From positions 1,145,001 through 1,209,000 of the forward strand of contig CAWZYM010000283.1 in assembly GCA_963966185.1 (NCBI GenBank): a DNA stretch of 64,000 nucleotides, written 5' to 3'. Position numbers and translations under genes: made by a program. Shown here piece after piece: positions 1-64,000 of the stretch (its first letter is position 1; every line of letters begins with the position of its first letter). The DNA comes from Rhabditoides inermis (lineage: Eukaryota > Nematoda > Chromadorea > Rhabditida > Rhabditidae). The notes beneath the pieces were generated by a model, which ran no database searches, had not been told where the DNA came from, and saw only the letters and a program-made list of their open reading frames with translations.

Positions 1-157
1 GATCTGGAAGTTTTTTGTATTGTACGTTGAGACGGTACCTGGCAGGTACTCTGGAACTAAGGTGTGATCTGTAAAAAAAAATGAGAGAATAGGAAACAGC
101 TGCACTTTCTCTCCCTCTTTCTCTCCCCTCTCCTCTCCCCCCTCTCTCTCTCTCTCC

Positions 158-206
<49 letters not shown>

Positions 207-1365
207 ATTAACTCTTCTTCCCTCTCTTCCCCTGTAGGTAACAATCTGCAGATAATAGGAGCCGAGATATGAACATGACCTTATTTGGGATATTCAAATG
301 AGGTGATTTAGAACGATAAATTTATCTAAAAAAATATCGCTTGTTTACCTGCTACCTGTACGAAGAATGAACCTTCTACCTTGAAAAATAACCGAGTTAT
401 GAATTTTTAAATGTTTCTGAATAATTAAAATGTGAAATTTTGGAAATTGAATAAATTTCAAAAATTAGTTAAAAATCTGAGTTAACTCATGAACGAAGGT
501 ATTACGGTAGTGATAATTAAATGACAAAATGCAGGTGTCAACTCTCACTGAGACGAAAGTTACAGACCAGTCGCCGAGAGGGTATTTTGCAAACCTATTT
601 TGCATATATGCAAATGAGGTGAGAAAAATCGGTGACCGACTGGGGGCCTATGCTAGTCCACCCCTAAGAGATGAACTCTCAGGACCTAAAGAATAAAGAG
701 TTATGTGTACTGCATGTTAGAGACTTATGAAATTCATTTCAGAGTTGTTTACATAATTGTTTACTTGTTTACGTCACTTGTAAACAACAAATATGAACTC
801 AGTACTTGGTCTAGTACACTTTAGATACGTTTTAAATGAATACTTGAGTTGTTTACTTATTTGTTTACTTGTTTACTTGGCTTGTTTACCTAATGTTTTA
901 GACTTGTTTACTTGTTACCTGTACCAAGTATCGAGATTGGCGCTATAATAGGAACTGAGATATAAACATGACCTTATTTGGGACATGCAAATGAGGTTCA
1001 ATTAAATAAGTTATATACGAAACAGTTTGTACTCAAGTACTTTGTACTCGTACCAACTATCAAGATTGTAGCTATAATAGGAGCTGAGATATAAACTATA
1101 AACATGCCCTTTTTTGGGATATGCAAATGAGGTTTAATGAAATAAGTTGTATACCAAACAGTTTGTACTGAAGCACTTTGTTCTTGTAGCAAGTATGAAG
1201 ATTGTAGCTATATTAGGAACGGAGAAATGAATGTGACCTTATTTGGAGTATGCAAATGAGGTGAGAACAAGCGGTGACCATTCTCGGCCCTGGGCTTGTC
1301 TACCCCTAAGAGATGAACTCTCAGGACCTAAGGAGTGAGGAGTTATGCGTCCGGACAAACACTGA
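1..1365. repeat. Repeat-rich intergenic DNA with a CT tract and a degenerate tandem motif
   Basis: No gene is supported here. A CT microsatellite runs from about 117 to 205. From about 245 to 1340 a motif built around GACCTTATTTGGGATATGCA followed by AATGAGGT recurs with variation near 275, 600, 970, 1105 and 1240. Two of the copies (about 600-715 and 1245-1345) continue into a shared tail containing CCCCTAAGAGATGAACTCTC. Between 740 and 920 there is a cluster of TTGTTTACTT words. This looks like decayed tandem duplication of a non-coding element. Confidence 0.6.
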
Positions 1366-2225
1366 CCTAAGCAAATTTATATGTCGAACCCAGGCGATGT
1401 GTTCACGCTGACTACTCACATTTTTCTCGCACTGCAGCAGCCGTCGCTAAGAAACCAACAAAAAATCTGGAATGATCGTATACATAAAAATATGAAGCAT
1501 AAACACATCTTACCATGAACCTCATAGTTGTGAAATTGTGACTGATTGGACAGCCCAGTTTGTATAAATTCAGTACCCTTCGACGATCAATCGTTTTCTA
1601 ACAACTAACAAGGAAATGGTTGGCATGTATTCCAGCATGTTCAGAATCTGTAATTTGTTTATCAAATTTGATATGTCATTTTCAGCATGCCAAATCGATA
1701 AAACTATAACCGCTCGCAAGATTGCTGAACCAATGATGCAAAAACAAATTGAATACTTGATTATTTCTATGCTGAACTGCAAAAAAATACTTGTTCAAAC
1801 GAGATTTTTTTCTCAGCTGTTTCGAAACCGTATGTTTATGTTCTTTCTGATATCGTGCATGTATGTTTTGCTGTTGGAAGTTTGTTATGTTCATAATGAC
1901 ACGTTCAATGATAGCGGGGTCGGAGCCTGCTTACGATTTGCGAGTGATAACGTTTGAACGTATTACGCATGAAAGTGTGACATTCACTGTCTGATCACAA
2001 AAATGCGACATTATGCTTCTCATGTATGTATGTATATGTCAAATAATCAGTTTCTCAAAAATTCGCGACCTCAAAGTGTAGAGAAACCGCAAAAACGGAC
2101 GGTCTTTTCAAAGAATGACCGTCGACATTTGAGTACCAATATTGATAGCGGGCACATGTGTTTGACTCTGACGCACTTGCTTGCTCTTACGAATTTTATC
2201 GCGTGTGTGGAAGTTGATGATATAA
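1366..2225 (+). other. Intergenic stretch with one weak open frame
   Basis: The only sizeable frame is 1616-1957 on the plus strand (113 codons). It has no domain, signal peptide or splice context that I recognise, and its composition resembles the AT-rich surroundings. I see no reliable gene. The interval ends in the promoter of the first TIL gene. Confidence 0.3.
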
Positions 2226-2233
2226 TATATAAA
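2226..2233 (+). promoter_or_regulatory. TATA box of TIL gene 1
   Basis: TATATAAA lies 60 nt upstream of the proposed ATG at 2286. The same box with nearly the same spacing precedes TIL gene 2 (3323) and genes A and B, which supports its being the core promoter. Confidence 0.6.
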
Positions 2234-2285
2234 CACTTGATGAAGACCGCAATTCAGTCTACCATATACACTCGATCGCCTTTGA

Positions 2286-2789
2286 ATGAAGCTAATAGTA
2301 AGTTTTAAAAGTGTTTCTATGAAAAGTGTTCAATCAACAACCAGATAATGATCAATGATATTTCCAGATTATTCTGGTTCTCCTCTTCGGAATTGCGGTT
2401 GCCGTAAAGCCCGAGTGTGGGTGTTCGAATTAAAATGATTCATTCATTAAATAGATAAATCAATGCATTTTCAGATAACTAATATTAAAGTATTCTGATG
2501 TAATTATTTTTAGGCCCTCCTCATGAGGAATTCGTCGAATGCGCATCTGCTTGTGAGCCGACCTGCGGTGAAGATGTGAACAAGGTCTCTCTCTCTCCCT
2601 CCCTCTCTCTCTCTCCCTCTCTCTCCCTCCCTCCCTCACCCCCCCCCCCTCTTTCTCTCTCTCTACCTCTCTCTCTTTCAGCCCTGCATCTTGATGTGCA
2701 AGCCAGCCAAGTGTCAGTGTGCAGCTGGATACAAGAGGAACCCGGCTTTCGGAAAGTGCGTCGCCAAATGCCCCCGAAACATGCCCTAG
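2286..2789 (+). CDS. TIL gene 1: secreted trypsin-inhibitor-like cysteine-rich protein (four exons)
   Basis: Spliced by hand: exons 2286-2297, 2368-2416, 2514-2584 and 2682-2789, with GT donors and AG acceptors and consistent phases, giving about 79 residues. Residues 1-17 form a hydrophobic signal peptide ending in AVA. The mature part has ten cysteines in the TIL arrangement (C..C...C...C, then C...C, CQC, and C...C near the end), split by a phase-0 intron after the fourth cysteine. TIL domains are known serine-protease inhibitors in nematodes and arthropods. Intron 3 is almost pure CT repeat. The protein lacks the extra six-cysteine C-terminal exon of genes A and B. AATAAA at 2990-2995 is a possible polyadenylation signal. 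The TIL call is firm; the target protease is unknown. Confidence 0.82.
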
Positions 2790-3322
2790 CTTCTCGTGAA
2801 TGCCTAGACTGCCTAGACATGAATTGGTCTAGTATATAATGACATGTGTATAAAGACGTCATATTTCGTTTATGGGAGTATGGATTGCTATTGATTGTGT
2901 GCATCAACATTTTTTTTGCACGTAATTGTTTGTCGAACTAGATAATTTTCTTTCCTGCTCAACAAGTTGTATTATAATGATACTGTCCTAATAAACCGCA
3001 GATCACAATCCTTTAACTAACGTCGTAAGTATAGTCACCTTAGATTGCGTTCGGAATAAGTTGATGAGTGATATTTTTACTTTCATGAATGGTGATTATT
3101 TTGCCCCACATCCACACGTTGTTATTCATTGTACATGTACACTGATTGATTTTCTCGAGAAGACCCTCGAAGATAGTGAGAAAACGAAAGATTGTCGAGA
3201 GACGTGGCAAACTGTGTGAAAGCTGTGAATCGACTGATCCTCTTGTACACGTGTGTGTGACTCTCTTGATTTCACTCGCAGTTTCCGTTTCTCTCACGTG
3301 TGTGAAAAAATCGGCAGAGGGC
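2790..3322. other. Intergenic region between TIL genes 1 and 2
   Basis: It holds the 3' flank of gene 1, with AATAAA at 2990-2995, and the upstream region of gene 2. I see no additional gene. The short open frames on both strands here have no recognisable features. Confidence 0.5.
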
Positions 3323-3330
3323 TATATAAA
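3323..3330 (+). promoter_or_regulatory. TATA box of TIL gene 2
   Basis: TATATAAA lies 60 nt upstream of the ATG at 3383, the same spacing as in TIL gene 1. Confidence 0.6.
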
Positions 3331-3382
3331 CGACTGGTGATGACCGAAATTCAGTCTACATCATACACCCCGCTTATCTACC

Positions 3383-5518
3383 ATGCAGCGAATGGTATGT
3401 TTGAAACGTGTTTCTCTAGTATACAAAAAACAATCGATACGAGAAACGCACTTTATATATATACAATCGATACGAGATTGTTATTCTGTACTAGCGCGCT
3501 GCGCGCGCTAGATATAACAGTATTAGAATAGAGACAAATATTAGTCTATGGATATATTGATTGATAAGTTATGTGGTATGCGAGTGCAAGCCTTGGTACG
3601 CTGCCGCGCGCCTCCGTTTTCAGAGGAATCAGTAGATAATTTACATTTCTGATACATAGTGCCATCGCTTACAGAAAGCGCGCCGGCACGCTACTGCGTG
3701 CTTCCGCTCGTTTATAATTATTAGATCAACACTATATTCCTGCTAGGCGATCGGGCACGAGTCAGCATCGCTCCCCTCGCTCTGCTCTCTCTTCTCCCTA
3801 TCTTCCTCACATCGCATTCTCATTTTATCTCTGTCGCTCTCTTTCTCTTCATATCGTATTCTTTTTATTTCTTTATTTATCTCTCCTTTTTCTTTATTTC
3901 TCGCCCGCTTCCTTTCTTGTATCTCTTTTCTTTTGGTGTCAATTGTCAATGCTACGACAACAGTCAGATCTGCTACAGCACCTCTCTCCCTCTCCTCTTT
4001 CTCTTTTGATCCCCCTCGTACTCCTTAATTTGTCCTGTATCCTTCTTTATCCCTCTCACATAGTTTTTGTTGTCCATACAACGACAACAGTCACCTTCTT
4101 CGCTCCACCACCGTCTCTACCTCTCCTTTTCTCTATATAATTCCCTCTCATCCGATCTCTCTCCTTTTGCACCTCTTCTTCTGTCAATGTATTTCAAGGG
4201 GGTTAAATGAAACTCTTTTTTGACTTGGTACAGTATGAATCATGATATGACCGCGGGAACAATCAAATTTATTGAAGAGAAGTGAGGACGCTCGCACATC
4301 TTTTGGTAATTTATTTCTTCCTTACCCTTCAACCGATCAAGCTGAATTTTGCAGGTACACAAAAGAAATATTTGTTTAAAATATTTACGAAAATTGAAAT
4401 TGCTTAGGTGAAGAGCTTTCGATGCGGACAGCTACAAAAACGATAAATTTTGTGATTTTTCTTCCAAATTTGGTTATTCAGTGTAAGTATAGATTATAGA
4501 TATATCATGAAGTGGACTGCATCCTGAAGTAACATGTAAACTTTTTGCGAAGTTTCACGCAAATCGGTTCGGTAGAAACGGAGTTATGACCGCGGACAGA
4601 CACGAAAAAGTGAAAAATGACCTTTTTTGATGGGGTTTCGACCGAAAATATATGTAAAAAAGGCAAAATTGAGAACTATTGAAACATGTTCTGCATTCAA
4701 AGACGTAATAACATTTTTCTGCGAAATTTTTGTAGAAATTTAATCAATATGAATCAAGTTATGACTCAAAATTGCAAAAGAGAGGCGAGGGCGCGCGCGC
4801 ATCTTTCGGTTAAAGGACTATATCTTCCTGACACCGTAACCAATCAGGTAGAAATTTGCAGGTACGCGAAAAAACTATATGTTCAAGTTAATTACGGAGA
4901 ATGAAGCGGAATGGTTTCTTAGGTGAAAAGCTTTCGATGCGGACAGCTGCAAAATCGATGAATTTTGTGGTTTTCCTGCCAAATATGGGAATTGAGTATC
5001 AGTAGGAAGATATCACGAAGTGGACTGCATCCTGAAGTAAGATGTAAATTTTCTGCGAAGTTTGAGGCAAATCGGTTTGGTAGAAACGGAGATATGAACG
5101 CGATCAGACACAAAAAAAGTGCAAAAACGGCCCTTTTTGGTCATTTTTGGTGGTTTTTCGACCAAATTAGGGCGTGGAGGAAAAGTTGAGAGGTGCCTGA
5201 ATTTTGTTGTCGTCTGGTGCAGGTGACAGAACTTTTTACCAGGTTTCATGCGAATCGGTTAAGTTTGAAGCTAGTTATGACCTTCCAATGACGGACACCA
5301 TGGGAAGATTTAGTGAGAAAAGGAGATTCAGATCATTTTCCTCGTTCTTCTTGTCGGAATCGCAATCGCGGCAAAGCCGAAATGTGAGTGTTAGAACCAG
5401 TAAAACAATAAAATCAATAAATTCCTCATCCAGGCCCTGCGCATGAGCAGTTCAACGAGTGCGCCTCTGCTTGTGAGCCGACTTGCGGTGAAGAAGAGAA
5501 CAGGGTGGGTTCTCTCTT

Positions 5519-5555
<37 letters not shown>

Positions 5556-5721
5556 ACCTTCCTCTCCCTCCACCTCTCTCTTTCAGGCCTGCATCAAGAT
5601 GTGTATGCCTGGCAAGTGTCAGTGTCAGTCTGGCTACAAGAGACACCCGGTTTCCGGAAAGTGCGTCGCCAAATGCCCCCAGAACATGAACAAGCTGCGA
5701 GCAAAGTTTATCAAAGCCTAG
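3383..5721 (+). CDS. TIL gene 2: secreted TIL-domain protein with a long first intron
   Basis: Exons 3383-3394, 5332-5383, 5434-5504 and 5587-5721 give about 89 residues. Exon 1 encodes only MQRM, the same tiny first exon found in genes A and B, followed by GTATGT. Exon 2 encodes the hydrophobic signal peptide; exons 3 and 4 hold the ten TIL cysteines. The C-terminus (KLRAKFIKA) is basic and differs from gene 1. Phases agree at all junctions, and exon 3 is 71 nt as in every other TIL gene here. The odd point is intron 1, 1,937 bp long and filled by duplicated non-coding DNA, while other introns are under 100 bp. If that is too long for correct splicing, exon 1 may lie elsewhere. AATAAA at 5805-5810 follows the stop. 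Confidence 0.75.
3480..5300. repeat. Insertion-like content of TIL gene 2 intron 1, with a tandem duplication of about 0.5 kb
   Basis: Two diverged copies sit head to tail, roughly 4285-4690 and 4790-5200 (offset about 510 bp). Both contain GCTTTCGATGCGGACAGCT and GTGGACTGCATCCTGAAGTA. Before them, 3740-4170 is pyrimidine-rich. Around 3495 there is a short GC palindrome, GCGCGCTGCGCGCGC. No coding potential is evident, so I read this as repetitive DNA that expanded the intron. Confidence 0.5.
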
Positions 5722-6057
5722 ACAGCACCAATTATGACTGTTGTGAAACATTTTCACGTATAAAAAGTGGTATTTATTTTCTGAATGTATTGATTCATTC
5801 ATTCAATAAAAAGGGTGTCCAAATGTTTTTTTCTTCATGATTGTGGCAAAAGTTGTGATTTTGTGTATTCCGGTAGTAGATGTGATTCACGTTTACATTA
5901 TGTATTACATTGTATATCATACAAAGCGTTTTTTTTAGTTCCGATGAGAACACTGGTTGGTCGTTGAGCGCGTTGATGCTTTCTGAATTTTTTCTGGTGA
6001 AGGACAAACGCACAAACGCCATAGTGACCTGTTCTCTCGCGTTTTTATCAAAACTGT

Positions 6058-6296
6058 TGTTCTTCCACGTTAATCGAAACCAAAAATGCTTGATGGATCC
6101 ATGCAAAGGAGATCGAATAAAGCCGACAAGAGAGAGTGTCGTCACCAGCTCTCTTCCTCTGCGCGCTTGAAGAATCATCCGACGACTACCCTGACCGTGG
6201 TGAGAGAATGAAATAGAACGGAACCTAAATTTCTCGTTTACCTTGTTTCTTGAATCTTTGAACGATTCAACAACCAGTTTGAAAAAGTATTGTGAT
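6058..6296. other. Relic of TIL gene A/B intron 2 at the left edge of the array
   Basis: This stretch matches, in the same orientation, about 38198-38447 within intron 2 of TIL gene A, including AAACCAAAAATGC near the start and CTTGAATCTTTGAACGATTC near the end, with scattered differences. No TIL exons remain beside it. It directly precedes the first, truncated monomer, so it appears to be left over from a degraded TIL gene. Confidence 0.65.
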
Positions 6297-6330
6297 AATA
6301 ATAATAGTTTATCCATATAGTATCAATCAT

Positions 6331-9300
6331 CGCGGATACAGCGCACAGACATGGCCAGGCAGTGAGAGCCCGCAGAGCACTCGTGGTCCATACACATTCA
6401 AGGGACCATTCAATAGAGAGAGGGATATGGACAGTTTATACAGTAAGCATGTATTATGTAGTTTCACAGTTATCATGGAATGGTGCGTGTCATGTCTACT
6501 GCTCATCGGGGACGCACATGGGGATGTGGGGGCAGGGCGCGCGGATACATCGCACAGACATGGCCAGGCAGTGAGAGCCCGCAGAGCACTCGTGGTCCAT
6601 ACACATTCAAGGGACCATTCAATAGAGAGAGGGATATGAACAGTTTATACAGTGTACGCATGTATTATGTATGTAGTATCACAGTTATCATGGAATGGTG
6701 CGTGTCATGTCTACTGCTCATCGGGAACGCACATGGGGATGTGGGGGCAGGGCGCTCGGATACAACGCACAGACATGGCCAGGCAGTGAGAGCCCGCAGA
6801 GCACTCGTGGTCCATACACAGTCAAGGGACCATTCAATAGAGAATAGAGAGAGGGATATGAACAGTTTATACAGTGTAAGCATGTATTATGTAGTATCAC
6901 AGTTATCATGGAATGGTGCGTGTCATGTCTACTGCTCATCGGGGACGCACATGGGGATGTGGGGGCAGGGCGCGCGGATACAACGCACAGACATGGCCAG
7001 GCAGTGAGAGCCCGCAGAGCACTCGTGGTCCATACACAGTCAAGGGACCATTCAATAGAGAATAGAGAGAGGGATATGAACAGTTTATACAGTGTAAGCA
7101 TGTATTATGTAGTATCACAGTTATCATGGAATGGTGCGTGTCATGTCTACTGCTCATCGGGGACGCACATGGGGATGTGGGGGCAGGGCGCGCGGATACA
7201 TCGCACAGACATGGCCAGGCAGTGAGAGCCCGCAGAGCACTCGTGGTCCATACACATTCAAGGGACCATTCAATAGAGAGAGGGATATGGACAGTTTATA
7301 CAGTAAGCATGTATTATGTAGTATCACAGTTATCATGGAATGGTGCGTGTCATGTCTACTGCTCATCGGGGACGCACATGGGGATGTGGGGGCAGGGCGC
7401 GCGGATACATCGCACAGACATGGCCAGGCAGTGAGAGCCCGCAGAGCACTCGTGGTCCATACACATTCAAGGGACCATTCAATAGAGAGAGGGATATGAA
7501 CAGTTTATACAGTGTAAGCATGTATTATGTATGTAGTATCACAGTTATCATGGAATGGTGCGTGTCATGTCTACTGCTCATCGGGGACGCACATGGGGAT
7601 GTGGGGGCAGGGCGCGCGGATACAGCGCACAGACATGGCCAGGCAGTGAGAGCCCGCAGAGCACTCGTGGTCCATACACAGTCAAGGGACCATTCAATAG
7701 AGAATAGAGAGAGGGATATGAACAGTTTATACAGTGTAAGCATGTATTATGTAGTATCACAGTTATCATGGAATGGTGCTTGTCATGTCTACTGCTCATC
7801 GGGGACGCACATGGGGATGTGGGGGCAGGGCGCGCGGATACATCGCACAGACATGGCCAGGCAGTGAGAGCCCGCAGAGCACTCGTGGTCCATACACATT
7901 CAAGGGACCATTCAATAGAGAGAGGGATATGGACAGTTTATACAGTGTAAGCATGTTCTATGTAGTATCACAGTCATCATGGAATGGTGCGTGTCATGTC
8001 TACTGCTCATCGGGAACGCACATGGGGATGTGGGGGCAGGGCGCGCGGATACAACGCACAGACATGGCCAGGCAGTGAGAGCCCGCAGAGCACTCGTGGT
8101 CCATACACAGTCAAGGGACCATTCAATAGAGAATAGAGAGAGGGATATGAACAGTTTATACAGTGTAAGCATGTATTATGTAGTATCACAGTTATCATGG
8201 AATGGTGCGTGTCATGTCTACTGCTCATCGGGGACGCACATGGGGATGTGGGGGCAGGGCGCGCGGATACAGCGCACAGACATGGCCAGGCAGTGAGAGC
8301 CCGCAGAGCACTCGTGGTCCATACACAGTCAAGGGACCATTCAATAGAGAATAGAGAGAGGGATATGAACAGTTTATACAGTAAGCATGTATTATGTAGT
8401 ATCACAGTTATCATGGAATGGTGCGTGTCATGTCTACTGCTCATCGGGAACGCACCAGTTATCATGGAATGGTGCGTGTCATGTCTACAGCTCATCGGGG
8501 ACGCACATGGGGATGTGGGGGCAGGGCGCGCGGATACAGCGCACAGACATGGCCAGGCAGTGAGAGCCCGCAGAGCACTCGTGGTCCATACACATTCAAG
8601 GGACCATTCAAAAGAGAGAAGACTATGAACAGTTTATACAATGTAAGCATGTATTATGTAGTATCACAGTTATCATAGAATGGTGCGTGTCATGTCTACT
8701 GCTCATCGGGAACGCACATGGGGATGTGGGGGCAGGGCGCGCGGATACAACGCACAGACATGGCCAGGCAGTGAGAGCCCGCAGAGCACTCGTGGTCCAT
8801 ACACAGTCAAGGGACCATTCAATAGAGAATAGAGAGAGGGATATGAACAGTTTATACAGTGTGAGAATGTATTATGTAGTATCACAGTTATCATGGAATG
8901 GTGCGTGTCATGTCTACTTCTCATCGGGGACGCAAATGGGGATGTGGGAGCAGGGCGCGCGGATACAGCGCACAGACATGGCCAGGCAGTGAGAGCCCGC
9001 GAAGCACTCGTAGTCCTTACACATTCATGAGACCATTCAATAGAGAGAGGGATATGAACAGTTTATACAGTGTAAGCATGTATTATGTATGTAATATCAC
9101 AGTTATCATGGAATGGTGCGTGTCATGTCTACTGCTCATCGGGGACGCACATGGGGATGTGGGGGCAGGGTGCGCGGATACAGCGCACAGACATGGCCAG
9201 GCAGTGAGAGCCCGCAGAGCACTCGTGGTCCATACACATTCAAGGGACCATTCAATAGAGAGAGGGATATGAACAGTTTATACAGTGTAAGCATGTATTA

Positions 9301-12300
9301 TGTAGTATCACAGTTATCATGAAATGGTGCGTGTCATGTCTACTTCTCATCGGGGACGCACATGGGGATGTGGGGGCAGGGCGCGCGGATACATCGCACA
9401 GACATGGCCAGGCAGTGAGAGCCCGCAGAGCACTCGTGGTCCATACACATTCAAGGGACCATTCAATAGAGAGAGGGATATGGACAGTTTATACAGTAAG
9501 CATGTATTATGTAGTATCACAGTTATCATGGAATGGTGCGTGTCATGTCTACTGCTCATCGGGAACGAACATGGGGATGTGGGGGCAGGGCGCGCGGATA
9601 CAGCGCACAGACATGGCCAGGCAGTGAGAGCCCGCAGAGCACTCGTGGTCCATACACATTCAAGGGACCATTCAATAGAGAGAGGGATATGAACAGTTTA
9701 TACAGTGTACGCATGTATTATGTATGTAGTATCACAGTTATCATGGAATGGTGCGTGTCATGTCTACTGCTCATCGGGAACGCACATGGGGATGTGGGGG
9801 CAGGGCGCTCGGATACAACGCACAGACATGGCCAGGCAGTGAGAGCCCGCAGAGCACTCGTGGTCCATACACAGTCAAGGGACCATTCAATAGAGAATAG
9901 AGAGAGGGATATGAACAGTTTATACAGTGTAAGCATGTATTATGTAGTATCACAGTTATCATGGAATGGTGCGTGTCATGTCTACTGCTCATCGGGGACG
10001 CACATGGGGATGTGGGGGCAGGGCGCGCGGATACAACGCACAGACATGGCCAGGCAGTGAGAGCCCGCAGAGCACTCGTGGTCCATACACAGTCAAGGGA
10101 CCATTCAATAGAGAATAGAGAGAGGGATATGAACAGTTTATACAGTGTAAGCATGTATTATGTAGTATCACAGTTATCATGGAATGGTGCGTGTCATGTC
10201 TACTGCTCATCGGGGACGCACATGGGGATGTGGGGGCAGGGCGCGCGGATACATCGCACAGACATGGCCAGGCAGTGAGAGCCCGCAGAGCACTCGTGGT
10301 CCATACACATTCAAGGGACCATTCAATAGAGAGAGGGATATGGACAGTTTATACAGTAAGCATGTATTATGTAGTATCACAGTTATCATGGAATGGTGCG
10401 TGTCATGTCTACTGCTCATCGGGGACGCACATGGGGATGTGGGGGCAGGGCGCGCGGATACATCGCACAGACATGGCCAGGCAGTGAGAGCCCGCAGAGC
10501 ACTCGTGGTCCATACACATTCAGGGGACCATTCAATAGAGAGAGGGATATGAACAGTTTATACAGTGTAAGCATGTATTATGTATGTAGTATCACAGTTA
10601 TCATGGAATGGTGCGTGTCATGTCTACTGCTCATCGGGGACGCACATGGGGATGTGGGGGCAGGGCGCGCGGATACATCGCACAGACATGGCCAGGCAGT
10701 GAGAGCCCGCAGAGCACTCGTGGTCCATACACATTCAAGGGACCATTCAATAGAGAGAGGGATATGGACAGTTTATACAGTAAGCATGTATTATGTAGTA
10801 TCACAGTTATCATGGAATGGTGCGTGTCATGTCTACTGCTCATCGGGGACGCACATGGGGATGTGGGGGCAGGGCGCGCGGATACATCGCACAGACATGG
10901 CCAGGCAGTGAGAGCCCGCAGAGCACTCGTGGTCCATACACATTCAGGGGACCATTCAATAGAGAGAGGGATATGAACAGTTTATACAGTGTAAGCATGT
11001 ATTATGTATGTAGTATCACAGTTATCATGGAATGGTGCGTGTCATGTCTACTGCTCATCGGGAACGCACCAGTTATCATGGAATGGTGCGTGTCATGTCT
11101 ACAGCTCATCGGGGACGCACATGGGGATGTGGGGGCAGGGCGCGCGGATACAGCGCACAGACATGGCCAGGCAGTGAGAGCCCGCAGAGCACTCGTGGTC
11201 CATACACATTCAAGGGACCATTCAAAAGAGAGAAGACTATGAACAGTTTATACAATGTAAGCATGTATTATGTAGTATCACAGTTATCATAGAATGGTGC
11301 GTGTCATGTCTACTGCTCATCGGGAACGCACATGGGGATGTGGGGGCAGGGCGCGCGGATACAACGCACAGACATGGCCAGGCAGTGAGAGCCCGCAGAG
11401 CACTCGTGGTCCAAACACAGTCAAGGGACCATTCAATAGAGAATAGAGAGAGGGATATGAACAGTTTATACAGTGTGAGAATGTATTATGTAGTATCACA
11501 GTTATCATGGAATGGTGCGTGTCATGTCTACTTCTCATCGGGGACGCAAATGGGGATGTGGGAGCAGGGCGCGCGGATACAGCGCACAGACATGGCCAGG
11601 CAGTGAGAGCCCGCGAAGCACTCGTAATCCTTACACATTCATGAGACCATTCAATAGAGAGAGGGATATGAACAGTTTATACAGTGTAAGCATGTATTAT
11701 GTATGTAATATCACAGTTATCTCGGAATGGTGCGTGTCATGTCTACTGCTCATCGGGGACGCACATGGGGATGTGGGGGCAGGATGCGCGGATACAGCGC
11801 ACAGACATGGCCAGGCAGTGAGAGCCCGCAGAGCACTCGTGGTCCATACACATTCAAGGGACCATTCAATAGAGAGAGGGATATGAACAGTTTATACAGT
11901 GTAAGCATGTATTATGTAGTATCACAGTTATCATGAAATGGTGCGTGTCATGTCTACTTCTCATCGGGGACGCACATGGGGATGTGGGGGCAGGGCGCGC
12001 GGATACAGCGCACAGACATGGCCAGGCAGTGAGAGCCCGCGAAGCACTCGTGGTCCATACACATTCAAGAGACCATTCAATAGAGAGAGGGATATGAACA
12101 GTTCATACAGTGTAAGCATGTATTATGTATGTAATATCACAGTTATCATGGAATGGTGCGTGTCATGTCTACTGCTCATCGGGGACGCACATGGGGATGT
12201 GGGGGCAGGGCGCGCGGATACAGCGCACAGACATGGCCAGACAGTGAGAGCCCGCAGAGCACTCGTGGTCCATACACATTCAAGGGACCATTCAATAGAG

Positions 12301-15300
12301 AGAGGGATATGGACAGTTTATACAGTAAGCATGTATTATGTAGTATCACAGTTATCATGGAATGGTGCGTGTCATGTCTACTGCTCATCGGGGACGCACA
12401 TGGGGATGTGGGGGCAGGGCGCGCGGATACATCGCACAGACATGGCCAGGCAGTGAGAGCCCGCAGAGCACTCGTGGTCCATACACATTCAAGGGACCAT
12501 TCAATAGAGATAGGGATATGGACAGTTTATACAGTAAGCATGTATTATGTAGTATCACAGTTATCATGAAATGGTGCGTGTCATGTCTACTGCTCATCGG
12601 GGACGCACATGGGGATGTGGGGGCAGGGCGCGCGGATACATCGCACAGACATGGCCAGGCAGTGAGAGCCCGCAGAGCACTCGTGGTCCATACACATTCA
12701 AGAAACCATTCAATAGAGAGAGGGATATGGACAGTTTATACAGTAAGCATGTATTATGTATGTAGTATCACAGTTATCATGGAATGGTGCGTGTCATGTC
12801 TACTGCTCATCGGGAACGAACATGGGGATGTGGGGGCAGGGCGCGCGGATACAGCGCACAGACATGGCCAGGCAGTGAGAGCCCGCAGAGCACTCGTGGT
12901 CCATACACATTCAAGGGACCATTCAATAGAGAGAGGGATATGAACAGTTTATACAGTGTAAGCATGTATTATGTATGTAGTATCACAGTTATCATGGAAT
13001 GGTGCGTGTCATGTCTACTGCTCATCGGGAACGCACATGGGGATGTGGGGGCAGGGCGCGCGGATACAACGCACAGACATGGCCAGGCAGTGAGAGCCCG
13101 CAGAGCACTCGTGGTCCATACACAGTCAAGGGACCATTCAATAGAGAATAGAGAGAGGGATATGAACAGTTTATACAGTGTAAGCATGTATTATGTAGTA
13201 TCACAGTTATCATGGAATGGTGCGTGTCATGTCTACTGCTCATCGGGGACGCACATGGGGATGTGGGGGCAGGGCGCGCGGATACAACGCACAGACATGG
13301 CCAGGCAGTGAGAGCCCGCAGAGCACTCGTGGTCCATACACATTCAAGAAACCATTCAATAGAGAGAGGGATATGGACAGTTTATACAGTAAGCATGTAT
13401 TATGTATGTAGTATCACAGTTATCATGGAATGGTGCGTGTCATGTCTACTGCTCATCGGGAACGAACATGGGGATGTGGGGGCAGGGCGCGCGGATACAG
13501 CGCACAGACATGGCCAGGCAGTGAGAGCCCGCAGAGCACTCGTGGTCCATACACATTCAAGGGACCATTCAATAGAGAGAGGGATATGAACAGTTTATAC
13601 AGTGTAAGCATGTATTATGTATGTAGTATCACAGTTATCATGGAATGGTGCGTGTCATGTCTACTGCTCATCGGGAACGCACATGGGGATGTGGGTGCAG
13701 GGCGCGCGGATACAACGCACAGACATGGCCAGGCAGTGAGAGCCCGCAGAGCACTCGTGGTCCATACACAGTCAAGGGACCATTCAATAGAGAATAGAGA
13801 GAGGGATATGAACAGTTTATACAGTGTAAGCATGTATTATGTAGTATCACAGTTATCATGGAATGGTGCGTGTCATGTCTACTGCTCATCGGGGACGCAC
13901 ATGGGGATGTGGGGGCAGGGCGCGCGGATACAACGCACAGACATGGCCAGGCAGTGAGAGCCCGCAGAGCACTCGTGGTCCATACACAGTCAAGGGACCA
14001 TTCAATAGAGAATAGAGAGAGGGATATGAACAGTTTATACAATGTAAGCATGTATTATGTAGTATCACAGTTATCATAGAATGGTGCGTGTCATGTCTAC
14101 TGCTCATCGGGAACGCACATGGGGATGTGGGGGCAGGGCGCGCGGATACAACGCACAGACATGGCCAGGCAGTGAGAGCCCGCAGAGCACTCGTGGTCCA
14201 TACACAGTCAAGGGACCATTCAATAGAGAATAGAGAGAGGGATATGAACAGTTTATACAGTGTGAGAATGTATTATGTAGTATCACAGTTATCATGGAAT
14301 GGTGCGTGTCATGTCTACTTCTCATCGGGGACGCAAATGGGGATGTGGGAGCAGGGCGCGCGGATACAGCGCACAGACATGGCCAGGCAGTGAGAGCCCG
14401 CGAAGCACTCGTAGTCCTTACACATTCATGAGACCATTCAATAGAGAGAGGGATATGAACAGTTTATACAGTGTAAGCATGTATTATGTATGTAATATCA
14501 CAGTTATCATGGAATGGTGCGTGTCATGTCTACTGCTCATCGGGGACGCACATGGGGATGTGGGGGCAGGGTGCGCGGATACAGCGCACAGACATGGCCA
14601 GGCAGTGAGAGCCCGCAGAGCACTCGTGGTCCATACACATTCAAGGGACCATTCAATAGAGAGAGGGATATGAACAGTTTATACAGTGTAAGCATGTATT
14701 ATGTAGTATCACAGTTATCATGAAATGGTGCGTGTCATGTCTACTTCTCATCGGGGACGCACATGGGGATGTGGGGGCAGGGCGCGCGGATACAGCGCAC
14801 AGACATGGCCAGGCAGTGAGAGCCCGCGAAGCACTCGTGGTCCATACACATTCAAGAGACCATTCAATAGAGAGAGGGATATGAACAGTTCATACAGTGT
14901 AAGCATGTATTATGTATGTAATATCACAGTTATCATGGAATGGTGCGTGTCATGTCTACTGCTCATCGGGGACGCACATGGGGATGTGGGGGCAGGGCGC
15001 GCGGATACAGCGCACAGACATGGCCAGACAGTGAGAGCCCGCAGAGCACTCGTGGTCCATACACATTCAAGGGACCATTCAATAGAGAGAGGGATATGGA
15101 CAGTTTATACAGTAAGCATGTATTATGTAGTATCACAGTTATCATGGAATGGTGCGTGTCATGTCTACTGCTCATCGGGGACGCACATGGGGATGTGGGA
15201 ACAGGGCGCGCGGATACATCGCACAGACATGGCCAGGCAGTGAGAGCCCGCAGAGCACTCGTGGTCCATACACATTCAAGGGACCATTCAATAGAGATAG

Positions 15301-18300
15301 GGATATGGACAGTTTATACAGTAAGCATGTATTATGTAGTATCACAGTTATCATGAAATGGTGCGTGTCATGTCTACTGCTCATCGGGGACGCACATGGG
15401 GATGTGGGGGCAGGGCGCGCGGATACATCGCACAGACATGGCCAGGCAGTGAGAGCCCGCAGAGCACTCGTGGTCCATACACATTCAAGAAACCATTCAA
15501 TAGAGAGAGGGATATGGACAGTTTATACAGTAAGCATGTATTATGTATGTAGTATCACAGTTATCATGGAAAGGTGCGTGTCATGTCTACTGCTCATCGA
15601 AGACGAACATGGGGATGTGGGGGCAGGGCGCGCGGATACAGCGCACAGACATGGCCAGGCAGTGAGAGCCCGCAGAGCACTCGTGGTCCATACACATTCA
15701 AGGGACCATTCAATAGAGAGAGGGATATGAACAGTTTATACAGTGTAAGCATGTATTATGTATGTAGTATCACAGTTATCATGGAATGGTGCGTGTCATG
15801 TCTACTGCTCATCGGGAACGCACATGGGGATGTGGGGGCAGGGCGCGCGGATACAACGCACAGACATGGCCAGGCAGTGAGAGCCCGCAGAGCACTCGTG
15901 GTCCATACACAGTCAAGGGACCATTCAATAGAGAACAGAGAGAGGGATATGAACAGTTTATACAGTGTAAGCATGTATTATGTAGTATCACAGTTATCAT
16001 GGAATGGTGCGTGTCATGTCTACTGCTCATCGGGGACGCACATGGGGATGTGGGGGCAGGGCGCGCGGATACAACGCACAGACATGGCCAGGCAGTGAGA
16101 GCCCGCAGAGCACTCGTGGTCCATACACATTCAAGAAACCATTCAATAGAGAGAGGGATATGGACAGTTTATACAGTAAGCATGTATTATGTATGTAGTA
16201 TCACAGTTATCATGGAATGGTGCGTGTCATGTCTACTGCTCATCGGGAACGAACATGGGGATGTGGGGGCAGGGCGCGCGGATACAGCGCACAGACATGG
16301 CCAGGCAGTGAGAGCCCGCAGAGCACTCGTGGTCCATACACATTCAAGGGACCATTCAATAGAGAGAGGGATATGAACAGTTTATACAGTGTAAGCATGT
16401 ATTATGTATGTAGTATCACAGTTATCATGGAATGGTGCGTGTCATGTCTACTGCTCATCGGGAACGCACATGGGGATGTGGGGGCAGGGCGCGCGGATAC
16501 AACGCACAGACATGGCCAGGCAGTGAGAGCCCGCAGAGCACTCGTGGTCCATACACAGTCAAGGGACCATTCAATAGAGAATAGAGAGAGGGATATGAAC
16601 AGTTTATACAGTGTAAGCATGTATTATGTAGTATCACAGTTATCATGGAATGGTGCGTGTCATGTCTACTGCTCATCGGGGACGCACATGGGGATGTGGG
16701 GGCAGGGCGCGCGGATACAACGCACAGACATGGCCAGGCAGTGAGAGCCCGCAGAGCACTCGTGGTCCATACACAGTCAAGGGACCATTCAATAGAGAAT
16801 AGAGAGAGGGATATGAACAGTTTATACAGTGTAAGCATGTATTATGTAGTATCACAGTTATCATGGAATGGTGCGTGTCATGTCTACTGCTCATCGGGGA
16901 CGCACATGGGGATGTGGGGGCAGGGCGCGCTAATACATCGCACAGACATGGCCAGGCAGTGAGAGCCCGCAGAGCACTCGTGGTCCATACACATTCAAGG
17001 GACCATTCAATAGAGAGAGGGATATGGACAGTTTATACAGTAAGCATGTATTATGTAGTATCACAGTTATCATGGAATGGTGCGTGTCATGTCTACTGCT
17101 TATCGGGGACGCACATGGGGATGTGGGGGCAGGGCGCGCGGATACATCGCACAGACATGGCCAGGCAGTGAGAGCCCGCAGAGCACTCGTGGTCCATACA
17201 CATTCAAGGGACCATTCAATAGAGAGAGGGATATGGACAGTTTATACAGTAAGCATGTATTATGTAGTATCACAGTTATCATGGAATGGTGCGTGTCATA
17301 TCTACTGCTCATCGGGGACGCACATGGGGATGTGGGGGCAGGGCGCGCGGATACATCGCACAGACATGGCCAGGCAGTGAGAGCCCGCAGAGCACTCGTG
17401 GTCCATACACATTCAAGGGACCATTCATTAGAGAGAGGGATATGGACAGTTTATACAGTAAGCATGCATTATGTAGTATCACAGTTATCATGGAATGGTG
17501 CGTGTCATGTCTACTGCTCATCGGGGACGCACATGGGGATGTGGGGGCAGGGCGCGCGGATACATCGCACAGACATGGCCAGGCAGTGAGAGCCCGCAGA
17601 GCACTCGTCGTCCATACACGTTCAAGGGACCATTCAATATAGAGAGGAATATGAACAGTTTATACAGTGTAAGCATGTATTATGTAGTATCACAGTTATC
17701 ATGGAATGGTGCGTGTCATGTCTACTGCACATCGGGAACGCACATGGGGATGTGGGGGCAGGGCGCGCAGATACAGCGCACAGACATGGCCAGGCAGTGA
17801 GAGCCCGCAGAGCACTCGTGGTCCATACACATTCAAGGGACCATTCAATAGAGAGAGGGATATGAACAGTTTATACAGTGTAAGCATGTATTATGTATGT
17901 AGTATCACAGTTATCATGGAATGGTGCGTGTCATGTCTACTGCACATCGGGGACGCACATGGGGATGTGGGGGCAGGGCGCAGATACAGCGCACAGACAT
18001 GGCCAGGCAGTGAGAGCCCGCAGAGCACTCGTGGTCCATACACATTCAAGGGACCATTCAATAGAGAGAGGGATATGAACAGTTTATACAGTAAGCATGT
18101 ATTATGTATGTAGTATCACAGTTATCATGGAATGGTGCGTGTCATGTCTACTGCTCATCGGGAACGCACATGGGGATGTGGGGGCAGGGCGCGCGGATAC
18201 AACGCACAGACATGGCCAGGCAGTGAGAGCCCGCAGAGCACTCGTGGTCCATACACAGTCAAGGGACCATTCAATAGAGAATAGAGAGAGGGATATGAAC

Positions 18301-21300
18301 GATTTATACAGTGTAAGCATGTATTATGTAGTATCACAGTTATCATGGAATGGTGCGTGTCATGTCTACTGCTCATCGGGGACGCACATGGGGATGTGGG
18401 GGCAGGGCGCGCGGATACAGCGCACAGACATGGCCAGGCAGTGAGAGCCCGCAGAGCACTCGTGGTCCATACACAGTCAAGGGACCATTTAATAGAGAAT
18501 GAAATATGAACAGTTTATACAGTGTGAGAATGTATTATGTAGTATCACAGTTATCATGGAATGGTGCGTGTCATGTCTACTGCTCATCGGGGACGCACAT
18601 GGGGATGTGGGGGCAGGGCGCGCGGATACATCGCACAGACATGGCCAGGCAGTGAGAGCCCGCAGAGCACTCGTGGTCCATACACATTCAAGGGACCATT
18701 CAATAGAGATAGGGATATGGACAGTTTATACAGTAAGCATGTATTATGTAGTATCACAGTTATCATGAAATGGTGCGTGTCATGTCTACTGCTCATCGGG
18801 GACGCACATGGGGATGTGGGGGCAGGGCGCGCGGATACATCGCACAGACATGGCCAGGCAGTGAGAGCCCGCAGAGCACTCGTGGTCCATACACATTCAA
18901 GAAACCATTCAATAGAGAGAGGGATATGGACAGTTTATACAGTAAGCATGTATTATGTATGTAGTATCACAGTTATCATGGAATGGTGCGTGTCATGTCT
19001 ACTGCTCATCGGGAACGAACATGGGGATGTGGGGGCAGGGCGCGCGGATACAGCGCACAGACATGGCCAGGCAGTGAGAGCCCGCAGAGCACTCGTGGTC
19101 CATACACATTCAAGGGACCATTCAATAGAGAGAGGGATATGAACAGTTTATACAGTGTAAGCATGTATTATGTATGTAGTATCACAGTTATCATGGAATG
19201 GTGCGTGTCATGTCTACTGCTCATCGGGAACGCACATGGGGATGTGGGGGCAGGGCGCGCGGATACAACGCACAGACATGGCCAGGCAGTGAGAGCCCGC
19301 AGAGCACTCGTGGTCCATACACAGTCAAGGGACCATTCAATAGAGAATAGAGAGAGGGATATGAACAGTTTATACAGTGTAAGCATGTATTATGTAGTAT
19401 CACAGTTATCATGGAATGGTGCGTGTCATGTCTACTGCTCATCGGGGACGCACATGGGGATGTGGGGGCAGGGCGCGCGGATACAACGCACAGACATGGC
19501 CAGGCAGTGAGAGCCCGCAGAGCACTCGTGGTCCATACACATTCAAGAAACCATTCAATAGAGAGAGGGATATGGACAGTTTATACAGTAAGCATGTATT
19601 ATGTATGTAGTATCACAGTTATCATGGAATGGTGCGTGTCATGTCTACTGCTCATCGGGAACGAACATGGGGATGTGGGGGCAGGGCGCGCGGATACAGC
19701 GCACAGACATGGCCAGGCAGTGAGAGCCCGCAGAGCACTCGTGGTCCATACACATTCAAGGGACCATTCAATAGAGAGAGGGATATGAACAGTTTATACA
19801 GTGTAAGCATGTATTATGTATGTAGTATCACAGTTATCATGGAATGGTGCGTGTCATGTCTACTGCTCATCGGGAACGCACATGGGGATGTGGGTGCAGG
19901 GCGCGCGGATACAACGCACAGACATGGCCAGGCAGTGAGAGCCCGCAGAGCACTCGTGGTCCATACACAGTCAAGGGACCATTCAATAGAGAATAGAGAG
20001 AGGGATATGAACAGTTTATACAGTGTAAGCATGTATTATGTAGTATCACAGTTATCATGGAATGGTGCGTGTCATGTCTACTGCTCATCGGGGACGCACA
20101 TGGGGATGTGGGGGCAGGGCGCGCGGATACAACGCACAGACATGGCCAGGCAGTGAGAGCCCGCAGAGCACTCGTGGTCCATACACAGTCAAGGGACCAT
20201 TCAATAGAGAATAGAGAGAGGGATATGAACAGTTTATACAATGTAAGCATGTATTATGTAGTATCACAGTTATCATAGAATGGTGCGTGTCATGTCTACT
20301 GCTCATCGGGAACGCACATGGGGATGTGGGGGCAGGGCGCGCGGATACAACGCACAGACATGGCCAGGCAGTGAGAGCCCGCAGAGCACTCGTGGTCCAT
20401 ACACAGTCAAGGGACCATTCAATAGAGAATAGAGAGAGGGATATGAACAGTTTATACAGTGTGAGAATGTATTATGTAGTATCACAGTTATCATGGAATG
20501 GTGCGTGTCATGTCTACTTCTCATCGGGGACGCAAATGGGGATGTGGGAGCAGGGCGCGCGGATACAGCGCACAGACATGGCCAGGCAGTGAGAGCCCGC
20601 GAAGCACTCGTAGTCCTTACACATTCATGAGACCATTCAATAGAGAGAGGGATATGAACAGTTTATACAGTGTAAGCATGTATTATGTATGTAATATCAC
20701 AGTTATCATGGAATGGTGCGTGTCATGTCTACTGCTCATCGGGGACGCACATGGGGATGTGGGGGCAGGGTGCGCGGATACAGCGCACAGACATGGCCAG
20801 GCAGTGAGAGCCCGCAGAGCACTCGTGGTCCATACACATTCAAGGGACCATTCAATAGAGAGGGGGATATGAACTATGAACAGTTTATACAGTGTAAGCA
20901 TGTATTATGTAGTATCACAGTTATCATGAAATGGTGCGTGTCATGTCTACTTCTCATCGGGGACGCACATGGGGATGTGGGGGCAGGGCGCGCGGATACA
21001 GCGCACAGACATGGCCAGGCAGTGAGAGCCCGCGAAGCACTCGTGGTCCATACACATTCAAGAGACCATTCAATAGAGAGAGGGATATGAACAGTTCATA
21101 CAGTGTAAGCATGTATTATGTATGTAATATCACAGTTATCATGGAATGGTGCGTGTCATGTCTACTGCTCATCGGGGACGCACATGGGGATGTGGGGGCA
21201 GGGCGCGCGGATACAGCGCACAGACATGGCCAGACAGTGAGAGCCCGCAGAGCACTCGTGGTCCATACACATTCAAGGGACCATTCAATAGAGAGAGGGA

Positions 21301-24300
21301 TATGGACAGTTTATACAGTAAGCATGTATTATGTAGTATCACAGTTATCATGGAATGGTGCGTGTCATGTCTACTGCTCATCGGGAACGCACATGGGGAT
21401 GTGGGTGCAGGGCGCGCGGATACAACGCACAGACATGGCCAGGCAGTGAGAGCCCGCAGAGCACTCGTGGTCCATACACAGTCAAGGGACCATTCAATAG
21501 AGAATAGAGAGAGGGATATGAACAGTTTATACAGTGTAAGCATGTATTATGTAGTATCACAGTTATCATGGAATGGTGCGTGTCATGTCTACTGCTCATC
21601 GGGGACGCACATGGGGATGTGGGGGCAGGGCGCGCGGATACAACGCACAGACATGGCCAGGCAGTGAGAGCCCGCAGAGCACTCGTGGTCCATACACAGT
21701 CAAGGGACCATTCAATAGAGAATAGAGAGAGGGATATGAACAGTTTATACAATGTAAGCATGTATTATGTAGTATCACAGTTATCATAGAATGGCGCGTG
21801 TCATGTCTACTGCTCATCGGGAACGCACATGGGGATGTGGGGGCAGGGCGCGCGGATACAACGCACAGACATGGCCAGGCAGTGAGAGCCCGCAGAGCAC
21901 TCGTGGTCCATACACAGTCAAGGGACCATTCAATAGAGAATAGAGAGAGGGATATGAACAGTTTATACAGTGTGAGAATGTATTATGTAGTATCACAGTT
22001 ATCATGGAATGGTGCGTGTCATGTCTACTTCTCATCGGGGACGCAAATGGGGATGTGGGAGCAGGGCGCGCGGATACAGCGCACAGACATGGCCAGGCAG
22101 TGAGAGCCCGCGAAGCACTCGTAGTCCTTACACATTCATGAGACCATTCAATAGAGAGAGGGATATGAACAGTTTATACAGTGTAAGCATGTATTATGTA
22201 TGTAATATCACAGTTATCATGGAATGGTGCGTGTCATGTCTACTGCTCATCGGGGACGCACATGGGGATGTGGGGGCAGGGTGCGCGGATACAGCGCACA
22301 GACATGGCCAGGCAGTGAGAGCCCGCAGAGCACTCGTGGTCCATACACATTCAAGGGACCATTCAATAGAGAGAGGGATATGAACAGTTTATACAGTGTA
22401 AGCATGTATTATGTAGTATCACAGTTATCATGAAATGGTGCGTGTCATGTCTACTTCTCATCGGGGACGCACATGGGGATGTGGGGGCAGGGCGCGCGGA
22501 TACAGCGCACAGACATGGCCAGGCAGTGAGAGCCCGCGAAGCACTCGTGGTCCATACACATTCAAGAGACCATTCAATAGAGAGAGGGATATGAACAGTT
22601 CATACAGTGTAAGCATGTATTATGTATGTAATATCACAGTTATCATGGAATGGTGCGTGTCATGTCTACTGCTCATCGGGGACGCACATGGGGATGTGGG
22701 GGCAGGGCGCGCGGATACAGCGCACAGACATGGCCAGACAGTGAGAGCCCGCAGAGCACTCGTGGTCCATACACATTCAAGGGACCATTCAATAGAGAGA
22801 GGGATATGGACAGTTTATACAGTAAGCATGTATTATGTAGTATCACAGTTATCATGGAATGGTGCCTGTCATGTCTACTGCTCATCGGGGACGCACATGG
22901 GGATGTGGGAACAGGGCGCGCGGATACATCGCACAGACATGGCCAGGCAGTGAGAGCCCGCAGAGCACTCGTGGTCCATACACATTCAAGAAACCATTCA
23001 ATAGAGAGAGGGATATGGACAGTTTATACAGTAAGCATGTATTATGTATGTAGTATCACAGTTATCATGGAAAGGTGCGTGTCATGTCTACTGCTCATCG
23101 GGAACGAACATGGGGATGTGGGGGCAGGGCGCGCGGATACAGCGCACAGACATGGCCAGGCAGTGAGAGCCCGCAGAGCACTCGTGGTCCATACACATTC
23201 AAGGGACCATTCAATAGAGAGAGGGATATGAACAGTTTATACAGTGTAAGCATGTATTATGTATGTAGTATCACAGTTATCATGGAATGGTGCGTGTCAT
23301 GTCTACTGCTCATCGGGAACGCACATGGGGATGTGGGGGCAGGGCGCGCGGATACAACGCACAGACATGGCCAGGCAGTGAGAGCCCGCAGAGCACTCGT
23401 GGTCCATACACAGTCAAGGGACCATTCAATAGAGAATAGAGAGAGGGATATGAACAGTTTATACAGTGTAAGCATGTATTATGTAGTATCACAGTTATCA
23501 TGGAATGGTGCGTGTCATGTCTACTGCTCATCGGGGACGCACATGGGGATGTGGGGGCAGGGCGCGCGGATACAACGCACAGACATGGCCAGGCAGTGAG
23601 AGCCCGCAGAGCACTCGTGGTCCATACACATTCAAGAAACCATTCAATAGAGAGAGGGATATGGACAGTTTATACAGTAAGCATGTATTATGTATGTAGT
23701 ATCACAGTTATCATGGAATGGTGCGTGTCATGTCTACTGCTCATCGGGAACGAACATGGGGATGTGGGGGCAGGGCGCGCGGATACAGCGCACAGACATG
23801 GCCAGGCAGTGAGAGCCCGCAGAGCACTCGTGGTCCATACACATTCAAGGGACCATTCAATAGAGAGAGGGATATGAACAGTTTATACAGTGTAAGCATG
23901 TATTATGTATGTAGTATCACAGTTATCATGGAATGGTGCGTGTCATGTCTACTGCTCATCGGGAACGCACATGGGGATGTGGGGGCAGGGCGCGCGGATA
24001 CAACGCACAGACATGGCCAGGCAGTGAGAGCCCGCAGAGCACTCGTGGTCCATACACAGTCAAGGGACCATTCAATAGAGAATAGAGAGAGGGATATGAA
24101 CAGTTTATACAGTGTAAGCATGTATTATGTAGTATCACAGTTATCATGGAATGGTGCGTGTCATGTCTACTGCTCATCGGGGACGCACATGGGGATGTGG
24201 GGGCAGGGCGCGCGGATACAACGCACAGACATGGCCAGGCAGTGAGAGCCCGCAGAGCACTCGTGGTCCATACACAGTCAAGGGACCATTCAATAGAGAA

Positions 24301-27290
24301 TAGAGAGAGGGATATGAACAGTTTATACAGTGTAAGCATGTATTATGTAGTATCACAGTTATCATGGAATGGTGCGTGTCATGTCTACTGCTCATCGGGG
24401 ACGCACATGGGGATGTGGGGGCAGGGCGCGCGAATACATCGCACAGACATGGCCAGGCAGTGAGAGCCCGCAGAGCACTCGTGGTCCATACACATTCAAG
24501 GGACCATTCAATAGAGAGAGGGATATGGACAGTTTATACAGTAAGCATGTATTATGTAGTATCACAGTTATCATGGAATGGTGCGTGTCATGTCTACTGC
24601 TTATCGGGGACGCACATGGGGATGTGGGGGCAGGGCGCGCGGATACATCGCACAGACATGGCCAGGCAGTGAGAGCCCGCAGAGCATTCGTGGTCCATAC
24701 ACATTCAAGGGACCATTCAATAGAGAGAGGGATATGGACAGTTTATACAGTAAGCATGTATTATGTAGTATCACAGTTATCATGGAATGGTGCGTGTCAT
24801 ATCTACTGCTCATCGGGGACGCACATGGGGATGTGGGGGCAGGGCGCGCGGATACATCGCACAGACATGGCCAGGCAGTGAGAGCCCGCAGAGCACTCGT
24901 GGTCCATACACATTCAAGGGACCATTCAATAGAGAGAGGGATATGGACAGTTTATACAGTAAGCATGCATTATGTAGTATCACAGTTATCATGGAATGGT
25001 GCGTGTCATGTCTACTGCTCATCGGGGACGCACATGGGGATGTGGGGGCAGGGCGCGCGGATACATCGCACAGACATGGCCAGGCAGTGAGAGCCCGCAG
25101 AGCACTCGTCGTCCATACACGTTCAAGGGACCATTCAATATAGAGAGGAATATGAACAGTTTATACAGTGTAAGCATGTATTATGTAGTATCACAGTTAT
25201 CATGGAATGGTGCGTGTCATGTCTACTGCACATCGGGAACGCACATGGGGATGTGGGGGCAGGGCGCGCAGATACAGCGCACAGACATGGCCAGGCAGTG
25301 AGAGCCCGCAGAGCACTCGTGGTCCATACACATTCAAGGGACCATTCAATAGAGAGAGGGATATGAACAGTTTATACAGTGTAAGCATGTATTATGTATG
25401 TAGTATCACAGTTATCATGGAATGGTGCGTGTCATGTCTACTGCACATCGGGGACGCACATGGGGATGTGGGGGCAGGGCGCAGATACAGCGCACAGACA
25501 TGGCCAGGCAGTGAGAGCCCGCAGAGCACTCGTGGTCCATACACATTCAAGGGACCATTCAATAGAGAGAGGGATATGAACAGTTTATACAGTGTAAGCA
25601 TGTATTATGTATGTAGTATCACAGTTATCATGGAATGGTGCGTGTCATGTCTACTGCTCATCGGGAACGCACATGGGGATGTGGGGGCAGGGCGCGCGGA
25701 TACAACGCACAGACATGGCCAGGCAGTGAGAGCCCGCAGAGCACTCGTGGTCCATACACAGTCAAGGGACCATTCAATAGAGAATAGAGAGAGGGATATG
25801 AACGATTTATACAGTGTAAGCATGTATTATGTAGTATCACAGTTATCATGGAATGGTGCGTGTCATGTCTACTGCTCATCGGGGACGCACATGGGGATGT
25901 GGGGGCAGGGCGCGCGGATACAGCGCACAGACATGGCCAGGCAGTGAGAGCCCGCAGAGCACTCGTGGTCCATACACAGTCAAGGGACCATTTAATAGAG
26001 AATGAAATATGAACAGTTTATACAGTGTGAGAATGTATTATGTAGTATCACAGTTATCATGGAATGGTGCGTGTCATGTCTACTGCTCATCGGGAACGCA
26101 CATGGGGATGTGGGGGCAGGGCGCGCGGATACAGCGCACAGACATGGCCAGGCAGTGAGAGCCCGCGAAGCACTCGTGGTCCATACACATTCAAGAGACC
26201 ATTCAATAGAGAGAGGGATATGAACAGTTTATACAGTGTAAGCATGTATTATGCATGTAATATCACAGTTATCATGGAATGGTGCGTGTCATGTCTACTG
26301 CTCATCGGGGACGCACATGGGGATGTGGGAGCAGGGCGCGCGGATACAGCGCACAGACATGGCCAGGCAGTGAGAGCCCGCAGAGCACTCGTGGTCCATA
26401 CACATTCAAGGGACCATTCAATAGAGAGAAGAATATGAACAGTTTATACAGTGTAAGCATGTATTATGTAGTATCACAGTTATCATGGAATGGTGCGTGT
26501 CATGTCTACTTCTCATCGGGGACGCACATGGGGATGTGGGGGCAGGGCGCGCGGATACAGCGCACAGACATGGCCAGGCAGTGAGAGCCCGCAGAGCACT
26601 CGTGGTCCATACACATTCAAGGGACCATTCAATAGAGAGAGAGAGGAATATGAACAGTTTATACAGTGTAAGCATGTATTATGTAGTATCACAGTTATCA
26701 TGGAATGGTGCGTGTCTTGTCTACTTCTCATCGGGGACGCACATGGGGATGTGGGGGCAGGGCGCGCGGATACAGCGCACAGACATGGCCAGGCAGTGAG
26801 AGCCCGCAGAGCACTCGTGGTCCATACACATTCAAGGGACCATTCAATAGAGAGAGAGAGAGGAATATGAACAGTTTATACAGTGTAAGCATGTATTATG
26901 TAGTATCACAGTTATCATGGAATGGTGCGTGTCTTGTCTACTTCTCATCGGGGACGCACATGGGGATGTGGGGGCAGGGCGCGCGGATACAGCGCACAGA
27001 CATGGCCAGGCAGTGAGAGCCCGCAGAGCACTCGTGGTCCATACACATTCAAGGGACCATTCAATAGAGAGAGGGATATGAACAGTTTATACAGTGTAAG
27101 CATGTATTATGTAGTATCACAGTTATCGTGGAATGGTGCGTGTCATGTCTACTGCTCATCGGGGACGCACATGGGGATGTGGGGGCAGGGCGCGCGGATA
27201 CAGCGCACAGACATGGCCAGGCAGTGAGAGCCCGCAGAGCACTCGTGGTCCATACATATTCAAGGGACCATTCAATAGAGAGAGGGATAT
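6331..27290 (-). repeat. Exon-derived tandem satellite, block 1 (about 98 monomers)
   Basis: Monomers are 209, 211, 215, 218 or 222 bp. They differ by three small indels: TG in GTGTAAG, an extra TATG after CATGTATTATG, and an extra 7 bp in CAATAGAGA[ATAGAGA]GAGGG. Read on the minus strand each monomer contains the last exon of the TIL genes at 37.6-43.0 kb followed by their 3' flank, so the array has the same polarity as those genes. Long blocks recur at offsets of 7,501, 6,199, 3,053, 2,787 and 2,614 bp. The first monomer is truncated at CGCGGATACAGCGC. Copy number is estimated by dividing length by about 213. Confidence 0.95.
7147..7257 (-). CDS. Representative monomer micro-ORF in block 1 (36 codons, six cysteines)
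   Basis: The ATG is at 7257 and the TAG ends at 7147. The product has cysteines at 2, 7, 13, 20, 25 and 31 and ends in PMCVPDEQ. It aligns with the last exon of TIL genes A and B, but translation would begin in the monomer itself because the ATG is in frame and a TGA lies just upstream. Some array variants replace this ATG (CTG or GTG) and keep a second in-frame ATG two codons on. Whether any copy is expressed cannot be seen from sequence, so this is a candidate frame, not a proven gene. Confidence 0.35.
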   Translation of the reverse strand: MCMDHECSAGSHCLAMSVRCIRAPCPHIPMCVPDEQ

Positions 27291-28070
27291 TGAGGGCGGC
27301 GCGCAGCGCCGCCCGTTTGTCTTGATCTTTGACGCGCGCAGCGCGTCACCCCCAAGGCATACTCAATTACCTCTATCCCAATACGATATACTCCATAGTA
27401 TGTGTTTTTTTGTTAGAATATCATTTGACAAGACTTATGAGTATGATACAAGAAATAAATATCGGTTGCGGCTTCCAAAATATCCAAAACAACTTTTCGC
27501 TCATTCTGCCACTAAACGTGTTTACGACGACGACGACGACGCGCATCACGTGAGCTCCGCCCACTGCACTCTGCGCTCATTGGTCGCTCGGCCCACTGTC
27601 AGTGCAATCTGATTGGCCAAACGCTCATGCCCCGCCTCTCGCTCAGCCACTCTCACATCCTGGCCTCTTGGCTCTCTCACGAGCGTACGCTCTCTGCGCG
27701 CTCTCTCTCTTCTTCCAGCCGAGCATGCCCCGCTTTTCGATCAGCCACTCTCTTTCTCTCTCTGACCTCTGATTCTCTCACTCGCGCACGTTCTCTGCGC
27801 GCGCTCTCTTTCTCGTGCGAGCCGGAATGGGCAGCCGGCCTGAAATCAAATGGATCGATCGGTGAGGAGAGGGCGAGTGAGAGCGCTCGGCAGTTAAAGA
27901 ACGTGCCGAATAGCGGAAGAGCAGAGCAGTGCGAGTGAGGCTGCTTTGATCTCTGTGCCACAACTTCCCAATTTTAACAGTAATACTACCATTAACATAA
28001 TATAATAAGGAAGATCAGTTTAACGCACTCGGCTCTGCAATTACAATTCATGATCGAGGTTTCAGTGCAC

Positions 28071-28180
28071 TGACTACAGAGTGCGGGTGGGGTGCGGGTG
28101 GGGCGCGGGCCGCCAACTAGTCGTCAGCCACCCGCATCCCACCCTCGCCCCACCCGCGCCTCACCCGCACTCTGTAGTCA
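28071..28180. mobile_element. Small inverted-repeat element (MITE-like) with TGACTACAG ends
   Basis: The 110 bp segment starts TGACTACAGAGTGCGGGTG and ends with its inverse, CACCCGCACTCTGTAGTCA. The interior is GC-rich and also partly self-complementary. The terminal TGACTACAG matches the ends of the larger element at 46835-47897, so they look like one family. Confidence 0.6.
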
Positions 28181-28385
28181 TTGTGGCTCAAAATCTAATG
28201 TACGTATGTGCATACATAAATGATTCTAAAAGCAACATTCGAATTCATTTACAAACATTCGCAAAACATTCGCAAAACAAACAGGCAGATATGAAGATCG
28301 AACGCGCCTGGTTAGTACCAGTACGTCCCTCACCCTACATACCACTTGAGCTATTCCACATCATGATGAAACTTCTTTGAGAATA

Positions 28386-28460
28386 TGGGGTGGCTAGCGC
28401 AGTGGATGTGTGGATGTGCGCGCTGCTATCATGCGGTCCCGAGTTCAATCCTCTCGGCGG
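28386..28460 (+). repeat. tRNA-derived SINE-like segment
   Basis: GGTGGCTAGCGCAGTGGATG resembles a Pol III A box and GAGTTCAATCC a B box, about 50 nt apart. The segment does not fold into a convincing tRNA, so I call it SINE-like and not a tRNA gene. Confidence 0.4.
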
Positions 28461-29150
28461 CCAATGATGTACCGCTAGTCACGGTGGAGTGACGACCACC
28501 TTCACAACTTTCGTGAGCCTCTAGTCAGAGATCTGTGACGTAATCTGATCCAAATTTATTGCATTAATTGATGGACCCTTGTATACAGCTAGCGATTTGT
28601 ACTCGAGAGCCTTAGGTCAGTCCTCTTATTGGCTAGGTTGTATAACTTGAAACTGCTGATAAACAAACTTAACGGTACATGCACTCGTGATATTACATGA
28701 TAACTAGTGAAGATCGGCTAGTTTACTCGTAGTAGAATTTCATTTCGACTAGCTAGTAACTTGCTAGGTAATGGAACTGCTTAGGAGATGAAGGGAAGAA
28801 GAGAGAAATTTGTAACGTGTGTAGCGCGCGTCAATGAGCGACCGGCAGACGCGTGAGCGATTCGACCAAGCTATTTCGAAGGTTTCTAATTTAGATACGT
28901 TCGTATATAACACAACATTGTTCGGCAACACATGATCTATCAGTTTCAAAAAACCGGAAATCACAGAAACTATTTTATAATTTGAAAGCGGTGAATATTA
29001 CTATGTAGATGTGGTAGTGTTGTTTGTTGTATAAGTTATTTGTATTTTCAATCATGACATTCTGACTAGTGAGTTTGTAATATGTATGTTTTATTTTCGT
29101 AATTCACCAATGTAAAAAAAATTTCTTCGAAATTTGAGAAAAGGACATCC
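28461..29150. other. Non-coding remainder of the insertion
   Basis: AT-rich DNA with no recognisable gene. The short frame at 28764-28964 on the minus strand has no features I can support. Confidence 0.4.
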
Positions 29151-29531
29151 ATTCTCTTTCGAAAAGTACGTAAGTAAAGATAAGAGGTTTGTCTGGATCT
29201 GATTCAACAAAAGCACATGCATAAAATCTCTTTGCAGCTGACTAAAATATCAAAACAAACCTGCTCTTTCGAATCACTCTAAAATGTGTTTTTAAACATT
29301 AAAAATATATAATCTAAGGTGACTGTGAAATAGGCCAAACTTTTATTATTATAGTTCACTGTAAATAAATTATTATAATGCATAATATTTATGTTCTATT
29401 TTCATAAATTCGAAAGAGCAGGTTTGTTTTGATATTTTAGTCAGCTGCAAAGAGATTTTATGCATGTGCTTTTGTTGAATCAGATCCAGACAAACCTCTT
29501 ATCTTTACTTACGTACTTTTCGAAAGAGAAT
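29151..29531. mobile_element. Foldback element with arms of about 125 bp
   Basis: The left arm (29151-29275) starts ATTCTCTTTCGAAAAGTACG. The right arm (29407-29531) is its near-perfect reverse complement, ending CGTACTTTTCGAAAGAGAAT. A spacer of about 130 AT-rich bases separates them. Its right end abuts the resumed satellite. It encodes nothing and resembles a non-autonomous foldback transposon. Confidence 0.75.
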
Positions 29532-32500
29532 AAACAATTTATACAGTGTAAGCATGTATTATGTAGTATCACAGTTATCATGGAATGGTGCGTGTCATGT
29601 CTACTGCTCATCGGGGACGAACATGGGGATGTGGGGGCAGGGCGCGCGGATACAGCGCACAGACATGGCCAGGCAGTGAGAGCCCGCAGAGCACTCGTGG
29701 TTCATACACATTCAAGGGACCATTCAAAAGAGAAAGGGATATGAACAGTTTATACAATGTAAGCATGTATTATGTAGTATCACAGTTATCGTGGAATGGT
29801 GCGTGTCATGTCTACTGCTCATAGGGGACGCACATGGGGATGTGGGGGCAGGGCGCGCGGATACAGCGCACAGACATGGCCAGGCAGTGAGAGCCCGCGA
29901 AGCACTCGTAGTCCTTACGCATTCAAGAGACCATTCAATAGAGAGAGGGATATGAACAGTTTATACAGTGTAAGCATGTATTATGTATGTAGTATCACAG
30001 TTATCATGGAATGGTGCGTGTCATGTCTACTGCTCATCGGGAACGCACATGGGGATGTGGGGGCAGGGCGCGCGGATACAACGCACAGACATGGCCAGGC
30101 AGTGAGAGCCCGCAGAGCACTCGTGGTCCATACACAGTCAAGGGACCATTTAATAGAGAATGAAATATGAACAGTTTATACAGTGTGAGAATGTATTATG
30201 TAGTATCACAGTTATCATGGAATGGTGCGTGTCATGTCTACTGCTCATCGGGGACGCAAATGGGGATGTGGGGGCAGGGCGCGCGGATACAGCGCACAGA
30301 CATGGACAGGCAGTGAGAGCCCGCAGAGCACTCGTGGTCCATACACATTCAAGGGACCATTCAATAGAGAGAGAGGAATATGAACAGTTTATACAGTGTA
30401 AGCATGTATTATGTAGTGTCACAGTTATCATGGAATGGTGCGTGTCATGTCTACTGCTCATTGGGGACGCACATGGAGATGTGGGGGCAGGGCGCGCGGA
30501 TACAGCGCACAGACATGGCCAGGCAGTGAGAGCCCGCAGAGCACTCGTGGTCCATACACACTCAAGAGACCATTCAATAGAGAGAGGGATATGAACAGTT
30601 TATACAGTGTAAGCATGTTCTATGTAGTATCACAGTCATCATGGAATGGTGCGTGTCATGTGTACTGCTCATTGGGGACGCACATGGGGATGTGGGGGCA
30701 GGGCGCGCGGATACAGCGCACAGACATGGCCAGGCAGTGAGAGCCCGCAGAGCACTCGTGGTCCATACACACTCAAGGGACCATTCAATAGAGAGAGGGA
30801 TAAGAACAGTTTATACAGTGTAAGCATGTTCTATGTAGTATCACAGTCATCATAGAATGGTGCGTGTCATGTCTACTGCTCATCGGGGACGCACATGGGG
30901 ATGTGGGGGCGGGGCGCGCGGATACAGCGCACAGACATGGCCAGGCAGTGAGAGCCCGCAGAGCACTCGTGGTCCATACACACTCAAGAGACCATTCAAT
31001 AGAGAGAGGGATATGAACAGTTTATACAGTGTAAGCAACTACTATGTAGTATCACAGTCATCATGGAATGGTGCGTGCCATGTCTACTGCTCATCGGGGA
31101 CGCACATGGGGATGTGGGGGCAGGGCGCGCGGATACAGCGCACAGACATGGCCAGACAGTGAGAGCCCGCAAAGCACTCGTGGTCCATACACATTCAAGG
31201 GACCATTCAATAGAGAGAGGAAAATGGACAGTTTATACAGTGTAAGCATGTTTTATGTAGTATCACAGTTATCATGGAATGGTGCGTGTCATGTCGACTG
31301 CTCATCGGGGACGCACATGGGGATGTGGGGGCAGGGCGCGCGGATACAGCGCACAGACATGGCCAGGCAGTGAGAGCCCGCAGAGCACTCGTGGTCCATA
31401 CACATTCAAGGGACCATTCAATAGAGAGAGGAATATGGACAGTTTATAAAGTGTAAGCATGTATTATGTAGTATCACAGTTATCATGGAATGGTGCGTGT
31501 CATGTCTACTGCTCATCGGGGACGCACATGGGGATGTGGGGGCAGGGCGCGCGGATACAGCGCACAGACATGGCCAGGCAGTGAGAGCCCGCAGAGCACT
31601 CGTGGTCCATACACATTCAAGGGACCATTCAATAGAGAGAGGAATATGGACAGTTTATAAAGTGTAAGCATGTATTATGTAGTATCACAGTTATCATGGA
31701 ATGGTGCGTGTCATGTCTACTGCTCATCGGGGACGCACATGGGGATGTGGGGGCAGGGCGCGCGGATACAGCGCACAGACATGGCCAGGCAGTGAGAGCC
31801 CGTAGAGCACTCGTGGTCCATACACATTCAAGGGACCATTCAATAGAGAGAGGAATATGGACAGTTTATACAGTGTAAGCATGTATTATGTAGTATCACA
31901 GTCATCATAGAATGGTGCGTGTCATGTCTACTGCGTATCGGGGACGCACATGGGGATGTGGGGGCAGGGCGCGCGGATACAGCGCACAGACATGGCCGGG
32001 CAGTGAGAGCCCGCAGAGCACTCGTGGTCCATACACACTCAAGAGACCATTCAATAGAGAGAGGGATATGAACAGTTTATACAGTGTAAGCATGTACTAT
32101 GTAGTATCACAGTCGTCATGGAATGGTGCGTGTCATGTCTACTGCTCATTGGGGACGCACATGGGGATGTGGGGGCAGGGCGCGCGGATACAGCGCACAG
32201 ACATGGCCAGGCAGTGAGAGCCCGCAGAGCACTCGTGGTCCATACACACTCAAGAGACCATTCAGTAGAGGGAGGGATATGAACAGTTTATACAGAGTAA
32301 GCATGTTCTATGTAGTATCACAGTCATCATGGAATGGTGCGTGTCATGTGTACTGCTCATTGGGGACGCACATGGGGATGTGGGGGCAGGGCGCGCGGAT
32401 ACAGCGCACAGACATGGCCAGGCAGTGAGAGCCCGCAGAGCACTCGTGGTCCATACACACTCAAGGGACCATTCAATAGAGAGAGGGATAAGAACAGTTT

Positions 32501-35500
32501 ATACAGTGTAAGCATGTTCTATGTAGTAACACAGTCATCATAGAATGGTGCGTGTCATGTCTACTGCTCATCGTGGACGCACATGGGGATGTGGGGGCGG
32601 GGCGCGCGGATACAGCGCACAGACATGGCCAGGCAGTGAGAGCCCGCAGAGCACTCGTGGTCCATACACACTCAAGAGACCATTCAATAGAGAGAGGGAT
32701 ATGAACAGTTTATACAGTGTAAGCATGTACTATGTAGTATCACAGTCATCATGGAATGGTGCGTGTCATGTCTACTGCTCATTGGGGACGCACATGGGGA
32801 TGTGGGGGCAGGGCGCGCGGATACAGCGCACAGACATGGCCAGGCAGTGAGAGCCCGCAGAGCACTCGTGGTCCATACACACTCAAGAGACCATTCAATA
32901 GAGAGAGGGATATGAACAGTTTATACAGTGTAAGCATGTTCTATGTAGTATCACAGTCATCATGGAATGGTGCGTGTCATGTGTACTGCTCATTGGGGAC
33001 GCACATGGGGATGTGGGGGCAGGGCGCGCGGATACAGCGCACAGACATGGCCAGGCAGTGAGAGCCCGCAGAGCACTCGTGGTCCATACACACTCAAGAG
33101 ACCATTCAATAGAGAGAGGGATATGAACAGTTTATACAGTGTAAGCATGTTCTATGTAGTATCACAGTCATCATGGAATGGTGCGTGTCATGTCTACTGC
33201 TCATCGGGGACGCACATGGGGATGTGGGGGCAGGGCGCGCGGATACAGCGCACAGACATGGCCAGGCAGTGAGAGCCCGCAGAGCACTCGTGGTCCATAC
33301 ACATTCAAGGGATCATTCAATAGAGAGAGGAATATGGACAGTTTATACAGTGTAATCATGTATTATGTAGTATCACAGTTATCATGGAATGGTGCGTGTC
33401 ATGTCAACAGCTCATCGGGGACGCACATGGTGATGTGGGAGCAGGGCGCGCGGATACAGTTCACAGACATGGCCAGGCATTGATAGCCCGCAAAGCACTC
33501 GTGGTCCATACACCTTCAAGGGACCATTCAATAGAGAGAGGAATATGGACAGTTTATACAGTGTAAGCATGTATTATGTAGTATCACAGTTATCATGGAA
33601 TGGTGCGTGTCATGTCTACTGCTCATCGGGGACGCACATGGGGATGTGGGGGCAGGGCGCGCGGATACAGCGCACAGACATGGCCAGGCAGTGAGAGCCC
33701 GCAGAGCACTCGTGGTCCATACACATTCAAGGGACCATTTAATAGAGAGAGGAATATGGACAGTTTATAAAGTGTAAGCATGTATTATGTAGTATCACAG
33801 TTATCATGGAATGGTGCGTGTCATGTCTACTGCTCATCGGGGACGCACATGGGGATGTGGGGGCAGGGCGCGCGGATACAGCGCACAGACATGGCCAGGC
33901 AGTGAGAGCCCGCAGAGCACTCGTGGTCCATACACATTCAAGGGACCATTCAATAGAGAGAGGAATATGGACAGTTTATACAGTGTAAGCATGTAATATG
34001 TAGTATCACAGTTATCATAGAATGGTGCGTGTCATGTCTACTGCTCATCGGGGACGCACATGGGGATGTGGGGGCAGGGCGCGCGGATACAGCGCACAGA
34101 CATGGCCAGGCAGTGAGAGCCCGCAGAGCACTCGTGGTCCATACACATTCAAGGGACCATTCAATAGAGAGAGGGATATGAACAGTTTATACAGTGTAAG
34201 CATGTTCTATGTAGTATCACAGTCATCATAGAATTGTGCGTGTCATGTCTACTGCTCATCGGGGACGCACATGGGGATGTGGGGGCAGGGCGCGCGGATA
34301 CAGCGCACAGACATGGCCAGGCAGTGAGAGCTCGCAGAGCACTCGTGGTCCATACATATTCAAGGGACCATTCAATAGAGAGAGGGATATGAACAGTTTA
34401 TATAGTGTAAGCATGTTCTATGTAGTATCACAGTCATCATGGAATGGTGCGTGTCATGTCTACTGCTCATCGGGGACACACATGGGGATGTGGGGGCAGG
34501 GCGCGCGGATACAGCGCACAGACATGGCCAGGCAGTGAGAGCCCGCAGAGCACTCGTGGTCCATACACATTCAAGGGACCATTCAATAGAGAGAGGAATA
34601 TGGAAAGTTTATACAGTGTAAGCATGTATTATGTAGTATCACAGTTATCATGGAATGGTGCGTGTCATGTCTACTGCTCATCGGGGACGCACATGGGGAT
34701 GTGGGGGCAGGGCGCGCGGATACAGCGCACAGACATGGCCAGGCAGTGAGAGCCCGCAGAGCACTCGTGGTCCATACACACTCAAGAGACCATTCAGTAG
34801 AGAGAGGGATGTGAACAGTTTATATAGTGTAAGCATGTTCTATGTAGTATCACAGTCATCATGGAATGGTGCGTGTCATGTGTACTGCTCATTGGGGACG
34901 CACATGGGGATGTGGGGGCAGGGCGCGCGGATACAGCGCACAGACATGGTCAGGCATTGATAGCCCGCAGAGCACTCGTGGTCCATACACACTCAAGGGA
35001 CCATTCAATAGAGAGAGGGATATGAACAGTTTATACAGTGTAAGCATGTTCTATGTAGTATCACAGTCATCATAGAATGGTGCGTGTCATGTCTACTGCT
35101 CATCGGGGACGCACATGGTGATGTGGGAGCAGGGCGCGCGGATACAGTTCACAGACATGGCCAGGCATTGATAGCCCGCAAAGCACTCGTGGTCCATACA
35201 CCTTCAAGGGACCATTCAATAGAGAGAGGAATATGGACAGTTTATACAGTGTAAGCATGTATTATGTAGTATGACAGTTATCATGGAATGGTGCGTGTCA
35301 TGTCTACTGCTCATCGGGGACGCACATGGGGATGTGGAGGCAGGGCGCGCGGATACAGCGCACAGACATGGCCAGGCAGTGAGAGCTCGCAGAGCACTCG
35401 TGGTCCATACACATTCAAGGGACCATTCAATAGAGAGAGGAATATGGACAGTTTATAAAGTGTAAGCATGTATTATGTAGTATCACAGTTATCATGGAAT

Positions 35501-37737
35501 GGTGCGTGTCATGTCTACTGCTCATCGGGGACGCACATGGGGATGTGGGGGCAGGGCGCGCGGATACAGCGCACAGACATGGCCAGGCAGTGAGAGCCCG
35601 CAGAGCACTCGTGGTCCATACACATTCAAGGGACCATTCAATAGAGAGAGGAATATGGACAGTTTATACAGTGTAAGCATGTAATATGTAGTATCACAGT
35701 TATCATAGAATGGTGCGTGTCATGTCTACTGCTCATCGGGGACGCACATGGGGATGTGGGGGCAGGGCGCGCGGATACAGCGCACAGACATGGCCAGGCA
35801 GTGAGAGCCCGCAGAGCACTCGTGGTCCATACACATTCAAGGGACCATTCAATAGAGAGAGGGATATGAACAGTTTATACAGTGTAAGCATGTTCTATGT
35901 AGTATCACAGTCATCATAGAATTGTGCGTGTCATGTCTACTGCTCATCGGGGACGCACATGGGGATGTGGGGGCAGGGCGCGCGAATACAGCGCACAGAC
36001 ATGGCCAGGCAGTGAGAGCTCGCAGAGCACTCGTGGTCCATACACATTCAAGGGACCATTCAATAGAGAGAGGGATATGAACAGTTTATATAGTGTAAGC
36101 ATGTTCTATGTAGTATCACAGTCATCATGGAATGGTGCGTGTCATGTCTACTGCTCATCGGGGACACACATGGGGATGTGGGGGCAGGGCGCGCGGATAC
36201 AGCGCACAGACATGGCCAGGCAGTGAGAGCCCGCAGAGCACTCGTGGTCCATACACATTCAAGGGACCATTCAATAGAGAGAGGAATATGGAAAGTTTAT
36301 ACAGTGTAAGCATGTATTATGTAGTATCACAGTTATCATGGAATGGTGCGTGTCATGTCTACTGCTCATCGGGGACGCACATGGGGATGTGGGGGCAGGG
36401 CGCGCGGATACAGCGCACAGACATGGCCAGGCAGTGAGAGCCCGCAGAGCACTCGTGGTCCATACACACTCAAGAGACCATTCAGTAGAGAGAGGGATGT
36501 GAACAGTTTATATAGTGTAAGCATGTTCTATGTGGTATCACAGTCATCATGGAATGGTGCGTGTCATGTGTACTGCTCATTGGGGACGCACATGGGGATG
36601 TGGGGGCAGGGCGCGCGGATACAGCGCACAGACATGGTCAGGCATTGATAGCCCGCAGAGCACTCGTGGTCCATACACACTCAAGGGACCATTCAATAGA
36701 GAGAGGGATATGAACAGTTTATACAGTGTAAGCATGTTCTATGTAGTATCACAGTCATCATAGAATGGTGCGTGTCATGTCTACTGCTCATCGGGGACGC
36801 ACATGGGGATGTGGGGGCAGGGCGCGCGGATACAGCTCACAGACATGGCCAGGCAGTGAGAGCCCGCAGAGCATTCGTGGTCCATACACACTCAAGAGAC
36901 CATTCGATAGAGAGAGGGATATGAACAGTTTATACAGTGTAAGCATGTACTAAGTAGTATCACAGTCATCATGGAATGGTGCGTGTCATGTCTACTGCTC
37001 ATTGGGGACGCACATGGGGATGTGGGGGCAGGGCGCGCGGATACAGCGCACAGACATGGCCAGGCAGTGAGAGCCCGCAGAGCACTCGTGGTCCATACAC
37101 ACTCAAGAGACCATTCAATAGAGAGAAGGATATGAACAGTTTATACAGTGTAAGCATGTTCTATGTAGTATCACAGTCATCATGGAATGGTGCGTGTCAT
37201 GTCTACTGCTCATCGGGGACGCACATGGGGATGTGGGGGCAGGGCGCGCGGATACAGCGCACAGACATGGCCAGGCAGTGAGAGCCCGCAGAGCACTCGT
37301 GGTCCATACACACTCAAGAGACCATTCAATAGAGAGAGGGATCTGAACAGTTTATACAGTGTAAGCATGTTCTATGTAGTATCACAGTCATCATGGAATG
37401 GTGGGTGTCATGTCTACTGCTCATCGGGGACGCACATGGGGATGTGGGGGCAGGGCGCGCGGATACAGCGCACAGACATGGCCAGGCAGTGAGAGCCCGC
37501 AGAGCACTCGTGGTCCATACACATTCAAGGGACCATTCAATAGAGAGAGGAATATGGACAGTTTATACAGTGTAATCATGTATTATGTAGTATCACAGTT
37601 ATCATGGAATGGTGCGTGTCATGTCAACAGCTCATCGGGGACGCACATGGTGATGTGGGAGCAGGGCGCGCGGATACAGTTCACAGACATGGCCAGGCAT
37701 TGATAGCCCGCAGAGCACTGGTGACCCTCGCACACAT
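29532..37737 (-). repeat. Exon-derived tandem satellite, block 2 (about 39 monomers, mostly 211 bp)
   Basis: Same monomer family as block 1 but more uniform in length. Many copies carry sequence variants rare in block 1, such as CATGTTCTATG, TCATTGGGG and CACTCAAGAG. An eight-monomer unit of 1,688 bp is duplicated (for example 33.8-35.1 kb against 35.5-36.8 kb). Block 2 ends without a break as exon 5 of TIL gene A: its last monomer switches from satellite sequence to CACACATCTGAAACG, which is the exon 5 acceptor on the minus strand. Confidence 0.95.
31506..31616 (-). CDS. Representative monomer micro-ORF in block 2
   Basis: ATG at 31616, TAG ending at 31506. It is 36 codons with the same six-cysteine pattern as the block 1 example. 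On the minus strand the adjacent upstream monomer sequence supplies a TATAAA-like box; in this particular copy it has changed (TTTATAAAGTG on the plus strand), so not every monomer keeps it intact. Expression is unknown. Confidence 0.35.
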   Translation of the reverse strand: MCMDHECSAGSHCLAMSVRCIRAPCPHIPMCVPDEQ

Positions 37738-38798
37738 CTGAAACGAAAATTGTTTCATGAATTGCTTCACTTTTTAGCCATTTATTACTTATGTTCGGAA
37801 TCAACGGAACAGTTTCAAGCCAGTCTCTAAAATCTACGAGACACTCACCCTTCTCTTCCACCTCGGTAGTAGTCTGTACAGGGCTGCCGATCAGCTTGTC
37901 CTTGGTCTCCGGACAAATGGCGACACACTTTCCGGAATAAGGGTCCCTCTTGTAGCCATATTGACACTGACACTTGCCAGGCATACAAAACGCGAAGCAC
38001 TTCTGAAAAAGAGAAGTAGAAAGAAAGAGAGGGAGAGAGAGGGAGAGGAAATAGAGAGAGGAAATGAGAGAAAGACAGAGACCCACCTTGTTCACGTCTT
38101 CACCGCATGTCGGTTCGCATAACGTAGCGCACTCGTTGAACTGTTCATAGGCAGGGCCTGTTTGAAGTTTAATTAATACATTAAACATCTTATCAAGACC
38201 GTTGTTCATCCACATTCATCGAAACCAAAAATGCCTGATGGATCCTTGCAAAGGAGATCGAATGAGACCGACAAGAGAACGTGTCGTCACCATCACTCTT
38301 TCTCCGCGCGCTCGAAGAACCTTTCGAAGACTACCGTGGTACTTAAAAGAAAGTCGTGAAAAAGAACGGAACCTACATTTTTCGTTTACCTTGTTTCTTG
38401 AATCTTTGAACGATTCAACAACCAGTTTGAGAAAGTATTGTGATTTGTTTTTTTGGAGATATTATTTTTATCAACTAGTAAAACTGAGTTTTTCAAACAA
38501 AAATCGAGAACTCACAATTCGGCGACTCTGACTGCGCGAGCGCCACTCCAGCCAGAAGAACGAAGACAATCTGAAAAAGTACAACATAGAAAAGAACAAA
38601 AAAATCTGTGAGTAACTGTTGATTCACACAATTCTCGCAGGCTGAAAGGGGTAAACATGCTAAAGAAGATCTATGAAGAGTCCGAGGAGAAAGTGTCAGA
38701 GGAGGGTGTGTGAAAAAGTGTAATCGAGAAAAGTGTGATGATAAACAGTGTAACCAGGAGTATAATATAATCAAAAATCTACATACCATTCGTTGCAT
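37619..38798 (-). CDS. TIL gene A: secreted TIL protein with an extra six-cysteine C-terminal module (five exons)
   Basis: Exons on the minus strand: 38798-38787, 38570-38516, 38157-38087, 38002-37849 and 37737-37619. All phases agree, giving about 136 residues. Exon 1 encodes MQRM; exon 2 a signal peptide ending in ALA; exons 3 and 4 a ten-cysteine TIL domain followed by a Thr/Glu-rich linker; exon 5 a separate module with six cysteines (C..C.....C......C....C.....C) ending PDELLT. TIL domains inhibit serine proteases; I do not recognise the C-terminal module. Intron 3 is GA/CT-rich. Exon 5 is also the last unit of the satellite array, so gene and repeat are physically continuous. Gene A is about 98-99% identical to gene B, 3,393 bp away. 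Confidence 0.85.
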
Positions 38799-38856
38799 GG
38801 TTAACTAGTCGAGATCGATGCGATCTTGCAGGTTTAAATCTCGCCAATACCGCCCG

Positions 38857-38864
38857 TTTATATA
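38857..38864 (-). promoter_or_regulatory. TATA box of TIL gene A
   Basis: TATATAAA on the minus strand, about 60 nt upstream of the ATG at 38798. Gene B has the same box at 42250-42257. Confidence 0.6.
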
Positions 38865-39062
38865 GGGTACTGTCTTTATTCATCAGCAACCACACACGTA
38901 AGAGAATGAGAAATAGCATGCGCAATTGTGAGAATCAGACACAGGCGCGCAAGTGAGTCATTTGCGTGTTTTACACAATTTTGTGTGGACAGTTGTGTTG
39001 TATTATATGTTTTGACTGGCTTTACCCGATGATTTCTTGACATCATATACATGAATAATGGA

Positions 39063-41130
39063 TGTAAACATTTATGATGTAGTATCACAGTCATCATGGA
39101 ATGGTGCGTGTCATGTCTACTGCTCATTGGGGACGCACATGGGGATGTGGGGGCAGGGCGCGCGGATACAGCGCACAGACATGGCCAGGCAGTGAGAGCC
39201 CGCAGAGCACTCGTGGTCCATACACACTCAAGAGACCATTCAATAGAGAGAGGGATATGAACAGTTTATACAGTGTAAGCAACTACTATGTAGTATCACA
39301 GTCATCATGGAATGGTGCGTGTCATTTCTACTGCTCATTGGGGACGCACATGGGGATGTGGGAGCAGGGCGCGCGGATACAGCGCACAGACATGGCCAGG
39401 CAGTGAGAGCCCGCAGAGCACTCGTGGTCCATACACACTCAAGAGACCATTCAGTAGAGAGAGGGATATGAACAGTTTATACAGAGTAAGCATGTTCTAT
39501 GTAGTATCACAGTCATCATGGAATGGTGCGTGTCATGTCTACTGCTCATTGGGGACGCACATGGGGATGTGGGGGCAGGGCGCGCGGATACAGCGCACAG
39601 ACATGGCCAGGCAGTGAGAGCCCGCAGAGCACTCGTGGTCCATACACACTCAAGAGACCATTCAATAGAGAGAGGGATAGGAACAGTTTATACAGTGTAA
39701 GCAACTACTATGTAGTATCACAGTCATCATGGAATGGTGCGTGTCATTTCTACTGCTCATTGGGGACGCACATGGGGATGTGGGAGCAGGGCGCGCGGAT
39801 ACAGCGCACAGACATGGCCAGGCAGTGAGAGCCCGCAGAGCACTCGTGGTCCATACACACTCAAGAGACCATTCAGTAGAGAGAGGGATATGAACAGTTT
39901 ATACAGAGTAAGCATGTTCTATGTAGTATCACAGTCATCATGGAATGGTGCGTGTCATGTGTACTGCTCATTGGGGACGCACATGGGGATGTGGGGGCAG
40001 GGCGCGCGGATACAGCGCACAGACATGGCCGGGCAGTGAGAGCCCGCAGAGCACTCGTGGTCCATACACACTCAAGAGACCATTCAATAGAGAGAGAGGG
40101 ATATGAACAGTTTATACAGTTTAAGCATGTTCTATGTAGTATCACAGTCATCATGGAATGGTGCGTGTCATGTCTACTGCTCATCGGGGACGCACATGGG
40201 GATGTGGGGGCAGGGCGCGCGGATACAGCGCACAGACATGGCCGGGCAGTGAGAGCCCGCAGAGCACTCGTGGTCCATACACACTCAAGAGACCATTCAA
40301 TAGAGAGAGGGATATGAACAGTTTATACAGTGTAAGCATGTACTATGTAGTATCACAGTCATCATGGAATGGTGCGTGTCATGTCTACTGCTCATCGGGG
40401 ACGCACATGGGGATGTGGGGGCAGGGCGCGCGGATACAGCGCACAGACATGGCCAGGCAGTGAGAGCCCGCAGAGCACTCGTGGTCCATACACATTCAAA
40501 GGACCATTCAATAGAGAGAGGGATATGAACAGTTTATATAGTGTAAGCATGTTCTATGTAGTATCACAGTCATCATGGAATGGTGCGTGTCATGTCTACT
40601 GCTCATCGGGGACGCACATGGGGATGTGGGGGCAGGGCGCGCGGATACAGCGCACAGACATGGCCGGGCAGTGAGAGCCCGCAGAGCACTCGTGGTCCAT
40701 ACACACTCAAGAGACCATTCAATAGAGAGAGGGATATGAACAGTTTATATAGTGTAAGCATGTTCTATGTAGTATCACAGTCATCATGGAATGGTGCGTG
40801 TCATGTCTACTGCTCATCGGGGACGCACATGGGGATGTGGGGGCAGGGCGCGCGGATACAGCGCACAGACATGGCCAGGCAGTGAGAGCCCGCAGAGCAC
40901 TCGTGGTCCACACACATTCAAGGGACCATTCAATAGAGAGAGGAATATGGACAGTTTATACAGTGTAATCATGTATTATGTAGTATCACAGTTATCATGG
41001 AATGGTGCGTGTCATGTCAACAGCTCATCGGGGACGCACATGGGGATGTGGGGGCAGGGCGCGCGGATACAGTTCACAGACATGGCCAGGCATTGATAGC
41101 CCGCAGAGCACTGGTGACCCTCGCACACAT
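39063..41130 (-). repeat. Exon-derived satellite, block 3 (about 10 monomers)
   Basis: The array resumes beyond the gene A promoter region at GTAAACATTTATGATGTAG, the position of a monomer that follows the 3' flank, and ends as exon 5 of TIL gene B. A two-monomer unit is repeated at 422 bp (39312 against 39734). Confidence 0.95.
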
Positions 41131-42191
41131 CTGAAACGAAAATTGTTTCATGAATTGCTTCACTTTTTAGCCATTTATTACTTATGTTCGGAATCAACGG
41201 AACAGTTTCAAGCCAGTCTCTAAAATCTACGAGACACTCACCCTTCTCTTCCACCTCGGTAGTAGTCTGTACAGGGCTGCCGATCAGCTTGTCCTTGGTC
41301 TCCGGACAAATGGCGACACACTTTCCGGAAGAAGGGTCCCTCTTGTAGCCATATTGACACTGACACTTGCCAGGCATACAAAACGCGAAGCACTTCTGAA
41401 AAAGAGAAGTAGAAAGAAAGAGAGGGAGAGAGAGGGAGAGGAAATAGAGAGAGGAAATGAGAGAAAGACAGAGACCCACCTTGTTCACGTCTTCACCGCA
41501 TGTCGGTTCGCAAAACGTAGCGCACTCGTTGAACTGTTCATAGGCAGGGCCTGTTTGAAGTTTAATTAATACATTAAACATCTTATCAAGACCGTTGTTC
41601 ATCCACATTCATCGAAACCAAAAATGCCTGATGGATCCTTGCAAAGGAGATCGAATGAGATCGACAAGAGAACGTGTCGTCACCATCACTCTTTCTCCGC
41701 GCGCTCGAAGAACCTTTCGAAGACTACCGTGGTACTTAAAAGAAAGACGTGAAAAAGAACGGAACCTACATTTTTCGTTTACCTTGATTCTTGAATCTTT
41801 GAACGATTCAACAACCAGTTTGAGAAAGTATTGTGATTTGTTTTTTTGGAGATCTTATTTTTAGCAACTAGTAAAACTGAGTTTTTCAAACAAAAATCGA
41901 GAACTCACAATTCGGCGACTCTGACTGCGCGAGCGCCACTCCAGCCAGAAGAACGAAGACAATCTGAAAAAGTACAACATAGAAAAGAACAAAAAAATCT
42001 GTGAGTAACTGTTGATTCACACAATTCTCGCAGGCTGAAAGGGGTAAACATGCTAAAGAAGATCTATGAAGAGTCCGAGGAGAAAGTGTCAGAGGAGGGT
42101 GTGTGAAAAAGTGTAATCGAGAAAAGTGTGATGATAAACAGTGTAACCAGGAGTATAATATAATCAAAAATCTACATACCATTCGTTGCAT
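41012..42191 (-). CDS. TIL gene B: near-identical duplicate of gene A
   Basis: Exons 42191-42180, 41963-41909, 41550-41480, 41395-41242 and 41130-41012, each offset by exactly 3,393 bp from gene A, about 136 residues. Visible protein differences are few: Phe for Leu between the third and fourth cysteines' neighbours (CATFC against CATLC), Ser for Tyr before SGK, and PCPHIP against PCSHIT in the last module. Cysteines, signal peptide and splice sites are intact. The duplication includes the promoter and flanking monomers, so it arose as a block of about 3.4 kb containing gene and array. Confidence 0.85.
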
Positions 42192-42455
42192 GGTTAACTA
42201 GTCGAGATCGATGCGATCTTGCAGGTTTAAATCTCGCCAATACCGCCCGTTTATATAGGGTACTGTCTTTATTCATCAGCAACCACACACGTAAGAGAAT
42301 GAGAAATAGCATGCGCAATTGTGAGAATCAGACACAGGCGCGCAAGTGAGTCATTTGCGTGTTTTACACAATTTTGTGTGGACAGTTGTGTTGTATTATA
42401 TGTTTTGACTGGCTTTACCCGATGATTTCTTGACATCATATACATGAATAATGGA

Positions 42456-43044
42456 TGTAAACATTTATGATGTAGTATCACAGTCATCATGGAATGGTGC
42501 GTGTCATGTCTACTGCTCATTGGGGACGCACATGGGGATGTGGGGGCAGGGCGCGCGGATACAGCGCACAGACATGGCCAGGCAGTGAGAGCCCGCAGAG
42601 CACTCGTGGTCCATACACACTCAAGAGACCATTCAATAGAGAGAGGGATATGAACAGTTTATACAGTGTAAGCAACTACTATGTAGTATCACAGTCATCA
42701 TGGAATGGTGCGTGTCATTTCTACTGCTCATTGGGGACGCACATGGGGATGTGGGAGCAGGGCGCGCGGATACAGCGCACAGACATGGCCAGGCAGTGAG
42801 AGCCCGCAGAGCACTCGTGGTCCATACACACTCAAGAGACCATTCAGTAGAGAGAGGGATATGAACAGTTTATACAGAGTAAGCATGTTCTATGTAGTAT
42901 CACAGTCATCATGGAATGGTGCGTGTCATGTGTACTGCTCATCGGGGACGAACATGGGGATGTGGGGGCAGGGCGCGCGGATACAGCGCACAGACATGGC
43001 CAGGCAGTGAGAGCCCGCAGAGCACTCGTGACCCTCGCACACAT
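42456..43044 (-). repeat. Exon-derived satellite, block 4 (about 3 monomers)
   Basis: A short stub of array between the gene B upstream flank and TIL copy C. Its final monomer has become exon 5 of copy C. Confidence 0.93.
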
Positions 43045-43388
43045 CTGAAACGAAAATTATTTCATGAATTGCTTCACCTTTTAGGCATTTATTACGTCCA
43101 TATGCTCGGAATCAACGGAACAGTTTCAAACCAGTCTCTAAAATCTACGAGACACTCACCCTCCTCCTCCACCTCGGTAGTAGTCGGTACAGGGCTGCCG
43201 ATCAGCTTGTCCTTGGTCTCCGGACAGATAGCGACACACTTTCCGGAAGAAGCATCCCTCTTGTAGCCATACTCACACTGACACTTGGCGGGCATGCACA
43301 TCATGATGCAGGGCTGAAAAAGCACGGTTGGGAGAGGGGGGAGGTGAGAGAAAGAGAGGGACAGAGAGCGAGAAAGAGAGAGATACAT

Positions 43389-43432
<44 letters not shown>

Positions 43433-43849
43433 GGGTTCTTAGCTACTCGGTAGAGCCTAACGCTTGTTCGGACCTCTGCGCTCTCCGTGAAAGCACACTA
43501 TTTCGTCTTCCACTCGCGTGTTCGAGCCTCTACAGCATCGATAGACGAAAACAGGAACCTTGATCGAAGCGCGTTCGAGGCTCGATAGAGGGGTAACAAA
43601 AGGTTGATAGAGGGTACCTCGAACAGAGGCGACCCTCTATCAACCTTCTAACAACCCTCTATCGCTCGGATTGTAATGGGGTCATTCGTTAGGGTCAAAC
43701 GCTCTTGTTTGGGTCTATCGATGCTATAGAGGCTCGAACACGTGAGTGGAAGACGAAATAGTGTGCTTTCACGGAGAGCGCAGAGGTCCGAACATGCGTT
43801 AGGGTCTGCCGAGTAGCTAAGAACCCATTAGAAAGAGATACATAGAGAG

Positions 43850-43897
<48 letters not shown>

Positions 43898-43968
43898 CCT
43901 GTTCTCGTCTTCTCCGCAAGTCGGCTCGCAAGCAGTTGCGCACTCGTTGAACTGCTCGTATTGAGGAC
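42926..43968 (-). pseudogene. TIL copy C: 5'-truncated TIL gene with a satellite-type last exon
   Basis: Exons 3 (43968-43898), 4 (43313-43160) and 5 (43044-42926) remain with good splice sites and the same lengths as in genes A and B (71, 154 and 119 nt). Exons 1 and 2, hence the start codon and signal peptide, are missing: a LINE fragment lies directly upstream. Exon 5 begins with the gene-type VCEGHEC but continues with satellite-type residues (GSHC, VRC). In it the last cysteine codon has become Phe and the satellite TAG has become TAC, so the frame runs on to TGA. Intron 3 carries a 394 bp MITE. It could be functional only if an alternative 5' end exists. Confidence 0.75.
43433..43826. 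mobile_element. MITE in intron 3 of TIL copy C
   Basis: The terminal inverted repeats are about 115 bp. The element starts GGGTTCTTAGCTACTCGG and ends CCGAGTAGCTAAGAACCC, with an internal region rich in CCCTCTATC words. It encodes nothing. GA microsatellites flank both sides, so any target-site duplication is hidden. Confidence 0.8.
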
Positions 43969-43984
43969 CTGTAAATGAGTATGC

Positions 43985-44670
43985 ACATGTACACAAAACT
44001 ATTTCCAAACTAGCATCTAAAATGAACACGAGCCCTGACAATATTTCGCATGCCTTTTTGAAAAATACGGTTGATACGATTTCGCTCCCACTCTCTATTC
44101 TTTTTTCAATGTCTACTTCCGTATGCAATGTCCCTGAGATTTGGAAACTGGCGTATATAAAACCTCTTTATAAAAAGGGGGCTCGTGATGATCCACTCAA
44201 CTACCGGCCTATCAGCCTTATAAGTAGTGTTGCGAAAGTTCTGGAACGCATATGCGTCAAGCAAATTACGGAATTTCTTGAGAGGAATTCGCTTCTCACA
44301 CCTAGGCAATTTGGCTTTCGCAAGAATAGATCTACAAACGCTCAACTTATTGAGTGTCATAGTCACTGGTTGAAACACCTGTCTAATGGAATGGTTATCG
44401 ATTGTATATACTTTGATTTCAATAAGGCATTCGATACTATTAATCACAACTTGCTATACAAAAAGTTGCATTCGCTGGGAATTCGCGGTAACGTATTGGG
44501 ATGGATTAGAAGTTTCTTGACCGACCGTCGCCAACAAGTAATGGTCGGTGATGAGCTTTTCGTCTCCACGGCTTGTCAACTGTGGTGTACCACAGGGGTC
44601 TTGCCTAGGTCCCATACTGTTCAATGTATATATTAATGATATCATCTCCAATCTTCCCGATTCATGAAAC
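43985..44670 (+). pseudogene. Fragment of a LINE reverse transcriptase (Jockey/CR1-like)
   Basis: The frame 44022-44636 shows the non-LTR RT core: DDPLNYRPISLIS, FGFRKNRSTNAQLIE and YFDFNKAFDTINH. A one-base frameshift near 44575 separates these from CGVPQGSCLGPILFNVYIND in the next frame. The YADD catalytic block, the thumb and the 3' end are missing, as is the endonuclease, so it is dead. It lies where exons 1-2 of TIL copy C would be expected and ends at the intron tail of the lone exon D. Confidence 0.85.
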
Positions 44671-44692
44671 AATTCATGAAACAATTTTCGTT

Positions 44693-45592
44693 TCAGATGT
44701 GTGCGAGGGTCACGAGTGCTCTGCGGGCTATCAATGCCTGGCCATGTCTGTGAACTGTATCCGCGCGCCCTGCCCCCACATATCCATGTGCGTCCCCGAT
44801 GAGCAGTAGACATGACACGCACCATTCCATGATAACTGTGATACTACATACATAATACATGCTTACACTGTATAAACTGTTCATATCCCTCTCTCTGTTC
44901 TCTATTGAATGGTCCCTTGAATGTGTATGGACCACGAGTGCTCTGCGGGCTCTCACTGCCTGGCCATGTCTGTGCGCTGTATCCGCGCGCCCTGCCCCCA
45001 CATCCCCATGTGCGTCCCCGAAGAGCAGTAGACATGACACGCACCATTCCATGATAACTGTGATACTACATACATAATACATGCTTACACTGTATAAACT
45101 GTTCATATCCCTCTCTCTATTCTCTATTGAATGGTCCCTTGAATGTGTATGGACCACGAGTGCTCTGCGGGCTCTCACTGCCTGGCCATGTCTGTGCGCT
45201 GTATCCGCGCGCCCTGCCCCCACATCCCCATGTGCGTCCCCGATGAGCAGTAGACATGACACGCACCATTCCATGATAACTGTGATACTACATACATAAT
45301 ACATGCTTACACTGTATAAACTGATCATATCCTTCTCTCTATTCTCTATTGAATGGTCCCTTGAATGTGTATGGACCACGAGTGCTCTGCGGGCTCTCAC
45401 TGCCTGGCCATGTCTGTGCGCTGTATCTGTGCGCTGTTGAACGACGCGGCTGCAACGAGGATTAGAAGGAGACAAAGACGAGAAGGAACAACGAGAGAGA
45501 GGACAGCACAGTGGTTGACACTCACACGACAGCGACGCGAGTGATAGGAGTATAGAGATGGAGACCGCTAAGGTCCCAGAGCGGCTGACCAT
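44693..45592 (-). CDS. 299-codon frame: signal-peptide-like start running antisense through the satellite
   Basis: It begins in unique DNA at 45592. The first 26 or so residues look like a signal peptide (basic start, SISILLSLASLSC), followed by a short cysteine-rich stretch (PLCCPLSRC). From about residue 54 it enters the inverted satellite and reads its antisense frame three times, because the 222 bp unit keeps frame, ending inside the antisense of exon D. The N-terminal part could be the first exon of a real secreted protein and the remainder mere read-through. It starts 173 bp downstream of the acid phosphatase stop, on the same strand. Confidence 0.3.
   Translation of the reverse strand: MVSRSGTLAVSISILLSLASLSCECQPLCCPLSRCSFSSLSPSNPRCSRVVQQRTDTAHRHGQAVRARRALVVHTHSRDHSIENREKDMISLYSVSMYYVCSITVIMEWCVSCLLLIGDAHGDVGAGRADTAHRHGQAVRARRALVVHTHSRDHSIENRERDMNSLYSVSMYYVCSITVIMEWCVSCLLLFGDAHGDVGAGRADTAHRHGQAVRARRALVVHTHSRDHSIENRERDMNSLYSVSMYYVCSITVIMEWCVSCLLLIGDAHGYVGAGRADTVHRHGQALIARRALVTLAHI
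44697..44809 (+). pseudogene. TIL fragment D: lone last exon in inverted orientation
   Basis: After an intact acceptor (TTTTCGTTTCAG) the exon encodes DVCEGHECSAGYQC and the rest of the six-cysteine module, ending PDEQ and TAG. It is gene-type at the asparagine before the fourth cysteine but satellite-type at the stop. No upstream TIL exons remain on the plus strand. Confidence 0.75.
44871..44876 (+). promoter_or_regulatory. TATAAA motif of a satellite monomer
   Basis: TATAAA sits 50 nt upstream of the monomer ATG at 44921, close to the spacing of about 60 nt between TATATAAA and ATG in the true TIL genes. A promoter role is inference. Confidence 0.3.
44921..45031 (+). CDS. Monomer micro-ORF, inverted block, copy 1
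   Basis: 36 codons from ATG 44921 to TAG 45031, with all six cysteines. Asp near the C-terminus is replaced by Glu. The TATAAA upstream is intact. Candidate only. Confidence 0.35.
   Translation: MCMDHECSAGSHCLAMSVRCIRAPCPHIPMCVPEEQ
45143..45253 (+). CDS. Monomer micro-ORF, inverted block, copy 2
   Basis: Exactly 222 bp downstream of copy 1 and again a complete six-cysteine 36-codon frame ending PDEQ. Candidate only. Confidence 0.35.
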   Translation: MCMDHECSAGSHCLAMSVRCIRAPCPHIPMCVPDEQ

Positions 45593-45764
45593 GGGAAGTG
45601 GAGGAGAAGAAATGATGAGTGGAGGAGGATTTGGAACGTGATAGAATGCGAGACAGACAGATTGACAGATCAGACATATTCAAATTAGCGAGATTCGCAC
45701 AAGAAATTATGAATGATATGTAAACATGTAGTTTATCTGAGGAAATCTCATTGAGGCGATGCGT

Positions 45765-46652
45765 TCAGAATGTCTTGAAGTATTGGGACAGAGTGGAGTA
45801 GGCACGGCTGAAGAGGCTGGAGAATCTATCGTAGATCCGACCGCGAATCTGCTCGATGACGGTTTTCTTAAACGGATGCTGCTGGCAGTACTGAAAATGC
45901 GAGTGTTTTTTTCTTCTTTTTATATCTTTTCTTTGTTATTTCTTGTATCATACACTACTGTTTCCATCTATTCTATTCCTCCTCTCTTTTCTTCACCCAC
46001 AACCCATACATATCTCTGCTTTATGGTTTATTTCTGACTTCGTCGATACTCGGTGCCGGCTTCATCCTGAGGGCTATTTGTTCAATCATCTCGATTGGAC
46101 ACAAGTTATCTCCAAGGATCACCAGCGCGCATTCGGGGATCTAGAATAGTTTTTACGACTACATACATACTACAATCGGAAAATAATTTGACCTGTACTT
46201 TTCTTTAGGATAACGATAAGAGGATTATGATACCAGATTACTTTGATAGGTAAGATAATCTGTAGTGCACTCACATGTTTGGTGAAAGGCTCGATCTCTG
46301 CTGTCTCGTTGGCGCGGTACATGAACTGAAAGTGTGACATGCACTTTCGGATCAGAACTTCTTAGCGGAAAGCTCATAACCTTCATGTTACTTCCCACAC
46401 TGACGTTTCGGATTCTGCTATGTATATAGCTTTGGCTGTGTATATGATGCACTTGTAAGAGTCAGGCAGGAGAGGACTTTTTGAGTTTTCCTCGATGAGC
46501 TGTTAAGCGCGACTCACCCTGACATACGATGCGTTCTTGACGTCTGTGAACGTCTCTACGAGCACGCATGCCGAGTAGGCGGGGAATCCGCTTGGAACCA
46601 CTGCCTGCTTGGCGCTCAGAGAAAACAGAAGAGCCGTGAGCGTCGTGTCGTG
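45765..46652 (-). CDS. Histidine acid phosphatase, C-terminal exons (5' part not found)
   Basis: Three phase-0 exons: 46652-46518, 46325-46275 and 45890-45765. The first opens with HDTTLTALLFSL, the conserved His-Asp (proton donor) motif of branch-2 histidine acid phosphatases, and continues to VPSGFPAYSACVLVE, a typical stretch after it. The second encodes FMYRANETAEIEPF, matching the region before the family's last cysteine. The third starts YCQQHPF and ends at TGA. Such enzymes hydrolyse phosphomonoesters, usually secreted or membrane-bound. The N-terminal RHG motif was not found in the 4 kb upstream, which is full of transposons, so the gene is either broken or has widely spaced exons that I cannot recognise. 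Confidence 0.72.
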
Positions 46653-46834
46653 CTGCAACGTAGATTTCAGATCAAGCAAGGGTGTTTGTTGTTACTTTGA
46701 GCTCATTTTGCTACATATGTTAATTGGATATCACTATTGAACCACACACTAACATGATCGATCTATGAACATCACGTGAACATCCGGCGTGGCGGCAGGC
46801 TGAACAACTATAACAAAAAAACTGCCAAGCCCAC

Positions 46835-47897
46835 TGACTACAGGTTGCGAGTGACACGCGAGTGGGTGTCATTTTGCGAGTGAGGAGCGAGTGGGTGTCA
46901 TTTTGCGAGTGAGGAGCGAGTGAGACGCGAGTGGTTTGGTGCGAGAAGGGGAAAAGTGCGGGGAAGAAAGGCGTGCGAGTGGCGCGCGTGTCAGCAGCGA
47001 GTCGCGATCCACTCGCGTACCACTCGCAACCACTTTTCAAAGTTTTGGAACGGGTCTCGTCGCGATTGCCCTTCTTTGCATGTGAAATACGAAATCACAC
47101 ATGCACTTTCGGCTGTCATAGACCGCACTTTGTTTTGTTTTTCTCGGCAATATGTTTATGTATGTATCTACTGCATGTTAATTGAACTATTGAACGTCTA
47201 GTATGTTTCCGATTCAATATTCTCGTAGTGATTGTTTCCAATGTAGCATTTCAGTTTCGTCATATCTGTTTATGCTCCCAGTCGCTGCAATGACAGAACA
47301 CCCGTCCTATTCCTATCATTACCTAGAGGACTGAAGGTAAGAGACTTTTATTATCGATCCAGAACGGTGTGTAAATCTTCACTAGACAAGACAACGAGCG
47401 GCAGAGCAGTTATGAATAGGTGAGATTGTGGTGTTTTGATGTTTTTCTAACGTTAGTTTGTCTGTCTAACTGATCTCATTTTGCAGTTGCGTCGTCTGTA
47501 CACCGCCATCGTCACGATTCGCAGCTACCAGGAAATCAAACACACAGTCACCTTCAAGCAAGATCAAGATTATCTACGCATTCCCGCACACGTCTACGCT
47601 TTCATATACAAAAACTTACACAATTTGATGATTCAACGTGTTTTCAATGTGATAAACGTTTTTGAGTATATTCAAATGTGTTTGTTGGATATCAGGATGA
47701 ATGGGGTACGAATGCAAAAGCGAGGGGGCGGGGTGGGAGAAAAAAAAAATAAAAGTGGGCGTGGCCTACGATCTGTGCTTGATCCGCGCGAGTGGCGAGC
47801 GACTCGCACGCGAGTCAACAGCGGGTCGTTGGCAGGAATGACAATTACTCGCTGTTCACCCGCGTGCGAGTCGCGTCTCACTCGCAACCTGTAGTCA
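46835..47897. mobile_element. 1,063 bp element with TGACTACAGG inverted termini
   Basis: It starts TGACTACAGGTTGCGAGTG and ends with the exact inverse. Both ends are rich in GCGAGTG/CACTCGC words. The interior holds a plus-strand frame (47481-47894) with no motif I recognise; only its first 40 codons, after a TTTTGCAG, look protein-like. It may be a DNA transposon or two nested short elements of the family seen at 28071. Confidence 0.55.
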
Positions 47898-47938
47898 ATG
47901 ATACAAGACAGATACGCAGCTGAATGTCATTCACACAC

Positions 47939-48037
47939 CTGACACGGACAGCCCACGCACTTGTGGTAGCAGATTTTGATGTGATTAAAGAAGAACTCCG
48001 GGGAAAAGTAGAGTGCCGGGAGATCAGGGGAAATCAT
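47939..48037 (-). CDS. Candidate cysteine-rich exon, unrecognised
   Basis: 33 codons ending in FFFNHIKICYHKCVGCPCQ before a GTGTGTGA donor. It lies on the same strand as, and upstream of, the acid phosphatase exons, and the phases would allow direct joining. A related sequence occurs inverted at 49390-49428 plus 50141-50205. Its function is unknown; conservation of the peptide is the main evidence that it was once coding. Confidence 0.35.
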
Positions 48038-49428
48038 AGGTTGTGATTCCGATTCGGATAGTCAAAGTTTTGAGAAAAAAAAAACAAAAAAATTGCATAT
48101 TGAATTATTCAGTCCGTTTTCTTTTTGGCAATAATATGCAAACGGGGGCGGGGCCTGATACCCACGCCCACTTTTGCATTGTGCAATCAGCCGATCAGCT
48201 GTTTGTTTGTTTTTGATGATTTAGTTGATTTTTTGTCGTTTTATTGGTTTTTTTGTATTAAATCCATGCATCAAGTGTATATGTAACTATATGTGGTTTT
48301 ATAAACAAATGTTCATCACACAAATAATTTTTTAGGAGTTATTCTGTTTCGAAATGTCTCGATTTTTTTCGATTTTTGTTTCGCGTCCTTAGTTTCGTTG
48401 CTTTTTCATGTATGTTATGTTTTCTGCAATATGTGTCTTGAGTATCAACGCATGGAAATGTATTGACGACGTGTGTTTAGGTGATGCGCGTTGCGTTGCT
48501 GCACGTCATGTTCAGCGCGGCGCGGGCGGAGAAGCACTGAACGGGGCGCTCCCTCTGCAATCGATTCGTGCCCGTACAAGTCAGGACACTTATTCGCTGA
48601 TAAAATAAAGCCATAATTGTAAGCTGAATCACCTTCATCGTATTACAAGTTTTCGTCAATAACTGTTCGAGAATAGTATGTCGTTTCTGAAACGTTTGCA
48701 ACGCTTCATAGTGATTAGCTTGTTTTGTAGCGTTTTATAAATACATTATCATGTTGTCTTGTAGGATGAAGTGGATGAGGCGAGCATGACATGCAGAACG
48801 GCCGTGGGAAGGAAGAGAGGAGACGGCGAGGCGAGGAAGCGCGCATGGAAATAAAGATGGACAAGGAGATGTGAGGTGATTGTTTTTTTTAAGTCTTACA
48901 TAATACAATTGAGTTATCGTTACCTGGTTAATGACTTCACAGTTTGTCGAATCACCTAACAAGTCATATTTGCCCGTTGTTGTCGTCGGTGGTGTTGATG
49001 CAGTGCGTTGCAGATCTCGACGGACCTCAGTTCGACGCGGACGCAGAATGAAGGAAGAAAGAAAACTGAGAGGGAAGAGAAGAAACAGAAGGCACACTAA
49101 AGTTTGATATGTGATAAACGATGATATGTGTACATGAATTGCGAACTATTCGGAAATCTTTGTTTCACTTTTACAGGATTGTTACACAGATGTCCATGTG
49201 AAAAGATGGTTGTAGTTAAAATAGGCTGTGGATGATACGATGGAAAGCATAAGTTTCAATTGCTAAATTTTCATTTCGTGGGGCAGTTCCATAGGGCAGC
49301 GCGAACTAGCCGTTCGTTTCCTTTTCTCGCACTTTTGTCTTGAGATGCACTGTTTTTCGCGCCAAAACATTGAATAGAGCGCGGCCCTTGTTCGCCCGGT
49401 TGACTCTTTCCCCGGAGTTCTTCTTTAA
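48038..49428. other. Intergenic region without a supported gene
   Basis: Mostly AT-rich, with short GC-rich islands at 48480-48560 and 48770-48860. A few short frames have splice-like edges, but none shows a domain. I see nothing reliable here. Confidence 0.4.
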
Positions 49429-50136
49429 GCACCTATACACAACTTTTTTTTACGCTGAATCCGAATATGACCATAATTTTTTTTTCAAAATAGCATTTTG
49501 AAGAGGATTTGGCCCCGCACCGAATAGACTTCGGAGAGCGAGTATCCACTTATCCAGCCTTGTATCACGCATATTTTCGCATATCAAGGAATCTGTCCGC
49601 AGAAAATACAAACAATGTCATAGAATAAACGAGAATAAGGTTATCTCGTGCAAAGATATGAAAATCATGGTCAATAACGGCAAGAAGGTATTGGATGCGT
49701 TTGACAAATCGTTTGAAGGGACCGAAAAAAACAGACAACAATTGGCTGGATGAGACCGGTAGCCTTGGGTGAGATGTTCTTCACAACAACTGACTTTCGA
49801 TCGATCGACAACCGGTCAGCGATCGACAACCGAGCGAGTGCTCGCTGTGATTCGAATTTACATAGTCATGTGAAATCGAGTTGGAGTGTCTAGTGGTGAG
49901 TATAAAAACTGCAAAAAAAACACTGGCAGCAGCGAGGATAGAATCATCGACCGTCATTTCCGATTTCCTTACTCACTAACCATTCCGCCGCGCTGCTGTT
50001 GTTTGACAGGTCGTTTTCAAGGGTAGTCTATTCGGTACGGGGCCAAATCTTCTTCAAAGTGCTATTTTGGAAAAGTTATGGTCATATTCGGATTGGAAAA
50101 GTTATGGTCATATTCGGAAAAGTTGTGTATAGGTGC
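49429..50136. mobile_element. TTAA-flanked 708 bp inverted-repeat element
   Basis: The terminal inverted repeats are GCACCTATACACAACTTTT and its inverse. Further inverted words (CCGAATATGACCATAA) lie inside them. TTAA is present on both sides (49425-49428 and 50137-50140), as expected for a piggyBac-type target duplication. Removing the element plus one TTAA joins GTTCTTCTTTAA to TTACATCAAAATCTGC, which restores similarity to the inverted sequence at 47960-48010. No transposase is visible. Confidence 0.75.
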
Positions 50137-50140
50137 TTAA

Positions 50141-50655
50141 TTACATCAAAATCTGCCACCACAAGTGCGTGGCCTGTGTGAATGCAGACTGTGTTTCAAG
50201 CGACCATGCATCAGCACCCTTTTCCCACTTGCAAAGAAGGTAGATGAACAGAGTGACATCGTCCGCAGCGAAGCCAGAGCTTCTCTGGACAAGCGCCTTT
50301 GCTGCCAAGCCAGACGCCCTGTTCCACGGGTTCTTGTCGACCTCGAACCGGAAGCGAGTCTATGAGCCAAGCCGGTCGGCGATGGCTCCCACACCACATT
50401 TCTCCGAGAGACGGTATATCTGCTCGGATGATGCATCTGAACCGTCCAGAACTCTCCCAGATAGAGAAACATGCGAAATTCCCAATATCTTTTCACAAAC
50501 ACCCTGTAAACGGTGAACAAGCTCAAACGGCAAAGCATTCCACACGTTCGCTTTCCATCGACAATTTTCCCGACGATAGATGATCCCAGTGACCCACATT
50601 TATTAATATTCTCCGAAAAGTACGAATTTTCTCGTATATTGTAAAAGAACATATC
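50141..50655 (-). other. Unrecognised coding-like segment
   Basis: 50141-50205 on the plus strand continues the sequence interrupted by the TTAA element. Beyond it, minus-strand frames contain protein-like stretches (for example FAADDVTLFIYLLCKWEKG, and LSEKCGVGAIADRLGS before a stop), but an in-frame stop and the lack of clear splice sites prevent a model. I do not recognise the family. Confidence 0.25.
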
Positions 50656-50732
50656 GTTTTTAATGAAGACTGGGCGAGTGGGACTGATTCTATTCTAATG
50701 TAAGCAGAACTCGGAAAGAAGAGCGAATGAGT

Positions 50733-50902
50733 CTAGTTGACGATAGTTGCCGGTGCGAGAGTGTACTCGCAGAGAGCGCGTCGGACCCAGTGACACGGCA
50801 CGTCGTTCATGTAGCAAATCCCACCGCACGAATAGCCATAGTAGTCGTTTGTCCACTGTAAGCATCTCTTCCTTCCAATCGCTCTCTCTCTATCTCTCTC
50901 CT

Positions 50903-50951
<49 letters not shown>

Positions 50952-51100
50952 GCCCACATGAGTGCATCTCTCGTCGTAGTCGCGGTTGGCATTGTTGGGC
51001 TCTCCTGGATTCCAGATATCTTCGGTCATCACTTTGTCTTCATCCCAGTTGCTCATCGTGCGCCACATAAAGTAGGGCTAAAGTTGAGTTGTGTTTGTGT

Positions 51101-51147
<47 letters not shown>

Positions 51148-52086
51148 CACCTTTAGAGCCAACGGGTTTAGCCTAAGGTGCATCAATGAGGGCGCGCTGT
51201 GTTTCATGTAAGCGCCGAGTGCAGGGAAGCTAAAACTCCTCCTTCTCCCTATCCCTCTCTCGTTGAGCTCACTGTTTATAGAAGTCGCGGCCCGCGTCTC
51301 CGAATGTGTTACCCTCCAGCGGCGGAATGTATTGCAACAGTCCTAAATGGGTAGAATGACCGCGTCTTGGTCCGCCGCAGAATTCCGAATCTTTTCCGAT
51401 ACCCACTTCTCGCTTGATCCATTTCCACTTTCTTGGCGAACCGCGCTAATCGACCGCCGACTAGTTTGTTCGATAGAACGTCTTTGATCTGCGCGCAGAA
51501 CTGAAACTTGCTGTTATAGATGGAAACGTATCTAGACAATACAGGATCACAGACAGTGAGTACACTGATGAGTACACTCTTTGCCCACCGTAAGTGCCAG
51601 GTCGATAGAGAACTGATCGTTTCCGTTGACAATGGACGCAGCAGAGTGCGGGTGTCGGTCCTGTGCGGAATACATGCGGAAGCAGCGCCTCTTCCCGTTC
51701 CAGTAGAACTCCATGAAGCCTTGCGCACAGTCAGAGTACACGGTATGGACTGGAAAGTCGGTTCGGCAATTTCGGCAGAAGATCGATACGGGTCAAAAGA
51801 TTCATCATTAGAACTTTGGCTGATGTTTCGGATCGACTGCGCTCTTCCTACTACACTCCCTATCCGTGAACAGATTACACCATCTACATAACATACCAGG
51901 AGAAAGTCTTTGATATACATATATAGTTATGATAGTGCATGTGCAAACATATCATATACAGTATTCCAATGTATCACTCACTAGCGTCTTTTTTCAGCAA
52001 TCTCGCGGCGCACAACACTGGCAACCACTCGCCGGGGAACGAATCGAACGTCCCGACACTCTGTAACATCTCTGTTTCTCTTATTG

Positions 52087-52135
<49 letters not shown>

Positions 52136-55100
52136 TCTCTCTCTCTCTCTCTATCACACACACCACCCACCCCTCCCTCCATTTTCACAACGACATTGAG
52201 TCCCATCAAAGGATTGTTGCTGCGACGTTTCACGTCTTGAAGTTGATTAATCTGCAATTGTGAAAAATAAGTCGAGAATCAACCTTTCTTCTATCACCGA
52301 TCCGTCGAGCTCCGTATTAATTTGAATGTCATTAGAATAGTCGTAAAACGCGGGCAGGCGAAGAGCAAACTGAAAAAAAGTGAAACCTAACTCAGGATTA
52401 TGCGTGTTAGAACTGTATTCGGTGAGCAATATAGATAGGTTTATTACCGATAACATAGGGCTTTGCTATAGGAAGCAATACCCTCCAAGAACCCATCCGC
52501 GGACAAAACGCTAAACTTTTGCATATTTCGCCTCAAGTCTGTATTTTGTGTTATGTCTGCTCTGCCTGTGGGTAAACCATTAAAATTATGACATCATGTG
52601 AACGTTGTAGGTCAGCTTAGGTAAATGATCTCGCACGAACCGATCACAAATTTGCTGATAAAACATTGTCAAGAAACCAAGCAACGAAATGACTGTAGGG
52701 AAACACCCCGCACCAATACAACGAAAAGCGATACCGTGTTGGGAGGGTTGGTGGCTTTGCCGGTGTAGCGTTGCCATAGACGAGTGAACATCTCATATAC
52801 CTGAACCGATGAGAGTGTACGGGAAATCAGACGTGCTCACCACCTCTTTGTATAGCTGGTGAATGCGGGTGGTGTCGAATTGCGCGCCTCGAACTATGGC
52901 CTGTCCCTGCATGTTCGAGCGCACCTCGCACGCAGAGTGGAGGTGGCGATGCTAAAACAGATACGCTACTACGTGTTGTCTAATTGGTTAACTGGTAGAT
53001 ATCGACGTCGATACAATTATTGAATAAAGCGAAATCTGTTTAAAAAAATCGCGTATTCGAGTAACTGAACAAACTGAACGCTTCCGGATGAGACTGCTCG
53101 CACAAGCGAGAGAGCACGCAAAAAGAACAGAAGCAGACAGTGTGTGTGTAGCGCGGGAATTCAAAATTCTGCGCTTACAAGGGAAGTTGCTCAGGTCCTC
53201 CGCTATGATTTTTAATCTGAAGGCATATTTCGAAAGCTATTGGTCTACTGATCAATGTTGTCTATGATCTTTTTTTTGCTGCGGAGCACGTCTTGACATA
53301 ACAGAAAAAAAACGCACGTTTTCTCTTTGTTAAAGGGAGTGTACACTCTAAATTTCGAAGTAGAGTTAGCACCGGGATGTGAAAATATGTTGAAAATGAT
53401 GTACTTTTGTCAATGCAACTATGTGTCGGAGAAACCTATAAGTCGATGAAAAATTCTGTTGAACATTGAAAATTGGCACCAATTGGCACCAATTTCTGCA
53501 TTTTGATACATTTTGCGCTCAATTTTCACCAACTTGCAGACATTTTCAGCAATAAGTTGTATTGACAAAACTGAGTCGTTTTCAACATATTTTCACATCC
53601 CGGTGCTAACTCAACTTCGGAATTCAGAGTGTACACTCCCTTTAAGAAAGTCATTTTAAAGTGCGACTAGCGCTCCGAACCGTCAGAAATAGACAACTTC
53701 ACTTAAAAACACAACACTCTTTCGCAATGATCTTCACTCCACGGATCATCATCCCATACCGATCGCGCATTGTGGACGGCGTGCGGGTTGTGGCTGGCCC
53801 AGACGCAGTACTGCTCGGTGCTGCTCTTCGAGTAGAACGTCGCCGGCACGCCCATCGTCGGCCAGAAAACCGTGCAGATCTCCGACAGGTGAGAGGCTGT
53901 GCGTTTCGTATTAGAGACCGTTGGTCGAAAACGAAGCAGAAAGCAACAGACACACACACAGACATCGTGAACCACTCACCTGAGGGCTTGGGTCGGCGAG
54001 TGCACACTGCGTAGGCCTTCTCGGAGGCAGACATACTCATCAACGAGCCCTTTTTGATGCGCGGCGCGTCCCACCGAGGACTCTCCTGCAATGTCAACAA
54101 GATACAGCGTTTCTTAGATGTAAATGCAATCGAAAGTCAGTATTTAAATTGGTGAAGAGTGATAGAAGGACTGATTAGCTCACAATGGCGCGGACGCTGA
54201 TAGCTGTCTTGTCGCTGGTGTCGTTTCTGTACATGCGATGCGCGCCGTATAGATTCTCCACTGCCTCAGTCACATCGCCGTCCCACCATAACAGAGGGTA
54301 CTTCCCGTCTACGCGACCTGAATAACTTAAAGTTGTCTACAAACCGCTAGGAAGCTCCGCCCACGCTGACACCTTTCGTGCGCCATCCACACCGCTCGCG
54401 CGCTATTCAATTTGCTGACCCCTATTGCCGCCGGCATTCGCCAGCCGCATCGGAAATGAGAGCGGTCTCTGTGAGCGCACTTACATTAAGACTGACAACG
54501 TGGCGCAGTGGATTCGTACCAATTACCAGAGATTCGTACCGATCACGCGCACCGAGTTCGATCTTTTTTTGCAATTTTAAGTTAAACACAAAGATTGTGT
54601 AGTTGAATGATTCAAAACCCAAATTCCTGTTCCAAAAAAGCTTCATTCATTCTTATAGAATCGGAGAGGACTTTAAGATTCGCAAATAAACGATCATGGC
54701 ACGTCCAAAAGGAAATCACAATCACATTTCGCCGATTCTTCAGTTCAAAAATTCAGGCTTTTGGGCATCGAACAAGTCTCCAAGATCACATGTCGCGCGC
54801 AAGTACGTTGAATGAATACTCTGTTGAACCAATTTTATAGGATCCAAATGAAATCTAATGGCCAGAAGATCGACAATTGATCGCTTCAGTACGTTTCCAA
54901 TTCTTGCGCTGGAGTCCATCGTGACTAACACTGATCCCGTGCAGAATAGCCGAATATGGAAGTCAGCGACGGTGGCTTGAGGCTTGAGGATTGTTTGAAT
55001 ATAGTTTTAATAGTTTCTTACCGTGTTGAGTACTTAACTTGTGCATCATAGAATACATAACAGTGCTTACGGTAGGATAGTTGAGTGGGATTTCACGTTA

Positions 55101-58100
55101 CTGGTTTTCGCAGATTCAACAATATCAGATGGAAGTGAGTTCAAACTCCAAAAAAACTCTCTGAAAGAAGAGAGTTTTTTGGAGTTTGAACTCACTTTTT
55201 TGCTGCTCCGCAGAAACGAGTCATATGATGGCAAAAGACGATATTTGTGAGATGTACGCGACCCGTTGAGTCAGCCGTGGGTCGATCTGCTCTCAGTTCG
55301 ACCTCATCCAGCACATCGATCATCCGACCCATCGCCACGGCCGCACCCTCGATCTCGTCTACAGCTCTCGCTGTGTAGACTCGTGATCCGTTACTGCTCC
55401 TCTTGGTAAATCGGACCATTTAGGAATCGCACTACGCACATCTATCCCTCGCATCACGTTGCCAACCACATGGAGGCGTGATTACGAGGCCGCCGACTAT
55501 AATCGCATCAACTACCACATTGCTGCCAACCCGTGGTCGTCTTTCTTCCTCACCTCGCCCACTGCCGACACTATGTACTATGTACACCATGTTCACCGAG
55601 CTACTCCACCAAGCAATTGACCAGTACGTGCCGATGAAACGATGCTCCCCGAATGAAATCCGTGTACCTCCCTACCTCGTCAATATCACTGAACACCGCG
55701 AGCGTGTTTTTCAAGAATGGCTTGCTCTCCCCACTCCGACCAAGTACGAGGAGTGCGATCAGAAAACCAAGAAGTTGCTCGCAAAGTATAAGAAATCGGT
55801 GGAGCGTGCCATCGCCAGGAGTAGTGACAAGAATCGCTTCTACAACTCGCTTCTACAACAAAAACTGTCTCAGTTCTTCATCACCAGTCTCCATTCTACG
55901 CGACTCCGCCGGCCGCTTCGTCGTCAACGATTCTGCCAAAGCATCTCTCCTCGCCTCCGCCTTTCAGTCGGTTTTCACTGTAGACGACGGTTCATCTCCA
56001 CCTTTTCCGCGTCAGTCAATGTCTACGTCGATGCCGTACTTTGCCCCGCACTAAATTTGCCGTCTCATTGAGAACTGGTCTCTCTCACACGCGCTCACTC
56101 CGGGTCGATTGCCCATGTTGTTCCTCAAGCGAGTTGCCGTTGCCATCGCGGAACCACTCGCCATGGTCTTCAATACCAGCATCTGTACTGGCATTGTTCC
56201 TTGTTTTTGGAAGTCCTCCTTTGTCACACCGATTCCTAAGGAGAAAGGAGCTACCGACCCTCTCAAGTTCCGCCCGATCTCCAGCACCTCTTTCGCTTGT
56301 CGGGTGTTCGAGCGCATTCTCAAGGAGTACATGGTCCGCCACATCTCTGCCCGCGACATTGTTCCCTCCGAACAGTTTGGCTTCGTTTCTCGAAAGTCCG
56401 CCGAGCTTCAGCTACTCGAATGTTTTGGACTGCCGCCGTCGACAGAAAGGAGGTCGTCGATGTCATCTACTTCGACTTCAGCAGAGCAATCGACAGGGTA
56501 TCTCACCCTAAGATTTTGCTGAAGCTATCGTCTCTAGGGTTCAACCAAGCTATTGTCGAGTGGATTCGCAACTACATCACTGGTCGCACTTTCCAAGTCC
56601 GAATTGGCACATCTTTCTCCGACCCCTGTGACACCACCTCTGGTGTTCCACAGGGAACAGTTCTTGGTCCCGTGCTGTTCAACATCTACACGGCAGATCT
56701 CGTTCCTCTCATAAGGCCACACGCGACATGTCGAGTCTACGCAGACGATCTCAAGGTTTCCTATTCATTTCACCCTGGCGACGACTGCAGCCCACTATAG
56801 GCGGGAAAATGGTCCTCCATTTGGCAGCTACCACTTGCTCCTCACAAGATCTCTGCTTTACACATTGGCCGAAAGAATCCCTCTCACGTCTACACGGTCT
56901 CAGGCAGCAACATCACATCGGTTGACGAGGTGGTCAATCTAGGTTTCACCATCACATCTAACCTCCACTTCGGCAAACACTGCAACAAGGTCTTCGAGCT
57001 TTCAATCGGGCTTTCACCATCTATCGTTTTATCGTTTCGGCCAATCAGCAATTTCTCCTTGCCATCTATACCACATACATCTGTTCTTTCTGGAGTACGG
57101 TACGACAAGGCTTCAATCGCGCTGCTGGAAATGGTTCAAAACTATGTCACTCGTCTCATTTTGGATCGGTCTTCTCTCACAGATCTTCGTTCCTCGCAGC
57201 GCAACTCTATCATGGGTCTCCAATCTCTTCAACACCGGCGGCATATCAACGACATCGTGATGTTCTACAAGATTCTTGCGGGCTTCGTTGACGTAGATAA
57301 GGAGGGTCTCTTCGAACTGCGACCGTCGAGGCCTGCGTGGGAACGATCTACAAGTGGTCCGTCCTCGGTTTCGGCTCCTCACTCGGCAGCACGTCTTCAA
57401 CGTGCGCGTTACCAAATTCTCTCACTTGCTTCCTAGTAGGTGTCTCAAGACATTGCCCCGTCTGCTGCATTATCCCCATCCGCTTTCAAACGGCGGCTCC
57501 ACCTTTTGAGAAATGTTTCGCTGTATTTCTTTTTTTCTTCTCGCTTAGATTGTATTGGTTCTTGTCTGTTCATTATTCTTTTTTTCACGTGTTATTAATC
57601 AACCGTATGAATTATTTTTAGTGATTGGATCACTGTTGGCATGTGATGCGAAAATCGCTCTTCATGTTTACTTTTAGTATCATTTCGCGTTATTTGAAAG
57701 AGAAGGTTTCTGGAACTTCTGCTTATTTGAATTTTCGATTAGATATCGATCGATTACTACACCTTAGTCAATATTGGTTCAACGATAAAGTTGCGGGCAG
57801 ACTCAATTCCTAGAGTCAGAAACAGGCTCAGATTTGTATCTGAGGGTCAGAGGTTCAGGTTTTGGGTCAGAATTGCCTCGGATTGTTTCTCCAGCCTCCG
57901 AAATAGAGTCAGATTGTTGCTTCCCGCCGAAAGGGGCCAAATTGCGATTTGTCTTGCTACGAAATTGGGAACATGATAACAGGCATTTTGCCAGTCAGTC
58001 AGGGTACCAGGGTCAGAAAAAACGCGCCAAGGATGGGCGGCCCGGAAAGCAGCCATAGACCCAGATTCGCTGTGAGACCAATCCCGAGTTTGCCACTTTT

Positions 58101-58564
58101 TCGGCGAGAAGCAACAATCTGACCTTCTACTTATCTGCGGCTGGGGAGAGATTCTGGAGCAAAATGTGAGACAAAATCTGACCCACTTTCCTACAGCTGA
58201 CGGTTAGTACGTTTCCGTAACTCACGTATGACGCTTCTCATTTCGGAGAACGACTCTTTGATCAGCTGTCCAAGGTTGGCAGATGAGGAACAGGCTCGAA
58301 TAGCCTCGTCGTACGAGCGCGGCATCTGAAAACATGATGTGGAGTGAGAGAACCAATAAGTAGAGAGATACTTATTCGTGAGCGTTAGTGGTAACATAAC
58401 TGACATCATCGAGCATCTTGATGCAAAAGTGCTTGTGGGGGTGAAACCCATCGGGACAGTTGTTCTTCTCGACTGGAAACATTCGATAATCGATCAATAA
58501 CTCGGGAAAGAGGCTCACAGAAGCGACAGCGGATTGAGCCAGCCGGCGCTGCGTTGTCGATGAA
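50733..58564 (-). CDS. Protein with two C-type lectin domains (16 exons rebuilt; 5' end open)
   Basis: Minus-strand exons: 58564-58519, 58472-58405, 58325-58226, 54317-54184, 54085-53980, 53896-53760, 52951-52841, 52800-52735, 52369-52298, 52251-about 52189, 52060-51982, 51749-51589, 51500-51403, 51229-51151, 51077-50958 and 50855-50733. Every junction keeps phase, giving about 515 residues. The first lectin domain begins CPDGFHPHKHFC, passes SYDEAIRAC and LLWWDG, and ends at KAYAVCTR. A middle region with several cysteines is not recognised. The second begins SDCAQGFMEFYWNGKRRCF, includes WNPGEPNN, and ends CHWVRRALCEY. EPN in the second domain is the classical mannose-type calcium-site motif. 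Introns are mostly short, but intron 3 is 3.9 kb and holds a LINE. The donor of the tenth exon is uncertain, and no start or signal peptide was found. Confidence 0.75.
53334..53641. mobile_element. TTAA-flanked 308 bp foldback MITE in a lectin-gene intron
   Basis: The ends are AGGGAGTGTACACTC and the inverse GAGTGTACACTCCCT, with TTAA on each side. Longer arms match over about 75 bp (TAGCACCGGGATGTGAAAAT and its inverse). It is non-coding. Confidence 0.75.
54490..54577 (+). repeat. tRNA-like SINE segment ending in a T run
   Basis: GTGGCGCAGTGGATTCGTAC resembles an A box and CCGAGTTCGATC a B box, followed by TTTTTTT, a Pol III terminator. It lies in the long lectin-gene intron. The A-box portion is repeated imperfectly, so it is not a clean tRNA. 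Confidence 0.4.
55136..55195. repeat. Perfect-arm hairpin
   Basis: The arms GAGTTCAAACTCCAAAAAA and TTTTTTGGAGTTTGAACTC are separated by CTCTCTGAAAGAAGAGAG, which is itself self-complementary. It lies just upstream of the LINE remnant. It could be a very short foldback; no function is evident. Confidence 0.6.
55240..57560 (+). pseudogene. Degraded LINE (endonuclease C-terminus plus reverse transcriptase) inside the lectin-gene intron
   Basis: Frames in order: an AP-endonuclease tail (HRHGRTLDLVYSS, then KSDHLGI) around 55340-55440; a spacer domain 55590-55870; RT blocks including LKFRPISSTSFACRVFERI (about 56265), EQFGFVSRKSAELQLLE, YFDFSRAIDRVSH, SGVPQGTVLGPVLFNIY and the catalytic YADD at 56738-56749; then a post-RT region to about 57430. 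Several frameshifts and stops separate these pieces, so it is inactive. It is antisense to the host gene and is a different, more GC-rich family from the fragment at 44 kb. Confidence 0.85.
57561..58225. other. Remainder of the long lectin-gene intron
   Basis: After the LINE tail there are GTCAGAxTTG-type words repeated loosely between 57810 and 58120. No coding or mobile feature is recognisable. Confidence 0.4.
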
Positions 58565-58591
58565 CTGTAAACATGGCAATACGTTAACACT

Positions 58592-59035
58592 ACCGTAACC
58601 GTTCCTCGTACCATCTACAGTACACATATATAAAATACCGTACCTCCTACCGCCTGCAGTACACATATACAGAATACAGTACCCGTACCGCCTACAGTAC
58701 ACCTATATAAGATACCGTACCCGTACCGCCTATAGTACACCTTTATAAAATACCGTACCCCGTACCGCCTACAGTACACATATATAAAATACCGTACCCC
58801 GTACTACCTACAGTACACTTTTATGAAATACCGTACCTTGTACCGCTTACAGTACACATATATAAAATACCGTACCCCGTACCAACTACAGTACACATTT
58901 ATAAAATACCGTACCTTGTACCGCCTACAGTACACCTATAAAAGATACCGTACCCCGTACCAACTACAGTACACCTTTATAAAATACCGTACCTTGTACC
59001 GCCTACAGTACACCTATAAAAGATACCGTACCTGT
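58592..59035. repeat. Minisatellite of about 39 bp units
   Basis: About eleven copies of a unit containing CCTACAGTACACCTATA, AAATACCGTACC and CCGTACC, diverging mainly at CGTACC/TGTACC and in the length of the TATA segment. It begins just upstream of the first recognised lectin exon on the minus strand, so it lies in an intron or the 5' flank. Confidence 0.85.
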
Positions 59036-60245
59036 GCGGCACCAAGATTGGAACCATGTGCTATCCGGCGGTTCAGTGGATTTATAACACAACACTTGAT
59101 GATCCTATTTCCTACCAGTCCACCCTGGTTGGCACTATAGCGAGAGACGCCCATGAATGCCACAACAGCCTAATCCCCCACTCTCTCACCCCCTTACCCC
59201 CAATAACCACTACTTAGATGGAACCACATCCCCAAAATGTCCACACTACTCAAATACGCGAAACACGAACATGAGCACTATCATATTTATTGGTGGGTGG
59301 AAGGCGAGAGAGAAGAGCGAGAGGTCACTCTGCTCCGTGGAGGAACGGGGAACGACTCTTCTGTCCAGTTAGTGGCGGGGGCGGGGCCGCGCGCCATCGC
59401 GGTTCCAATGACCGCGACACTCCCGCGGCGGCAGATGAAGTCGGCGGCCGGCGAGCTGGACAGGAACCGGAAGGCGCGGAGAACATCGGAGCGGACCGGC
59501 GACGGCGAATCCTCGGACGGCAGCTGCTGGGCGACTCCTGGGTGGTCGTTGTCGATCTGCTTCTCCGGGATTCCTCGATGAGTGATGTCGTCTCCTCGTC
59601 TCGTTGTCTCCGCGCAACCTTCTTCACACCATCGTCTGTTCTCTCGCTTTTTGAGCCCCACGCAGATGTGATATGACAATCGGAGGAGTCGGGTGGCACA
59701 AGGACATGATGAGATCAACATGCCATCTTCCTTGCATCGACACATGTCGATTCACGAACCTTTGTGGCTCATTCTGTGTTTTACACTCACTTTCTGCAAA
59801 AAGAACTTCAAATGACCAAATGCCCCATTTTCGTCCAATCCGTTATCTGCGTGGTTTCTCACCAAAAATGACTACGAATAAATCATTACATAATATCAAC
59901 ATAGTGCCTCTCTATCACCGCACCGCTATCGCGCTATCACTGTGTGCGACGCGATATGATCTCGTGCTGACTGTGAGAGGCTCTCTACGATCAGCGGGAC
60001 GAGAAGCGTTGTATCTCGTATCTTCCCATTGATCAGATGGGATCCTCCGCCGCCGGCCTATCTGCTGTCACTGTGATATTTGTTGTTGCTTTTGCGGCGT
60101 TGGCTCTTTGAGATAGAGTGACAACAAATAAGAATACTGTCCTGGAAACCTTGCAGATACGACGTATCTTGCATTGTGAGAAAAAAAAGGGGTTGTACGA
60201 AATACATAGAGGGTTCCTTATATACCATAACATCGTTGTCGTATT
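59036..60245. other. Region downstream of the retroelement frame; possible LTR
   Basis: 59290-59690 is GC-rich and therefore open in several frames on both strands, none with a recognisable domain. 60000-60245 lies just after the envelope stop and should contain the polypurine tract and 3' LTR of a BEL/Pao element. I could not define LTR ends because the other LTR is outside the window. Confidence 0.35.
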
Positions 60246-63200
60246 TTAGAGACACGCGATAGCGCACGGAATGACGACTTTCACTATAAAGAACACTATA
60301 GCCACTAGTACAGCCACGCTTCCAATAATTGTAGGAAGGTTTCGTACAAATGCCAGAATGGAAATGGCAAAGCTGGGTGTCTCTATCGTCTCCGTTCGCA
60401 CTACTTCGCCGTCGACTGTCGTTCCGAGAATGCTTCCAATCTCGTCTGCACCGGCATAGTGCAGAATTCCGTCCAGTTGGATGGCTGTCCTCTTTCCACC
60501 GCATCTCAGAGTGCAGGAGAACTTGCCCTCCGGCTGGCTGGACTTGAACCTTACAGTGTTGACGGTGCCTTTCGGCTCGCATCTGATCGTGTCTGTCAGC
60601 TGGCCGTTGCAGACCAGCTGTGCCGTGGTCGTTGTGTCCGTGTCGGAGGCGCAGGTGATGTTCACGTGGGCGCCACTCACACATGAGTAGCAACCACTGA
60701 GGTGTCCGTAAGACACTACAGTGCATCTGGAAACTGATTGCTCGGTTCTTGTTTTCAGATCCTTGTCCAGATTGACCTGCAGATGCACGTTGTTGTGCAT
60801 TGTGCGGAAGATTGGCAGCCTGCCAGCTTTGGACTGCAGGATCTCAAAGTGCCTTCCAATCAGCGGCAGTCGGCTGCTCTCATCTTCTACCAGCTTCGAA
60901 TAGTCAACTGGCTTTTCGCACGTGCACACCGCCGTGTCCTCTGCCGGGTTGCATCTGCATGTCTCGCGGTATGAGCACTTGTTGAATTGATCACAGAGCA
61001 GTAGGGGTGTTGGCAGCGTTGACCTCGCTAGCGCCAGCTTCTCCCTGAATGCAACAAACGTGTGGAGCATGTATCGTATTGGCTCAGTCGTTGCTTCAAT
61101 CACGGTGATATTACTTCTCTCTAGCACTGCTGTTCCTCCGTTGTCTACTATGAGAGTGTGATTTGCTATTTTTCCTGCTCGTACCACCTCCACGTTTATC
61201 ACCGCCTGTCTGTCGAAATTCTCGCACTCAAACAATTCGACTGGGTCCGACACCGTTGGCACGACGTAGTTGGTCACAAATAGGCATCCGGGTGTGGGCA
61301 GCAGGCATCCACATTGCAGAAACCCGCAAGATTCCATACAGTAAGACGCGCCTACGTGACCCGCTGCCTGTGTCAGCTCGGGAATCACAGTGCTCGTGTT
61401 GACAGCTGCACACTTCTGAGCGGTGCATAGCGAGTTGCCCGCACATCGCTTCACGCTTGCGGTGTGGAGAGAGACGTTCTTTGTGTACATGACAGATCCC
61501 GGGACACACTTGCTGTCCACATAGGACAGCCGGTACACATGTTTCTCCGCGTCTGCGCCTTCTCCACCGATATGCAAGCATATCTCTCTCACTGTCGGAG
61601 TGAACATCAGCTCTACTGTCTTCCTTATCTTGCACTTGTTCCATGCGCACTGTTCCTCGCTGTGCGCAATGGGGATCGAGAGATCACATGCCTGTGCGAT
61701 GGATAGGAGGGTGATCGTCGCTGCTACGAGTAGCATGCGATTCGGCGGAGTGCCTGTGCTCGCCATCCATGTTCTCATTTCAATATCGCCTGCGCGACCC
61801 TCTCGTCTCATGGACCCGAGTACCCTCCGGTGCAGAGGCGGCGTCTCTGATCCGATCAGTCCCTCTGTCTGCGCGCGCTCTCGCCTCGCTTCCATCCACT
61901 TGCGATGGGGGCAAAACACGCACCAGCACACAGCTACTCCCAGGAGAGTAAAGAACGCACAAACGTAAATTAGGAACAGACGGGTGTTACAATGGGGGTT
62001 CAACAGAATATGAGCAATGCATGTAACGCACTTCACTGTCTTGCAGTAATCCTTGGCGGGGCACGTCTTGGAGACTATCTGAGAGTGTGACTTTCCGACG
62101 CGTCTCCACTTCACAACGTGAGCTGTCGTTATCACGCTGATTGGGAGAATCACCTCCGTCTCATTCCCCGCTTCCAGACTGTGCAGGCAGTAGTGTTTCG
62201 AACACACATCGTATCTGCCCGAAGGCATCTTGTCTCGAAGGGTCACACCCGTTTCCGTGCAAACGATTACTGTGTCGTTTCCGGATTCGGTCACGTGCCG
62301 ATCATCTGTCTCGAACGGATCGTGAGATTTGATGTAATCAGTATGACTGTCCGCATCACCTCCTGGGCTGTCCACTACTCGATTGGAATCTTGCCAGCGG
62401 ATCTCATTGCCATTCGTTGCCAGCCGGTTGCGCAATTGAGTGCCCCTCATTAATCCAGCGAGATATGCCCTTTGGCTTCTCAAGTCACCATCTAGCCACT
62501 CGTCATTTGATGTTTCGTTGATCGGAGAGAGAGTGGTGACTGCTTTTGCCGGTGACTTCGTCGTGGATTGAATGTTTCCGATTCTCCTTGTTTCCGCACT
62601 ACTCGCAGCCGTACTTGGCGGCTTTGTAGTTTGTGCGTGAGGAGAGAGAGAGAGGAGCGAGGTCATTGCGGTCGCGCGAGTCTTGGAGGAGTGCGGGGTC
62701 GACTGCCCCGGTGGCAATGTTGTCTCCCACTTTCGCACTTCCTCGTTGTAGTCTCGCATTGCGTTCGCAGGGAAGAAGAGGGCGAACAATGACAAAACCG
62801 TAATCAGCGCGGCCGCACGGTTGATTTTGACCGGCTTCTGTTTCGGCTTTGGCTGCGGTCTCTCGATCTCGTCCCGCCCTTCCTTCTGTCCCGTGACCAG
62901 TGCCGTCGGCCACTCAAGGCGCGACGTGTTCTTATCCCTGACCATATTACCCACCATGTTTTCATCCACGGTGTTTACTTGAGCCGTGTTCACCGATACG
63001 AAGTTCACGTCACTGACTGTGTTTTGTCCGACAATCATTCGGCCAAAAATCGTTGAAATGACCATCGCACCCGAAGGCAACACCACGCGGCTCGCTGGGT
63101 CGACGACGTGCCAGAACACGTCTGCCCCGAGCAGGATGCCGGGCTTGCGCGCCTCCTCGTTGTTCGTCTCCATGCCCAACTTATTCAGTTCATTCAGGTC

Positions 63201-64000
63201 TTTTTTGTTGAGTTTAGAACTGCGCACAGGATTTGTGATTTTTTTCTTAGTGAGCAGTTTGCACTCCATTCTCTTTCCACTGGGGAGGAGGAATGTAGTC
63301 GGGCGCAGAGAGGATTCCTCCTTGACGGATACGCCGCCGAACACCGACAGGTGCAACGTCGTCTCCTCCAGCGAGGGTAGGCCGAGCTCGTTAGCAAGGC
63401 CCTCGTCAATGAAAGATCTCTCTGCTCCGCTGTCGAGCAGTACATCGACTGGCACCTCCTTTCCCAAGTGGGATAGAACACGGGCTCGCACGACCATCAG
63501 TCTGCCCGAGCCGCCTGCCACGTGATTGACAGCGAGCCTTTTCCAGAATGGCTTCTTCTTGTTCTGTTCATTGGAAGAGGTCTCATTGCTGCTGTCCTGG
63601 ATTTGGCTTTTCTGTTCCTTGTCACACATGGAGGTGTGATGCGAGCGACTGCAATGTCTGCACTTGGAAGACTTGCACTGTTTTGCCACATGCGAATCAG
63701 AGAGGCAGTTGAAACATAATCTCAGCTCAGCCACTCTTCTCCGGCGTTCCTCCGGAGTTCTGTACTTCTTGCACTCGCCGGACCAGTGGTTGCTCATTGA
63801 ACAGTATTTGCATGTCTTGTTGGCAGTGTTTGCGCTGGTAGTGAACACGACCGACTCGGTCTCGCGTTCTGCGGTCTTCCCTTCTGCCCTCTCAAACTCC
63901 TTTTCTTCCATTCTGTAGATGATCAATTCGATCTCTCTTAGGAGCTCGTCTACATCGTCCTTATCGAGCATATCGTCCACCAACTCCAGCTTGTCCCAGA
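60246..64000 (-). CDS. BEL/Pao-type retroelement frame: Gag zinc knuckles and protease fused to an envelope-like polyprotein, without polymerase (5' partial)
   Basis: One uninterrupted frame, open to the window edge at 64000, ends with TAA at 60246. Residue numbers count from the codon at 63983. Two CX2CX4HX4C knuckles (58-71, 90-103) and a variant third (108-120) are Gag nucleocapsid-like. An aspartic protease has VLLDSGAERSFID (catalytic D184) and ILLGADVFW (283-291), ending near GRMIVGQ (314-320). Reverse transcriptase, RNase H and integrase, expected next, are absent. The frame instead continues through a hydrophobic signal (about 388-408), a Thr/Ser-rich and then cysteine-containing ectodomain, a transmembrane segment (about 668-690), a basic tail, a second hydrophobic signal (about 750-765), a large cysteine-rich ectodomain resembling phlebovirus G2, and a C-terminal membrane anchor. 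Nematode elements such as Cer7 and Tas are known to carry related envelopes. Confidence 0.8.
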   Translation of the reverse strand, partial: WDKLELVDDMLDKDDVDELLREIELIIYRMEEKEFERAEGKTAERETESVVFTTSANTANKTCKYCSMSNHWSGECKKYRTPEERRRRVAELRLCFNCLSDSHVAKQCKSSKCRHCSRSHHTSMCDKEQKSQIQDSSNETSSNEQNKKKPFWKRLAVNHVAGGSGRLMVVRARVLSHLGKEVPVDVLLDSGAERSFIDEGLANELGLPSLEETTLHLSVFGGVSVKEESSLRPTTFLLPSGKRMECKLLTKKKITNPVRSSKLNKKDLNELNKLGMETNNEEARKPGILLGADVFWHVVDPASRVVLPSGAMVISTIFGRMIVGQNTVSDVNFVSVNTAQVNTVDENMVGNMVRDKNTSRLEWPTALVTGQKEGRDEIERPQPKPKQKPVKINRAAALITVLSLFALFFPANAMRDYNEEVRKWETTLPPGQSTPHSSKTRATAMTSLLSLSPHAQTTKPPSTAASSAETRRIGNIQSTTKSPAKAVTTLSPINETSNDEWLDGDLRSQRAYLAGLMRGTQLRNRLATNGNEIRWQDSNRVVDSPGGDADSHTDYIKSHDPFETDDRHVTESGNDTVIVCTETGVTLRDKMPSGRYDVCSKHYCLHSLEAGNETEVILPISVITTAHVVKWRRVGKSHSQIVSKTCPAKDYCKTVKCVTCIAHILLNPHCNTRLFLIYVCAFFTLLGVAVCWCVFCPHRKWMEARRERAQTEGLIGSETPPLHRRVLGSMRREGRAGDIEMRTWMASTGTPPNRMLLVAATITLLSIAQACDLSIPIAHSEEQCAWNKCKIRKTVELMFTPTVREICLHIGGEGADAEKHVYRLSYVDSKCVPGSVMYTKNVSLHTASVKRCAGNSLCTAQKCAAVNTSTVIPELTQAAGHVGASYCMESCGFLQCGCLLPTPGCLFVTNYVVPTVSDPVELFECENFDRQAVINVEVVRAGKIANHTLIVDNGGTAVLERSNITVIEATTEPIRYMLHTFVAFREKLALARSTLPTPLLLCDQFNKCSYRETCRCNPAEDTAVCTCEKPVDYSKLVEDESSRLPLIGRHFEILQSKAGRLPIFRTMHNNVHLQVNLDKDLKTRTEQSVSRCTVVSYGHLSGCYSCVSGAHVNITCASDTDTTTTAQLVCNGQLTDTIRCEPKGTVNTVRFKSSQPEGKFSCTLRCGGKRTAIQLDGILHYAGADEIGSILGTTVDGEVVRTETIETPSFAISILAFVRNLPTIIGSVAVLVAIVFFIVKVVIPCAIACL

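Follow-up and report, generated by a model that had tools for sequence, protein, structure and literature searches.

The locus studied here raises the question of how a long tandem array comes to lie directly behind a group of small genes, with a repeat unit that reads as the last exon of those same genes. The window, the whole stretch of DNA that was analysed, comprises 64,000 bp (positions 1,145,001-1,209,000 of contig C283, which is 3.05 Mb long, in a genome of 172.6 Mb and 599 contigs). The locus study area covers 164 kb of C283, that is, the window and ten flanking pieces, with 10 kb reading N. We propose that the array is a young, local, satellite-like repeat, which quite probably originated on the spot when 9-bp direct repeats at the 3' end of a TIL gene gave rise to a duplication, and which then grew by unequal exchange. 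The exon origin of the array is well supported; the microhomology origin, which draws on two relic loci, is likely.

The repeat unit and its arrays

Tandem Repeats Finder (TRF) reports a single array at 6331-37723 with a period of 211 and 146 copies, about 31 kb in all, and additional arrays at 39077-41116, 42470-43030 and 44711-45434. A blastn search with one 211-bp unit gives 224 unit matches in 11 blocks, which extend over about 125 kb of C283 (1,104,288-1,229,056); 155 of the 224 lie inside the window. The original prediction had counted roughly 150 tandem copies beside their parents. The main array is interrupted by an insertion. The arrays of the window are as follows.

6331..27290, minus strand: main array, part distal to gene A; 99 unit matches, mostly 209-218 bp
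27291..29529, no strand assigned: insertion of about 2.2 kb, splitting the main array at unit position 169/170
29530..37723, minus strand: main array, part nearest gene A; 39 unit matches, the first unit being gene A exon 5
39063..41116, minus strand: array behind gene B; 10 unit matches, the first unit being gene B exon 5
42456..43030, minus strand: array behind gene C; 3 unit matches, the first unit being gene C exon 5
44711..45434, plus strand: inverted array; 4 unit matches (three of 222 bp, one partial), continuous with an orphan exon 5

The insertion, with a self-inverted repeat at 29151-29531, looks like one or more mobile elements. All blocks are on the minus strand, which is the gene sense, with the exception of 44711-45434; the predicted common polarity of array and genes thus holds for every block except this one.

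Most units are 209-222 bp long. The 205 complete units span 209-225 bp, and 87 of them have exactly 211 bp; near gene A this length is found in 36 of 38 complete units, and there the main array shows an 8-unit periodicity. Read in gene sense, the consensus unit consists of 99 nt of exon 5, from CACGAG to the stop codon, followed by 112 nt of 3' flank. The unit is collinear with the exon, its stop codon and the 3' flank, as expected if each minus-strand monomer were exon 5 plus its flank; however, the unit begins 14 nt into exon 5, and neither these first 14 nt nor the splice acceptor is included. At the same time, exon 5 of genes A, B, C, D and E and the inverted orphan exon are each the first unit of their own array, confirming the continuity that had been described for A, B and C. 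The derivation of the array from a terminal exon is borne out by this collinearity and by the six exons that lead arrays.

The acceptor together with the exon 5 start (16 nt, at most one mismatch) occurs seven times in the 164 kb, 10 kb of which read N: in genes A, B, C, D and E, in the orphan and in relic 2 (see below), and never within the arrays. All six array-leading exons keep the acceptor region, with TTTAAG in gene E and TTTCAG in the others. Since the acceptor is absent after the first unit, array copies cannot be spliced like the true exon 5.

The repeat shows head-to-tail units in long arrays (146 copies; 11 blocks) and homogenised units with higher-order blocks (mean pairwise divergence among the 205 units 4.2%; block repeats and the 8-unit period). 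It does not appear to be abundant across chromosomes, as the copies found, 46,025 bp in all, lie in one locus of 125 kb. A genome-wide DNA search with the repeat, in which the best candidates were scored and very common words skipped, listed 88 matches, all on C283; Rfam gave no match. The array is therefore satellite-like, not a major satellite.

The TIL genes and their neighbours

The genes and gene remnants in the window are as follows.

2513..2774, plus strand: second convergent TIL relative, with exons 3 and 4 but no exon 5 found
5433..5697, plus strand: convergent TIL relative; exons 3 and 4 located, ending without exon 5
6045..6296, minus strand: gene-copy remnant, 85% identical to 38190-38444 (gene A between exons 3 and 2)
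37622..38570, minus strand: gene A; exons 5 (37622-37738), 4 (37850-38002), 3 (38087-38158) and 2 (38517-38570, encoding the signal peptide)
41015..41963, minus strand: gene B; exons 5 (41015-41131), 4 (41243-41395), 3 (41480-41551) and 2 (41910-41963, signal peptide)
42929..43969, minus strand: gene C; exons 5 (42929-43045), 4 and 3
43965..44636, plus strand: match to a LINE-type reverse transcriptase (RVT_1), a reading frame between gene C and the orphan exon
44696..44803, plus strand: orphan exon 5, inverted, with acceptor (tblastn)

Gene B has five exons, with a 12-nt exon 1 placed by reading near 42180-42191. Genes D and E lie outside the window and each carry exon 5 (tblastn); their exons are positioned by similarity matches rather than by base-by-base splice sites. 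Exons 2-5 with an array behind them are present in four of the five genes (A, B, D and E). Exon 2 of gene C was sought and not found, and this gene is probably truncated; its intron 3 also holds a self-inverted insertion of about 400 bp (43433-43826).

The spliced exons 3-5 of gene B score 26.9 bits against the TIL family (PF01826), above the curated cut-off of 24.5. The spliced protein matches the chymotrypsin inhibitor 1ccv, which we take to be from honeybee, with an E value of 1.7e-4, and weakly 1eai (E 0.017). As in these inhibitors of solved structure, there is a TIL domain, encoded here by exons 3-4; unlike them, the genes add through exon 5 a cysteine-rich tail without a match. We thus predict the parent genes to be small TIL genes of the protease-inhibitor type. 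For the tail no relative was found in the protein collection, Pfam, PDB or NCBIfam, and whole-protein searches gave two candidates, neither of which passed; nematodes are perhaps hardly covered in these collections. The exon 5 cysteine pattern was sought in pieces L001-L006, L047-L050 and L055-L057 and in the window outside 6300-45500, and was met in relic 1 alone. In the genome-wide protein search, the best 150 of 224 candidates were scored and all 150 lie on C283; because array copies filled this search, exon 5 relatives may exist elsewhere in the genome.

Six TIL relatives lie on the plus strand; five of them show both exon 3 and exon 4, and the sixth shows exon 4 only. By tblastn none of the six has a convincing match to exon 5, and the two that were read fully have a stop codon after exon 4. 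The remnant at 6045-6296 sits between the main array and a convergent TIL gene, and its likeness to gene A suggests the upstream part of a further five-exon gene copy. Outside the window, at 1,136,041-1,136,489 of C283, an array is directly joined to a possible exon 4 of a TIL-like gene; the exon 4 match is weak (12 residues, E 0.36), the exon 3 match has an E value of 3e-5, and the array apparently replaces the 3' end of this gene.

A candidate junction and the proposed origin of the array

Two short loci outside the window may preserve the junction that gave rise to the repeat. These relics run into one common flank, which matches the genome at these two places only; relic 1 consists of one unit and part of another, and relic 2 is an exon 5 shortened by an internal deletion. 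The 9-bp sequence GAGTGCTCT stands in the relic flanks 133 and 134 bp behind the stop codon, and it is also found near the exon 5 start, where the unit passes from flank to exon. Up to the junction, the relic flank aligns with the unit flank: for relic 1 the score is 43, which none of 300 shuffles equals, and for relic 2 it is 34.5, which 2 of 300 shuffles reach. Shuffled flanks share at least 9 bp with the exon start in 48 of 20,000 cases, in a test chosen after the match had been noticed. Shared by the relic flanks and exon 5, this sequence could be the microhomology expected of such a duplication, but the relics may differ from the state in which the array began.

The relics sit behind convergent TIL genes that are paralogous to those beside the main array. 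Relics 1 and 2 align with each other through the flank as well, and at the main array the alignment ends before the flank. Across the intron end and exon start, relic 2 is 91% identical to gene E over 78 bp (64 intron, 14 exon), whereas genes A, C and D match it at the same place over 13 bp only. Exon 5 of gene E, in turn, differs from the array consensus by one silent coding change and 5 flank changes. Both observations would fit a start at a gene of the E type, with the 9-bp repeats bounding the duplicated segment. The breakpoint is uncertain, as the 14-17 nt just before GAGTGCTCT in the unit match both exon and flank poorly. In the locus examined, every intact exon 5 that was found has an array behind it, and since the relics are damaged or partial, both may be worn array ends.

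The original prediction had started the array from a deletion of the promoter and exons 1-4 in a tandem gene cluster. The data speak against this route in three ways: the six leading exons keep the acceptor region and later units have none; exons 2-5 are still found ahead of the array in genes A, B, D and E; and the flanks of both relics suggest that 9-bp direct repeats gave rise to a tandem duplication. We propose the following course instead. At the start, one copy of GAGTGCTCT would lie near the exon 5 start and a second about 115-135 bp past the stop codon. By slippage or repair involving both copies, the segment they enclose would be duplicated, that is, exon 5 minus the acceptor and the first 14 nt, plus the stop codon and 3' flank. 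The gene would not have been damaged, since all copies come after the only acceptor and the first stop codon. Unequal exchange would then lengthen and homogenise the array, and sequence would be exchanged between gene exons and nearby units. Blocks of gene plus array have been duplicated in tandem, and once by inversion; over 1,401 bp, genes A and B and the sequence around them share 99.5% identity.

The same 9-bp repeats could also have served to excise exon 5 and its flank as a circle, which was amplified by rolling-circle replication and reintegrated by homology at gene ends. Such a circle predicts the same junction, and orphan arrays as well as arrays at several genes would follow from it easily; however, the copies found all lie within 125 kb of C283 and are mostly continuous with parent exons, and local duplication is enough. 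We consider the circle improbable.

It could also be asked whether the time direction was the reverse, with an existing tandem repeat captured as the last exon of a TIL gene by exonisation. The convergent TIL relatives without exon 5, the arrays in the cluster without a complete adjacent gene, and the lack of a recognised exon 5 homologue in the searched collections would all suit such a capture. Yet the arrays are without the acceptor and the first 14 nt of exon 5, 202 of the 205 units are open in frame to a stop at or two codons past the consensus place, and the repeat is found at this gene cluster only, among the genome matches listed. There is thus little to recommend a satellite-first order, and the direction from exon to array probably holds.

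Coding constraint, exchange and possible function

The distinct changes in the coding part of 199 units, the six first units being left out, comprise 52 nonsynonymous, 17 synonymous and 3 stop changes (at or creating a stop codon), against 50.5, 18.1 and 3.4 expected without constraint (p=0.92); for all 205 units the observed ratio is 54:20:4, with 54.8:19.5:3.7 expected. Variable sites are fewer in the coding part (57/99) than in the flank (83/112; p=0.013). This difference is at odds with full neutrality; mutation may be slower in the coding part, the genes may convert the units, or there may be weak constraint. A cysteine codon is lost in 16 of the 199 units. That most copies still have an open frame is probably due to the young age of the array; the three units without an open stretch to the usual stop are frameshifted.

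A polyprotein running through the array was rejected, as the unit lengths modulo 3 fall into classes of 21, 88 and 96 of 205 and 202 of the 205 units stop. The units are also unlikely to act as alternative last exons, the acceptor being missing. Unit position 200 is G in 24 of the 199 units, which by reading gives a weak GAG acceptor in the phase of exon 5; this G could permit rare splicing into the array.

Within the distal main array, 10 units recur without substitution at a distance of 6.2 kb, and 14 units are 99.8% identical at a distance of 7.5 kb; such near-identical blocks suggest recent block exchange. A unit with most of gene A's coding differences lies 4.2 kb into the gene A array. 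Gene C is a mosaic: its exons 3-4 are closest to E (4.2% and 7.3%), its intron 4 is closest to D (1.7%), and its exon 5 has 2 coding differences from the array consensus. From this mosaic and the gene-like units we infer exchange between genes and arrays.

Such exchange also bears on the possibility that the array is functional, either supplying exon 5 variants through gene conversion or giving rise to small RNAs against TIL genes; such a role would be compatible with the origin proposed above. The gene-like units as far as 4.2 kb from gene A, the E-like, D-like and array-like parts of gene C and the inverted array adjoining the genes could all be expected of it. On the other hand, the codon changes match the expectation without constraint, the unit lengths break the frame, and exchange of this kind is expected even without function; a functional array thus has only a slim chance of being correct. 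We regard the array as most likely a passenger that is tolerated owing to its position after the sole acceptor and the first stop codon. A more far-reaching idea, which is tentative and for now rather doubtful, is that the array represents the earliest stage of a satellite. It would still be joined to its founding exon and trade sequence with it, such that homogenisation steers the protein tail in several genes.

An assembly artefact inflating a short repeat is very unlikely: very similar blocks, such as the 10 units without substitution at 6.2 kb, could be misassembled, but the contig is 3.05 Mb long and several arrays differ in end points and variants.

Relation to known gene-derived repeats

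The birth of a satellite is rarely visible, because the parent sequence and the satellite are usually no longer together. At this locus the parent exon, the arrays, the flank relics and the candidate junction are all on one contig, and the birth model thus gives base-level predictions. The locus also suggests that gene ends may be permissive sites, where the protein is not altered by copies that follow the sole acceptor and the first stop codon. Macrosatellites of the D4Z4/DUX4 type have kilobase units with a whole open reading frame in each. They share with the array a reading frame in every unit but, unlike it, are not known to be a fragment of an adjacent multi-exon gene.

In the openly accessible literature searched, no satellite from a protein-coding exon was found. 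The suggested source of the CapA satellite of New World monkeys is an intron of NOS1AP (cited in PMC8210747); according to that account, part of a protein-coding gene, single copy elsewhere, was amplified in one lineage, as here, but the source was an intron and not coding sequence. In Ciona, a satellite is reported as derived from the U2 snRNA gene (PMC4640811), likewise a gene-derived tandem repeat, with an RNA gene as its source. The nearest exon precedent in the literature searched is on the Y chromosome of the Drosophila simulans clade, where kl-2 exons 8-12 are duplicated at the 3' end of the gene and microhomology-mediated repair has been proposed (PMC8794474). There, too, terminal exons are copied beside a functional gene; the pieces described are multi-exon and on the Y chromosome, and the relevant part of that paper describes no homogenised one-exon satellite. 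A 2025 review gives transposable elements, rDNA spacers, micro- and minisatellites and older satellites as satellite sources (PMC12692304), that is, pre-existing sequence that is tandemly amplified and homogenised, as in our array; unlike our case, the source list in section 4.1 of that review has no protein-coding exon. In theory, any sequence may seed a satellite, as stated in an earlier review (PMC5615363). Gene-derived satellites, from an intron and an snRNA gene, are thus already in print, and a protein-coding exon as the source is what differs here.

Outside the arrays, the window has a second RVT_1 reverse transcriptase reading frame (56240-56800) and a 39-bp minisatellite of about 11 copies (58598-59033). 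Genome-wide, a TTAGGC 24-mer has 3,423 forward and 2,209 reverse matches, and a TTAGG 25-mer has no match in the genome. COX1 contains 12 in-frame TGA codons and gives 531 aa under the invertebrate mitochondrial code; a TTAGGC telomere together with this COX1 protein is presumably of the chromadorean nematode type.
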